A stretch of DNA of 48,839 bases from Betaproteobacteria bacterium (GTDB lineage: Bacteria > Pseudomonadota > Gammaproteobacteria > Burkholderiales > Burkholderiaceae_C), in the NCBI GenBank assembly GCA_025358155.1, contig JANYKR010000206.1, positions 1 to 48,839 on the forward strand, given 5' to 3'. Positions 1 through 48,839 of the stretch are shown piece after piece. The translations under genes and the position numbers were made by a program. The stretch's first letter is position 1. Every line of letters starts with the position of its first letter. The notes beneath the pieces were generated by a model. The model was not told the DNA's origin. It worked only from the letters and a program-made list of their open reading frames with translations, and made no database searches.

Positions 1-186
1 AAAATCTTGACTGTTGCAGGCACGGCAACCAGCGCAGGGGGGCCACAAACTCTGCAGCACGCATGTTTTACGCATGCTGTACGCAAAGATCCGCACCGCC
101 TTGAATAGCTGCCTGTTTGAGGCTCTCGTGGCGCCCAGCAATGCTGGCTGCCACGGCCAAGAGGGTTGTTGCTGCACGCTGCCCAT
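1..186 (-). CDS. possible partial ORF running off the left edge
   Basis: Reading leftward from an ATG at 186-184 there are 62 codons with no stop before the window ends. The translation begins MGSVQQQPSWPW and contains a cysteine-containing stretch near the edge (CAGCRAC). I recognise no family and see no clear Shine-Dalgarno before the ATG. A TATAAT box lies about 40 bases upstream at 231-226, so something is probably transcribed leftward from here, either this ORF, a later start in it (ATG at 75-73), or a non-coding RNA. An open frame this short is weak evidence in GC-rich DNA. Confidence 0.22.
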   Translation of the reverse strand, partial: MGSVQQQPSWPWQPALLGATRASNRQLFKAVRIFAYSMRKTCVLQSLWPPCAGCRACNSQDF

Positions 187-225
187 CAAGGCGTTGTGCT
201 GCGGCCGCTCTCGGCAAAGACCATG

Positions 226-231
226 ATTATA
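226..231 (-). promoter_or_regulatory. -10 box (TATAAT) of a leftward promoter
   Basis: The minus strand reads GGCTATAATC, a perfect sigma-70 -10 hexamer, just downstream of the trxB stop codon (259). At a 17-base spacing the -35 position reads TCCAAA, which is poor. The perfect -10 in a GC-rich region suggests a separate transcription unit starting around position 219 and leaving the window. Confidence 0.45.
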
Positions 232-258
232 GCCAGAAATCCCGGCGCTTTGGACACA

Positions 259-1350
<1,092 letters not shown>

Positions 1351-1438
1351 TCACGGAAATACGGCAATTTGTGCCGACTTCTCGCGCGCTGGACGGCCGG
1401 GCGACCAGAACACACTACAGGACGGAAGGGAATCCACC

Positions 1439-2110
1439 ATGTCCATGTTGACCAATCTTGATTTGATCCGGCGCGTGCCGCTGTTTTCGATGCTCACCAA
1501 TGACCAGGCGCAGGCGATAGCCGACAGCGTGGTCAAGCGACGATTTCGCCGGGGCGAGCTGGTGGTGGAGCAGGGCCGCAAGAGCAACGCGTTGTTCATC
1601 CTGCTCAACGGCCGGGCCCGGGTGTTGACGGCAGACGCCCGCGGCCGCGAGGTGATCCTGGCGGTGCTGCAGTCGGGTGACTACGTGGGCGAAATGAGCC
1701 TGATCGACAACGAGGCGCATTCGGCCACGGTGCGTTGCGAGATCCAGACCGACATGCTGATCCTCGGCCGGCCCGACTTCACCCGCTGCCTGCCCGAGAA
1801 CTCATCGCTGTCCTACGCCATCCTGCGCGGCCTGGTGCGGCGCTTGCGCCATGCCGACCGGCAGATCGAGTCGCTCGCTTTGCTCGATGTCTATGGCCGG
1901 GTGGCACGCACTTTGCTGGAGATGTCCGAGGAGATCGACGGCGTCAAGACGATCCGCAACAAGGTCTCGCGCCAGGACATGGCCAAGGTGGTGGGGGCCT
2001 CCCGCGAGATGGTCAGCCGGGTGATGAAGGACCTGGAAGAGCGCGGCGTGATCGAGACCCAGGAAAACGGCTCGGTGCTGATCAAGGAACGCTCGCCGAA
2101 GCCAGAGTGA
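1439..2110 (+). CDS. Crp/Fnr family transcriptional regulator
   Basis: A 223-residue cytoplasmic regulator. Residues about 10-130 form a cyclic-nucleotide-binding-like beta-roll (LVVEQGRKSNALFILLNGRA, then GDYVGEMSLID), and residues about 150-215 form a winged helix with the recognition segment SREMVSRVMKDLEERG. There is no N-terminal cysteine cluster of the Fnr type, so an oxygen-sensing iron-sulfur cluster is unlikely; cAMP or another ligand is possible. A GGAAGG Shine-Dalgarno lies just before the ATG. It sits where E. coli has lrp, between trxB and ftsK. The target genes are not evident. Confidence 0.9.
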   Translation: MSMLTNLDLIRRVPLFSMLTNDQAQAIADSVVKRRFRRGELVVEQGRKSNALFILLNGRARVLTADARGREVILAVLQSGDYVGEMSLIDNEAHSATVRCEIQTDMLILGRPDFTRCLPENSSLSYAILRGLVRRLRHADRQIESLALLDVYGRVARTLLEMSEEIDGVKTIRNKVSRQDMAKVVGASREMVSRVMKDLEERGVIETQENGSVLIKERSPKPE

Positions 2111-2182
2111 GCCGGCAGCCCCGGCACGCCTGCCAAACGGGCTGACTGGGGCTGGATGGCCTGATCGGCCACAATCTTCGGT

Positions 2183-4534
2183 ATGACGTTTCCGCTGGGT
2201 TCTCTGGGCGCCGAATCCGCTGGCGCTGCGCTGCCGCGCCGCGCTGCGCCGTCGGCTGAGCTTCGGCGCTGGCGCCAGCAAGCCCTGCTGCTGGGCGGCG
2301 GCCTGGTGTGGCTGCTGATGCTGCTGGCGCTGGTCACGCACCAGGCCAGCGACCCGGGTTTCTCCAGTTCGGGCAACGGTGGTCCGGTGCTCAACAAGGC
2401 CGGGTTGGTGGGCGCCTGGGTGTCCGACCTGGCGCTGTTCGGTTTTGGCTACTCGGTGGCTTGGCTGATGCTGGTCGGCTTGCGCACCTGGTTGGCGACG
2501 TTGGCACTCTGGCTGCGCGACCCGGCACAGCTGGGATCAGCCGCTGACGCCCCGGCCCTGCCCGGCTGGACATTCTGGCTCGGCCTGGTGCTGCTGATGA
2601 TCTCGAGTTGCGGCCTGGAATGGACCCGGCTCTACCGCCTGGATGGTGGCTTGCCCGGCGGTCAGGCCGGCGGCGTGCTGGGCGCGGTGGCCGGTGGCCT
2701 GTCGATGAAATGGCTGGGTTTTGCCGGCTCGGGCGTGTTGTGGATCGCCGCCGGCGTGCTGGGGCTGTCGCTGGCGTTGAGGTTTTCGTGGGCGCGGGTG
2801 GCGGACAGCCTGGGCCAGCGCATCGAGAGCCTGTGGCAGCGCCAGGCCGTTGCGCGGGAGGTCAAGGAGGACCGGCGAATTGCCGAGGTGCTGACCCGCG
2901 AGCGTGAGCAGGTGGTCGAAATTGACCGCGCCGACATCAAGGACCATGTGCCGATCCTGATCGAGGAGCCGATGGTCGAGGTGCCCAAGAGCACCCGGGT
3001 GGCCAAAGAGCGGCAAAAGCCCTTGTTCCAGGACCCGCACGACACCCGGCTGCCGCAGGTGGACCTGCTGGACGCCGCACCCACCCAGCGGGTGGATTCG
3101 GTCACGCCCGAGTCGGTCGAGATGACGTCCCGCATGATCGAGAAGAAGCTGCGTGACTTTGGTGTCGAGGTGCGGGTGGTGGCCGCCTCGCCCGGCCCGG
3201 TGATCACGCGCTACGAGATCGAGCCGGCCACCGGCGTCAAGGGCGCGCAGGTGATGAACCTGGCCAAGGACCTGGCGCGCTCGCTCTCGCTGGTCAGCAT
3301 CCGGGTGGTCGAGATCATCCCGGGCAAGACCACGATGGCGCTCGAATTGCCGAATGCCAAACGGCAAATGATCCGGCTTGCCGAAATTTTGGGCTCGCAG
3401 ATCTACCACGACGCGTCCTCGCAGCTGACGATGGGCCTGGGCAAGGACATCATCGGCGCGCCGATGGTGGCCGACCTGGCCAAGATGCCGCATTGCCTGG
3501 TGGCCGGCACCACCGGCTCGGGCAAATCAGTCGGCATCAACGCGATGATCCTGAGCTTGCTCTACAAGGCCGAGGCGCGCGATGTACGGCTGATCCTGAT
3601 CGACCCGAAGATGCTGGAGATGAGCGTCTACGAGGGCATCCCGCACCTGCTGTGTCCGGTGGTGACCGACATGAAGCAGGCCGCCAACGCGCTGAACTGG
3701 TGTGTCGGCGAGATGGAGCGGCGCTACAAGCTGATGAGCAAGCTGGGCGTGCGCAACCTGGCCGGCTACAACAAGCGCATCGACGACGCCCGTACTCGCG
3801 AGGAGCTGATCCCCAACCCCTTCAGCCTGACCCCCGATCAGCCAGAGCCGCTAGACCGGCTGCCGTTTGTGGTGATCGTGATCGACGAGCTGGCCGACTT
3901 GATGATGGTCATCGGCAAGAAGATCGAGGAGTTGATCGCCCGGCTGGCGCAAAAGGCCAGAGCCGCCGGCATCCATTTGATTCTGGCCACGCAGCGCCCC
4001 AGCGTGGACGTGATCACCGGCCTGATCAAGGCCAATATCCCGACAAGGTTGTCGTTCCAGGTCAGCAGCAAGATCGACAGCCGCACCATCCTCGACCAGA
4101 TGGGCGCCGAGGCGCTGCTGGGGCAGGGCGACATGCTGTTCCTGCAGCCCGGCGGCGGTGTGCCGGTGCGGGTGCATGGCGCTTTTGTGTCGGACGACGA
4201 GGTGCACCGCGTGGTCCAGTACCTCAAGAGCCAGGGTGAGCCCAACTACATCGAGGGCATTCTGGAGGGCGGCACGCTCGACGGTGAGGCTGAAGGCGGG
4301 CCGGGCGGCGCTGGCAGCGGCAGCGGCAGCGGCGAGGCCGACCCGATGTACGACCAGGCGGTGGCGATCGTGCTGCAGAACAAGAAGGCCTCGATCTCGC
4401 TGGTGCAGCGCCACCTGCGGATCGGCTACAACCGCGCCGCGCGGCTGCTGGAGCAGATGGAAAAGTCGGGCCTGGTCTCGGCCCTGTCAGCCAGTGGCAA
4501 CCGCGATCTGCTGGTGCCCAAACGGGATGAGTGA
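2183..4534 (+). CDS. ftsK: DNA translocase FtsK
   Basis: Septum-associated ATP-driven DNA pump that clears and resolves chromosome dimers at division. The 783-residue protein has about four N-terminal membrane segments (residues about 30-200), a short linker region (about 215-310), then the motor: Walker A GTTGSGKS near residue 442 and Walker B with [13 protein letters not shown] near 562. After a Gly/Ser-rich spacer (about residue 705) comes the winged-helix gamma domain (about 715-780) that reads KOPS sites. The linker is short compared with E. coli FtsK, as in many betaproteobacteria. The stop codon lies in the first unit of a 12-base tandem repeat. Confidence 0.96.
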
Positions 4535-4571
4535 CGGGATGAGTGACGCGATGAGTGACGCGATGAGTGGC
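4524..4571 (+). repeat. 12-bp tandem repeat, four copies, at the ftsK stop / lolA start
   Basis: Four units of GGGATGAGTGAC or GCGATGAGTGAC (4524-4535, 4536-4547, 4548-4559, 4560-4571), the last ending GGC. The ftsK stop TGA (4532-4534) is inside the first unit and the array ends 8 bases before the lolA ATG (4580). Each complete unit carries TGA in two reading frames plus an ATG, so the array may affect translational coupling between ftsK and lolA. Confidence 0.9.
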
Positions 4572-4579
4572 CTCAATCC

Positions 4580-5209
4580 ATGACGCAATTCCGGCTGGCC
4601 CTGTCCGGATGGGTGCTGCTGCTGTCGATGTCGGCGAGTGCCGTGCAGGCTGACCCGCTGGAGACGCTGCGAGATTTCACGCGCGATGCCAAGACCGGCC
4701 GCGCCAACTTCAGCCAGACGGTGAGCGCGCCTGACGGGCTGAAGAAAAAAACCTCCAGCGGCAGTTTCGAGTTTGCCCGGCCTGACCGTTTCCGCTTCAG
4801 CTACACCAAGCCGTTTGAGCAACAGATCGTGGCTGACGGCCGCAAAGTCTGGCTCTACGACCTGGACCTGAACCAGGTCACGGTGCGGGCGATGTCGCAG
4901 GCGCTCGGCGCCACACCTGCGTCGCTGTTGGCGGGCGGCGCGATGGACAAGGACTTCGAGCTGAGCAACGCCCAGCCCAAGGACGGCCTGGACTGGGTGC
5001 AGGCCACACCGCGGCAGAAAGAGGGCGCGACGGTGCAGACCCTGCGCATCGGCTTTCGCGGCAAGACCCTGGCCGCGCTGGAGATCGTGGACGCGTTTGG
5101 CCAGCGCTCGCTGCTGCAGTTCAGCGCGGTTGAGCTCAATCCCAAGCTGGCGGACGAGACTTTTCGCTTCGTGCCGCCCAAGGGGGTGGATGTGATCGAG
5201 TCGCGCTGA
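4580..5209 (+). CDS. lolA: outer-membrane lipoprotein chaperone LolA
   Basis: Periplasmic carrier that takes lipoproteins from LolCDE to LolB. The 209-residue protein has a signal peptide with probable cleavage after SAVQA (about residue 24), followed by the LolA beta-barrel with GSFEFARPDRFRFSY and the conserved KVWLYDLDLNQVTV segment. It directly follows ftsK, as in many proteobacteria. No in-frame start exists upstream because the 12-base array puts stops in the way, and the Shine-Dalgarno is weak, so translation may depend on coupling to ftsK. The stop TGA is the end of the first unit of a 7-base array. Confidence 0.95.
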   Translation: MTQFRLALSGWVLLLSMSASAVQADPLETLRDFTRDAKTGRANFSQTVSAPDGLKKKTSSGSFEFARPDRFRFSYTKPFEQQIVADGRKVWLYDLDLNQVTVRAMSQALGATPASLLAGGAMDKDFELSNAQPKDGLDWVQATPRQKEGATVQTLRIGFRGKTLAALEIVDAFGQRSLLQFSAVELNPKLADETFRFVPPKGVDVIESR

Positions 5210-5230
5210 GCGCTAAGCGCTAAGCGCTGA
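5203..5230 (+). repeat. 7-bp tandem repeat carrying stops in all three plus frames
   Basis: Four units GCGCTGA, GCGCTAA, GCGCTAA, GCGCTGA. Each ends with a stop codon, and because 7 is one more than a multiple of 3 the stops rotate through all three frames. The lolA stop is the TGA of the first unit. Confidence 0.9.
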
Positions 5231-5235
5231 GCGCC

Positions 5236-5250
5236 GCGGGTGCCACCCGC
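5236..5250. terminator. palindromic hairpin between convergent lolA and glycosyltransferase genes
   Basis: GCGGGTGCCACCCGC is a perfect inverted repeat (practical stem about 6 bp, loop 3) lying between the lolA stop (5209) and the minus-strand glycosyltransferase stop (5264). No T-tract follows on either strand, so it may only mark the 3' end of the two transcripts. Confidence 0.3.
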
Positions 5251-5263
5251 CCCAGCGCCGGGC

Positions 5264-6796
5264 TCAGGCGTTGCAGGCTGGGTCGCTGTTGCTCGGTTTC
5301 AGCACCCGCCAGTGGATGTCGGGGAACTTCGGACCGGCCGCTTGCCAGCTGGCGTCGCGGGGGCCAACCGACCGGTCGAGCTGAAGCCGGGTGCAGCGCA
5401 GCAGCGAGTCCTTGGCCACCCAGGGGCTGATGTCGGACTTGCCGTCGATCAATACCTTGGGGCGCTCGGGCATCTGCAGGGCCAGTGCACCGGCATAGTT
5501 GGCGGGGCCTTCGATGATCCGGATTGGCGCCCCGGCACTGAGGCGTGCCGGCTCGGCAATCGCCTCGGCCAGATCGGCCGAATTGAATCGACACCAGTGG
5601 GCGCTTTGCCAGCGCTCCGGGCCCAGCGAAGACGTCAGCGCGTTCAGGCCCAGCAGCAGCAGCTGCAACACCAGAAAGGCCTTGGCCGCGCGCCAAAGCA
5701 CCCGCTGCGAGAACACCATACCGCTGCACGCCAGCAGCTCCATCACCGCAGGCACCATCAAGGCGGCGAATGCCGTACCCCACTGCAGTTGCAGCTGCAC
5801 ACCGCCTAACAGGCCCATCGCGGCCAGGCTGGCCAGCGGCACCCCGCCGAATGACAACAGCAGTGCACGGGACAACCGTTGGTGCTCAAGCTGATGATCT
5901 TGCGGCTGCGTCTCTGGACGCCGCTCCGGGCGGACATCGGCCGCCGCCCGCCGTCCGGCCAGCGCAAACAGCAGCAGCAACCACGCGGGCAACAACCGGT
6001 TGAACAACAGGTCAACCAGCCAGTTCGACACCAGGCCCAGGCGCTGCGGCTGTGCAATATGGGCGCCCAGTGATGAGTTCATCGCGTAGTGGATCGGTGC
6101 AAAGTCGCTTTGCACCAGCCACACCGCATGCGGCAACAAGATGAGCAAGCCGACCGCCGTTGCCAGGGCTGCCCCTGCGAGGTGAACCGGCTCGCGCCAA
6201 GCCCGCTGCTGAACCCACAGCACGGCCACGCTCGCCGCCGCAACGACGATCTGGTATTTGCTCAGCCCTCCCAGACCGAGCATCAGCCCCACTATCGCCC
6301 ACCACCCCAGGCTGCGTCGGCTGAAGGCCTGCCAGGTGGCCCAGGCACTGCCGACCACGAACAGAAACAGCACCGTGTTGTGGTTGTAGTAGTACAGGCG
6401 GCCGTTGTAGAAAGTGATACACAGCATGGCCAGCAACGCCGTCGCCGCAAAGCGTGGGCCCCGCATCAGCAGCAGCAGGTGCGCCGCCAGTCCTATCGCG
6501 CCCAGGGTGACCGTCGCTCCGAGCAGGTAGGTCGCCAAAGGGCGCAGGCCCAGCAGTTGCACCACCGGCCACAGCAACCAGGTCGGCAAGGGCGGGTGTT
6601 TGTAGTAGCCCCACTCCAGCGACCGAACCCAGGTCAACTGCTCGATGTTGTCTATGGGCGGTGTCAGGCTGCTGGCGCCCAGCAGACTCAGCCACAGGAC
6701 CGCAAAAACCAGGCTTCCGATCAAGGCACGACTCTGCAGTCTTTGCGGCATCGCCTGGCGCAGGATCTCAAGCCAAACGGTAACAGGTGGCCGCAT
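5264..6796 (-). CDS. ArnT-like glycosyltransferase family 39 integral membrane protein
   Basis: A polytopic membrane glycosyltransferase of the ArnT/PMT superfamily, which uses a lipid-linked sugar donor on the periplasmic side. After the first membrane helix comes the family-typical periplasmic loop with acidic residues, TPPIDNIEQLTWVRSLEWGY then KHPPLPTW. About ten further hydrophobic segments follow, then a soluble C-terminal domain (about the last 130 residues). The frame is open to 7186, but the first 130 codons look non-coding, so I take the ATG at 6796; 6751 is an alternative. It has no operon partner. The acceptor is unknown and could be lipid A, another glycolipid or protein. Confidence 0.8.
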   Translation of the reverse strand: MRPPVTVWLEILRQAMPQRLQSRALIGSLVFAVLWLSLLGASSLTPPIDNIEQLTWVRSLEWGYYKHPPLPTWLLWPVVQLLGLRPLATYLLGATVTLGAIGLAAHLLLLMRGPRFAATALLAMLCITFYNGRLYYYNHNTVLFLFVVGSAWATWQAFSRRSLGWWAIVGLMLGLGGLSKYQIVVAAASVAVLWVQQRAWREPVHLAGAALATAVGLLILLPHAVWLVQSDFAPIHYAMNSSLGAHIAQPQRLGLVSNWLVDLLFNRLLPAWLLLLFALAGRRAAADVRPERRPETQPQDHQLEHQRLSRALLLSFGGVPLASLAAMGLLGGVQLQLQWGTAFAALMVPAVMELLACSGMVFSQRVLWRAAKAFLVLQLLLLGLNALTSSLGPERWQSAHWCRFNSADLAEAIAEPARLSAGAPIRIIEGPANYAGALALQMPERPKVLIDGKSDISPWVAKDSLLRCTRLQLDRSVGPRDASWQAAGPKFPDIHWRVLKPSNSDPACNA

Positions 6797-7324
6797 CTCC
6801 GCACGGACTGGCAGCGTCGCGAGCTGGTACTGCGCCGAGTACAGCGCTTGTTTCACAGCACACCTGCCTGTGGCGCGAGGGTGGCCAAAGCCGCCTGCTG
6901 CCCGCTGCTGGCAGACGAGATCGGCGCTTGCTTTCGGCGGGTCAGTGGCGTGGCCGGCGCGGCCGGCCATGTCAACGTCTTCATAGGGGACCTGCTGAAC
7001 AAGTGAGAGAAATGCTTGGGGCCGCAGGCCTTGGGCAAACCAGGATGGTTTCGCCGCAGCGCCGGTGACTCCAGCGGTCGGCCCGAGGGCTGCACCGCTT
7101 TGCACGCTGGCACTGTCAACAAAAAAATGCCTGCCGGACTGGCTGGCCGTCCCGGCAGGGCATGGCAGTGATGCCGCTGGCCACAAACCGAGACCGACCT
7201 AGTATGGCAACAAGTGAAAAGAAATGTTAAGTGCTCAAGCTGTCAGGAGGCTAACAGTGTGGAATCTGCAGACCCGAAGCGCCCGCTCCGGCAGCGCCGG
7301 CGTGGGGCAAGCCCGGCAGGCCGC
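6797..7324. other. 528-bp stretch without a confident gene
   Basis: This region separates the glycosyltransferase start from the histidine-kinase stop. Its left part is an open upstream extension of the glycosyltransferase frame, with low-complexity translation and no family match. The right part holds a minus-strand terminator (about 7121-7163). I see no RNA gene. Confidence 0.5.
7121..7163 (-). terminator. rho-independent terminator of the two-component operon
   Basis: On the minus strand the arm ATGCCCTGCCGG (7163-7152) pairs with CCGGCAGGCAT (7137-7127) with one bulged base. A run of seven T (7127-7121) follows directly. It lies about 160 bases beyond the stop codon of the histidine kinase, the nearest upstream minus-strand gene. 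Confidence 0.7.
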
Positions 7325-8758
7325 CTACAGCGCCTGCGGCGCGCGCAAGCGCAGTTGAACCGCCAGCCCACCCAGGGCGCTGTCCTGCAGCCGCAGCTCG
7401 GCGCCGTGCAGGTCGGCGATCTCTCGCACGATGGCCAGGCCCAGGCCGCTGCCGTCGCCGGCGGCACTGCGGCCGCGCACAAAGCGCTCCAGCACGGCCT
7501 CGCGTTCATCGGCGGCCAGGCCAGGGCCGCTGTCAGCCACCACCAGGGTGGGCGGGTCGGCGCTGACGCTGATTTCAACCCGGCTGCCCGGTGGGCAGTA
7601 GCGCAGGGCGTTGTCTACCAGGTTGCTCAAGGCCTCGCCGATCAGCTCGCCCTGCGCCACGGCCCACACTGGTGCCTCGGGCACCACCAGCTCCAGTGCG
7701 ATCTGGCGTGTCAGTGCGGTGTCCAGGTAGAGCGTGCCCACGTCATGGGCCAGGGCCACCAGGTCTACCGACTGGTGGTCGAGGTCGTTGGCGGTTTCGG
7801 GATCGAGCCGGCCCAGCGCCAGCAGTTGCTGCAACAAACGTGCAGTGCGCTGGGTGCTTTGCTGCAGCTCGGCAATCACCTGTCGGGCGCTGGCCAGATC
7901 GGGCGCCTCGGCGGCGCGAGACAGGCCCAGTTGCAGGCCGGCCAGCGGCGTGCGGATCTGGTGCGCCGCGTTGGCGGCAAAGTGACGCTCGCGCAACAGC
8001 AGTTCGTGGATGCGGGCCAGCAAGCCATTGAGCGCGTTGGCAAACGGCAGCAGTTCACGTGGCACGTCCCGCATGTCGATGTTTTGTAGCGAGCGGTGCG
8101 ACAGCGTGTTCCAACGCGCAGCGATCAGCTCCAGCGGTCGCAGGGTCCAGCGCAGCGCCAACACGATGGCTGCGGCTGCCGCCAGCAGCAGCACGCCCAG
8201 CGGCAGCAGCATCAGCTGCAGGTCGGCCCGCGCACCGCGACGTTTGTATTGGGTCTCGGCCACCAGCACCTGGGCGCTGGCGCCGCCACTGCGCACCAGC
8301 ACGGCGGCCACCCGCACCGGGCGACCGGCAAAGCTGGTGTCGAAAACCTGCACGTCGCCGTAGTGGGTCAGGCGCAGCCCCCGGGCCGGGATGTCGCGGT
8401 GGCCGGCCACGTGGCGCTGGTCCTGGCGTACGCTGAAGTAGGTGTTGTCCACCGCGTCGAACGCCAGGATGGCCTCGGCGTCGCTGTCGAGATCGACCCG
8501 CGCCTGGCCATCGACAAAACGAACTTGTTGGGCCAGCGAGCGGGCCGCGTCGATCAGCCATTGGTCGAAAGTGCGCTCGGTCAGGGTCTGGGCCACATAC
8601 AGGCCGAGGGCGCCAGTGGCGGCCACGATCAGCAACAGCGGCAGCAACAGGCGCCGCAACAGGTCGCGCCAGAGGGTGGGCGCAGATGGGCCGGGCGGCT
8701 GGAGCAAGGCCGCCTCGGCAGCCGTGCCTGCCGGTCTGGCTGCTGCAGGCCGGCTCAC
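7325..8758 (-). CDS. sensor histidine kinase, TctE/QseC-like
   Basis: Inner-membrane sensor of 477 residues: transmembrane segments at about 37-60 and 172-200 flank a periplasmic sensor domain of about 110 residues, followed by HAMP, the dimerisation box with the phospho-accepting His in AAHQIRTPLAG (about 266), the N box SNLVDNALRYCP, DSGPGL and the G box GSGLGLAIV. It overlaps the response-regulator gene upstream by 4 bases (ATGA), forming one operon. Divergent placement next to czcCBA suggests that it senses a metal or envelope stress that induces the pump; that link is inferred from position only. Confidence 0.92.
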   Translation of the reverse strand: MSRPAAARPAGTAAEAALLQPPGPSAPTLWRDLLRRLLLPLLLIVAATGALGLYVAQTLTERTFDQWLIDAARSLAQQVRFVDGQARVDLDSDAEAILAFDAVDNTYFSVRQDQRHVAGHRDIPARGLRLTHYGDVQVFDTSFAGRPVRVAAVLVRSGGASAQVLVAETQYKRRGARADLQLMLLPLGVLLLAAAAAIVLALRWTLRPLELIAARWNTLSHRSLQNIDMRDVPRELLPFANALNGLLARIHELLLRERHFAANAAHQIRTPLAGLQLGLSRAAEAPDLASARQVIAELQQSTQRTARLLQQLLALGRLDPETANDLDHQSVDLVALAHDVGTLYLDTALTRQIALELVVPEAPVWAVAQGELIGEALSNLVDNALRYCPPGSRVEISVSADPPTLVVADSGPGLAADEREAVLERFVRGRSAAGDGSGLGLAIVREIADLHGAELRLQDSALGGLAVQLRLRAPQAL

Positions 8759-9438
8759 GGCGTGGGGCCGGCCTCGAGGGCCAGCTGGTAGCCGAAGCCG
8801 CGCACTGTGCGGATCGCCACGCCCGAGCCTGCCAGGCGGCTGCGCAGGCGCGAGACGTAGACCTCGGCCGCGCTGTCGTTGATATCCAGATTGCGTTCGG
8901 CCAGGGCATCGATCAAGGCCCGTTTGGGCAGCAGCCGGGGCGCGCGCTGCACCAGCAGGCCCAGTACCTCGAATTCGCGCGGTGACAAGTCCAGCGCCTG
9001 CTCACCCAGGCAGGCCCGGCCTTCGTCGCCCAACCAGTGCAACTCGCCAAAGCTCAGCCGCTGGCCGGGCGTTTTGCCGGCGCGGCGCAGCAGGCTTTCG
9101 ATGCGGGCGTCCAGCTCCTCGGGTGCAAAGGGTTTGACCAGGTAGTCGTCGGCGCCCAGGCGCAAGCCCTGCACCCGGTCGGCAACCTGGTCGCGTGCGG
9201 TCAGCAGCAGCACCGGGGTGCGCTTGTCGCTGAGGCGAAATTCAGCCATCAAATCGAGCCCGTCACCATCGGGCAGGCCCCGGTCCAGCAGCAGCAGATC
9301 AAACAGGCCAGGCTGGGCCAGCGCGACGCGTGCTGCTGCCAGGCTGGCCGCGCACTGCAGCTGCCAGCCCCGCTGTTGCCAGCGCAGCGACAGTTCACGG
9401 GCGATCATCGGATCGTCTTCGACCAACAACATCAGCAT
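8755..9438 (-). CDS. OmpR-family response regulator
   Basis: A 227-residue DNA-binding partner of the adjacent kinase. The receiver domain has the acidic pair EDD (7-9), the phospho-accepting Asp52 in LLLLDRGLPDGDG, and the switch Lys in YLVKPFAPEEL. The C-terminal winged helix (about 130-220) ends VRTVRGFGYQLA. The architecture resembles TctD/QseB. The ATG at 9432 is an alternative start. It is divergent from the czcC-like gene with a roughly 100-base shared control region containing an AT-rich stretch (about 9496-9520), where its binding site could lie. Confidence 0.92.
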   Translation of the reverse strand: MLMLLVEDDPMIARELSLRWQQRGWQLQCAASLAAARVALAQPGLFDLLLLDRGLPDGDGLDLMAEFRLSDKRTPVLLLTARDQVADRVQGLRLGADDYLVKPFAPEELDARIESLLRRAGKTPGQRLSFGELHWLGDEGRACLGEQALDLSPREFEVLGLLVQRAPRLLPKRALIDALAERNLDINDSAAEVYVSRLRSRLAGSGVAIRTVRGFGYQLALEAGPTP

Positions 9439-9539
9439 CGGAAATCCTGGCCTTCGATAGCAGCCTGCAAGGTGGTAAGCCTAGCCTCGGCGCGAGTCAA
9501 ATATTTATCCGAATCATTGTCTGTTCTGTTGGTCTTGTG

Positions 9540-10877
9540 ATGTCTAGAGTCCTTGTTTTTGTGCTGCTGTGCTGGGCTGCGGCCCCAGCTGTTGCCCAAC
9601 CGGTTTGCAGTGATTTGCCAGCCGGCGCTGCTGCCACGCTGAGCCTGGCGCAGGCGCTGGCGCGGGTGGCCGACTGTCACCCCGATGTGCGGGCGGCACG
9701 GGCACTTCTGGGCGCCGCCGGCGCCGACGTGCAAGTGGCCGGCCAGGGGCCCAATCCGCAGCTCACGCTGGGGGCCGGATCGATCGGCAATGTGCTGGGA
9801 GCCGGCACGCTCTGGCAAAAGACCTTCGACCACTCGGCCCGCATCGACCAGCTGATCGAGCGTGGCAACAAGCCCGCGCTGCGTCTGGCTGCGGCTGAAG
9901 CGGCGCGCCAAGCGGTGCAGGCTGACCTGACCGAGGCCCGCAGGCGTGCGGCCTCTGCAGTGGCACACGCCCACCAAGACTTGTGGGCAGCCCAGGGCCG
10001 ACGGCTGCAGTTGCAGGCGGCCGCAGCGCTCAACACCGAGTCCCTGCGCCTGCTGGAACGGCGGGTCAAGGCCGGCGACGCACCGGCGCTGGACGCCACC
10101 CGGTTTCGGCTCGACGACGCCAGGCTGCAGGCCGACTTGCGCCAGGCCGAGGCCGATGGCGCGGACCTGCAGCGCCAGCTCGCGCTGCTGATCGGTGCGG
10201 CGCCGGTGGCCCGCCAGCTGCAGGCCCAGGCGGTAGAGCTGGGGCCAGAGGTGGCCGCCAGCTTGCCGGCGCTGCCGGACAACACCCAGGCCGCAGAGGC
10301 GGCTGAGCGTCGGCCCGATGTGCTCGCCGCAGGAGCCCGCTTGCGCGCTGCCGAGCAACTGCGCGACCTGGCGGCCGCCGGCCGCACCCGCGATGTCACG
10401 GTTGGGCTGCAGCTCGACCACTGGCCGACCAGCCCGACCAACAGCAGCGGCACCGGCAACACCGTCAGCCTGAGCGTGAGCGTGCCGCTTTTCATCCGCC
10501 ATGCCAACGAGGGTGAACTGGCGCGGGCCGTGGCCGATGTATCCACCGCCCAGGACGCGCTGCGCCGCAGCCGCGACACGGCGGCCGCCGAGCTGGCGCG
10601 TACCGCCGCCCAGGCCCGCAACGCTGCCGAGCGCCGCCGCCTGGTGGTCGAGCAGCTGGAGCCGGCCGCCGAGAAGGTGGCGGCCGGTGCCGAACTGGCC
10701 TACCAGCGGGGTGCCAGCAGCGCGCTGGAGGTGCTGGACGCCCGCCGCAGCCTGCGCGCCGTGCGCATCGAGCGGGTCAACGCCGACGCCGACCTGGCCA
10801 AGGCGCTGGCCGACTGGCAGGTCGCCACCCTGCCAGCCGCGCTGAACCCGAACCCTGGCCCCACCCCCATCCCATGA
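9540..10877 (+). CDS. czcC: outer-membrane efflux channel, CzcC-like
   Basis: TolC-type outer-membrane component of a tripartite heavy-metal pump. The 445-residue protein starts with a signal peptide ending about PAVAQ (residue 20), followed by two outer-membrane efflux repeats rich in Ala/Arg/Gln coiled-coil sequence. The frame is open to 9330, but the ATG at 9540 is chosen because the signal peptide starts there. Its last codons overlap the adaptor gene by 4 bases (ATGA). The symbol rests on the CzcCBA gene order, not on known substrate. Confidence 0.85.
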   Translation: MSRVLVFVLLCWAAAPAVAQPVCSDLPAGAAATLSLAQALARVADCHPDVRAARALLGAAGADVQVAGQGPNPQLTLGAGSIGNVLGAGTLWQKTFDHSARIDQLIERGNKPALRLAAAEAARQAVQADLTEARRRAASAVAHAHQDLWAAQGRRLQLQAAAALNTESLRLLERRVKAGDAPALDATRFRLDDARLQADLRQAEADGADLQRQLALLIGAAPVARQLQAQAVELGPEVAASLPALPDNTQAAEAAERRPDVLAAGARLRAAEQLRDLAAAGRTRDVTVGLQLDHWPTSPTNSSGTGNTVSLSVSVPLFIRHANEGELARAVADVSTAQDALRRSRDTAAAELARTAAQARNAAERRRLVVEQLEPAAEKVAAGAELAYQRGASSALEVLDARRSLRAVRIERVNADADLAKALADWQVATLPAALNPNPGPTPIP

Positions 10878-12070
10878 TCGCGCCGTCCATGACCGCTTTT
10901 TCTGCGCTTGCCGTGTGGTCCGCCCGGCCGCCCCACCGCTGGCCTGCCGCACTGGGCCTGCTGGCGCTGGCCGCCCTGCTCTCCACCACACTCGCCGCCT
11001 GCAGCAAGCCCGAGGTGGCCGCGCCGCCGGCCGAGCCGACGATGTCCGGCAACGTGGTCAGCTTCCCCGGCAACCAGGACCCGGCCGGCCTGCGCCTGGT
11101 TGCGGTGTCGGGCGCCACCGACCACCAGGTGCTGCTGACCGGCCGTCTGGGCTGGGACGAGGACCGCACCAGCCGCGTGTTTGCGCCCTACGCCGGCCGC
11201 ATCGACAAGCTGCTCGCGCATGTCGGCCAGCCAGTAAAGCGGGGCGATGCGCTGGCGCTGATGAGCTCGGCCGATGTCGGCCAGGCCCAGGCAGATCTGC
11301 ACAAGGCCGAGGCCGACCAGGCGCAGGGCCGCAACACGGTGGCGCGCGCCCGCGACCTGGTCGAGGGCGGGGTGATCGCCCGCAAGGACCTGGAGCAGGC
11401 CGAGGCCGACCTGGCCCGCTCGACGGCCGAGGCCGGCCGGGCGCGGGCGAGGCTGGCGCAGTACGGTGTCATCGGTGCCGCACCCGGAGCGATCAACCAG
11501 TCGTTCACCCTGGCTGCGCCGGTGGCCGGTGTGGTGGTGGAGCGCAACAGCAACCCGGGCGCCGAGGTGCGCACCGATGTGCAGGGCGCGCCTTTGTTCG
11601 TCGTCAGCGACCCGACGGCGCTGTGGGCCACCATCGATGTGGACGAGGCCCAGCTGGCCCTGGTGCAGCCCGGCCAGGCCTTGTTGCTGAGCACGGCCGC
11701 CTGGCCCGAGCGTGAATTTGCCGCCACGGTGTTGAGCGTGGGCGAGGCGGTGGACGCCAACTCGCGCACCGTCAAGGTGCGGGCACGTGTGCCCAATGCC
11801 GGGCGCCAGCTCAAGGCCGAGATGTTTGTCAAGGCCTCGGTCACCCAGCACGGTAGCCTGCCGCTGGTGCCGGCCGATGCGGTTTTTTTGCGCGGCAGCC
11901 AGCAGGTATTGTTTGTGCACAAGGGCCCGGGCAAGTTTGAGCGGCGCACGGTCTTGTTGCGCCCGGCCGGGCCGCAGTTCTGGTCGGTGCTGCAGGGCGT
12001 GAGTGTGGGTGACTCGGTGGTAGTGGGCGGCGGCCTGTACCTCAACCAGTTGCTGGACACCGCCAAATGA
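10874..12070 (+). CDS. czcB: RND periplasmic adaptor, CzcB-like, probable lipoprotein
   Basis: Membrane-fusion subunit linking the RND pump to the outer-membrane channel. The 398-residue protein has a membrane-targeting N-terminus with a lipobox LAAC (Cys43), so it is probably lipid-anchored. It then shows a barrel-sandwich segment (GRIDKLLAHVGQPVKRGDAL), a coiled-coil hairpin (about 140-190) and a HlyD-type beta-barrel region (LWATIDVDEAQLALVQPGQ). There is no histidine-rich N-terminal metal-binding stretch. It overlaps both neighbours by 4 bases, which indicates tight translational coupling. Confidence 0.88.
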   Translation: MIAPSMTAFSALAVWSARPPHRWPAALGLLALAALLSTTLAACSKPEVAAPPAEPTMSGNVVSFPGNQDPAGLRLVAVSGATDHQVLLTGRLGWDEDRTSRVFAPYAGRIDKLLAHVGQPVKRGDALALMSSADVGQAQADLHKAEADQAQGRNTVARARDLVEGGVIARKDLEQAEADLARSTAEAGRARARLAQYGVIGAAPGAINQSFTLAAPVAGVVVERNSNPGAEVRTDVQGAPLFVVSDPTALWATIDVDEAQLALVQPGQALLLSTAAWPEREFAATVLSVGEAVDANSRTVKVRARVPNAGRQLKAEMFVKASVTQHGSLPLVPADAVFLRGSQQVLFVHKGPGKFERRTVLLRPAGPQFWSVLQGVSVGDSVVVGGGLYLNQLLDTAK

Positions 12071-15000
12071 AGCGGTTTGTCGAGTTTGCGCTGCGCCAGC
12101 CGCTGTTCATCTGGTTGGCGCTGGCGCTTTTTGTCGGCAGCGGGGTGCTGGCCTTCCAGAACCTGGCAGTCGAGGCCTTTCCGGATGTCTCGGACACCCA
12201 GGTCAACATCATCGCGCTCTACCCCGGCCGGGCCGCCGAGGAGGTAGAAAAGCAGGTCACGATCCCGGTGGAGATCGCGCTCTCAGGCCTGCCCAACACG
12301 GTGCGTTTGTTCACCCACACCCAGTACGGCCTGATGTTCGCGATGGTCACTTTCGACGACAAGCCGAGCGACCAGCTGGCGCGCCAGCAGATTTTGGAGC
12401 GGCTGCGTGGCATCGACCTGCCTGCGGGCGTCGAGACCGACGTGCCGCCGCTGTCCACCGCGATCGGCGAGATCATGCGGTTCCGCCTGCGGGGTGATGG
12501 CTACAGCCCGCGCGAGCTGCGCGAAACCCAGGACTGGGTGGTCGAAAAGGCGATCCGCCAGGCTGGTGGCGTGGCCGACCTGGTGACGATGGGCGGTGCG
12601 ATCAAGCAGTACGAGGTCAATCCTGACCTGGCCCGGCTGCGTGACCACAAGGTCACGCTGGGCCAGCTGTTCACCGCGCTGCAGCGGGCCAACGGCAACG
12701 CTGGTGGCGGCGCGATGACGCAGGGCCGGCAGCAGTTCCTGATCCGCTCGCTGGGCAGCTTTCGCAGCTCGTCCGACATCGAACGGGTGGTGGTGGCCGA
12801 GGTGGCCGGCACGCCGGTGCTGGTGCGGGACGTGGCACAGGTGGTGGTGGGGCAGTTTCCACCGCAGGGTCTGGTGGGCCAGGACGCTGCCGACGACATC
12901 GTCAACGGCATCGTGGTGATGCGCAAAGGCGAAAACCCGTCCAAGGTGCTGGCAGGCGTGCAGGCCAAGATCGACAAGCTCAACCGCGGCGGCCTGCCGC
13001 CGGGCATGACGATCATCCCGTACTACGACCGGTCCTGGTTGATCAAGAAGACGCTGCACACGGTGTTTGCCAACCTCACCGAGGGCGCGCTGCTGGTGAT
13101 GTTTGTGCTGTTCGTGTTTTTGCAGAACCTGCGCGCTGCGGCCATCGTGGCGGTGGTGATCCCGCTCTCCTTGCTGGCCACCTTTCTGGGGCTGACCTTT
13201 GTCGGCATCCCGGCCAACCTGCTCAGCCTGGGTGCGATGGATTTCGGCATCATCGTCGACGGTGCGGTGATCGTGGTCGAGAACATCTTCCGCCGCCTGG
13301 GTGAGCTGAGCGACGAGCAGGTCAAGCGTACCGAGAACCGCCTCAAGGCGGTGCTGCGGGCCACGGTGGAGGTGGGCCGGCCCACGCTGTTTTCGATGAT
13401 CATCATCATCGCCGCCCACCTGCCGATCTTCACGCTGCAGCGCCACGAGGGCCGCATCTTCTCGCCGATGGCCTGGAGTGTGACCTCGGCCCTGGTCGGC
13501 TCGCTGGTGCTGGCCTTGTCGCTGGTGCCGCTGCTGTGTGTGCTGCTGCTGCGCAGCAAGGTGCCACACGAGGACAACCGGCTGGTGCAGGCCTGCAAAC
13601 GGGTCTACCAGCCGGTGCTGACCTGGGCGGTTGCCGCGCCCAAGCTGGTGATGGCAGTGGCCGGGTTGACACTGGCGGCAGCCTTGGCGCTGGCCAGCAC
13701 CCTGGGCTCGGAGTTCTTGCCCGAGTTGGACGAGGGCACGATCTGGGTCAATGCCACGCTGCCGCCCTCGGTCTCGCCCGAGGAGGCCAAGCAGATGGCC
13801 TCGAAGCTGCGCACCCAGCTGCGCAGCGTGCCCGAGGTGGTGACGGTGGTCAGCAAGGTCGGCCGGCCGGACGATGGCACGGACCCGAAAACCTTCAACG
13901 CCTTCGAGGCCTTTGTGGAGCTCAAGCCCGAGGAGCAATGGCGGCCCGGCGTCAGCAAGCGGCAGATCATCGACGCGATGGATGAGGCTTGTTCCAAGTT
14001 GCCTGGCATCGACGTGTCGTTTTCGCAACCCATCCGCGACAACGTGCTGGAGAGCATTTCGCAGATAGACGGTCAGATCGTCGTCAAGGTCAAGGGTGAC
14101 GATCTGGCTGAGTTGGGCAAGCTGGCCAACAAGGTGGTGACATTGGCGCGCGCCACGCCGGGCGTGTCCCGGGCCTTCATCGACCGCGATGGCCAGTTGC
14201 CGCAGCTGCGCATCGACATCGACCGCGATGCCGCCGCACGCTTTGGCCTCAACACCGGCGACATCCAGGACGCGATCGAAACCGCCGTGGCCGGCAAGCA
14301 GACCAGCGAGCTGTGGGAAGGAGAGCGCCACTTCTCGGTGGTGGTGCGGCTGGCAGCCAGCCTGCGCACGCTCGACGCCTTGCCCAAGCTGCTGATCGGC
14401 GCGCCCTCGGGTGCCCAGGTGCCGTTGGGCCAGTTGGCGCAGATCAGCCAGACCAGCGGCGCGATGAACATCGCACGTGAAAACGGCCAACGCGTCGCGG
14501 CGGTGGGCATCTTCATCCGCGACCGCGACATGGGCTCGGTGGTGGCCGATCTGCAAACCGCAGCCGGCCGAGAACTCAAACTGCCAGCCGGCTACGAGGT
14601 GATCTGGTCGGGCGAGTTCGAGAACCAGCAGCGGGCGATGAAGCGGCTGTCCTGGGTCGTGCCGCTGTCGATCCTGGTGATCTTTTTGCTGCTGTTCGAC
14701 GCTTTCAAGAGCTTTCGCAGCGCGCTCTTGATCATCGCCAACATCCCGTTTGCGATGATCGGCGGCATCGTCGCACTGGCGCTGACCGGTATCCCGCTGT
14801 CGGTGTCGGCGGCGATCGGTTTCATCGCGCTGTTTGGCCAGGCGGTGCTCAATGGCGTGGTGATGGTCACCTACTACAACCAGTTGCGTGAGACTGGCAT
14901 GACAGTCAACGATGCGGTGATGGAGGGCAGCCTGACGCGCCTGCGCACCGTGCTGATGACGGCGATGCTGGCGATGCTGGGCCTGCTGCCGATGGCGCTG

Positions 15001-15189
15001 AGCCATGCCATCGGCGCCGAAACCCAGCGCCCGCTGGCGGTGGTCGTGATCGGCGGGCTGGTCTCGGCCACGCTGCTGACATTGCTGGTGCTGCCCACGC
15101 TCTACGCCTGGGCAGCACGCAAGGATGCACCCGTTGTACCGGGGGGCCTTGCCGCGGGCATTGACCCACAGGCGGGATCGGCTGCATGA
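12067..15189 (+). CDS. czcA: heavy-metal efflux RND transporter, CzcA-like
   Basis: Proton-driven inner-membrane pump of 1040 residues, the usual size for HME-RND proteins, with two blocks of membrane helices around two large periplasmic loops. The TM4 proton-relay motif DFGIIVDGAVIVVEN is intact, with Asp392, Asp398 and Glu405, which is diagnostic for the metal-exporting branch. The N-terminus has FPDVSDTQVNIIALYPG, typical of CzcA/CusA. The metal (Co/Zn/Cd, Ni, or Cu/Ag) cannot be told from sequence alone. It is third in the four-gene operon and overlaps both neighbours. Confidence 0.94.
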   Translation: MKRFVEFALRQPLFIWLALALFVGSGVLAFQNLAVEAFPDVSDTQVNIIALYPGRAAEEVEKQVTIPVEIALSGLPNTVRLFTHTQYGLMFAMVTFDDKPSDQLARQQILERLRGIDLPAGVETDVPPLSTAIGEIMRFRLRGDGYSPRELRETQDWVVEKAIRQAGGVADLVTMGGAIKQYEVNPDLARLRDHKVTLGQLFTALQRANGNAGGGAMTQGRQQFLIRSLGSFRSSSDIERVVVAEVAGTPVLVRDVAQVVVGQFPPQGLVGQDAADDIVNGIVVMRKGENPSKVLAGVQAKIDKLNRGGLPPGMTIIPYYDRSWLIKKTLHTVFANLTEGALLVMFVLFVFLQNLRAAAIVAVVIPLSLLATFLGLTFVGIPANLLSLGAMDFGIIVDGAVIVVENIFRRLGELSDEQVKRTENRLKAVLRATVEVGRPTLFSMIIIIAAHLPIFTLQRHEGRIFSPMAWSVTSALVGSLVLALSLVPLLCVLLLRSKVPHEDNRLVQACKRVYQPVLTWAVAAPKLVMAVAGLTLAAALALASTLGSEFLPELDEGTIWVNATLPPSVSPEEAKQMASKLRTQLRSVPEVVTVVSKVGRPDDGTDPKTFNAFEAFVELKPEEQWRPGVSKRQIIDAMDEACSKLPGIDVSFSQPIRDNVLESISQIDGQIVVKVKGDDLAELGKLANKVVTLARATPGVSRAFIDRDGQLPQLRIDIDRDAAARFGLNTGDIQDAIETAVAGKQTSELWEGERHFSVVVRLAASLRTLDALPKLLIGAPSGAQVPLGQLAQISQTSGAMNIARENGQRVAAVGIFIRDRDMGSVVADLQTAAGRELKLPAGYEVIWSGEFENQQRAMKRLSWVVPLSILVIFLLLFDAFKSFRSALLIIANIPFAMIGGIVALALTGIPLSVSAAIGFIALFGQAVLNGVVMVTYYNQLRETGMTVNDAVMEGSLTRLRTVLMTAMLAMLGLLPMALSHAIGAETQRPLAVVVIGGLVSATLLTLLVLPTLYAWAARKDAPVVPGGLAAGIDPQAGSAA

Positions 15190-16085
15190 GGCGGACAGAT
15201 CATCAGCGGGCGCGGCTGCCGAGCCTGGCGCGGGACCTGGCGCGGTGCCTGGCGCGGTGCCTGGCGCGGGGCCTGGCATTCGGCATGGCGCTTGCGCTGG
15301 CCGGCGCCGCGCGGGCCGCTGCGGCGTCAACCGATCCACCGCCAAACGATCCGCTGCCTGAGCTGGCGGCCGACCAGGCCAGCAAACCCGCCGCCGACAC
15401 CGGCTCTGACCGTGGCGAATTCAAATTTACCCTGGGTCGCTACCGCCTCGCCAGCGAGACCGGCAGTTTTGTCGGCACCGACCTCAACCTGCGCTGGCGC
15501 CGAGACGGTCGCAACCTGTGGCTGGGCGTCTACCAAGACCGTGCGATGGGGCGCGAGTTCAGGGCCGGCTACGACGACCAGTGGGTCTTGCGCGACGACC
15601 CCGTGCTGCCGGTGCAGTTGCAGCCCTCGCTGCAACTGGCCAGTGGCGGCTTTGTCGGTGGCAGCCTGGCCGTGCAGGTGGGCTCGCCGTTTTATGCCCA
15701 GGTCGGCATCGGCCGCACCAACTTGCGGCCCTATGCCAACCTCAATTTCGACCCCAACGACGCGGTCAGTGCAGCGCTGGGCTGGCAGGGCGCCGGCGGG
15801 CGGCAGTTGCAACTGCTGGTGATTGCCGACGACCGGCTCGGCACGGCGCAGCAGCACCACCACCTGATGCTGCGCTGGCCGTTGCCGGTCGATTCGTCTG
15901 ACCCGCTGAGGCTCACCCTCGACCTGCTGCACAAGCAAGGCCTGGGCGACACCGGAGCGGTCAGTGCCTGGGGCTGGACCCTGGGCCTGGACGGCAAGGT
16001 CTGGTTTGCCAGGCTGGCGCGCGACCCCAAGCAGAACTTCTCTGCCCAGGACGCTTGGCGGATGTCGGCGGGCCGGCGGTTTTGA
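15186..16085 (+). CDS. envelope protein of unknown function downstream of czcA
   Basis: A 299-residue protein with an Arg-rich N-terminus and a hydrophobic stretch ending about GAARAAAAS, consistent with a signal peptide. The mature part alternates polar and hydrophobic residues (YRLASETGSFVGTDLNLRW, LQPSLQLASGGFVGGSLAV) and ends in Phe (AGRRF), as outer-membrane barrels do. No domain is recognised. It overlaps czcA by 4 bases, so it is probably a co-expressed accessory of the pump. Its first 28 codons include four LARx repeats from a 12-base DNA array; the ATG at 15285 (MALALAG) could be an alternative start. Confidence 0.65.
   Translation: MRRTDHQRARLPSLARDLARCLARCLARGLAFGMALALAGAARAAAASTDPPPNDPLPELAADQASKPAADTGSDRGEFKFTLGRYRLASETGSFVGTDLNLRWRRDGRNLWLGVYQDRAMGREFRAGYDDQWVLRDDPVLPVQLQPSLQLASGGFVGGSLAVQVGSPFYAQVGIGRTNLRPYANLNFDPNDAVSAALGWQGAGGRQLQLLVIADDRLGTAQQHHHLMLRWPLPVDSSDPLRLTLDLLHKQGLGDTGAVSAWGWTLGLDGKVWFARLARDPKQNFSAQDAWRMSAGRRF
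15223..15270 (+). repeat. 12-bp in-frame tandem repeat in the signal-peptide region
   Basis: Four units close to GCCTGGCGCGGT (15223-15234, 15235-15246, 15247-15258, 15259-15270) plus a half unit. They encode LARD-LARC-LARC-LARG. A period of 12 keeps the frame, so copy number would only lengthen the N-region of the leader. Confidence 0.85.
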
Positions 16086-16088
16086 GGT

Positions 16089-16997
16089 TCAGAGCGCTTT
16101 GAGCCACCAGTCTCCGGCCAGTGCCTGCTGCAAAAACGCGATGAAGCTGGTGACCTTGGTCGATACCAGCTTGGGTGAGGGGTAGACCGCGTGCATGTCT
16201 TGCGCCTGCAGCACATGGTCGGTCAGCACCGGGACCACGCTGGCGTCGGCCACCGATTCACGGGCCGCGTACCACGGCAACACGGCCAGCCCCATGCCAG
16301 CACGCGCGGCCGCCAGCACGGCCGACAGGTTGTTGGTGCGCAGCCGGCCGTTGACCGGCACTGACACCTCCTGGCCGCTGGGCCCGGTCAGGCTCCAGCG
16401 GTCATCGCCTTGCACGCTGCTGTAGATCACGCAGCCGTGGCTGGCCAGATCGTCCGGCACTTGCGGTGCCGGGTGCTGGCTCAGGTAGCCCGGCGAGGCC
16501 ACCATCACCCAGGGATTGGTGCCGAGGTAGCGCGCGCCCAGGCTGGAGTCGGCCAGCCGGCCCATGCGGATCGCCATGTCCAAGCCCTGCTCGACCAGAT
16601 CGACGTAACGGTCATCAAAGCCGAGATCGATGCGCACGCCCGGGTGGTCGCGCATGTAGCGCAGCACCAGCGGCACCATCACCCGACGGCCAAAAGCCAC
16701 CGAGGTGCTGATCCGCAACTGCCCGCCCACACCGCTTTGCAACAGCGTGGCCAGGTTCTCCGCGTCTTCGACATCGTGCGAGATGCGCTTGCACTTTTCG
16801 TAGTACAACGCACCCACCTCGGTGGGCGTGACGCCCCGGGTCGAGCGGTGCAGCAGGCGCGCGCCCAGGCGCTGCTCGATCACGGCCACCGCCTTGGTGG
16901 CGGTGGGTTGGGCAATACCCAAATCCTCGGCAGCCTTGCTGAAGCTGCCGGTCTCGACGATGCGGATGAAGAGGTCCAGTCCTGCCAGGCGATCCAT
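16089..16997 (-). CDS. LysR-family transcriptional regulator
   Basis: A 302-residue regulator with the N-terminal helix-turn-helix (FIRIVETGSFSKAAEDLGIAQ, residues about 9-29, then RLGARLLHRSTRGVTPTEVG) and a C-terminal effector-binding domain of periplasmic-binding-protein type. The family resembles the many LysR proteins with TRGV after the HTH. It converges on the czc-linked envelope gene, with only 3 bases between stops, and follows the porin gene on the same strand. No divergent target gene is adjacent, so its regulon is unknown. Confidence 0.9.
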   Translation of the reverse strand: MDRLAGLDLFIRIVETGSFSKAAEDLGIAQPTATKAVAVIEQRLGARLLHRSTRGVTPTEVGALYYEKCKRISHDVEDAENLATLLQSGVGGQLRISTSVAFGRRVMVPLVLRYMRDHPGVRIDLGFDDRYVDLVEQGLDMAIRMGRLADSSLGARYLGTNPWVMVASPGYLSQHPAPQVPDDLASHGCVIYSSVQGDDRWSLTGPSGQEVSVPVNGRLRTNNLSAVLAAARAGMGLAVLPWYAARESVADASVVPVLTDHVLQAQDMHAVYPSPKLVSTKVTSFIAFLQQALAGDWWLKAL

Positions 16998-17115
16998 TGG
17001 GTGACTGTAGCGCCGGCGGACCCGCGAGCGTGGGCGGCAGGCCAGGCATGCCGGCCTTCGGGGTCAGGCAAAGCATGGCGCCAGCGTCGGTCGCCGACCT
17101 TGACACTCGAGGCGC

Positions 17116-18549
17116 TCAGAACTCCAGATGCAGCCGTGTCGCGATGAAGTTCACTGGCCCGCGGTCGGCGTTGTAGGCGGGGTTGAGGATGCGCTGGGCG
17201 TTCAGTGACACGGTCACGCCCTTGACCAGTTGCAGATTGTAAAAAGCCTCCAGCACCTGTTCGGGGCGGTAGCGCAAGCCGCCATCGCCGATGAAAAAAC
17301 TGATGCCACCGGCCGCCAGGTAGTCGCGCCGGGCCCTGGACAAGCCATTGTGGGCAAAGCCCAGGCCGAGGGAGTCGCCGGCGCGCTGCCAGGCGCCGCC
17401 ATCGATCAGCAGCCCACCTGAGATGGAGCGGTCGATTTCGGTGAAGGCGTCGGTCTCGGTCTGGCCATCGGCAGTGCTCCAGCGGGCAAACAGGCCAACA
17501 TGGGGGCTGAGCGCTTGTTCCAGTCCCAGGCCCCAACCCCATTTGTCTTGCACGCCGGTGCGCACCGCGTTGATGTCAGGCTTGCCGCCGGCTTGTCGGG
17601 CCTGGACCACGGCATCGTCAAAGCGCGCCAGTCGGGTGCGGTCATGAAACACCAGCGCGCGCAGCTTGCCCGGCTGGCCGGCCAGGGTGTGGCTGTGTTC
17701 CAGCTCCAGCTGGTCGCCAAAGTGTTGCAGCAATTTGGGGTCCAGGGCCTGCTGGTTGGGCTCTCGCGGCAGGGCAAAGCGACCGGCGCGCAGCGCCCAA
17801 TCGTCGTAAAACCACTCCAGCGCGGCGCCGGTCGTGTAGCCGCGCGCGTCGGCAGCAAAGTCGTAGGCGCCCATCGACATCAGTGACCAGTTCAAGAACT
17901 GGCTGCGCGGATCGTGGCTGTAGGTGTTGTCGTCAAACAGGTCGGCTACTGAAATGTTGCCCACCGTCAACACGACCCGTCGCTTGGCCACCCGGCCGGC
18001 GAGTTGGTTGAAATCCGCCTCGACAGCCTCGGTCTGTGCCGGTTGGCCGTCGTCGCCGGCCAGTGCCCAGGTCTGGCGGCCAAACAGCCGGGCCCGGTAG
18101 AACGTGAGCGTGGGACCTGAGCTGCGCGCCATCTCGCCGTTGCTGAAGCCACCCAGCCCGGTCAGGTTCGACAGCGGCACGCCTTGGGCTGCTTCCGGGT
18201 TCAGGTAGATCTCGGCGCCCGCCCAAGGCCTGAATCCCAGCGCCAGCGTGGCGGTGAAGGAGTAGCTCAGCTCACGTGTCGGGATCAAGCTGTTGGGCCC
18301 CGTGTAGGCGGCGGCAAAGGCCGATTTTTTTTGCCAGATGTAGGTGGCCTGGCCGTTGATGCCCCAGGTTTGCTCAACGTCGGCGGTTGCGGGGGCGGCT
18401 GCGGGGGGGGCTGCGGGTGCGGCTGTCTGGGCGGCGGTCTGGGCGGCAGCCAGCATCAGGACGCTGAGGATCGGGCCGGGCAGGGCGGTTTGCAGTCGTT
18501 GAAGCACGGGTGTGGCCTGGCTGTGTTGATCAATCCCCCAATTACACAA
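17116..18549 (-). CDS. carbohydrate-selective porin, OprB-like
   Basis: Outer-membrane porin of 477 residues. After a leader with a low-complexity Ala/Pro/Thr stretch, the mature protein opens with WGINGQATYIWQKKSAFAAAY and GPNSLIPTRELSYSFTATL, typical of OprB proteins. It continues with YLNPEAAQGVPLSNLTGLGG and SRARRDYLAAGGISFFIGDG, and ends with an aromatic residue (LHLEF). Such porins pass sugars and acids. The sugar-acid cassette at 26-31 kb is a conceivable partner but is not adjacent. The exact start is uncertain because of the repetitive leader; an ATG at 18453 is an alternative. Confidence 0.82.
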   Translation of the reverse strand: MCNWGIDQHSQATPVLQRLQTALPGPILSVLMLAAAQTAAQTAAPAAPPAAAPATADVEQTWGINGQATYIWQKKSAFAAAYTGPNSLIPTRELSYSFTATLALGFRPWAGAEIYLNPEAAQGVPLSNLTGLGGFSNGEMARSSGPTLTFYRARLFGRQTWALAGDDGQPAQTEAVEADFNQLAGRVAKRRVVLTVGNISVADLFDDNTYSHDPRSQFLNWSLMSMGAYDFAADARGYTTGAALEWFYDDWALRAGRFALPREPNQQALDPKLLQHFGDQLELEHSHTLAGQPGKLRALVFHDRTRLARFDDAVVQARQAGGKPDINAVRTGVQDKWGWGLGLEQALSPHVGLFARWSTADGQTETDAFTEIDRSISGGLLIDGGAWQRAGDSLGLGFAHNGLSRARRDYLAAGGISFFIGDGGLRYRPEQVLEAFYNLQLVKGVTVSLNAQRILNPAYNADRGPVNFIATRLHLEF

Positions 18550-18590
18550 CAGCTGCCTGGCTGCAGGATGACGCGGCCGGCCCGCTGCTC

Positions 18591-18619
18591 GCTGGGGTCC
18601 GCTGCGGGCGGACCCCAGC
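18591..18619. terminator. 12-bp perfect inverted repeat between two envelope genes
   Basis: GCTGGGGTCCGC and GCGGACCCCAGC are exact reverse complements separated by 5 bases. The hairpin lies just after the stop (18636) of the unknown envelope gene and before the porin start (18549). There is no T-run on the minus side, so it may be a weak terminator, an mRNA 3'-end stabiliser, or an attenuator. Confidence 0.5.
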
Positions 18620-18635
18620 GGCGCTGCCTGGGCGT

Positions 18636-20090
18636 TCAGCGGTCGCTGACCCCGAACCTGCGCGACCAGCCCAGTTCAGCGACCAGGGTGTTCTGGCCGG
18701 ACCGCAGCGGCCGCCGCAGGCCCGCGCCGAGCCGCCATTCACCGGTGCTGCGCTCGGGCGTCCAGCCGGCCCAGGCCAGCGCCTGGCCCAGCGCGCCACC
18801 CCCGGTCTGCACGCCGCCGCCGCCGGCGGCACCGGCCAGCAATTCAGCCCCGATTCGCCACTGTGGCGCCACCGACCTGGCGGCGCCGGCCCCGAGCAGG
18901 CCGATCGAGTACGCACCCGCGCCGCCGGCAAATGCACTGTGCGCCTGGCCCGTGACGTAGAACGACTCGCCCAGGTAGCGGTCGAGCTTCAGGCCTACGG
19001 TGTCGAGCGCGCGATGCGTGGCGTCGTTGCGTGCGATGCCGGCATGGTGCTGCAGCACCGCTGTCCAGTCAGTGCGCACCACGCGCCCGCCGCTGCCTGC
19101 GGCAGGCTCCAGGTCCATGCCCAGCCAGGCGCTGGCCTGGCGCGCCTGCAGCCCGCCCTGCAGCGCGCGCAGCACGCCAAAGTCGACCCCGGCCCGCCAG
19201 CCGGGCGCAAACTGCCAGGCCAGCGTGCCGCTCAGTTTGCCGATCATGCCGCCTTGTGTGAGCACATTGCCGCCGCCGCCCAGGCCGGCCGCAGCACGCA
19301 GGCCCAGGTTCAGGCCGGGCAGCAGGTCGATCCCGGTCGCGGCTGTACCGAGAATTTCCATGTAGCCGGCCGCATCGCCCTGCGCCGCCGCCGCGGCTTC
19401 GATGCCCAGGCGCAGCGGGCCGCGGCCGGCCCACTCGGCGCGCGCGCCGACCAACCCGATGCGCCGCCCGCTGCCGCCACCCAAGCGGTATTGCCCGACC
19501 GACAACGCTGCGTGATCCAGCCCCAGGCCACTGGGTCCGCCGGTGGCCGACTCGCCGGCCGCTGCGCCGCCGTAGTGCTTGAAATCGCTGCGCCACTGGA
19601 GCAGCAGTCCGAGCTGGTTGCTTTTGATGTCACCGCTCGGAAAACGCACTTGCGACCACGATACGCCGGCCTGCATGCCCGGTGCGAGGTCGCTCAGCAG
19701 CGTCACCGACGGGCGCACCATCAGCCCGCCACCCACCGGGGCTGCGGCGCCGCCTCCGCCGCCCAGGTAGAGCCCGGCAGACAGGTGGAGTTGCCCGCCA
19801 AGCGCCCACTGGCGGCGCAACTCGGCGCCGCCGACGAACAGACCGCCCCGGTGGCCTGTGGCCGCGCCGTAGACCGCTGGCCCGAGCCGCCAGTCGTTGC
19901 CGATGTCGAACAGGTACGCGCCGCCGACCAGGCCCATCACCTCCCGATGCGGCAGGTGGACCACCTCGAAGCCCAGTGCGGCTGTGGCCTCCAGCGTCTG
20001 GGGCGCTGCGGCGGCAGCTGCCGTGCCGGTCAGCACCAGCAAGGCGAGTGGCGCGCTGTGGCGGATGGAGAGCCTGGGTCGAGCTTGCAT
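18636..20090 (-). CDS. Gly/Ala-rich envelope protein of unknown function
   Basis: A 484-residue protein with a clear signal peptide ([17 protein letters not shown], cleavage near residue 29). The rest alternates short beta-strand-like stretches with glycine-rich turns ([38 protein letters not shown]) and looks like an outer-membrane beta-barrel. I recognise no family. It lies between rarA (divergent) and the OprB-like porin (same strand, downstream). Confidence 0.7.
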
Positions 20091-20237
20091 CGGGGTCTGC
20101 CGTGTACGTCGGTCGGGGCCGCCATCGTAATCGGGTGCGGTCTGGGCCGGTTTTCTCGGCAGGAGGGTGGCGGCATGGCCGGCAATGCCTCAGGTTTGTT
20201 CGGCTGCATCGGCAGCCTGCACTGACACAATAGCTGG

Positions 20238-21665
20238 ATGAATCCGCAGGAGTCGCTATTTGCCGCTGATCCAGTGCCCCTGCGCGCCGCTGGGCATGCG
20301 CCAGCGCCCGGTGCCGAAGTGCCCTTGGCCGAGCGCTTGCGGCCACAAACCCCCGACGAGGTGATCGGCCAGGCCCATCTGCTGGGGCCGGGCAAGCCGC
20401 TGCGGGTGGCGTTTGAAACCGGCAGGCTGCACTCGATGGTCCTGTGGGGGCCGCCGGGGGTGGGCAAGACCACGCTGGCGCGGCTGATGGCGGGGGCGGT
20501 GCGCTCGCGCTTCGTGGTGCTTTCGGCGGTGCTGGCCGGCGTCAAGGACATCCGCGAGGCGGTCGATCAGGCCCAGGCCGCGCGTCAGCTGCGGCCGGGC
20601 GGCCCCGGCACGGTGGTGTTTGTCGACGAGGTCCACCGCTTCAACAAGGCCCAGCAAGATGCCTTTTTGCCGCATGTCGAGTCAGGCCTTTTCACCTTCA
20701 TCGGTGCCACCACCGAGAACCCGAGCTTCGAGGTCAATGCCGCGCTGCTATCGCGGGCCACGGTGCATGTGCTCAAGTCGCTGGACGATGCCGAACTGAG
20801 CCAGCTGATCCTGCGCGCCCAAGCAGCACTGAGCGCGCCGCCGCTCTCTGACGCCGCCCGGCAGCGCTTGATCGGCTATGCCGACGGCGACGCCCGGCGC
20901 TTGCTCAATGCCTACCAGAGCCTGGTCGAACTGGTGCAGGACCTGCCCGGTGCCGATACCGATGCGGCGGGTGCGCCCGAGATCGGCGAGGCCCGACTGG
21001 AGCAGGCACTGGGCGAAATGCTGCGCCGCTACGACAAGGGCGGCGACCAGTTCTACGACATGATCTCGGCGCTGCACAAGAGCGTGCGCGGGTCTGATCC
21101 GGACGCTGCGCTGTACTGGCTGGCGCGCATGCTCGACGGCGGCGTCGATGCCCGCTACGTGGTCCGCCGGGTGTTGCGCATGGCCAGTGAGGACATCGGC
21201 CTGGCCGACCCGCGAGGCCAGCAACTGGCGCTGGAGGCGGCCCAGGTCTATGAGCGACTGGGCTCGCCCGAGGGCGAACTGGCGTTGGCGCAGGCGGTGG
21301 TCTACCTGGCCGTCGCGCCCAAGAGCAACGCGGTCTACACCGCCTGGAACGCGGTGCGGGCACTGGTCAAGCAAGACAGCACGCGCCCGGTGCCAATGCA
21401 CCTGCGCAATGCCCCCACCTCGCTCATGAAGGGCCTGGGCCATGGCGCCGGCTACCGCTACGCCCACGACGAGGCGGATGGTTTTGCCGCGGGCGAGTCC
21501 TACCTGCCTGACGGGCTGGCGGCGCAGCTGTTCTACCAGCCGGTGCCGCGTGGCCTGGAGTTGCGCATCGGCGAGCGCCTGGCCGAGCTGCGGCGACGAA
21601 ACGAAGCCGCGCGCACTCAGCGCGCAAACCCGAACAGTGGCCCAGCGGCTGCGGGATCAACCTGA
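20238..21665 (+). CDS. rarA: replication-associated recombination protein A
   Basis: AAA+ ATPase (MgsA/RarA, relative of clamp loaders and WRNIP1) that acts at stalled replication forks. The 475-residue protein has Walker [10 protein letters not shown] near residue 72, Walker B with [16 protein letters not shown] near 133, sensor 1 in [12 protein letters not shown], then the C-terminal tetramerisation part ([25 protein letters not shown]). In E. coli rarA directly follows lolA; here 15 kb of other genes lie between. A few extra residues follow the normal C-terminus (about [11 protein letters not shown]). Confidence 0.96.
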
Positions 21666-21708
21666 GCGCGCCTGACAGTCGGCCGGGTTGGCGCAGGTTC
21701 TGAGGACT

Positions 21709-21728
21709 GACGGGGGGGTTCTCCCGTC
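21709..21728 (+). terminator. possible rarA terminator hairpin
   Basis: GACGGG and CCCGTC pair around an 8-base loop, about 45 bases after the rarA stop. It is GC-rich but followed by CTGTTGCC rather than a T-run, so termination efficiency is doubtful. Confidence 0.3.
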
Positions 21729-21750
21729 CTGTTGCCCTGCAGGGCGACCC

Positions 21751-21756
21751 TACAAT
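21751..21756 (+). promoter_or_regulatory. candidate -10 box before the liv operon
   Basis: TACAAT (5 of 6 to consensus) in the 225-base gap between rarA and livH, about 135 bases before the livH start. No good -35 hexamer is seen at 16-18 bases. It is the most promoter-like element in the gap. Confidence 0.3.
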
Positions 21757-21890
21757 TCCTCGCAGCCGGGCCGGCCAGCGCGGCCAATTCACGGCCAGCT
21801 TCTTGCTCGCAACAGCCTAAGTTGACGGAAGATGTTGCAAGGCCTACCGGGCCAAGCAATCTGCCGAACAACGCACCGGAGACCCCCGCC

Positions 21891-22814
21891 ATGGACACCT
21901 TGTTGCAACAGATCATCAACGGTCTGGTGCTGGGCAGCATGTATGCCCTTGTGGCACTGGGTTACACGATGGTCTACGGCATCATCAACCTGATCAACTT
22001 CGCCCACGGCGAGGTTCTGATGGTGGGCGCGCTGACCAGCTGGACGGTGCTGCGGGTGCTGGCCGGCTCGGGCCTGCCGGGCTGGGTGATGCTGCTGGTG
22101 GCGCTGCTGGCGGCCATCGTGGTGTGTGCCGCGCTCAACTACCTGATCGAGAAGATCGCCTACCGGCCGCTGCGCAATGCGCCCCGGCTGGCCCCGCTGA
22201 TCACCGCGATGGGCATGAGCCTGCTGCTGCAGACCTTGGCCATGATCATTTGGCAGCCCAGCATGAAGCCCTACCCGATCCTGCTGCCCAATGACCCGAT
22301 CTTCATCGGCGGCGCGGTCATCAACCTGACGCAGATCCTGATCCTGGTGACCACTGCGGTCACGCTGACCGGGCTGATGTACCTGGTCAACCGCACCAAA
22401 CTGGGCCGGGCCATGCGGGCCACCGCCGAGAACCCCCGGGTCGCGGCCCTGATGGGCGTGCGCCCTGACCATGTGATCTCGGCCACCTTCATCATCGGCG
22501 CGGTGCTGGCGGCGCTGGCGGGTGTGATGTACGCCGCCAACTACGGCACGGTGCAGCACACCATGGGCTTTTTGCCGGGCCTCAAGGCCTTCACGGCGGC
22601 GGTGTTTGGCGGCATCGGCAATCTCGCCGGTGCGGTGGTGGGCGGGGTGCTGCTGGGGCTGATCGAGGCACTCGGCTCGGGCTACATCGGCACCCTCACC
22701 GGCGGCGTGCTGGGCAGCCAGTACAGCGACATCTTTGCCTTCATGGTGCTGATCCTGGTGCTCACCGTGCGGCCGCAGGGCTTGCTCGGCGAACGTGTCG
22801 CGGACCGGGCCTGA
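21891..22814 (+). CDS. livH: branched-chain amino acid ABC permease LivH
   Basis: Inner-membrane permease subunit of a hydrophobic amino-acid ABC importer. The 307-residue protein begins MDTLLQQIINGLVLGSMYAL, the classic LivH start, and includes GYTMVYGIINLINFAHGEV and the C-terminal GGIGNLAGAVVGGVLLG. The frame is open 53 codons further upstream, but the LivH start and the GGAGA just before 21891 settle the choice. It is the first gene of livHMGF. No substrate-binding protein gene is in the cluster, so specificity cannot be inferred beyond the family. Confidence 0.94.
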   Translation: MDTLLQQIINGLVLGSMYALVALGYTMVYGIINLINFAHGEVLMVGALTSWTVLRVLAGSGLPGWVMLLVALLAAIVVCAALNYLIEKIAYRPLRNAPRLAPLITAMGMSLLLQTLAMIIWQPSMKPYPILLPNDPIFIGGAVINLTQILILVTTAVTLTGLMYLVNRTKLGRAMRATAENPRVAALMGVRPDHVISATFIIGAVLAALAGVMYAANYGTVQHTMGFLPGLKAFTAAVFGGIGNLAGAVVGGVLLGLIEALGSGYIGTLTGGVLGSQYSDIFAFMVLILVLTVRPQGLLGERVADRA

Positions 22815-22832
22815 ACACGGGGAACACACACC

Positions 22833-23918
22833 ATGAAAAACAAGCTCCTTGTCTTCCTGATTGCCGCAGTCGCCCTGCTGATACTGCCCTTGCTGGCACA
22901 GCATGTGGGCAACTTCTGGGTCCGCATGCTCGACTTTGCGCTGCTCTACGTGTTGCTGGCGCTGGGCCTCAACATCGTGGTGGGTTACGCCGGCTTGCTC
23001 GACCTGGGCTATGTCGCCTTCTACGCGGTGGGTGCGTACATGTTCGGCCTGATGGCGTCGCCCCACCTGTCCGAGAACTTTGCCGCCATCAAGGCCATCT
23101 TCCCCAACGGCCTGCACACGCCGATCTGGCTGGTGATCCCGCTCGGTGCGGCGCTGGCGGGCCTGGCCGGGGTGACGCTGGGCGCACCCACGCTCAAGCT
23201 GCGGGGCGACTACCTGGCCATCGTCACGCTGGGGTTTGGCGAGATCGTTCGGGTGTTCATGAACAACCTCGACCGTCCGGTCAACATCACCAACGGCCCG
23301 AAGGGCCTGATCCAGATCGACAGCATGAAGTTCTTCGGCATCGACCTGGGCAAGAACGGTGACCTGTTCGGCATGGAGATCAGTTCGGTCACCAAGTACT
23401 ACTACCTGTTCCTGGCGCTGGTGGTCATCAGCGTGGTGATCTGCTACCGGCTGGAGCAAAGCCGCATCGGCCGCGCCTGGATGGCGATCCGCGAGGACGA
23501 GATCGCCGCCAAGGCGATGGGCATCAACACCCGCAACCTCAAGTTGCTGGCGTTTGGCATGGGCGCCACCTTCGGCGGTGTGTCGGGGGTGATGTTTGCC
23601 ACCTTCCAGGGCTTTGTTTCGCCCGAGTCGTTTTCGCTGCAGGAGAGCGTGATGATCGTGGCGATGGTGGTGCTGGGCGCGGTGCTGCTGGCCGCGCTGC
23701 CCGAGGCGCTGCGCTGGGTGGCGGGTGAACTGGACTTGCAGCGCCTGACCGACGGCCGTATCGACGCCGCGATCCTGCGCCAGCTGATGATCGCGCTGGC
23801 GATGATTGCGATCATGCTGACCCGGCCGCGGGGCCTGTGGCCCTCGCCCGAGCATGGCAAGGCAGCGCCGCAGCCGCTGGCCAAGCCTGCGGTCAGTCCC
23901 GCCCCTGCTGCACGCTGA
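22833..23918 (+). CDS. livM: branched-chain amino acid ABC permease LivM
   Basis: Second permease subunit, 361 residues, with about eight to ten membrane helices. The conserved GLNIVVGYAGLLDLGYVAFYAVGAY segment (about residues 48-72) and GDYLAIVTLGFGEIVRV identify it, and IGRAWMAIREDEIAAKAMG is the cytoplasmic coupling loop facing the ATPases. It starts 18 bases after livH and ends 16 bases before livG. The C-terminus has an Ala/Pro-rich tail. Confidence 0.94.
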   Translation: MKNKLLVFLIAAVALLILPLLAQHVGNFWVRMLDFALLYVLLALGLNIVVGYAGLLDLGYVAFYAVGAYMFGLMASPHLSENFAAIKAIFPNGLHTPIWLVIPLGAALAGLAGVTLGAPTLKLRGDYLAIVTLGFGEIVRVFMNNLDRPVNITNGPKGLIQIDSMKFFGIDLGKNGDLFGMEISSVTKYYYLFLALVVISVVICYRLEQSRIGRAWMAIREDEIAAKAMGINTRNLKLLAFGMGATFGGVSGVMFATFQGFVSPESFSLQESVMIVAMVVLGAVLLAALPEALRWVAGELDLQRLTDGRIDAAILRQLMIALAMIAIMLTRPRGLWPSPEHGKAAPQPLAKPAVSPAPAAR

Positions 23919-23934
23919 CCGGAGGCACCCAACC

Positions 23935-24711
23935 ATGAGCGAAACCGTGTTGAAAGTGCTGGGCGTGTCCAAGCGTTTTGGTGGGCTGCAGGCCTTGTCG
24001 GATGTGGGTATCACGATCAACAAAGGCCAGGTCTATGGCCTGATCGGGCCCAACGGCGCCGGCAAGACGACGTTTTTCAACGTGATTACCGGGCTCTACA
24101 CCCCCGACTCAGGCTCGTTCGATCTGGGCGGCGCGCCCTACAAGCCGACCGCGGTACACGAGGTGGCCAAGGCCGGCATCGCCCGCACCTTCCAGAACAT
24201 ACGGCTGTTTGCCGAGATGACCGCGCTCGAGAACGTGATGGTCGGCCGCCATGTGCGCACCAAGTCCGGCCTGATCGGGGCGGTGCTGCGCACGCCCGGC
24301 TTCAAGGCCGAGGAGGCGGCGATTGCCCGGCGTGCCCAGGAGCTGCTGGACTACGTTGGCATCGGCCGCTACGCCGAGTACAAGGCGCGCACGCTCAGTT
24401 ACGGCGACCAGCGCCGGTTGGAGATCGCCCGCGCGCTGGCCACCGACCCCAAGTTGATTGCGCTGGACGAACCCGCAGCTGGCATGAACGCGACTGAAAA
24501 GGTGGTTCTGCGCGAGCTGATCGACCGCATCCGCAAAGACGGCCGCACCATCTTGCTGATCGAGCACGACGTCAAGCTGGTGATGGGCCTGTGCGACCGG
24601 GTCACCGTGCTCGATTACGGCAAGCAGATCGCCGAGGGCACACCCTACGACGTGCAGCGCAACGACAAGGTGATCGAGGCCTACCTCGGCGCCGGCCACA
24701 AGGCGCATTGA
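23935..24711 (+). CDS. livG: branched-chain amino acid ABC ATPase LivG
   Basis: Cytoplasmic ATPase of 258 residues: Walker A GPNGAGKTT, signature LSYGDQRRLEIA, Walker B LIALDEP and the LivG-type AAGMNATEK after it, then the switch His in LIEHDVKLVMGLCD. The start MSETVLKVLG is supported by a GGAGG at 23921-23925. A 195-base hairpin-rich gap separates it from livF. Confidence 0.95.
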   Translation: MSETVLKVLGVSKRFGGLQALSDVGITINKGQVYGLIGPNGAGKTTFFNVITGLYTPDSGSFDLGGAPYKPTAVHEVAKAGIARTFQNIRLFAEMTALENVMVGRHVRTKSGLIGAVLRTPGFKAEEAAIARRAQELLDYVGIGRYAEYKARTLSYGDQRRLEIARALATDPKLIALDEPAAGMNATEKVVLRELIDRIRKDGRTILLIEHDVKLVMGLCDRVTVLDYGKQIAEGTPYDVQRNDKVIEAYLGAGHKAH

Positions 24712-24715
24712 TGGC

Positions 24716-24870
24716 CCACCCCCGAAGCGCCTTCGGCGCTCCCCCTCAAGGGGGCCGGGCCCGGACGAAGAGCAGTCCCTGCGGACTGTTCTCCGCCTGC
24801 GAGGGCCGGCCGGCCTGCGAGCCGGCTGGCGCCGCCAGCGGCCCGGCGAAGCCGGTTCCGCGGCGTCTGC
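24716..24870. repeat. hairpin-rich intergenic repeat element inside the liv operon
   Basis: This non-coding stretch contains consecutive perfect hairpins: AGCGCC-TTC-GGCGCT (24726-24740), CCCCC/GGGGG (24741-24754) and CAGTCC-CTGC-GGACTG (24773-24788), then further GC-rich self-complementary sequence (GGCCGGCCGG, GAGCCGGCTGGC). The opening, CCCCCGAAGCGCC followed by TTCGGCGCTCCCCCTC, resembles dispersed intergenic repeats that I recall from Comamonadaceae genomes; that recollection was not checked. It could stabilise the upstream livHMG message or lower livF expression. Confidence 0.65.
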
Positions 24871-24906
24871 TTGGTAGCAACACTGCACTAGGTGCGGAGA
24901 CTTGAG

Positions 24907-25629
24907 ATGAACAACAACAACGACGTATTGCTCGAAGTCAGCGGCTTGAAGGTGGCCTATGGCGGCATCCAGGCCGTCAAGGGCGTGAGCTTTCAGGTGC
25001 GGCAGGGCGAGCTGGTCTCGCTGATCGGCGCCAACGGCGCGGGCAAGACCACCACGCTCAAGGCGATCACCGCCACCCAGCCGCTGGCCGACGGCGAGAT
25101 CCGCTTCATGGGCCAGTCGATCAAGGGACAAGGCGCCTGGGATCTGGTCAAGCAAGGCCTGGTGATGGTGCCCGAGGGCCGGGGCACCTTCACCCGCATG
25201 ACCATCACCGAGAACCTGCTGATGGGCGCCCACCTGCGCGAGGACAAGGAGGTGCAGGACGACATCGCCAAGGTGTTTGGCATCTTCCCGCGCCTGAAAG
25301 AGCGTGCTGCACAACTGGCCGGCACCATGAGCGGCGGCGAGCAGCAGATGCTGGCGATGGGCCGCGCGCTGATGGCCCGGCCCAAGGTGCTGCTGCTCGA
25401 CGAGCCGTCGATGGGCCTGTCCCCCATCATGGTCGACAAGATCTTCGAGGTGGTGGCCGACATCCACAACCGGGGCACCACCATCTTGCTGGTCGAACAA
25501 AATGCCAGCCGTGCGCTGGGTTTGGCGAACCGGGGCTACGTGATGGACTCGGGCGAAATCACCATGAGTGGCGACGCCAAGGCGCTGCTCGACGACCCCA
25601 AGGTCAGGGCGGCGTACCTGGGCGAGTGA
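24907..25629 (+). CDS. livF: branched-chain amino acid ABC ATPase LivF
   Basis: Second ATPase, 240 residues: Walker A GANGAGKTT, signature MSGGEQQMLAMGRAL, Walker B VLLLDEPSMGLSP and His switch replaced by the LivF-type LLVEQNASRAL. The ATG at 24907 is preferred to 24892 because the extra codons are not conserved-looking and a GGAGA lies just upstream of it. It is the last gene of the operon; a hairpin follows its stop directly. Confidence 0.95.
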   Translation: MNNNNDVLLEVSGLKVAYGGIQAVKGVSFQVRQGELVSLIGANGAGKTTTLKAITATQPLADGEIRFMGQSIKGQGAWDLVKQGLVMVPEGRGTFTRMTITENLLMGAHLREDKEVQDDIAKVFGIFPRLKERAAQLAGTMSGGEQQMLAMGRALMARPKVLLLDEPSMGLSPIMVDKIFEVVADIHNRGTTILLVEQNASRALGLANRGYVMDSGEITMSGDAKALLDDPKVRAAYLGE

Positions 25630-25647
25630 GGCCGGCCGCTGCCGGCC
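25630..25647 (+). terminator. hairpin directly after the liv operon
   Basis: GGCCGGC and GCCGGCC (7 bp, perfect) around the loop CGCT start at the base after the livF stop. Only CGCTTGTC follows, so there is no strong T-tract; it may be a weak terminator or a 3' stabiliser before rlmJ. Confidence 0.4.
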
Positions 25648-25715
25648 CGCTTGTCAATGGCAGCTTGGCCAGCTTGCCGGCCTGAAAGCCGCCCGCCGCA
25701 TGGCACCATCCTGCC

Positions 25716-26573
25716 ATGCTCGCCTACCGCCATGCCTTTCACGCCGGCAACCATGCCGATGTACTCAAACACGCTGTGCTGGTCGCACTGCTGCGCCACC
25801 TCAACCTCAAAGACAAGGCCTGGCGCCTGATCGACAGCCACGCCGGCGCGGGCGCCTACGCCCTGCACGCCGAGCATGCGCAAAAACATGCCGAGTACAA
25901 ACAGGGCATCGCCAAGCTCTGGCCGACGTCTAACCTGCTGGACTTGCCGCCGCTGCTGGCCGACTACCTGGCCCAGGTGCAGGCCTTCAACCCGCACGAG
26001 GAGTTGACGCTCTACCCCGGCTCACCGCGTTTTGCCAGGGCGCTGATGCGGCCGCAGGACCAGCTTCGGCTGTTTGAGCTGCACCCCACCGACCACGCCC
26101 TGCTGGTTGAAAACTTTGCCGGCGACAAGCAGGTGATGGTGCACAAGGCCGACGGTTTTGCCGGCCTCAAATCTCAACTGCCGCCGCCCAGCCGGCGCGG
26201 CCTGCTGCTGATGGACCCGAGCTACGAGATCAAGACCGACTACCCAGCCGTGGTGGCCGCAGCCCGTGAAGCCTTGACCCGCTTTGCCGAGGGCATGGTG
26301 ATGGTCTGGTACCCCCATATCGACCTGCGGGAATCATTGCAACTGCCCACCCGGCTCAAAGCCGTGGCCGAAACCCAGGCCAAAAAGGGCTGGCTGCACG
26401 CCCGCCTGACCGTGGCCGAGCCCAATGACCGGGGCTTTGGCATGCTGGGCAGCGGGCTGTTCATCATCAACCCGCCCCACACCTTGATGGCGGCGCTGCG
26501 CGAGGGCCTGCCGCTGCTGGTGCGCCTGCTGGGGCAGTACGCCGGGGCAGGGTATCGGCTGGAGGGCGCTTGA
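25716..26573 (+). CDS. rlmJ: 23S rRNA (adenine-2030-N6)-methyltransferase RlmJ
   Basis: SAM-dependent methyltransferase modifying A2030 of 23S rRNA. The 285-residue protein begins MLAYRHAFHAGNHADVLKH, the conserved RlmJ start, and has the SAM-binding DSHAGAGAYAL and the catalytic MDPSYEIKTDY (family motif DPxY). The C-terminus shows GSGLFIINPPHTL. It lies 86 bases after livF and converges on garD. Confidence 0.95.
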   Translation: MLAYRHAFHAGNHADVLKHAVLVALLRHLNLKDKAWRLIDSHAGAGAYALHAEHAQKHAEYKQGIAKLWPTSNLLDLPPLLADYLAQVQAFNPHEELTLYPGSPRFARALMRPQDQLRLFELHPTDHALLVENFAGDKQVMVHKADGFAGLKSQLPPPSRRGLLLMDPSYEIKTDYPAVVAAAREALTRFAEGMVMVWYPHIDLRESLQLPTRLKAVAETQAKKGWLHARLTVAEPNDRGFGMLGSGLFIINPPHTLMAALREGLPLLVRLLGQYAGAGYRLEGA

Positions 26574-26617
26574 AGGCCTTGAACAGGGTCACCCGGGCCT
26601 GCACCCGAGAACACCTC

Positions 26618-28354
26618 TCAAGTCACCGGCGCCGGGTTGAACAGCACCAGCGCGTTGTGCAGCTTCCAGTGCTCGGCCCAGGTCTTCTTGCGGCCCGAGG
26701 CCACGTCCAGCAACAGGTGGAACAACTCCCAGCCGATGTCCTCGATCGTCGCCTCGCCGTCGGCGATGCGGCCGGCGTTGATGTCCATCAAATCGAACCA
26801 GCGCCGCGCCAGGTCGCTGCGGGTGGCTACCTTGATGACCGGGCATTCGGCCAGGCCGTAGGGTGTGCCCCGGCCGGTGGTGAAGACATGCAGGGTCATG
26901 CCGGCAGCCAGTTGCAGGGTGCCGCAGATGAAGTCGCTGGCGGGGGTGGCGGCGTAGACCAGGCCGCGCTGGCCAGGGGCGAGTTTTTCGCCCGGCGCCA
27001 GCACGCTGGCGATGGCTGAGCTGCCGCTCTTGATGATCGAGCCCATCGCTTTTTCAGTGATGTTGGACAGGCCGCCGGCCTTGTTGCCGGGTGTGGTGTT
27101 GGCGCTGCGGTCGACCCGGCCACGCGCCAGGTAGCGGTCGTACCAGCCGAGTTCACGCACGATGGCCTCCGCCACCTCGGTGGTGGCGGCGCGCGCGGTG
27201 AGCTGGTCCACCGCGTCGCGCACCTCGGTGTTTTCGCTGAACATCACGGTGGCGCCGGCGCGCACCAGCAGGTCGGCGCAAAAACCCACTGCCGGGTTGG
27301 CAGTGACACCGCTGAAGGCATCGCTGCCGCCGCACTGCACGCCCACCACCAACGCGCTGGCCGGCACTGTTTCGCGGCGGCGCGCGTTGAGCCGCGCCAG
27401 GTGCGGCCGGGCGGTTTGCAGGATGTCATCTTGCATCGACATGAAGCCGATGTGCCGGTCGTCTTGCAGGCAGACGGTCTCCGGCCCGGCCTCGGCGCCG
27501 CGCGCATCGACGATGGCAAACGAGCCCGGCGGCAGCAAGCGCTCGGGCTGCAGCTTCTCGCAGCCCAGGCTGACCACCATCAGCTCGCCGCCAAAGTTGG
27601 GGTTGAGGCTGATGTTGCGCAGTGTGCGGATCGGGATCACCGCATCCGGTGCATCGATAGCCACACCGCAGCCGTAGCTGTGCTCCAGCCCGATCACATC
27701 GTCCACGTTGGGGTAGAGCGGCAGCAGCTCGGCCTTGATGCGCGCCACCGCCTGCGCCACCACGCCGGCCACACACTGCACCGTGGTGGTGATGGCCAGG
27801 ATGTTGCGGGTGCCGACCGACCCATCCGCGTTGCGGTAGCCCTCAAAAGTGAAGCCGTCCAATGCTGCCAGCACTGGCGCGGGGGTGCTGGCCATCGGCA
27901 GGCCTTGCAACTCGCGGGCGCTGGGCGTGGCCAGGCGGCGCTCATGCACCCAGCTGCCGGCCGGGATGGGCGCCAGTGCGGTGCCGATGGGCACGTTGTA
28001 GCGCCGCACCGTGGCCCCGGCCGGCAGGTCGATCAGCGCCACCTTGTGGCCTTGCGGCACTTTTTCGCACAGGCTAAGGCCATCTGCCAAGGCGGTGCCG
28101 GCAGGCAGGCCGCCCTCGTTGGCGACGATGGCGACGTTGTCGGCCGGGTGCATGCGGATCAGCAGCGGCCGGAGGATGGCGGCGGCGGGCGCCGCTGTGG
28201 CTGCGGTGGCATTTGCATCTGCATCTGCATTTGCATCTGCATCTGCATCTGCGTCTGCATCTGCGGTCGCGGTCGCGGTCGCGGTCGCGGTCGCGGTCGC
28301 GGTCGCGGTCGCGGTCGCGCTGGCTGGTGGGGCCGTCCGGCCAGGTTGATCCAT
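26618..28354 (-). CDS. garD: galactarate dehydratase with a repeat-encoded N-terminal extension
   Basis: Converts D-galactarate to 5-keto-4-deoxy-D-glucarate. The 578-residue protein has an N-terminal SAF-like domain (about 65-140) and the large UxaA/GarD catalytic part: [20 protein letters not shown], a [18 protein letters not shown] iron-binding-type motif, [20 protein letters not shown] and LQPERLLP. These match GarD rather than altronate dehydratase. E. coli GarD is about 523 residues; the excess is an N-terminal stretch of Ala-Thr and Ala-Asp dipeptides made by hexanucleotide repeats. The ATG at 28354 has an AAGGTGGAG Shine-Dalgarno within the end of the receptor gene, whose stop is 5 bases upstream. 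Confidence 0.88.
28206..28318 (-). repeat. hexanucleotide arrays encoding Ala-Asp and Ala-Thr runs in garD
   Basis: On the minus strand nine exact copies of GCGACC (28318-28265, Ala-Thr) are followed by about nine copies of GCAGAT with a few GCAAAT or GCAGAC variants (to about 28210, Ala-Asp/Asn). Both have a 6-base period, so changes in copy number keep the garD frame. Confidence 0.92.
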
Positions 28355-28359
28355 GCCCG

Positions 28360-29331
28360 TCACTCCACCTTGATGGCGCCGTCCTTGACGACCTTGGCCC
28401 ATTTGGCGCGCTCAGCGGTTTCAAAGGCGCCCAACTCATCGGGTGTCATGCCCGAGGGCTCCAGCCCCATTGCCTCCAGCCGGGCGCGGATGTCGGGCTG
28501 GGCCAGCACCTTGGCGATCTCGGTCTGCAGGCGCTGCACGGTCTCGCGCGGGGTGCCGGCCGGTGCATGCACCGCCTGCCAGCTGACCACGTCGTAGCCC
28601 GGCACGCCCGACTCGGCCAGGGTCGGGATGCTCTCGAAACCCTTGACCCGCTTGCCGGCGGTCACCGCCAGCGCGCGCAGGCTGCCGCTCTTGATGTGCG
28701 CCGAGGTCGACACCAGGGTGTCAATGCCGAAGTTGACCTGGCCCGCGATCACGTCCTGCACCGCCGGGCCGCTGCCGCGGTAGGGGATGTGCAGGATGAA
28801 GGTGCCGGCCATCTGCTTGAGCAACTCGCCGCCCATGTGCTGGCTGGTGCCGGTGCCGGCCGACGAGAAGCTGAGCTTGCCGGGGTTCTTGCGGGCAAAG
28901 GCGAGCAGGTCGCCGATGGTCTTGAACGGGCTGTTGGCGGGCACCACGACGACGTTGCTGGTGGCGCCGATCATCGTCACCGGCGCAAAGTCCCTGGCCG
29001 CGTTGTAGGGGATCTTGGGGTTGAGCGCCGGGTTGATGGCCTGGGTGGCAATGGTGCTGCCCAGCAGGGTGTAGCCATCGGGCGGCGACTTGGCCACCGC
29101 ATCGGCGCCCAGCACGCCGCCAGCGCCCGCCCGGTTGTCCACCACAAAGGTCTGGCCCAGCGCGGCGGCCAGCCTGGGCGTGATCAGCCGGGCCAGCACG
29201 TCGGTGGTGCCACCGGCGGCAAACGGCACGACGTAGCGGATCGGTTTGCTCGGCCAGGCGTCGGCGCGGGCGCCGGTGGCGGCCAGCAGGCCGCTGCTCA
29301 GCAGGGATTGAATCAGGTGGCGTCTTTGCAT
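28360..29331 (-). CDS. Bug/TctC-type periplasmic solute receptor
   Basis: Extracytoplasmic binding protein of the tripartite tricarboxylate transporter family, 323 residues. It has a signal peptide (cleavage about GARADA, residue 24), the start [23 protein letters not shown], and the Bug ligand motifs [27 protein letters not shown] and [15 protein letters not shown]. It sits between udh and garD, so a uronate or aldarate ligand is likely by context; the TctAB membrane genes are not in the window. Bug receptors often act with partners elsewhere or as sensors. Confidence 0.9.
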
Positions 29332-29380
29332 CGCGGGCTTTCAGCGGTGGGCGGCGACGGCGCGTCGTCAGTCAAGCTCA

Positions 29381-29440
29381 AACCGGGTCAAACGGGATAA
29401 AACGGGATCAAACGGAATCAAACGGGATCAAACGGGCCCA
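29381..29440 (-). repeat. 10-bp tandem repeat over the udh stop codon
   Basis: Six consecutive decamers close to AACGGGATCA (plus strand) at 29381-29440. On the minus strand each standard unit reads TGATCCCGTT, with TGA in it. Because 10 is one more than a multiple of 3, successive stops fall in different frames. The udh stop (29420-29418) and its last codons (GPFDPV) are made by the array. Confidence 0.9.
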
Positions 29441-30242
29441 GGCGCACAAAACCGCCGCCCTGGTAGACCACCACCGGATCGGTGGTGTCGGCTTGCGGCT
29501 GACGGGTCTGGACCGCCGCGCGGAAGGGCTCTGAGCTGTCTTGCGGGCGGTAGCCGATGTGTGCAGCGTAGCGGTTGTCCCACCAGCTGGTGGTGTTGTC
29601 TGACATGCCGAAGATCACCGTGTGGCCGGCCAGCGGTGCGGTCAGGCAGGCGACCACCAGGCGCTCCAGGTCGTCGTGGCTGAGCCAGGTGGCCAGCATG
29701 CGGCGGTCGCGCGGCTCAGGCAAGCAGGAGCCGATGCGCAGGCACACCGTCTCGATGCCGTAGCGGTCAAAGTAGAAGCGCGACAGGTTCTCGCCAAACG
29801 CCTTGCTGACGCCGTACAACCCGTCGGGCCGCACCGGGTTGCGGGCATCGATCACCTCGTCTTGCCGGTAGTAGCCGGTGACATGGTTGCTGCTGGCAAA
29901 CACCACCCGTTTGACGCCCTGCTTGCGCGCCGCCTCGTACAGGTTGTAGACGCCGATGATGTTGGCCTGCAGGATAGGCGCCCAGGGCTGTTCGGTCGAG
30001 ACGCCGCCCAGGTGCACCACGGCGTCCACGCCGGCCAGCAGCGCCAGCACGGCGTCGGTGTCTTCGAGCCGGGCCGACACCAGTTCTTCGCCCGCTGCGG
30101 CCTCGCCCAGGTCGGCCAGGTCAGACAGGCGCAGCACGGCGCAATGTGGCTTCAGGCGCTGGCGCAGCACACCGCCCAGACCACCCGCTGCGCCGGTGAG
30201 CAGCAGCCGGCCAAACAGCAGGCTGGGTGAGGTGGCGCTCAT
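29418..30242 (-). CDS. udh: uronate dehydrogenase
   Basis: NAD-dependent short-chain-type enzyme oxidising D-galacturonate or D-glucuronate to the aldarolactone, the first step of the oxidative uronate pathway. The 274-residue protein has the dinucleotide motif TGAAGGLGG (16-24), FASSNHVTGYY, the YGVSK catalytic Tyr/Lys (about 143 and 147), and the family segments LRIGSCLPEPRDRRMLATWL and NTTSWWDN. Start MSATSPSLL is used; an ATG at 30260 is an alternative. It heads the minus-strand operon udh-receptor-garD. The C-terminus is encoded by a decamer array. Confidence 0.88.
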   Translation of the reverse strand: MSATSPSLLFGRLLLTGAAGGLGGVLRQRLKPHCAVLRLSDLADLGEAAAGEELVSARLEDTDAVLALLAGVDAVVHLGGVSTEQPWAPILQANIIGVYNLYEAARKQGVKRVVFASSNHVTGYYRQDEVIDARNPVRPDGLYGVSKAFGENLSRFYFDRYGIETVCLRIGSCLPEPRDRRMLATWLSHDDLERLVVACLTAPLAGHTVIFGMSDNTTSWWDNRYAAHIGYRPQDSSEPFRAAVQTRQPQADTTDPVVVYQGGGFVRLGPFDPV

Positions 30243-30322
30243 CCGTGGGCTCGGCGGCATGGCGACAAGCCCCGGCGCGCCGACTTGGCTTGAAAGGTGC
30301 AGTTCAACATCACGGTGAATTT

Positions 30323-30352
30323 CATATGTTGTCGTACAACTGGGACTGTCAA
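30323..30352 (-). promoter_or_regulatory. promoter of the udh operon
   Basis: The minus strand has a perfect -35 TTGACA (30352-30347) and, 18 bases on, a weak -10 CATATG (30328-30323), about 80 bases before the udh start. The operator-like palindrome lies within the spacer, the position expected for a repressor. Confidence 0.5.
30328..30340. promoter_or_regulatory. operator-like palindrome (site 1)
   Basis: GTTGTCGTACAAC is a perfect inverted repeat with 5-base arms and 3-base centre. It fits the general form TNGT-N3-ACNA of operators bound by FadR-subfamily GntR repressors, which commonly control sugar-acid catabolism. It lies inside the udh promoter. No GntR gene is in the window. Confidence 0.55.
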
Positions 30353-30404
30353 TGAATCAACCCGGCCCTGTCAAGCGGGAATTCAGCAGGAGAACCCTTC
30401 AGAT

Positions 30405-30435
30405 TTGCCAGCACTCACCCCTGTCAAGTTATACG
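30405..30435 (+). promoter_or_regulatory. candidate promoter of the aldolase gene
   Basis: TTGCCA (30405-30410) and TATACG (30430-30435) with a 19-base spacer, about 60 bases before the aldolase ATG. The match is moderate, but the -10 region overlaps operator-like site 2. Confidence 0.3.
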
Positions 30436-30444
30436 ATGTCATAC
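30428..30444. promoter_or_regulatory. operator-like site 2
   Basis: GTTATACGATGTCATAC. Its reverse complement contains ATCGTATAAC, which matches GTCGTACAAC of site 1 at 8 of 10 positions. It overlaps the putative -10 of the aldolase promoter, so the same repressor could control both divergent units. Confidence 0.4.
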
Positions 30445-30495
30445 CCTCTACTGCCATTTTGGGCCACACCGCGCCCCATCGATCTGGAGACCTCC

Positions 30496-31257
30496 ATGCG
30501 TGAAAACAAGCTGCGTACGCTTTGGCAGGCCGACCAGGCCGTGGTCAATGGCTGGCTCGCCATCCCCAACAGCTTTTCGGCCGAGGTGATGGCCCACCAG
30601 GGTTGGGACAGCCTGACGATCGACCTGCAGCACGGCGTGATCGACTACGCCCAGATGGTGACGATGCTGCAAGCCATCTCCACCACCGCGACGGTGCCGG
30701 TAGTGCGGGTGCCCTGGCTGGAGCCAGGCATCATCATGAAAACGCTGGACGCTGGCGCCTACGGCGTGATCTGCCCAATGGTCAACTCGCGTGACGAAGC
30801 CGCACGTCTGGTCAGTTACACCCGCTACGCGCCCCGCGGCGTGCGCAGCTTCGGCCCGGTACGGGCGATGTACTACAGCGGCCCCGACTATCCGGAGCAC
30901 GCCAACGACACGGTGGTGGCCTTTGCCATGATCGAGACCCGGCAGGCACTCGACCGGCTCGACGACATCTTGTCGGTCGAGGGGCTGGATGCGGTCTACA
31001 TCGGCCCGTCCGATCTGTCGCTGTCGATGGGCTGCAGGCCGGTGTTCGACGAGGTTGATGCGCCGGTGGCCCAGGCCATCGCCCACATCGCCGAGCGCGC
31101 CAGGGCACACGGTGTGCAATGCGGTATCCACAATGGGCTGACATCGGTGGCGCTGGCGCGGCGCGACCTGGGCTACCGCTTTCTGACGGTCAGTTCGGAC
31201 GCCCGACTCATCGCCGCCGGCGCGCAGCAGGTGCTGGGCGCGATGCGCGCGGGCTGA
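30496..31257 (+). CDS. garL: HpcH/HpaI-family aldolase, probable 5-keto-4-deoxy-D-glucarate aldolase
   Basis: Class II metal-dependent aldolase, 253 residues, close to GarL (about 256). It would split 5-keto-4-deoxy-D-glucarate, the GarD product, into pyruvate and tartronate semialdehyde. Motifs: GWLAIPNSFSAEVMAHQGWD, IDLQHG (catalytic His region), GVICPMVNSRDEA, FAMIETRQALDRLDDI (metal-binding Glu) and GLDAVYIGPSDLSLSMG (metal-binding Asp). Start MRENKLRTLW has a GGAGA at 30486-30490; the open frame upstream to 30352 is regulatory DNA. It is divergent from udh; the substrate call rests on the cassette. Confidence 0.82.
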   Translation: MRENKLRTLWQADQAVVNGWLAIPNSFSAEVMAHQGWDSLTIDLQHGVIDYAQMVTMLQAISTTATVPVVRVPWLEPGIIMKTLDAGAYGVICPMVNSRDEAARLVSYTRYAPRGVRSFGPVRAMYYSGPDYPEHANDTVVAFAMIETRQALDRLDDILSVEGLDAVYIGPSDLSLSMGCRPVFDEVDAPVAQAIAHIAERARAHGVQCGIHNGLTSVALARRDLGYRFLTVSSDARLIAAGAQQVLGAMRAG

Positions 31258-31330
31258 GCACAGGTTCACTGTCGGCGACTGCCAGGCCACTGGCGTCGCC
31301 CACGGCCAGCCCCTCGCCGTCCCGGCTGTG

Positions 31331-32032
31331 TCAAGGGCTGCGCCCCAGCCTCGGACAGCAATGCATTGCCACCACCGCAAACACTGCCCCCAAGGCCGCT
31401 CCGGCCAGCGCATCCAGCACCACATGCTGCCGGATCGCCACCGTGGAATAGGTGATCGCGATGACCCAACCCAGGTTCAGAGCACGCAAGGGCCAGGGCG
31501 CGGCGACGATGCGCAGCAGCCGAGCAATCCAGATCGATGTGTAGACGGCTGTGGCCACGTGCAGCGAGGGGCAGGCATTGCCGGCTGCATCCACGCCCTG
31601 CAACAGTGCAAAGCCGGGCAGCCCGCTGACCTCGACCTGGCGCGGTGGCACGGCGGTGGGCCAGAAATGGAAGATCAGCAGCCCGGTGATGCACAGCGCT
31701 GCCGTCCAGACGCCGTAGAGGATGATCTCCTTGAGCGTCAGCATCAGTCCGGGCGCCACACCGAGATAAACCCAGAGCGAGACGTAGGCCAACATCGCCT
31801 GCGGCTGGAAGGGGATCAACCGGTCCAGGGCCGTCTGCGGCATCTCGAACACAGGGTAGAACGGGCTGCGCAGCGTGTAAAAGTAGCCCAGGAAGAAGAC
31901 CCAGGCAAAGGCCGTCACGCCCACCAGTTTCAAGGGCAGGTGGCGCCAGAAACGCAGCCTGAGTTCGACCTTCCAGGCAACCACGTGCTCGGCGGTACTG
32001 GGCAGGGCAGCGGGGCGGTTTGTTGAGGGCAT
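31331..32032 (-). CDS. PAP2-family membrane phosphatase
   Basis: A 233-residue membrane protein with about five to six hydrophobic helices and the PAP2/acid-phosphatase signature: CPSLHVATAVY (motif 2, catalytic His) and STVAIRQHVVLDALAGAALG (motif 3, His and Asp). The first motif is degenerate. It probably dephosphorylates a lipid or undecaprenyl-linked phosphate on the periplasmic side. It is divergent from the aryl-polyene plus-strand arm, with a 105-base gap, and might serve that cluster's lipid chemistry; this is only positional. The frame remains open far upstream, but the ATG at 32032 begins the recognisable protein. Confidence 0.78.
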   Translation of the reverse strand: MPSTNRPAALPSTAEHVVAWKVELRLRFWRHLPLKLVGVTAFAWVFFLGYFYTLRSPFYPVFEMPQTALDRLIPFQPQAMLAYVSLWVYLGVAPGLMLTLKEIILYGVWTAALCITGLLIFHFWPTAVPPRQVEVSGLPGFALLQGVDAAGNACPSLHVATAVYTSIWIARLLRIVAAPWPLRALNLGWVIAITYSTVAIRQHVVLDALAGAALGAVFAVVAMHCCPRLGRSP

Positions 32033-32037
32033 CTGCG

Positions 32038-32043
32038 ATAATA
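32038..32043 (-). promoter_or_regulatory. -10 box immediately before the PAP2 gene
   Basis: TATTAT on the minus strand (5 of 6 to consensus) lies only 5 bases before the ATG at 32032, and no Shine-Dalgarno is seen between. If used, the message would start at or next to the start codon (leaderless). No good -35 is present. Confidence 0.3.
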
Positions 32044-32137
32044 GAGGTCTGTTTGCATTGGCCTCCAGGCTGGTTCGCCGGGGTCGTCCATTGACCTGGC
32101 AAGTTTGGTTTTCCTGAAAACCCGCAATCGATAAGTC

Positions 32138-33508
32138 ATGGCCAAGACGACCACACCTCCCCCCAATGCCGGGGCTGCGCCAGGCCCGGATACCGTCTGT
32201 GACGTGCTGGTGATCGGGGGCGGGCCGGCAGGCGCCACCATCGCCACACTGTTGGCGCGCCAGGGTCGGCAGGTGGTGGTGATGGAGAAGGCCCATCACC
32301 CGCGCTTCCACATCGGTGAATCGCTGCTGCCGGCCAACGTGCCCCTGCTTGAGCAACTGGGGGTGCGCGAACAGGTGCAGGCGATAGGCATGGCCAAGTG
32401 GGGCGTCGAGTTCTGCTCGCCGCAGCACAGCCAGCCCAGCTTTGTCGAGTTCGGTGACGCCTGGGACAAGCGCCAGCCCATGGCCTGGCAGGTGCGCCGT
32501 GATGCGTTCGACGAGATTCTCTTCCGCAATGCCGCCGCCAGCGGTGCGCGCACGCTGGAGGGCTGCCAGGTGCGCCAGGTGCAATTCGACGCCGAGGGCG
32601 CCACCGTGCAGGCCGTGCTTGACGATGGCAGCACCCAGCGTTGGCGCGCCCGTTTCGTCATCGACGCCAGCGGTCGCGACACCTTGCTGGCCACCCAGAA
32701 CCAGTGGAAGCAAAAGAACCGCCAGCACAACAGCGCCGCAATTTACGGTCACTTCCGCGGCGCCGAACGCCTGCCGGGCAAGCGCGAGGGCAACATCAGC
32801 ATCTTCTGGTTCCAGCATGGCTGGTTCTGGTTCATTCCGCTGGCCGATGGCAGCACCAGCGTCGGCGCGGTGTGCTGGCCCTACTACCTCAAGCAGCGCG
32901 ACAAGCCGCTGGCGCAGTTTTTTGCCGACACCCTTGCCATGTCACCCGAACTGTCGCGGCGCTTGCAAGCGGCCAGCCTCATCGACGACCAGGTCTGGGC
33001 CACTGGCAACTACAGCTACAGCGCCGACCGCTGTTCGGGCGCGCGATTCCTGATGCTGGGTGACGCCTATGCCTTCATCGACCCGGTGTTTTCGTCGGGC
33101 GTCTTTCTGGCGATGCAAAGCGCGTTTGACGGCGCCGAAGTGGTGGGCAAGGCGCTGGACCAGCCGGTCGCCTACGCCGCCGCATGCCGCTTGTTCGATC
33201 AACGCATGCGCCACGGCCCGCGCCAGTTTTCTTGGTTCATCCAGCGCATGACCAACCCCATGATGCGAGAGCTGTTCATGCACCCGGCCAACCCGCTGCG
33301 CATGCAGGAGGCCGTGATGTCGCTGCTGGCCGGCGACATCTACGGCAAGACGCCGATCTGGACCTCGCTGGCGCTGTTCAAGGCGGTGTACTACCTCGGT
33401 TCGCTGGCCGCGCTGCCGCGCACCTGGCGCGCATGGCGGCAGCGCCGGCAGCTGATTCGCGATGCGGGTGCGCTCAGCGGCGAAAACGTCATTGCGGGTT
33501 CGTCATGA
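32138..33508 (+). CDS. flavin-dependent halogenase-like oxidoreductase (first of two)
   Basis: A 456-residue FAD enzyme. It shows GGGPAG (27-32), the flavin-halogenase signature WFWFIP (W229-P234, pattern WxWxIP), a lysine in MAKWGVEF (Lys87) aligned with the hypohalous-acid lysine of this family, and GDAYAFIDPVFSSGVFLA near residue 304. It could chlorinate or brominate the aryl head of the pigment. Related family members act as hydroxylases or reductases, so halogenation is inferred. It leads the plus-strand arm and overlaps the chorismatase gene by 4 bases. No strong Shine-Dalgarno is visible. Confidence 0.78.
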   Translation: MAKTTTPPPNAGAAPGPDTVCDVLVIGGGPAGATIATLLARQGRQVVVMEKAHHPRFHIGESLLPANVPLLEQLGVREQVQAIGMAKWGVEFCSPQHSQPSFVEFGDAWDKRQPMAWQVRRDAFDEILFRNAAASGARTLEGCQVRQVQFDAEGATVQAVLDDGSTQRWRARFVIDASGRDTLLATQNQWKQKNRQHNSAAIYGHFRGAERLPGKREGNISIFWFQHGWFWFIPLADGSTSVGAVCWPYYLKQRDKPLAQFFADTLAMSPELSRRLQAASLIDDQVWATGNYSYSADRCSGARFLMLGDAYAFIDPVFSSGVFLAMQSAFDGAEVVGKALDQPVAYAAACRLFDQRMRHGPRQFSWFIQRMTNPMMRELFMHPANPLRMQEAVMSLLAGDIYGKTPIWTSLALFKAVYYLGSLAALPRTWRAWRQRRQLIRDAGALSGENVIAGSS

Positions 33509-34542
33509 GCGGGGTGAGCGTGGCGCAGCCGCAGCGGCCGGGCGCAGGCCCACACGCCTTGCTGGCCGAGCGCCTGTCGCCCGAGGCCTGGTTGCAGCGG
33601 GCCGCCTCATCCCAGCCCGCGTTGGGCGGCTTGGGCTGGGGCTGCTCGGGGCCGGGTCTGGCGCCGCTGCAGGTCCGGGTGCTGTCAGATGCAGGCCCCT
33701 GGGCCGACAGCTGGCACAGCCAGCAGACTGACCTGCGCAGCGGCCGCAGCGGTGCCGTGCACTGGCGGGCCGACGGCGACTGGGCCTTCGGCCAGCTGGA
33801 GCTGCCCACGGCCGACGCCGACCTGGCAGAGACCACACGCAGCGCTTACCGCGATGTGTTCGCGGCCCTGGACGACTGCGGCCGTCCGCAGGTGCTGCGG
33901 CTCTGGAACTACCTGCCCCGCATCAACGCCGACGGCGGTGGACTGGAGCGTTACCGGCAGTTCAACATCGGCCGCCAGCAAGCCTTCATCGACGCCGGGC
34001 GCGATGCGTTCGAAGGGTCGCCTGCGGCCTGCGCGCTGGGCACGACAGGGGCGCAGTCCGGTGGCCTGGCCATCCGCTTCCTGGCCGGCCGCCTGCCGTC
34101 CAGGCCGGTGGAGAACCCGCGCCAGGTGTCGGCCTACCGCTACTCCAGCAGCTTCGGACCGCGCGCGCCCACTTTCTCGCGTGCCGCGCTGGCCGAGGCC
34201 GGGGGCGGGCGGGTGCTGCTGTTCATCTCCGGTACCGCCAGCATCGTCGGTGAACAGTCGCTGCACCCGGGTGACGTCACCCGGCAGACCGAGGAGACAC
34301 TGCGCAACCTGCAGGCCGTGCTCGACGCAGCCATGACGCAGTGCAGCGCGCGCTTCACGTTGGCTGACTTGCAATGCACCGTGTACCTGCGCCATCCGGC
34401 TGACGCTGCGCATGTCCTGGCGCTGCTGGCGCGGGCCATGCCCGGCGCGCTGCCGCCGCGCTGTGTGCAGGCGGACATCTGCCGAGCCGAGCTGCTGGTG
34501 GAGATCGAGGCGCAAGCCTTTGCGCCGGGAGCGCTGGCTTGA
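33505..34542 (+). CDS. chorismatase, XanB2/FkbO/Hyg5-like
   Basis: Converts chorismate to a hydroxybenzoate (3- or 4-hydroxybenzoate in XanB2) plus pyruvate, giving the starter for xanthomonadin-type polyenes. The 345-residue protein has the family segments LRLWNYLPRINADGGGLERY and GRQQAF, the arginine-rich PRQVSAYRYSSSFGPRAP, FISGTASIVGEQS, and the C-terminal RAELLVEIEAQAF with the conserved glutamate. The Rid-like fold is characteristic. It overlaps the halogenase-like gene upstream and the 60-codon ORF downstream, each by 4 bases. The exact isomer formed cannot be read from sequence. Confidence 0.87.
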   Translation: MSGVSVAQPQRPGAGPHALLAERLSPEAWLQRAASSQPALGGLGWGCSGPGLAPLQVRVLSDAGPWADSWHSQQTDLRSGRSGAVHWRADGDWAFGQLELPTADADLAETTRSAYRDVFAALDDCGRPQVLRLWNYLPRINADGGGLERYRQFNIGRQQAFIDAGRDAFEGSPAACALGTTGAQSGGLAIRFLAGRLPSRPVENPRQVSAYRYSSSFGPRAPTFSRAALAEAGGGRVLLFISGTASIVGEQSLHPGDVTRQTEETLRNLQAVLDAAMTQCSARFTLADLQCTVYLRHPADAAHVLALLARAMPGALPPRCVQADICRAELLVEIEAQAFAPGALA

Positions 34543-34721
34543 GCGCCTTGCGCTGGGCGCTGCCGCCCACGCCCCCAGCGGTGCAGTGCCTGGCCTTGCA
34601 GCGCAGGCGGGTGCGCTCGGTGCGCCTGGGCCACGCCACCGAGTTGCAGGCACTGCAGGCACTGAAAACCTGCTTTGCCGGTGGCGCGCGGGGCGTGCGG
34701 CACGCGGTGGCCCTGCCATGA
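34539..34721 (+). CDS. 60-residue ORF coupled on both sides
   Basis: The ATG (34539) overlaps the chorismatase stop as ATGA, and its own stop (34719-34721) overlaps the next ATG (34718) as ATGA. The product is basic (MSALRWALPPTPPAV..., RRRVRSVRLG) with no membrane helix and no family that I recognise. The two overlaps match the spacing style of this operon, which argues for a real gene. Its short length and GC-rich context argue for caution. Confidence 0.45.
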   Translation: MSALRWALPPTPPAVQCLALQRRRVRSVRLGHATELQALQALKTCFAGGARGVRHAVALP

Positions 34722-35494
34722 CGCTGAGCTCAAGCACCCATCTGGTGCTGATCCCTAGCTACAACACCGGTGCGCAGGTCTATGCCACCGTGCGCGCTGC
34801 GCGTGCGCTGTGGCAGCCGGTGTGGGTGGTGGTGGACGGCAGCAACGACGGCACGGCCGAGGGCTTGCAGGCCATGGCCGCAGCCGATCCCGGCCTGCGG
34901 GTGTGGGTGCGGAGCCAGAACGCCGGCAAGGGTGCGGCCGTGCTGCACGGCCTGCGGCAGGCTGCCGCCGCCGGCTACACCCATGCGCTGACGATGGACA
35001 GCGACGGCCAGCACCCGGCCAGGCTCATCCCCGACTTCATGCAGGCCTCGATGGCGAGGCGCGAGGCCATGATCCTGGGTCGGCCGATTTTTGACGCCAG
35101 CGCGCCGCTGCTGCGGGTGCGCGGCCGCCGTGTCTCGAACTGGTGGACCCACCTGGAGACCCTGGGTGCGGGCGTGGCCGATTCGCTCTACGGCTTTCGT
35201 GTTTATCCCGTGGGTGCACTGGTCGCCGTGATGCAGCGTCAGCCCTGGATGCGGCGCTTCGACTTCGACACCGAGGCCGTGGTCCGGCTGGCCTGGCGCG
35301 GCGTGAAGCCGATCAACATCGACGCGCCCGTGAAGTACCTGAGCGCCGACGAGGGCGGCGTCTCGCATTTTCGTTATGGCCGCGACAACCTGCTGCTGAG
35401 CTGGATGCACCTGCGCTTGATGCTCGAGTTCGGCTTGCGCTTGCCGGTGCTGCTGTGGCGCAAGGCCCGCAGGCTGGCGCCGTTCCAGCCCTAA
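34718..35494 (+). CDS. family 2 glycosyltransferase
   Basis: A 258-residue GT-A fold enzyme: LVLIPSYNTGAQVYATV at the start, VVVDGSNDGTAEGL (nucleotide binding), TMDSDGQHP (metal-binding DxD, about residue 92), and SLYGFRVYPVGAL in the acceptor part. It resembles dolichol-phosphate-mannose-synthase-type enzymes and the GT2 genes in aryl-polyene/xanthomonadin clusters, where the polyene is joined to a glycolipid. It is last in the plus-strand arm and its stop codon is in the first unit of a 7-base array. Confidence 0.87.
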   Translation: MTLSSSTHLVLIPSYNTGAQVYATVRAARALWQPVWVVVDGSNDGTAEGLQAMAAADPGLRVWVRSQNAGKGAAVLHGLRQAAAAGYTHALTMDSDGQHPARLIPDFMQASMARREAMILGRPIFDASAPLLRVRGRRVSNWWTHLETLGAGVADSLYGFRVYPVGALVAVMQRQPWMRRFDFDTEAVVRLAWRGVKPINIDAPVKYLSADEGGVSHFRYGRDNLLLSWMHLRLMLEFGLRLPVLLWRKARRLAPFQP

Positions 35495-35549
35495 GCCCTC
35501 AGCCCTAAGCCCTAAGCCCTCAGCCCTCAGCCCTCAGCCCTCAGCCCTC
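35487..35549. repeat. 7-bp tandem repeat between convergent genes, with stops on both strands
   Basis: Nine heptamers AGCCCTA or AGCCCTC. Plus strand: each unit of the A type is followed by A, giving TAA. Minus strand: units read TAGGGCT or GAGGGCT, giving TAG or TGA. The glycosyltransferase stop TAA (35492-35494) and the halogenase stop TGA (35536-35534) are both in the array. The 7-base period rotates stops through all frames. Confidence 0.92.
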
Positions 35550-37231
35550 AGCGCCTCTGGCGCCATCAGCGCGTCAGCAGCCGGGAAAAGCAGCCCCTCA
35601 GCGGTCGGCTGCAGCGCGGTGGCCGGCAACAAGGCGCGCAGCGCACTGCCATCCAACCCCGGGTGTTGCTGCAAACCCCTTTGCAGCAGCTCGCCCGCCA
35701 GTCGCTGCAAGCGGCGTGATGCCGCACGGATGCGCTCGCGGTAGGCCGCGTCGTCCAGACTGGGGTCGTGCAGGCTGCGGTTGAGTTCAACGAACCAGGG
35801 CACCGAGGCCTGGTCCAGCATCACCGGCAAGTTGCGGCGCTGGCTCACCGCACCCCAGTTGCGCAAGAAGCGCTGCACCTCGATGTTGAGCTGCTGGCAC
35901 AGCGCAAGCTCGCCGCGCAGGTGGCCCATCGAGGCCAGGTCGGCCAGCCGCTGCTGGCAGAACATCTGCGCCAGCACGCTCCAGTAGTAGGTGTAGTCCC
36001 AGATCACCTTGCAGGGCAGGACCTCGGGGTCACCGAACAGGCCGTACTGGTCAACGTAGAGCGCCAGGGTGCTGTCGTAGAACGAGCGAAAGACCTGCTC
36101 GTAGACCTGCACATGGGCGCCCAGGCGCTGGCCTGCGAGATCGCGTGCAACCAGCTCGGTGATGTAGGTGTTGCCGATGGCAATGAAGTCGCTGCCCGGT
36201 GAGTAGAAAGGGTCGAGAAATCGCCCGGCATCACCCGCCAGCGCCCAGCGGTGTTCGGAAAACACCTGCTTGCAATCGTGGCTGAAGCGCTTGAAGAAAT
36301 GGAAATCCTGCAGCTTGTCGCGCTTTGCGTCCAGGTCATCGAACAGCGCCGGCTGGAACTCTTGCAGCCAATCCATCGCCTTCTCAAAACTGTTCATGCG
36401 CTCCAGCGGGTGGTAGCGCGGGTCGGCAACGATGCCCACCGAGTGTGAACCCGAAGCCAGCGGAATCAGCCACACCCAATAGCCCGAGCCGACCAGGTGG
36501 TTGGTGGACAGCCAGCGCGTCGGCGTCTCGCAGCGCTGGCGCCAAGCGGCGGCGGCCGGGTCATCGGCCTCGTCGACAGCCAGCGGCCAGTCATCGATGC
36601 GGATGTGCTCGCTGATCCGGAACCACACCGCGTGCACGGCATGCGCGTTGCCCTGCGCCAGGCCCAGTTGGCGTTTGATCAGGCTGGCGCGACCGCAGGC
36701 GTCCACCACCCACTTGGCGGCGGTCTGCTGCGGCGCTGCGCCTTGCTGCTGCCAGTGCACGAGGTGCGGCTTTCCATGTTCGTGCAGGTCGAGCTTGTGG
36801 ATGACCGCGTTGTCAACAAAGCGGATGCCACGCCGCTGGCACTCCTGGCCCAGAAAGTTCTCGAAAATGCCGCGATCAAGCTGGTAACTGGTGACCGGCA
36901 GCGGCCGGCTGGCGCCCAACTCGGTGACGCGGTGCAGGTCGCGCCGGCCTTCGCTGAAGAAAAAGCGAAAGCCGAACTTGCGCAGTTGCTGGCCCTGCAG
37001 GTGCTCCTTCAGGCCGAGCGTCTGCTCGAAGTAGTGAGCCCCGATCTCCACGCTGCTCTCGCCCACCTTGTGGCAGGCCAGCGGTACCGGGTGCGGGCGG
37101 CGCTCCAGGACCAGCACGTCGATCTCGGGCAAGCGCCTGCGCAGTTGCAGCGCCAGGGTCATGCCCGCCAGGCCGCCGCCCATGATGAGGACGTCGGGTT
37201 GCGGGTTTGAAGTGTGTGGCATGCGGGTCAT
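35534..37231 (-). CDS. flavin-dependent halogenase-like enzyme (second of two)
   Basis: A 565-residue FAD enzyme with GGGLAG (18-23), KVGESSVEIGAHYFEQTLGL, a lysine in RKFGFRFFF (Lys85), the halogenase signature WVWLIP (W252-P257) and GDAGRFLDPFYSPGSDF for FAD binding. The C-terminal 200 residues are extra compared with the first enzyme and could be the substrate-recognition part. It ends the minus-strand polyene arm, 104 bases after the ketoreductase. Its last codons (AEG) derive from the heptamer array. Halogenation (bromination in xanthomonadins) is likely but hydroxylation is possible. Confidence 0.82.
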   Translation of the reverse strand: MTRMPHTSNPQPDVLIMGGGLAGMTLALQLRRRLPEIDVLVLERRPHPVPLACHKVGESSVEIGAHYFEQTLGLKEHLQGQQLRKFGFRFFFSEGRRDLHRVTELGASRPLPVTSYQLDRGIFENFLGQECQRRGIRFVDNAVIHKLDLHEHGKPHLVHWQQQGAAPQQTAAKWVVDACGRASLIKRQLGLAQGNAHAVHAVWFRISEHIRIDDWPLAVDEADDPAAAAWRQRCETPTRWLSTNHLVGSGYWVWLIPLASGSHSVGIVADPRYHPLERMNSFEKAMDWLQEFQPALFDDLDAKRDKLQDFHFFKRFSHDCKQVFSEHRWALAGDAGRFLDPFYSPGSDFIAIGNTYITELVARDLAGQRLGAHVQVYEQVFRSFYDSTLALYVDQYGLFGDPEVLPCKVIWDYTYYWSVLAQMFCQQRLADLASMGHLRGELALCQQLNIEVQRFLRNWGAVSQRRNLPVMLDQASVPWFVELNRSLHDPSLDDAAYRERIRAASRRLQRLAGELLQRGLQQHPGLDGSALRALLPATALQPTAEGLLFPAADALMAPEALRAEG

Positions 37232-37335
37232 TCCATCAGATCACAGGCTGGCCCCGCGCTGCCGGCCCCAACACTGACGGCCCCCACACTGCGGGCGGTG
37301 GTGCAGTATCAGCGGCCGCCTGGCTCGGTAGCCTG

Positions 37336-38079
37336 TCAATAAAGCCCGCCGTTGACCGAGATCACCTGCCCGGTGATGTAGGCCGCCTCGGGGCTGGCCA
37401 GAAAGCCGGCTAGCGCCGCCACTTCTTCGGGCCTGCCGGCGCGCTTGGCGGGCACCATGCGGTCGATCATGGCCTGGTCGAAGCTGCCATCGGCCATCGG
37501 TGTGGCGATGATGCCCGGCGCTATCGCATTGACGGTCACGCCTCGGCTGGCCAGCTCCAGGCTCAAGGCCTTGGTGGCGCTGTTGAGCGCGCCCTTGGCG
37601 GCGGCGTAGTTCACCTGGCCGCGGTTGCCGGCCAGCGCCGCCACCGACGAGACGTTGATGACCCGGCCCCAGCGGGTGCGCAGCATCGGCAAGATCAGCG
37701 GCTGGGTGACGCGGAAGAAGCCATTGAGCGAGACATCAATGACACGGTGCCACTGGGCAGGGCGCATGCCGGGGAAGACGGCGTCGTCGTGGATGCCGGC
37801 GTTGTTGACGATGATCTGAACCGGCCCGCCGGACAGCATCTTGGCCACAGCGGCGGCGGTGGCCGCGTCGCTGGTCAGGTCGAAGACCAGCACCTCGGTC
37901 TGGCTGCCGGCGGCCTGCAGTTCGGCGGCCAAGGCCTGCACCGCCTCGGCATTGCTGTTGGCATGCAGCAGCAGGGTCGCGCCGTCAGCCGCCAGCCGGC
38001 GTGCAATCGCCGAGCCCAGGGCGCCGCTGGCGCCCGTGACCAGGGCGCGTTTGCCGGCCAGCGGTTTTTGTGCGGTCAT
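37336..38079 (-). CDS. 3-oxoacyl-ACP reductase (FabG-like, aryl-polyene ketoreductase)
   Basis: NADPH-dependent short-chain reductase, 247 residues, corresponding to ApeQ in aryl-polyene systems. It has TGASGALGSAIA (16-27), NNAGIHDD, the catalytic Ser in NVSSVAALAGNRG and YAAAKGAL (Tyr/Lys), and ends GQVISVNGGLY. It reduces the beta-keto group after each condensation. The start overlaps the dehydratase stop by 4 bases. Confidence 0.92.
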   Translation of the reverse strand: MTAQKPLAGKRALVTGASGALGSAIARRLAADGATLLLHANSNAEAVQALAAELQAAGSQTEVLVFDLTSDAATAAAVAKMLSGGPVQIIVNNAGIHDDAVFPGMRPAQWHRVIDVSLNGFFRVTQPLILPMLRTRWGRVINVSSVAALAGNRGQVNYAAAKGALNSATKALSLELASRGVTVNAIAPGIIATPMADGSFDQAMIDRMVPAKRAGRPEEVAALAGFLASPEAAYITGQVISVNGGLY

Positions 38080-38537
38080 TTCGGCGCGAGGGGGGTGTTG
38101 AGCACAACGGTCGCACGGCCGTCCACCAGCAGGCGGCCGCCTTCGTCGTGCAGCTCAAAGTGGTAGAGCGCCGTCGCATCCGCGCCGGCCAGGCGCTTGG
38201 CCGTTACCAGCAGCAGGCCGGGCACATCGTCGAGGCGGCTGACATGCAGATTCACGTTGCGCGCAGTGGCCAGAAAGCCGGCCGATGGCTGGCTGCCAGG
38301 TGCGGCCATCAGGCCACCGTGCAAGGCCATGGCCTGCGAGGCGTACTCGATCGCCACCGGCGACAACAGCCCGCCGGGCGAGCGCAGCGGGTGGGCAGCG
38401 TCGCGGTGGCTGCTGGCGCGGCAGCGCACGGTGTCGGCGGTCCAGCCCAGCAGGCCGTCGAGCAGGCACATGCTGCCGCTGTGCGGAATGCGCGTTGCGA
38501 TGCCGTCGCGGTCAAGGGTCTGCGTTTGCAGGGTCAT
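38076..38537 (-). CDS. hotdog-fold 3-hydroxyacyl-ACP dehydratase, ApeP-like
   Basis: A 153-residue FabZ-related protein. It has RIPHSGSMCLLDGLLGW, IEYASQAMALHGGL and the central hotdog helix. ApeP partners with ApeI in known aryl-polyene systems; here the ApeI-like domain is fused to the ligase. It dehydrates the growing chain to keep the polyene conjugated. It overlaps the ketoreductase gene by 4 bases and starts 7 bases after the chain-length-factor stop. Confidence 0.88.
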   Translation of the reverse strand: MTLQTQTLDRDGIATRIPHSGSMCLLDGLLGWTADTVRCRASSHRDAAHPLRSPGGLLSPVAIEYASQAMALHGGLMAAPGSQPSAGFLATARNVNLHVSRLDDVPGLLLVTAKRLAGADATALYHFELHDEGGRLLVDGRATVVLNTPLAPK

Positions 38538-38544
38538 GCCGGCC

Positions 38545-39321
38545 TCATGCCAGTGTCAGTTGCAGGCTCAGCCCGGGCAGGCCTTCGAGCATCAGCCGGG
38601 CCGGGCCGCCGCGGGCGATGGCCTGCAGCAAGGGCAGCGAACGGGCGGCCGGGATGCCCAGGCGCAGCGCATCCAGGCCGGCATGGCCGCAAGCGGTGGA
38701 CGCGGCTTCATCTACCAGTGCCAGCGTGAGTTGCGAGCCGGGCGCCAGCAGCAGGGCCACGCCAAAGGCATCGCTGATCGGACGCAAGGCCGCCAGCGGT
38801 GCCGGGTAGGGCACGTCGGCTGCCACCAGCAGCACCGGCGCGTCGCGGCTGGCGACCTGGGCCAGGGCTTCGAGCAGGCCGGCGCCGAAGCTGGCGTCGT
38901 AGGCCGCCAGGCTGGTCGAAGGCGCCATGCTGTGCGCGGCGATGTGCCAATAACCGCCGGGTGCGTTGTGGACCGAGTTGGTGAAGCGGGTCGGCGACAC
39001 CAGGCGGTCGGGCGCGGCCAGCGCCTCGCACAGCGCGTGGCAGTTGGCCGGCTCGCCGGTTGATGAGGTGAAGACCGTGGCGAGTGCGGCCGCGTCCAGC
39101 CCGACGGAAGCCAGCGCCTGGTCGGCGACGCCGATGCTGGTCTTGACCACGGCACCCGCGCGGCGGCGCTCGGTGGCGAGCAGGCGCTGTGGCGGTGGCA
39201 CTGCGGTGGCGTTGGACTTCCACAGCGCAGGCTCGCGCAGCAGCGCGATGGCGCTGGGCCAATCGGCAAGGCCCGGGCCGAGCAAGCCAACGCCCAGGAT
39301 GTCGGCGCTGAGTGGGCTCAT
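38545..39321 (-). CDS. ketosynthase-like chain-length factor, ApeC-like
   Basis: A 258-residue partial thiolase-fold protein. It shows TVFTSSTGEPANCHALCEAL and SPTRFTNSVHNAPGGYWHIA, but the position of the active-site cysteine is SLAAYDASFGAGLLEAL, without Cys, so it should be catalytically inactive. In aryl-polyene systems such proteins pair with the ketosynthase and set chain length. The ATG overlaps the ketosynthase stop by 4 bases. Confidence 0.87.
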   Translation of the reverse strand: MSPLSADILGVGLLGPGLADWPSAIALLREPALWKSNATAVPPPQRLLATERRRAGAVVKTSIGVADQALASVGLDAAALATVFTSSTGEPANCHALCEALAAPDRLVSPTRFTNSVHNAPGGYWHIAAHSMAPSTSLAAYDASFGAGLLEALAQVASRDAPVLLVAADVPYPAPLAALRPISDAFGVALLLAPGSQLTLALVDEAASTACGHAGLDALRLGIPAARSLPLLQAIARGGPARLMLEGLPGLSLQLTLA

Positions 39322-40508
39322 GTCGCAGCCCCGAACACCAGGCTGGCATTGCTGCCACCAAAGCCGAAGGAGTTGCTGGCCACCACCCGCAAAGGCCGCA
39401 GCAGCGGCGCGCGCAGCAGGCCGGCGTGCAGGGTTGGGTCTTGCTGTTGCAGGTTCAGGCTGGACGGGGCCAGGCCGTGCTGCAGCGCCAGCAAGGCGAT
39501 GCTGGCTTCGACCCCGCCTGCTGCGCCCAGGGTATGGCCGGTGTAGCCTTTGGTGCTGCTGCAGGGCAGGCTGCGGCCGAAGGTGGCGCACACGGCCTTG
39601 TCTTCGGCGGCATCATTGCCCGGGGTGCCGGTGCCGTGCAGGTTGAGGTAGTCCACCTGCTCGGGCCGCAGGCCGGCCTGGGCCAGCGCGGCGCGCATGG
39701 CTTGGGCCGCACCGGCTCCTTCGGGGTGGGGGCTGCTCATGTGGTGGGCGTCGCTGCTTTCGCCCGCGCCCAGCAACCAGCCCATCGCCCGCGCCGGGCC
39801 GCCGCTGCGCTCGACCAGGGCCAGCGCCGCGGCCTCACCCAGGGACAATCCGGTGCGATCAGTGTCCCAGGGGCGGCAGATGTCGCCCGAGGTCAGCTCC
39901 AGCGCCTTGAAGCCGTAAAGGGTTGTCATGCACAGGCTGTCGACGCCGCCCACCACGGCCGCATCCACCAGGCCGAGCTGGACAAACCGCTGGGCGGTTG
40001 CGTAGACCTTGGCGCTGGACGAGCAGGCCGTGGACACCACGAAGGCCGGCCCGGTCAGCCCCAGCGCGGCACGCACATACAGCGCAACCGATGCGGTGTT
40101 GTGGGTTTCGCCGTAGTGCAGGCTCTCGGGCAGTGCGCCCTCGGCGTCGCGCTGCCGGTAGGCCTGCTCGGTCTGCAGGATGCCCGAGGTGCTGGTGCCC
40201 AGGAAGACGCCGATCCGGCGTGAGCCCCAGCGCGCTGCGGCGGCCTGCACCGCCTCGCCAAAGCCATCGCTGCGCAGGGCCAGTTCGGCCAGGCGGTTGT
40301 TGCGGCAGTCGAATGCGGCCAGGTCGGCGCGCCAGGGCAAGGCCTCCAGGCCCTCGACGACACCCAGCCAGGAGCCGATGTCGGCGGTCTCGAAGCCGCG
40401 CCGCGCCAGGCCGGTGCGGCCGTCGCGCAAGGCCTGGAACGTGGCGTCGCGGCCACGGCCCAGGGCGGTGACCAGCGTGTGGTGGGTGATGGCCAGCGGC
40501 GGCGTCAC
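39318..40508 (-). CDS. beta-ketoacyl-ACP synthase, ApeO-like
   Basis: Condensing enzyme of 396 residues with the full Cys-His-His triad: STACSSSAK, LHGTGTPGND and YTGHTLGAAG. The C-terminus has NSFGFGGSNASLVFG, typical of KAS II enzymes. It extends the aryl chain with malonyl units. I choose the GTG at 40508, which forms GTGA with the methyltransferase stop and lies just before ITHHTLVTALG; the frame is open further to 40604. Confidence 0.92.
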   Translation of the reverse strand: MTPPLAITHHTLVTALGRGRDATFQALRDGRTGLARRGFETADIGSWLGVVEGLEALPWRADLAAFDCRNNRLAELALRSDGFGEAVQAAAARWGSRRIGVFLGTSTSGILQTEQAYRQRDAEGALPESLHYGETHNTASVALYVRAALGLTGPAFVVSTACSSSAKVYATAQRFVQLGLVDAAVVGGVDSLCMTTLYGFKALELTSGDICRPWDTDRTGLSLGEAAALALVERSGGPARAMGWLLGAGESSDAHHMSSPHPEGAGAAQAMRAALAQAGLRPEQVDYLNLHGTGTPGNDAAEDKAVCATFGRSLPCSSTKGYTGHTLGAAGGVEASIALLALQHGLAPSSLNLQQQDPTLHAGLLRAPLLRPLRVVASNSFGFGGSNASLVFGAAT

Positions 40509-41284
40509 AGGTCGGCCACCAGCAGCACGTTGGCGAACGGTGTGCCCGCGCTCATGGGCACCGCGTGCACCCGAAAACCCAGGCCTTGCAGCGCAGCGGA
40601 CCACTGCGCCACCGTGCGGCCCCAGGTGGGGGGTGCGCGGTGGCCCCGCACCCAGGTGACGGCCTTGTCAACCCACTGGCTGATGCGAAAGCCGAGGGCA
40701 TCGTCCATGTCGCCCACGCGCAGCTGCAGGCGGCCGTGGGGCCGAAGCGCATCGCGCACGCGGCCCAGCAAGTCGTCCTTGGCAGCCCGGTCGACGTAGT
40801 GCAGTACATCGAGGATGACCACCAGGTCGCAGGGCGGCAGCGGGGTGTAGCGCATGTCGCCGCAGACAAAATCCGAATCCAGCGGCAGGCCGCCCACCGA
40901 GGCCCGGGCGCGCTGCACATCGCGCGGCATCAACTCGATGCCGACGTAGGCCGTGGGCGCAGGGGCTGGCGGCCAGGCGGCGGGCCACGGGCCTTGCCGC
41001 GCCAGCATGTCGCCGCTGTACAGCAGGCTGGCCAGCAGGCCCTGGCCACAGCCGATGTCGACGATACGGCCGCCGGACTTGAAGTCGCCGCGCTCGAGCA
41101 TGCTGCGGAAGACGGGGTCGCGGCCCAGCTTGCCGCGCGCAAAGTGCCAGGCGAAGCGTCCCGCAGCGCGGTAGGGCTCGGTGGCCGCGCCGTGCAGGCG
41201 GCGCCAGAAAGCATCGCTGGCGGCGCGGTTTGGCGACGGCGCCCTGTGCAGGGGTTCAGCGGGGTTCATGGTTTGGGTCTTCAC
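40505..41284 (-). CDS. SAM-dependent methyltransferase
   Basis: A class I methyltransferase of 259 residues: motif I RIVDIGCGQGLLAS (about 73-86), acidic motif VGIELMPRD, and LVVILDVLHYVD. It is probably the enzyme methylating the aryl head (O- or C-methyl), as in APE clusters. The GTG at 41284 forms GTGA with the deacetylase stop; the ATG at 41269 is an alternative. It overlaps the ketosynthase by 4 bases. Confidence 0.85.
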   Translation of the reverse strand: MKTQTMNPAEPLHRAPSPNRAASDAFWRRLHGAATEPYRAAGRFAWHFARGKLGRDPVFRSMLERGDFKSGGRIVDIGCGQGLLASLLYSGDMLARQGPWPAAWPPAPAPTAYVGIELMPRDVQRARASVGGLPLDSDFVCGDMRYTPLPPCDLVVILDVLHYVDRAAKDDLLGRVRDALRPHGRLQLRVGDMDDALGFRISQWVDKAVTWVRGHRAPPTWGRTVAQWSAALQGLGFRVHAVPMSAGTPFANVLLVADL

Positions 41285-42144
41285 ACTGCGCAGCGGGGTG
41301 GCAGGGCAGCGCGCAGCGTGGTGGCTTGCAGGCCTGCGGCCCGGGCGCGGGCCAGCAGGGGCGCAAGCACGTCCAGCAGCACCGGGCGGCCGGCGGCATT
41401 GCGCCGGGCGTTGCCGTCGTGCAGCAGCAAGATGTCTCCGGCGGCCAGTGCGCGCCCATCGGCGCCTGCCAGCCGGCGCAGCACGCGGGCAGGTTCGCCG
41501 TCTCGGGTGTCAAAGCCGCGGCGCGTCCAGCTCACCAGGTGCAGTCCCAGGCGGTGCAGCACCGGGTCGAGCAGCGGGTTGCGCAGGCCCGCCGGGGCGC
41601 GAAAGCAGTGCGGACGCTGGCCGCTCAGATCGGCCAGCAGGTCTTGCGCGGCGCTGATCTCCCGGGCCAGCGCACGCGGGCCGCGCAGTGAAAAGTCGTG
41701 CCGGTGGTGCTGGCTGTGGTTCTGCACATCGTGGCCACGCCGGACGATCTCGCGCAGCAGCGCCGGGTGACGGGCGGCACGCAGCGCGATCACAAAAAAA
41801 GTAGCGCGTGCGCCGTGGGCGTCCAGCAGGTCGAGCACGGCGGGCGTGACCTCGGGGTCGGGGCCGTCTTCCAGGGTCAGCGCCCATTGACCCCGGGCGC
41901 TGGCCGCTGCCGGCAAGCGGGTGACGTTGGGGCCGAGCAGGCCACTGCGCGGCCACAGCCCGGCGGCGGTGAGCCCCAGGTGGTTCAGCACCACACCGGC
42001 CAGGGCCCAGGGTGCGGCGCCGGGGATCAGCAGCGCGGCTGTGCCGGCGGCCACATGCAGGCCCAGGCTGGCACTCAGCGCAGGCGGCCAGGGCCACGGG
42101 TCGGGCGGTCGCGCAGAGGCGGGCTGGGCGGGGGGAGAAGCCAT
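41281..42144 (-). CDS. polysaccharide deacetylase homologue with an altered active-site motif
   Basis: A 287-residue protein with an N-terminal hydrophobic region (about 20-70, two helices) and a NodB domain. Seen motifs: TLEDGPDP (usual TFDDGP, so the first Asp is Glu), HSQHH (usual HxxxH), FRAPAGLRNP (RxPxG), and LLLHDG. The metal-binding residues look present, but the catalytic-base Asp is replaced by Glu. Role in the pigment pathway is unknown; it may act on a glycolipid anchor. It is between the MMPL exporter and the methyltransferase. Confidence 0.82.
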   Translation of the reverse strand: MASPPAQPASARPPDPWPWPPALSASLGLHVAAGTAALLIPGAAPWALAGVVLNHLGLTAAGLWPRSGLLGPNVTRLPAAASARGQWALTLEDGPDPEVTPAVLDLLDAHGARATFFVIALRAARHPALLREIVRRGHDVQNHSQHHRHDFSLRGPRALAREISAAQDLLADLSGQRPHCFRAPAGLRNPLLDPVLHRLGLHLVSWTRRGFDTRDGEPARVLRRLAGADGRALAAGDILLLHDGNARRNAAGRPVLLDVLAPLLARARAAGLQATTLRAALPPRCAV

Positions 42145-42197
42145 GGTCGGCAGGAACAGCGGTGCGGGCTACCGGGGCTTTCGGCGGGGCGATTCTG

Positions 42198-44612
42198 TCA
42201 CACCGAGGTGCTAGGTTGGGCTTGGGTCGCGGCCGGCGCTGGCGGCGCCAGCGGTGCAAAAGCGGCCGCCAGCACCAGCGCCAGCAGCGCGCCCGGGCCC
42301 ACCACGCAGCCGATGGCCGACAAGGCCTGGATGTCGGACGCGGCGATGAGGCCGAACCCCAGCACCGTGGTGACATTGGCCAGCAACAGCGACGCCAGCG
42401 TGTCGTCGCTGGCCTGGCCGCCGTGCTGCAACAGGTCGAAGAACAGCGCGTAGTTCGAGCCCACCGCCACCACCAGCAGCATGCCCACCAGGTGCAGGAT
42501 GCCCATCGGCACCTGCAGCAGCGCCAGGCCGCCCATCGTCAGCAGCACCGCCAACAGCAGGGGCTGGCAGACGGCCAGCACCCGACGCGTGTTGCGCAGC
42601 GCCACCGCCACCATCAGCAGCACGCCCAGGCCGCCGAGCGCGGCCTGGGTGCGCGCCTCGCCCAGGTAGCGCCGGTACATGCGGCCGAGCTGACCGCTGA
42701 TGTCGACCACCTGCACCTGCGGCAGGCCCTGCAGCGCGGCGCCCACGCGTGCCAGGTCCAGCGTTTCGCCCACCGGCTGCAGCGGCAGCAGCGCGGTGAA
42801 GCTGCCGTCGGGGCGGCGCAGCATCAGCGCGTCGAGCAGCGGCGCGATCGCGGTCTTGCGGGCGGTCTCGAACGTGATCAACGGCAGCTCGCGGGCCTGC
42901 GCCACGGCCTGCTCGAAGGGCCCCAGGCGTTCGGCCTTCAGCGGCCCGCCGGCGGTGGCCTGGGCCAGCGCGGCGTGCAGCGCGGCCGGCTCGGGCAGCG
43001 CGGCCTGGCGGCGCTGCTGGGTCTGCAGGCTGGGCAGAAACCGCGTGACCGTGTCGAACCCGGCGATGACACGCTGATTGACCAGCAACTCCAGGCGCTG
43101 CGCCGCAGCCTCGGCCTGCTGCAGGGCTTGCTCGGTGGTGGCAGCTTGCACCACCACGAAGGCGCCACCGTCGCCGCCGGCGGTGATGTCGGCGCGCAGG
43201 CTGGCGTCCAGCGCCAGGGCTTGCTGGGACACCGGGCTCAGCGACATCAGCTTGGCGTCCCACAGGCTGTCGCGCTGCCAGACCAGCAATGCCGAGGCCA
43301 GGCCCAGCACCAACCAGAGCGGGCGTGTGCGCGGCAGCAAGCCGATGGCGCTCCGTGCGGCGCGGCCCATCTGGCGGCGCAGGCCCATGCCGCGCGCACC
43401 GTCGGGCATCAGCACCGGCAGCAGGTAGCGGGTGGCCAGCACGGCGCCGATCAGCCCGGCCAGCGAAAACACGCCCAGCTGCTGCAGCCCAGGGAAACCT
43501 GAAAAAAGCAGGGCCGCAAAGCCGCACAGCGAGGTCAGCAGCCCCAGGCGCACCGTGGGCCAGTTGCTGCCCAGCCACCGGCGCCAGCCTGTGCCGTCTT
43601 GGCCGCGCGCCTGTATGAGGTAGTAGATGGCGTAGTCCACCGCTTCGCCGATGAGCGTGGCGCCAAAGCCCAGCGTCACGCCGTGCACGTTGCCAAAGCT
43701 CAGGCTCACGGCCACGATGCCGGTGATGATGCCGGTTACCACCGGCAGCAGGGCCACGCCCAGGGCCAGCGGCGAGGCAAAGGCCAGCAGCAGCAGCGCG
43801 CTCATCAGCACGGTGCCCATCTGGGCCAGCCACTTCACCTCGGCCTCGATCTGGGTACGGCTGTCGACCGAAAACACCGGTGACCCGCTGACCAGCAGGC
43901 GCAGCGGCGGATTCTTGGCCTCGGCCTGCACGGTCTGGAAGGCACTGCGCAGCGTGGCGAGGGCCGCCTGTTGCGCGTCGAGGTCGGCGCCGTCGGCGCG
44001 TATGCCGGCCAGCAGCAGGGCTCGCGGCGCATCGCGCGCCACCCAGACGCCTTCATCGGTGCGGGTTGCACGCACCGGGATCATGCTTTCGGCGATGCCC
44101 TGCACCTCGCCAGTGGGGTCTTGCGTCAGCAGACCTTTTAGCGCGACGCCAGCGGGCGTGCCGAGCAGCGAGAGGGTGTCGGCGATGCCCTCACGCAGGC
44201 CGTCGGCGGTGAAACGGGCGGGCGTGACGGCCGGGCTCAGCAGGTAGCGGTGCTCGAAGATCCACTTGCCGACGTCGGCCCAGGCGTCGTTGTCGCCGTT
44301 GCTGACCTGGTCGAAGCGCCCGCTGGCACGCAAGGCCGTGGCCAGCTTGCGGGAGGCGGCCGCGCGCTGCACCGGGTCGCCGCCTTCGATGCCGATGAAC
44401 ACCGTGCGCGCCGGTGCGCCGCCCTTGATCTGGTCGATCAGCACCTGCTGCTGCGCATCGGCCGTGGCGGGCAAAAAAGCCGACAGGTCGGCGCTGAACC
44501 GGGTGCGGGTGATCTGCAGCACGGCCACCAACATCAGCGCCAGCCACACCGCCACCACGGCCGTGCGGTAGCGCGGGCCCAGCGGGCCCGGCGGGACGTA
44601 CGCCTGCATCAT
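42198..44612 (-). CDS. MMPL/RND-type exporter of the aryl-polyene cluster
   Basis: An 804-residue inner-membrane exporter with two repeats, each a periplasmic domain followed by a block of membrane helices, about 11-12 in total. N-terminus TAVVAVWLALMLVAVLQI and periplasmic LSAFLPATADAQQQ are typical of ApeM-like proteins; the first helix block has FGNVHGVTLGFGATLIGEAVDYAIYY. It probably passes the polyene-lipid across the inner membrane. It overlaps the LolA-like gene by 4 bases, consistent with exporter-carrier cooperation. Confidence 0.9.
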   Translation of the reverse strand: MMQAYVPPGPLGPRYRTAVVAVWLALMLVAVLQITRTRFSADLSAFLPATADAQQQVLIDQIKGGAPARTVFIGIEGGDPVQRAAASRKLATALRASGRFDQVSNGDNDAWADVGKWIFEHRYLLSPAVTPARFTADGLREGIADTLSLLGTPAGVALKGLLTQDPTGEVQGIAESMIPVRATRTDEGVWVARDAPRALLLAGIRADGADLDAQQAALATLRSAFQTVQAEAKNPPLRLLVSGSPVFSVDSRTQIEAEVKWLAQMGTVLMSALLLLAFASPLALGVALLPVVTGIITGIVAVSLSFGNVHGVTLGFGATLIGEAVDYAIYYLIQARGQDGTGWRRWLGSNWPTVRLGLLTSLCGFAALLFSGFPGLQQLGVFSLAGLIGAVLATRYLLPVLMPDGARGMGLRRQMGRAARSAIGLLPRTRPLWLVLGLASALLVWQRDSLWDAKLMSLSPVSQQALALDASLRADITAGGDGGAFVVVQAATTEQALQQAEAAAQRLELLVNQRVIAGFDTVTRFLPSLQTQQRRQAALPEPAALHAALAQATAGGPLKAERLGPFEQAVAQARELPLITFETARKTAIAPLLDALMLRRPDGSFTALLPLQPVGETLDLARVGAALQGLPQVQVVDISGQLGRMYRRYLGEARTQAALGGLGVLLMVAVALRNTRRVLAVCQPLLLAVLLTMGGLALLQVPMGILHLVGMLLVVAVGSNYALFFDLLQHGGQASDDTLASLLLANVTTVLGFGLIAASDIQALSAIGCVVGPGALLALVLAAAFAPLAPPAPAATQAQPSTSV

Positions 44613-45259
44613 CGCGGTGCAGCGCTGGCAGCCAGCGGCTCGACCAGCATCAGCGAGCGGTCACCGCCCGCCAGGCGCAGCTCGATGCTGCGCATGTCGG
44701 CGCCGGTGCCGGCGATCTCGAGCTGCTGCACGCTGCGCGCGAGGCGGGCGTCGATGGGGGTGAGCAGCAGCACCCAGCGCTGGCCGTTGCCGCTGACCTG
44801 GGCTTTGAAGTGGCGCCGCAAGGCCTGGGCGTCACCGGTGAGCGTGCCGCGCATCGCATCGGCCAGCGCGGAGAGTTCGGGGATCGAGTCGAGCGCCATC
44901 TGGCGCGTGCGCTTGCCTCGCTTGAGCAGCACCTCATTGCCCTGAACCTCCATGCTCTCGGGGCGGGGCTCTTCGGTGAAGCGCGAAAAACGGTCAGGCG
45001 CCTCGAAGCTCAGGCGGCCACTGGAGCGCAGCGGGTAGTCGAAGCTGCTGACGGTGCGTTCCTCGGTGAAGCGTGCTTCGCCGCTCTTGCGTTGCGCCAA
45101 CTGGGCCATCAGCGCTGCCAGGTCGAAGCTCGCCGCAGCCGCCTGGGCCCAGGCGCCGCTGCCCGACAACCACAGCGCAGCGGCCAGCACGCTGACGAGC
45201 CAGCCACGGCGCCGGCGCGGCGCAGCCTCACACGGCGTCGTTTTCAGGCCAGTAGTCAT
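44609..45259 (-). CDS. LolA-like outer-membrane carrier of the aryl-polyene cluster
   Basis: A 216-residue periplasmic protein: Arg-rich n-region and hydrophobic leader (RRRRGWLVSVLAAALWLSGS) ending about AWAQA, then LolA-type EARFTEERTVSSFDYPLRSSG and RLSFEAPDRF. It corresponds to ApeG. It differs from the housekeeping lolA at 4580 and probably carries the polyene lipid to the outer membrane. The ATG at 45259 overlaps the end of the acyltransferase gene by 32 bases; upstream sequence in frame is antisense-like and rejected. Confidence 0.87.
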   Translation of the reverse strand: MTTGLKTTPCEAAPRRRRGWLVSVLAAALWLSGSGAWAQAAAASFDLAALMAQLAQRKSGEARFTEERTVSSFDYPLRSSGRLSFEAPDRFSRFTEEPRPESMEVQGNEVLLKRGKRTRQMALDSIPELSALADAMRGTLTGDAQALRRHFKAQVSGNGQRWVLLLTPIDARLARSVQQLEIAGTGADMRSIELRLAGGDRSLMLVEPLAASAAPR

Positions 45260-46202
45260 AGAAGTTGAACCAGTTGTAGGGGGCCTCACGGCACAGCGCC
45301 TCCAGGCGGTGCACGTAGTCGGCCACGGTGGCGGCCACCAGCTGTTCGCGCTCGGCCGCGCCCGCCGGCGGCTCACGAAAGTCGGCCAGGGTCTCGAAGC
45401 GCAGGTCGTAGCGGTTACCGCCCCGGTACAGCGCCACCATGAAGATCACCTGCCGGCGCAGCATCAGCGCCAGTCGCACCGGGCCGTCGGTAAAGCGTGT
45501 GCGCTGGCCCAGAAAGTCGAGCGACAGGCTGCCGCCGTGTACCGCATCACTGGCCACAAAACGGTCGCCCATCAGCCCGGTGAGACCGCCTCGGTCGAGA
45601 AAATCGCGGATCGCCAGGGCCGAGCCGCGCTGGCCGATGGGGATGATGCTGACCTCGAAGTCGGGTGCCAGTGCCTGCAGCACGGTGTGGATCATGCGCG
45701 CGTTGTCGGGGTACATCACCATCGCGACCGGCAGGCCGGGGTGGCTCATGCCCACGGCGTGCAGCGCCTCGAAGCTGCCGATGTGCGCGCCCAGCAGAAA
45801 CACGCCGTGCGCCTCGGCCACGCTGCGGTCCATCAGCCCGTTGCCGCTGATCTGCAGCTCGAACAAGTCCAGCCGGCCGGCGGCGAACCAGAGGCGGTCC
45901 AGTGCCACGGACGCAAAGCTGTGCAGATGGCGGTAGAGATCGGCCCAAGCGGCCGGCCGGCCCAAGGCACGCTCCAGGTAACGGCGCGAGGCGCGGCGGG
46001 CGGGCGGCGCAAACAACAAGAAGTACAGCGTGATCGGGTGCAGCACCAGGCGCGCCACCGGACGGCCCAGGTGGGTGGCGATCCAGGCGATGGTGCGCAG
46101 GGCCAGCAGGTTGCTGCGCTCGGGCGTGGCGGTCCAATCGCGGGCCCGGCCGGTGTCGGCGCCATCGTCGCCGCTGCCAGGGGTGCAGGCCTGGGTGCTC
46201 AT
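45228..46202 (-). CDS. LpxL-like lysophospholipid/lipid A acyltransferase
   Basis: A 324-residue membrane-associated acyltransferase. The HxxxxE catalytic motif is in LLGAHIGSFEALHAVG, with the later MVMYPDNARMI and LTGLMGDRFV elements of the LpxL/HtrB family. In aryl-polyene clusters such enzymes help to attach acyl groups, possibly the polyene itself, to the lipid anchor. The ATG at 46202 makes ATGA with the ligase stop. The first 30 residues are non-conserved. Confidence 0.88.
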   Translation of the reverse strand: MSTQACTPGSGDDGADTGRARDWTATPERSNLLALRTIAWIATHLGRPVARLVLHPITLYFLLFAPPARRASRRYLERALGRPAAWADLYRHLHSFASVALDRLWFAAGRLDLFELQISGNGLMDRSVAEAHGVFLLGAHIGSFEALHAVGMSHPGLPVAMVMYPDNARMIHTVLQALAPDFEVSIIPIGQRGSALAIRDFLDRGGLTGLMGDRFVASDAVHGGSLSLDFLGQRTRFTDGPVRLALMLRRQVIFMVALYRGGNRYDLRFETLADFREPPAGAAEREQLVAATVADYVHRLEALCREAPYNWFNFYDYWPENDAV

Positions 46203-47875
46203 GGGCCGACTCCGGGGGCCCACAGGCCGGTGGCAACGGCCTGGCCCTGGCGCAGTACCTCGAAAGCCACGCCGTTGCGCTGGGCCTGCAAGTGCACCTG
46301 CAGGTCGCTGCCCGGCAACACCGCGCTGAGAAACTTCACCTGGGCGATTTGCGGTGCCGGGCCGAGGCGGGCCTGCAACTCGGGCCGGGCCTGCAGCGCC
46401 CGCATCACCAGGGTCAACAAGGCCGCGCCTGGCAGCACCGGCTGGCCGGGGAAGTGACCGGCAAAGGCCGGGTGGTCGGCCGGCACATGGAAATGCCCGC
46501 CTTCGGCCAAGGCGTCTCGCGCAAAACGCGCCAGCGCCTGGGCGCTGAGCTTGCCGGTGGCCTCGCGGGGCAGCGCGGGTACGTGCAGCACCCGGCGTGG
46601 CACAAAGGCAGCTTCCAGCGGTTCGCGCAGCGCAGCCATGATCTGGCGGGCGCTGAGCGTGGGCGCCACCACAAAGGCCACCGGCCGCGTGATGCCGTCG
46701 GCTTGTTCCGGGGGCATCCAGAAGGCGCCATCGTCCACGCCCGGGATGCGGTTGAGTTGAAAGTCCAGGTGGGCCAACGAACTGCGCTTGCCCGCGACAT
46801 GGATCAGATCGTTGGCCCGGCCCAGCAGCCGGAAGTGATGCTCATCGTGCAGCTCCAGCACGTCGGCCAGCGGCGTGGCCGTCTGCACGTGGCCGCCCTG
46901 CACCAGAAAGCGCTCGGTGCCGTCGTCCGCCAGGTCGCGCCAGACGCGCAGCGCGCCCAGCGTGTGCCAGGTCTCGCCAGCGGTGGTGCGGCGGCTGGCG
47001 ACCTGGCCGGCTTCGGTGCAGCCGTAAATCTCGACCAGTCGGCCCCGGCACACGTCCTCGGCCTGCTGCGCGAGTTGCGGCGACAAGGGCGCCGTGGCCG
47101 ACAGCAGCAACTCCACCTGCGGCAGCGCCAGGCCCGCCCGCATCAGCGTTTTCAGGTGGAAGGGCGTGGTCACCAGGGCACGCGGCGCCGGCACCTCGGC
47201 CAGTGCGGCGGCGATGTCGGCCGGGAAAAAGGGCCGGCCGGCGTCAAAGCTGGCGCCACCCAGCAGGGCCAGCAGCACCGTCGATTCCAGGCCATAGCTG
47301 TGCTGCGCCGGCACCGTGGCCAGCACGTTGAGGCCTTGCAGCGAGGGCCGATCGCACAACGCTGCCAGGCGCTCGGCCTCGGCGGCAATGTTGAGGACCA
47401 GCGCGCCCCAGCTTTTGCCATGGGGCTGGGGGGCGCCGGTGCTGCCGCTGGTGAGCAGGCGCACCGCCTCCAGCGAGGCAGGGATCAGCGGCACCTCGGT
47501 CGCCGCAACGCCGTTGAGTGGGACATCGACAAACACACGCTGCAGACCTCCGACGTCCAGCGCCGCGTCGTCCAACAGTGCGTAGGGCTGCTCGCCCGGC
47601 CCCGCGCCGGTGCTGTGCAGCGCACGCAGGGTGTCGGGCAGCGCATTGGGCGGCATCAAACTGGTCTGGCCGCGCAGCAAGGCTGCGGCAAGCCCCAGCG
47701 CAAACCGGTAGCGGTCCTGGCACAGGTTGATCGGCTGGCCCCGGGCCGGCAGCGCAAGCGCGAGCTGCCGGGCTTGACCCAGGAACTGCGCAGCACTGAC
47801 AGGCACGCCCCGGCGCCAGGCCAGCGGTGCGGCCAGGTCGCGCTCGGCCAGCAGGGGCAGGGCGGTGGCCGTCAT
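46199..47875 (-). CDS. acyl/aryl-AMP ligase fused to an ApeI-like hotdog dehydratase
   Basis: A 558-residue two-domain enzyme. The N-terminal ANL ligase (about 1-440) has RLLTSGSTGAPQPHGK (phosphate loop), EIYGCTEAGQ, GRANDLI, and the catalytic Lys in PREATGKLSAQAL. The C-terminal domain (about 460-558) is FabZ-like: FAGHFPGQPVLPGAALL carries the active His. It would load the hydroxybenzoate onto ACP and dehydrate the chain. Ligase and dehydratase are separate genes (ApeH, ApeI) in E. coli. It overlaps the COG4648-like gene by 4 bases. Confidence 0.9.
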   Translation of the reverse strand: MTATALPLLAERDLAAPLAWRRGVPVSAAQFLGQARQLALALPARGQPINLCQDRYRFALGLAAALLRGQTSLMPPNALPDTLRALHSTGAGPGEQPYALLDDAALDVGGLQRVFVDVPLNGVAATEVPLIPASLEAVRLLTSGSTGAPQPHGKSWGALVLNIAAEAERLAALCDRPSLQGLNVLATVPAQHSYGLESTVLLALLGGASFDAGRPFFPADIAAALAEVPAPRALVTTPFHLKTLMRAGLALPQVELLLSATAPLSPQLAQQAEDVCRGRLVEIYGCTEAGQVASRRTTAGETWHTLGALRVWRDLADDGTERFLVQGGHVQTATPLADVLELHDEHHFRLLGRANDLIHVAGKRSSLAHLDFQLNRIPGVDDGAFWMPPEQADGITRPVAFVVAPTLSARQIMAALREPLEAAFVPRRVLHVPALPREATGKLSAQALARFARDALAEGGHFHVPADHPAFAGHFPGQPVLPGAALLTLVMRALQARPELQARLGPAPQIAQVKFLSAVLPGSDLQVHLQAQRNGVAFEVLRQGQAVATGLWAPGVGP

Positions 47876-48504
47876 GGCTGCGTGGACGTGCCGGTGGCGC
47901 GCCAGGCCTGCAGCACCCGGGCCAGGCTGACCCGTTCGAACTCTGGATGGCGGTGGTAGCGCCAGAAGTGCTCGCCGACAAAAAACACCAGCACCGACAA
48001 AGGCGTGAACACACCGCCGAACAAGGACCACCAGGCCCAGGGTGTCAGCAGGTAAAGCGCCAACGAGACCCCGATCATCCCGATGAAGTAGGCCATCCAC
48101 GCCGCTGTGAGCTGGCGGGTGTAGACCCGCATCGCCGGCGTGAAATGGCTGTGGATGCGCTGCGCCATCAGCGTGATCAGCGCGGTACTGCCCGGCCGCA
48201 GCGTGATGCCAAAGCCCCAGGCCAATGCGCCATGGATCGCGCCGTGCTGCAGCACGTAGAAAAGGTTCACCCCGGCTCCGCCGCGCCACACCATGCCCAC
48301 CAGCAGGGCCGCGAGGCCGGTGGCCGCCAGCAACGTGGGCAGGTGTCGGCGGGTGAAGGCGCTGGCAAACAGCAGCACCAGCAGCGGGCCGAACAGCACC
48401 GCCACCGACCAGGGCCGGTCAGGCCACCAGGCCATCAGGGCATACGACAGCAGCGCATAGGCCATCAGGGCCGCAGCAGCCGCCACCACGCGCCAGTTGG
48501 GCAT
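47872..48504 (-). CDS. COG4648-like integral membrane protein
   Basis: A 210-residue protein with about five to six hydrophobic helices (VVAAAAALMAYALLSYALM, WSVAVLFGPLLVLLFAS, LPTLLAATGLAALLVGM). It fits the membrane protein of unknown role that lies between the ACP and ligase genes in many aryl-polyene clusters. The start MPNWRVVAA at 48504 is 4 bases after the ACP stop. The biochemical role is unknown; transport or assembly help is a guess. Confidence 0.8.
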   Translation of the reverse strand: MPNWRVVAAAAALMAYALLSYALMAWWPDRPWSVAVLFGPLLVLLFASAFTRRHLPTLLAATGLAALLVGMVWRGGAGVNLFYVLQHGAIHGALAWGFGITLRPGSTALITLMAQRIHSHFTPAMRVYTRQLTAAWMAYFIGMIGVSLALYLLTPWAWWSLFGGVFTPLSVLVFFVGEHFWRYHRHPEFERVSLARVLQAWRATGTSTQP

Positions 48505-48508
48505 GGGG

Positions 48509-48811
48509 CTATTTTTTGCGGTGCTGGGCCACGTGCCTGGCCATGCTGCGCAGTGACTGGAAGATCTGGTGGTTGTTCTCATCGTCTGAGCGCAGCTCGA
48601 ATCCGTAGCGGTGCGACACCTCGAGCGCAACTTCCAGGATGTCGATCGAGTCCAGCCCCAAGCCCTCGCCGAACAGCGGTGCCTCAGGGTCGATCTCGGC
48701 CGCTGGCGTGTCGAGATTCAGCGCTTGCACAAACAACTCGGCCAACTCACGTTCCAACGCGGGCAAGTCGACGGTTCCAGCAGGGACGGGGGCGGACGGC
48801 GACTCGGACAC
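48509..48811 (-). CDS. acyl carrier protein of the aryl-polyene cluster
   Basis: A 100-residue ACP. The phosphopantetheine-attachment Ser is in FGEGLGLDSIDILEVALEV (about residue 55). The N-terminal 15 residues are a non-conserved tail. I take the GTG start (48811), with GAGGAA (48822-48817) 5 bases upstream. It is the most 5' gene of the minus arm seen here; the operon probably continues past the window, since other aryl-polyene clusters carry two ACPs. Confidence 0.88.
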   Translation of the reverse strand: MSESPSAPVPAGTVDLPALERELAELFVQALNLDTPAAEIDPEAPLFGEGLGLDSIDILEVALEVSHRYGFELRSDDENNHQIFQSLRSMARHVAQHRKK

Positions 48812-48839
48812 AGCACTTCCTCTGGCATACCGCAGCCTG

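Follow-up and report, generated by a model that had tools for sequence, protein, structure and literature searches.

Gene Content and Organization of the Locus

The window, the whole stretch of 48,839 nt analyzed here, is one complete contig (C84) of a Burkholderiales bacterium whose genome (G000) is a draft assembly of 330 contigs. Searches with Pfam and NCBIfam profiles recover the gene families that a first-pass annotation had placed from position 32138 onward. Profile matches and ORF coordinates arrange them in two convergent arms, with a GT2 glycosyltransferase, a chorismatase and one flavoprotein on the plus strand and the remainder on the minus strand.

The plus arm opens with FAD1 (32138–33508), a flavin-dependent halogenase-like gene at the ArcA position (Trp_halogenase, 102 bits) whose best PDB matches are halogenases. 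It is followed by the chorismatase at the XanB2/ArcB position (33505–34542; PF21168, 130 bits, scored on the longer ORF 33184–34542), a small ORF of 60 amino acids with a TTG start (34539–34721) and the GT2 gene at the ArcE position (34718–35494; PF00535, 57 bits, on ORF 34412–35494).

From the meeting point rightward, the minus arm contains FAD2, a second halogenase-like flavoprotein (35534–37231; Trp_halogenase, 50 bits); a FabG-like ketoreductase (KR; 37336–38079; NF004200, 338 bits, cut-off 273); a putative dehydratase (DH) at the ArcI/ApeP position (38076–38537); a chain-length-factor-like ketosynthase (CLF; 38545–39591, start probably near 39320; PF13723, 98.9 bits; PDB matches 7f28_A and 6qsp_B); and the ketosynthase itself (KS; 39318–40604, start probably near 40508; NF006618, 511 bits, cut-off 407). 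Next come a SAM methyltransferase at the ArcM position (40505–41284; PF13649, 41 bits), a NodB-like polysaccharide deacetylase family gene at the ArcN position (41281–42144; PF01522, 95.8 bits), an MMPL/RND exporter at the ArcP/ApeM position (42198–44612; PF03176, 33 bits), a LolA-like periplasmic carrier (44609–45376, start probably further in; PF19574, 85.8 bits) and an LpxL-like acyltransferase at the ArcR position that is conserved in relatives (45228–46223; PF03279, 24 bits). The arm is completed by a single ORF of uncertain start in which an AMP-dependent ligase is fused to a FabA-like dehydratase, ArcT plus ArcS (46199–47890; PF00501, 53 bits; PF07977, 23.7 bits); a 210 amino acid protein at the ArcU/ApeG position (47872–48504), which matches no Pfam or NCBIfam model and has homologues at the equivalent place in relatives; and the acyl carrier protein (ACP; 48509–48839, possible GTG start at 48811; PF00550, 36.6 bits; NF006617, 127 bits, cut-off 70), within whose ORF the contig ends at 48839. 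The earlier list of parts was thus right in its families and incomplete, having overlooked the deacetylase and the ArcU/ApeG-position protein. Its description of tight packing holds at 33505/33508, 38076/38079, 41281/41284 and 44609/44612, where neighbors overlap by 4 bases; other joints are wider, with 53 bases between deacetylase and exporter, 104 between FAD2 and KR, and 175 between chorismatase and GT2.

The arms meet at a genuine heptamer array (CAGCCCT, 10.1 copies; 35486–35557), within which the reading frames of GT2 and FAD2 both stop. We do not regard it as a special inter-arm signal: a TRF run over 137 kb of the host genome found similar short arrays at other intergenic sites, not solely between convergent genes, and the corresponding junctions of AAP65 (G195) and G314 contain none. 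A promoter scan gave 0 promoter-like sites (0.8 expected), and a terminator scan gave 11 terminator-like sites (7.3 expected, sd 2.7).

How unusual is this arrangement? We surveyed 80 named relatives. All 39 of the loci that bear a GT2 gene have it on the opposite strand, as do 15 of 16 among 20 loci of the family (the exception is L059); convergent arms are therefore the usual layout and no novelty. The run from ACP to exporter occurs in exactly the window's order in 63 of the 80 named loci, and that from exporter to KR, with the methyltransferase optional, in 46, many of the others being cut by contig ends. The ligase–dehydratase fusion recurs in 19 of 70 named loci and is also no novelty. 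A duplicate halogenase-like gene does mark a subset (FAD2 is present in 23 of 80) without being unique to the window. The reasons for which the locus had been called a distinct variant are thus mostly ordinary. The cluster type itself is already known; what is unusual is a missing acyltransferase with a copy on another contig, a lone FAD2 and a glutamate in the deacetylase motif.

A Predicted Aryl-Polyene Pathway

Clusters of this sort are well known, and the sequence makes an aryl polyene, a yellow pigment of the membrane, its most likely product. The earlier assignment to the xanthomonadin type is supported by the family matches, by the correspondence to the arc genes of Azoarcus and by the order conserved in relatives. 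NF006618 scores above its cut-off, and KS and CLF both match 7f28 and 6qsp first, PDB entries that we take to be aryl-polyene (APE) complexes. KS has the motifs TACSS, NLHGTGT and GHTLGA, and ACP has GLDSID. The chorismatase is of the FkbO/Hyg5 type; it and the ligase, whose activities are predicted, exceed their Pfam cut-offs (PF21168, PF00501) and fall under the curated NCBIfam ones (for the chorismatase, TIGR04444, 199.7 bits, cut-off 325). The stand-alone DH at 38076–38537 matched no Pfam or NCBIfam model and is assigned by its position and conservation beside KR in relatives; with it, the locus has an ACP, a KR and two DH. Genes for export and lipid attachment are present (MMPL, LolA, acyltransferases, glycosyltransferase), the PlsC-type acyltransferase only in trans, on contig C213. 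Exporter matches occur in 90 of 299 genomes of the family, 23 of them at only 26–33% identity.

Homologues suggest the following route. The chorismatase would form 3-hydroxybenzoate, which the ligase would load onto ACP; KS–CLF, KR and the dehydratases would then extend this starter to a conjugated polyene. Its aryl end may be methylated, and possibly halogenated, by the methyltransferase together with either or both flavoproteins. The LpxL-like acyltransferase, GT2 and the PlsC-type acyltransferase would fix the polyene to a membrane lipid, to be moved outward by MMPL, LolA and MipA. In Azoarcus BH72, arcK and arcT insertion mutants are colorless (PMC3949708). We consider it highly probable that the bacterium has a working xanthomonadin/arcuflavin-type aryl-polyene pathway, split over at least two places in the genome.

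The genes do not look like a fatty-acid or resorcinol cluster. Pfam and NCBIfam searches found no enoyl reductase among the window's parts besides the FabG-like KR, and none of the host genome's three KAS III-type matches, one of which is a type III polyketide synthase (PKS), lies on the window's contig. That synthase raises the question of whether the cluster and the synthase's operon jointly make something else, for example a polyene of flexirubin type or one linked to a resorcinol. The operon, on contig C215, has in one row genes for a chalcone-synthase/DpgA-like protein, a methyltransferase-like protein (its Pfam score under the cut-off), a flavoprotein, an ACP and a KS, and the Azoarcus polyene, which is joined to a dialkylresorcinol, offers a precedent (PMC3949708). 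However, the operon is not physically linked to the cluster, and its proteins resemble type III PKS and not the DarA/DarB scheme (PMC3949708), so we hold such a product to be quite improbable.

A Missing Acyltransferase and a Diverged Copy Elsewhere

The main oddity, which the first-pass annotation overlooked, lies between chorismatase and GT2. Relatives carry a PlsC-type acyltransferase there, often with MipA, and it adjoins GT2 in all 33 named loci where its presence could be judged. A whole-genome search found no match to it on the window's contig, and the small ORF reported earlier marks the spot. We do not accept this ORF as a remnant of the missing gene: its protein alignment score to the acyltransferase was reached by 39 of 1,000 shuffles, and its DNA score by 4 of 500 (G195) and 53 of 500 (G314). 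A second DNA run of 400 shuffles gave 27 (L223), 49 (L224), 178 (L225), 6 (G195) and 37 (G314). The values are thus low for G195 alone, the aligned part varies between relatives, and the similarity is not clearly above shuffles.

The only close acyltransferase match in the host genome, at 69% identity, is on C213, preceded by a MipA gene (PF06629). The G195 copy is 96% identical to the acyltransferase of Rubrivivax rivuli, 87% to that of an Inhella MAG and 89% to that of G314. On C213 the pair has a class I Glu/Gln-type tRNA synthetase on one side and a LytTR response regulator on the other; G314, G313 and G300 carry counterparts of these two flanking genes at a spacing of approximately 0.5–1.1 kb and show no match to the pair there. 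The regulator is a weak candidate for a pathway part, with matches in 21 of 21 genomes of the genus, with or without the cluster. Among these 21, six have the exporter and the same six the PlsC-type acyltransferase, a co-occurrence that is partly trivial because the two genes lie within approximately 12 kb of each other in the other five genomes. Most forks of the acyltransferase tree are open, and it disagrees with the MipA tree on the sister group of the C213 pair. Most likely, on this comparison of genomes, the acyltransferase in place was lost and its role taken over by the diverged C213 copy.

FAD2 points to a second absence. In 17 of the 23 loci that bear it, FAD2 follows a second KS–CLF pair (KS2–CLF2), unlike in the window; many relatives lack the pair too. 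The KS2–CLF2–FAD2 cassette is found at several positions in relatives' clusters, and we infer that the lone FAD2 is a remnant of such a unit. Both flavoproteins retain WxWxIP and FxDPxxSxG (WFWFIP and FIDPVFSSG in FAD1; WVWLIP and FLDPFYSPG in FAD2), which we take as motifs of flavin-dependent halogenases.

Could assembly collapse have produced both gaps, the organism itself having a complete and ordinary cluster? With 330 contigs in the draft, a local error in C84 is possible, and the cluster is cut at a contig end. Yet both gaps are internal to one contig, and the acyltransferase on C213 is independent and diverged. A search of the whole host genome with CLF2 matched nothing but the CLF of the window, and among four host KS proteins compared, the closest to KS2 is the window's KS, at 46%. 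In tetranucleotide usage the cluster part of C84 correlates at 0.92–0.94 with the genome's own stretches (0.94 with C213) and at 0.85 and 0.88 with the foreign clusters of G195 and G296; because of this preference for its own genome, contamination by mis-binning is also unlikely. We therefore regard collapse as an unlikely explanation.

A further oddity is D92E in the deacetylase: its motif reads EDG, with Glu in place of the first Asp of the DDG found in 87 of 87 relative loci. This departure suggests that one pathway step may be impaired and, with the loss of acyltransferase and KS2–CLF2, raises the possibility that the cluster is decaying and no longer makes a mature pigment lipid. On 13 shared proteins the window departs from invariant columns 5 times, once in the deacetylase motif, versus 0, 1, 0 and 1 in the four nearest named clusters, whose low counts are due in part to their resemblance to each other. 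Against decay, every ORF is open, and in a leave-one-out comparison the cluster proteins retain 909 of the 916 columns, over 16 proteins, at which all the other sequences agree. None of the 7 departures falls in KS, CLF, DH, ligase, exporter, chorismatase or flavoproteins, and many relatives do without KS2–CLF2. Decay thus seems improbable, and the cluster is probably functional.

The genome shows directly which genes are present, in what order, how conserved they are and where the MipA–acyltransferase pair lies; how this state arose is more tentative. One possible history, to which we give somewhat less than even weight, is that a cluster of the AAP65/Rubrivivax type arrived, that its acyltransferase was then replaced by the unlinked, diverged MipA–acyltransferase pair and that KS2–CLF2–FAD2 was cut down to FAD2. 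If this mosaic is real, the acyltransferase would act as an interchangeable part that determines the lipid anchor whatever the polyene, and the apparent swap would be a natural test of whether the enzyme has that role. The recurrent cassette in relatives raises the question of what role a second polyene KS pair plays. Among the titles and abstracts listed from the open-licence literature we found no report of an unlinked acyltransferase in such clusters, nor of the cassette.

Comparison with Known Clusters

The window shares with the E. coli ape cluster (PMC8253772) KS, CLF, KR, DH, ligase, ACP, LolA, RND exporter, acyltransferases and methyltransferase. Table 1 of that source gives ape no chorismatase, halogenase or deacetylase, all three of which the window has; unlike the window, ape has the thioesterase ApeK, a second ACP, ApeR, ApeA and ApeN. 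The xanthomonadin clusters of Xanthomonas and the xanthomonadin-like one of Lysobacter enzymogenes (PMC3691225) have in common with the window a KS with a CLF-like partner, a XanB2 homologue, an ACP, a KR, two DH and a LolA-like protein, in a different organization; Xanthomonas also shares a halogenase, and none is given there for L. enzymogenes.

Closer are the clusters of AAP65 (L143), Rubrivivax rivuli (L144), the Inhella MAG (L145) and the Burkholderiales MAG Jr-25may17-74 (L146), which share the window's gene order, ligase–dehydratase fusion and FAD2. Their exporters are 74–77% identical to that of the window, and its GT2 is 79–87% identical to those of three named relatives. These four clusters carry X1–HYD–KS2–CLF2 between KR and FAD2 and an acyltransferase adjoining GT2, both absent from the window.

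Among characterized systems, the gene-order comparison proposed with the first-pass annotation matches the window's set to the arc genes of Azoarcus sp. BH72 (PMC3949708, Table 1). Both have a halogenase, a XanB2-type chorismatase, a glycosyltransferase, KS, CLF-like KS, dehydratase, reductase, methyltransferase, polysaccharide deacetylase, exporter, LolA, acyltransferase, a further dehydratase, ligase, a hypothetical protein and ACP. The Azoarcus pigment is non-brominated although a halogenase homologue is present (PMC3949708). Unlike BH72, the window lacks arcO between deacetylase and exporter, has ligase and dehydratase fused and carries a second flavoprotein; no DAR genes have been identified in the host, whose KAS III-type matches number three; the arcC and arcD equivalents (MipA and acyltransferase) are on another contig of the host; and the arc genes, at two loci in BH72, form one cluster in the window (PMC3949708). 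As far as the window extends, its gene order is that of BH72 (PMC3949708).

Gene Content and Layout

The window is a complete contig of 48,839 bases within a 5.1 Mb draft genome (G000) of 330 contigs, and its aryl-polyene (APE) cluster extends from 32138 to the contig end in two arms on opposite strands. The plus arm carries, in order, a halogenase-like flavoprotein (FAD1), a chorismatase, a small ORF and a glycosyltransferase (GT2). The minus arm, from the contig end, carries an ACP, a 210-aa protein, a ligase fused to a FabA-like domain, an LpxL-like acyltransferase, a LolA-like protein, the MMPL exporter, a NodB-like polysaccharide deacetylase, a methyltransferase (MT), a ketosynthase (KS), a chain-length factor (CLF), a putative dehydratase, a ketoreductase (KR) and a second halogenase-like flavoprotein (FAD2). 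All genes listed by the first-pass annotation are present, but it overlooked the deacetylase and the 210-aa protein, and the ACP ORF is cut by the contig end.

Are the two-strand arms and the fused ligase-dehydratase signs of a distinct variant, as had been proposed? Exporter matches occur in 90 of 299 family genomes, 23 of them at only 26-33% identity, which need not be APE exporters; 20 loci were fetched from the remaining 67. Most of these keep the gene order of the window (L042, L053, L054 and L059 are among those rearranged). GT2 is present in 16, on the opposite strand in 15 and inverted in L059, while L051 and L053 have neither GT2 nor acyltransferase within their 20 kb. A scan of named genomes retained 80 of 196 relatives. 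The ACP-to-MMPL order is exactly that of the window in 63 of the 80 loci and the MMPL-to-KR order, with MT optional, in 46, many of the others being cut by contig ends. GT2 lies opposite MMPL in all 39 named loci with a GT2 match; in six loci (L156, L157, L174, L179, L183, L214) no second arm was recognised in the 2-6 kb beyond KR. Ligase and dehydratase are fused in 19 of 70 named loci showing both halves and in 7 of 19 such family loci (L042 has neither half). Split clusters thus occur in relatives too, as in L051, L053 and these six loci. The cluster is therefore not a distinct variant on these grounds; it is probably distinct by its missing and displaced parts.

Missing and Probably Displaced Genes

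A PlsC-type acyltransferase adjoins GT2 in all 33 named loci whose sequence extends far enough to show it (six further loci are cut by the locus end), and MipA also lies at the GT2 side in many. The clusters closest to this one keep the acyltransferase in place. They are those of AAP65 (G195), Rubrivivax rivuli, an Inhella MAG and, from the same genus as G000, Burkholderiales MAG Jr-25may17-74 (G314); relative to the G195 copy, the other three show 96%, 87% and 89% identity, respectively. In the window, chorismatase and GT2 are spaced by 175 bases holding a 60-aa ORF, for which alignment could not demonstrate a remnant origin from the acyltransferase. Across the whole genome, the sole close match is at 21650-22408 of another contig, C213 (69%; other matches reach 29-34% over parts), directly preceded by a MipA gene (PF06629) at 20791-21645. 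With C213 measuring 58 kb, the calculated minimum distance of the pair is about 20 kb to the nearest cluster end and about 35 kb to the site beside GT2.

The C213 pair is flanked by a class I Glu/Gln-type tRNA synthetase gene, probably glnS, and by LytTR response regulator and histidine kinase genes. The spacing between synthetase and regulator is 732, 516 and 1091 bases in G314, G313 and G300, respectively, and 4.5 kb in G011, and none of the four has a match to the pair there. Of 21 genomes in the genus, six carry the exporter, and exactly these six also carry the acyltransferase (E 1e-20). In the five besides G000 it lies within about 12 kb of the exporter, so this co-occurrence shows mainly that the enzyme did not turn up in genomes lacking the pathway. 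The C213 acyltransferase is 71% identical to the G195 copy, versus 87-96% for the copies of the other near clusters. It groups with G285/G071/G255 (92/89, not starred, with most forks open), whereas the C213 MipA groups with G074/G060/G172 (96/97) in a tree where G195 has no MipA; the two trees disagree on the source of the pair.

Short tandem arrays of 7-12 base units recur at gene ends or between genes in G000, both in the window (4522-4569, 5203-5234, 29378-29436, 35486-35557) and on C213 (near 9615, 43227, 49252 and 56210). At 28209-28319 of the window, adjoining six-base runs (GCATCT x 9.3, GCGGTC x 9.5) fall within a 594 aa minus-strand ORF and give Ala-Thr and Ala-Asp repeats close to its N-terminus.

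FAD2 is present in 23 of the 80 named loci, directly after a CLF-type gene in 17; the six exceptions are five Pseudorhodoferax and one MAG. A cassette of a second KS-CLF pair with FAD2 (KS2-CLF2-FAD2), often with an esterase-like gene, occurs in APE clusters of Burkholderiales (L143, L144, L145, L146 and others of the 80), its site varying by genome: past KR, in the MMPL-NodB interval, or upstream on the opposite strand. Between FAD2 and KR, G195 and G314 carry CLF2, KS2, an esterase-like protein (PF00756) and X1, for which no Pfam model gave a match; the window has 104 bases at this place. A CLF2 query of the whole genome found only the window's own CLF, and among four KS proteins fetched from a whole-genome search the best match of KS2 was the window KS (46%).

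G195, G314 and G267 have an additional KS immediately beyond the chorismatase arm (L060 6995-8698, L135 4537-6008, L062 8778-10361), adjoined in G314 by an ACP gene; the window has none of this kind. In G314 (L135, upstream of 7089) there is no close FAD1 match within 19 kb around the chorismatase arm. Another contig of G000, C215, carries a row (L084: 8771-13708) of KS, ACP, flavoprotein, methyltransferase-like protein and chalcone-synthase/DpgA-like type III polyketide synthase, possibly a resorcinol-type pathway, with no link to the window.

Conserved Residues and History

The window deacetylase reads TLEDG in place of T-x-DDG, which is found in 87 of 87 relative loci, some sharing one genome under two ids. 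The first Asp of DDG is presumably the catalytic base of this family, and none of the other sequences (70 deacetylase-bearing loci) varies at this column, where the window has D92E. A leave-one-out count covering 16 proteins gave 916 columns on which every other sequence agrees; the window differs at 7 of them: ACP L99M, deacetylase D92E and P261A, MT Q169K, KR A61T, and GT2 L71R and V130I. No such difference occurs in the core enzymes (KS, CLF, ligase, dehydratase, exporter, chorismatase and the two flavoproteins). Over 13 comparable proteins the window has 5 departures versus 0, 1, 0 and 1 in the four nearest named clusters, whose counts are lowered by their resemblance to one another. It is possible that the cluster has undergone some relaxation.

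In an RpoB tree of 21 of 22 genomes (G074 had no match), G000 groups with G011 and G296 of its own genus (96/98). The MMPL tree places it with G195, of a different genus (100/100), as does the KS tree (100/100, 17 rows); G314 was left out of these trees. G011, the nearest RpoB neighbour of G000, has no exporter match; G314, a further member of that genus, carries this cluster type at 77%. The cluster has likely been transferred between genera. Mis-binning of the cluster contig is unlikely, as composition speaks against it.

Comparison with the arc Genes of Azoarcus

KS scores above the NCBIfam cut-off of NF006618 and ACP above that of NF006617; chorismatase and ligase fall below theirs. In a PDB search the first matches of KS and CLF are the two chains of 7f28 and 6qsp. 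Both FAD1 and FAD2 retain halogenase-type motifs and may halogenate, yet the Azoarcus pigment is described as non-brominated despite its halogenase homologue (PMC3949708). According to that report, arcK and arcT insertion mutants lack colour, ArcB produces 3-HBA in vitro (4-HBA arises in the assay also without enzyme) and ArcT activates 3-HBA. For the pathway proposed here, we infer each chemical step (literature on such clusters: PMC3949708, PMC8253772, PMC3691225, PMC8358021).

Table 1 of the same report gives, for Azoarcus sp. BH72, arcA (halogenase), arcB (chorismatase), arcC (MipA), arcD (acyltransferase) and arcE (glycosyl transferase); also arcK/J/I/H (KS, KS-N, dehydratase, reductase), arcM (methyltransferase), arcN (deacetylase), arcP (exporter), arcQ (lolA), arcR (acyltransferase), arcS (dehydratase), arcT (ligase), arcU and arcV (ACP) (PMC3949708). 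For arcF, arcG, arcL, arcO, arcW and arcX no counterpart was identified within the window, and the counterparts of arcC and arcD are on another contig of G000. Apart from these, the gene set of the two Azoarcus loci is that of the window; the original assignment to an aryl-polyene pigment cluster holds, and the cluster belongs to a known kind.
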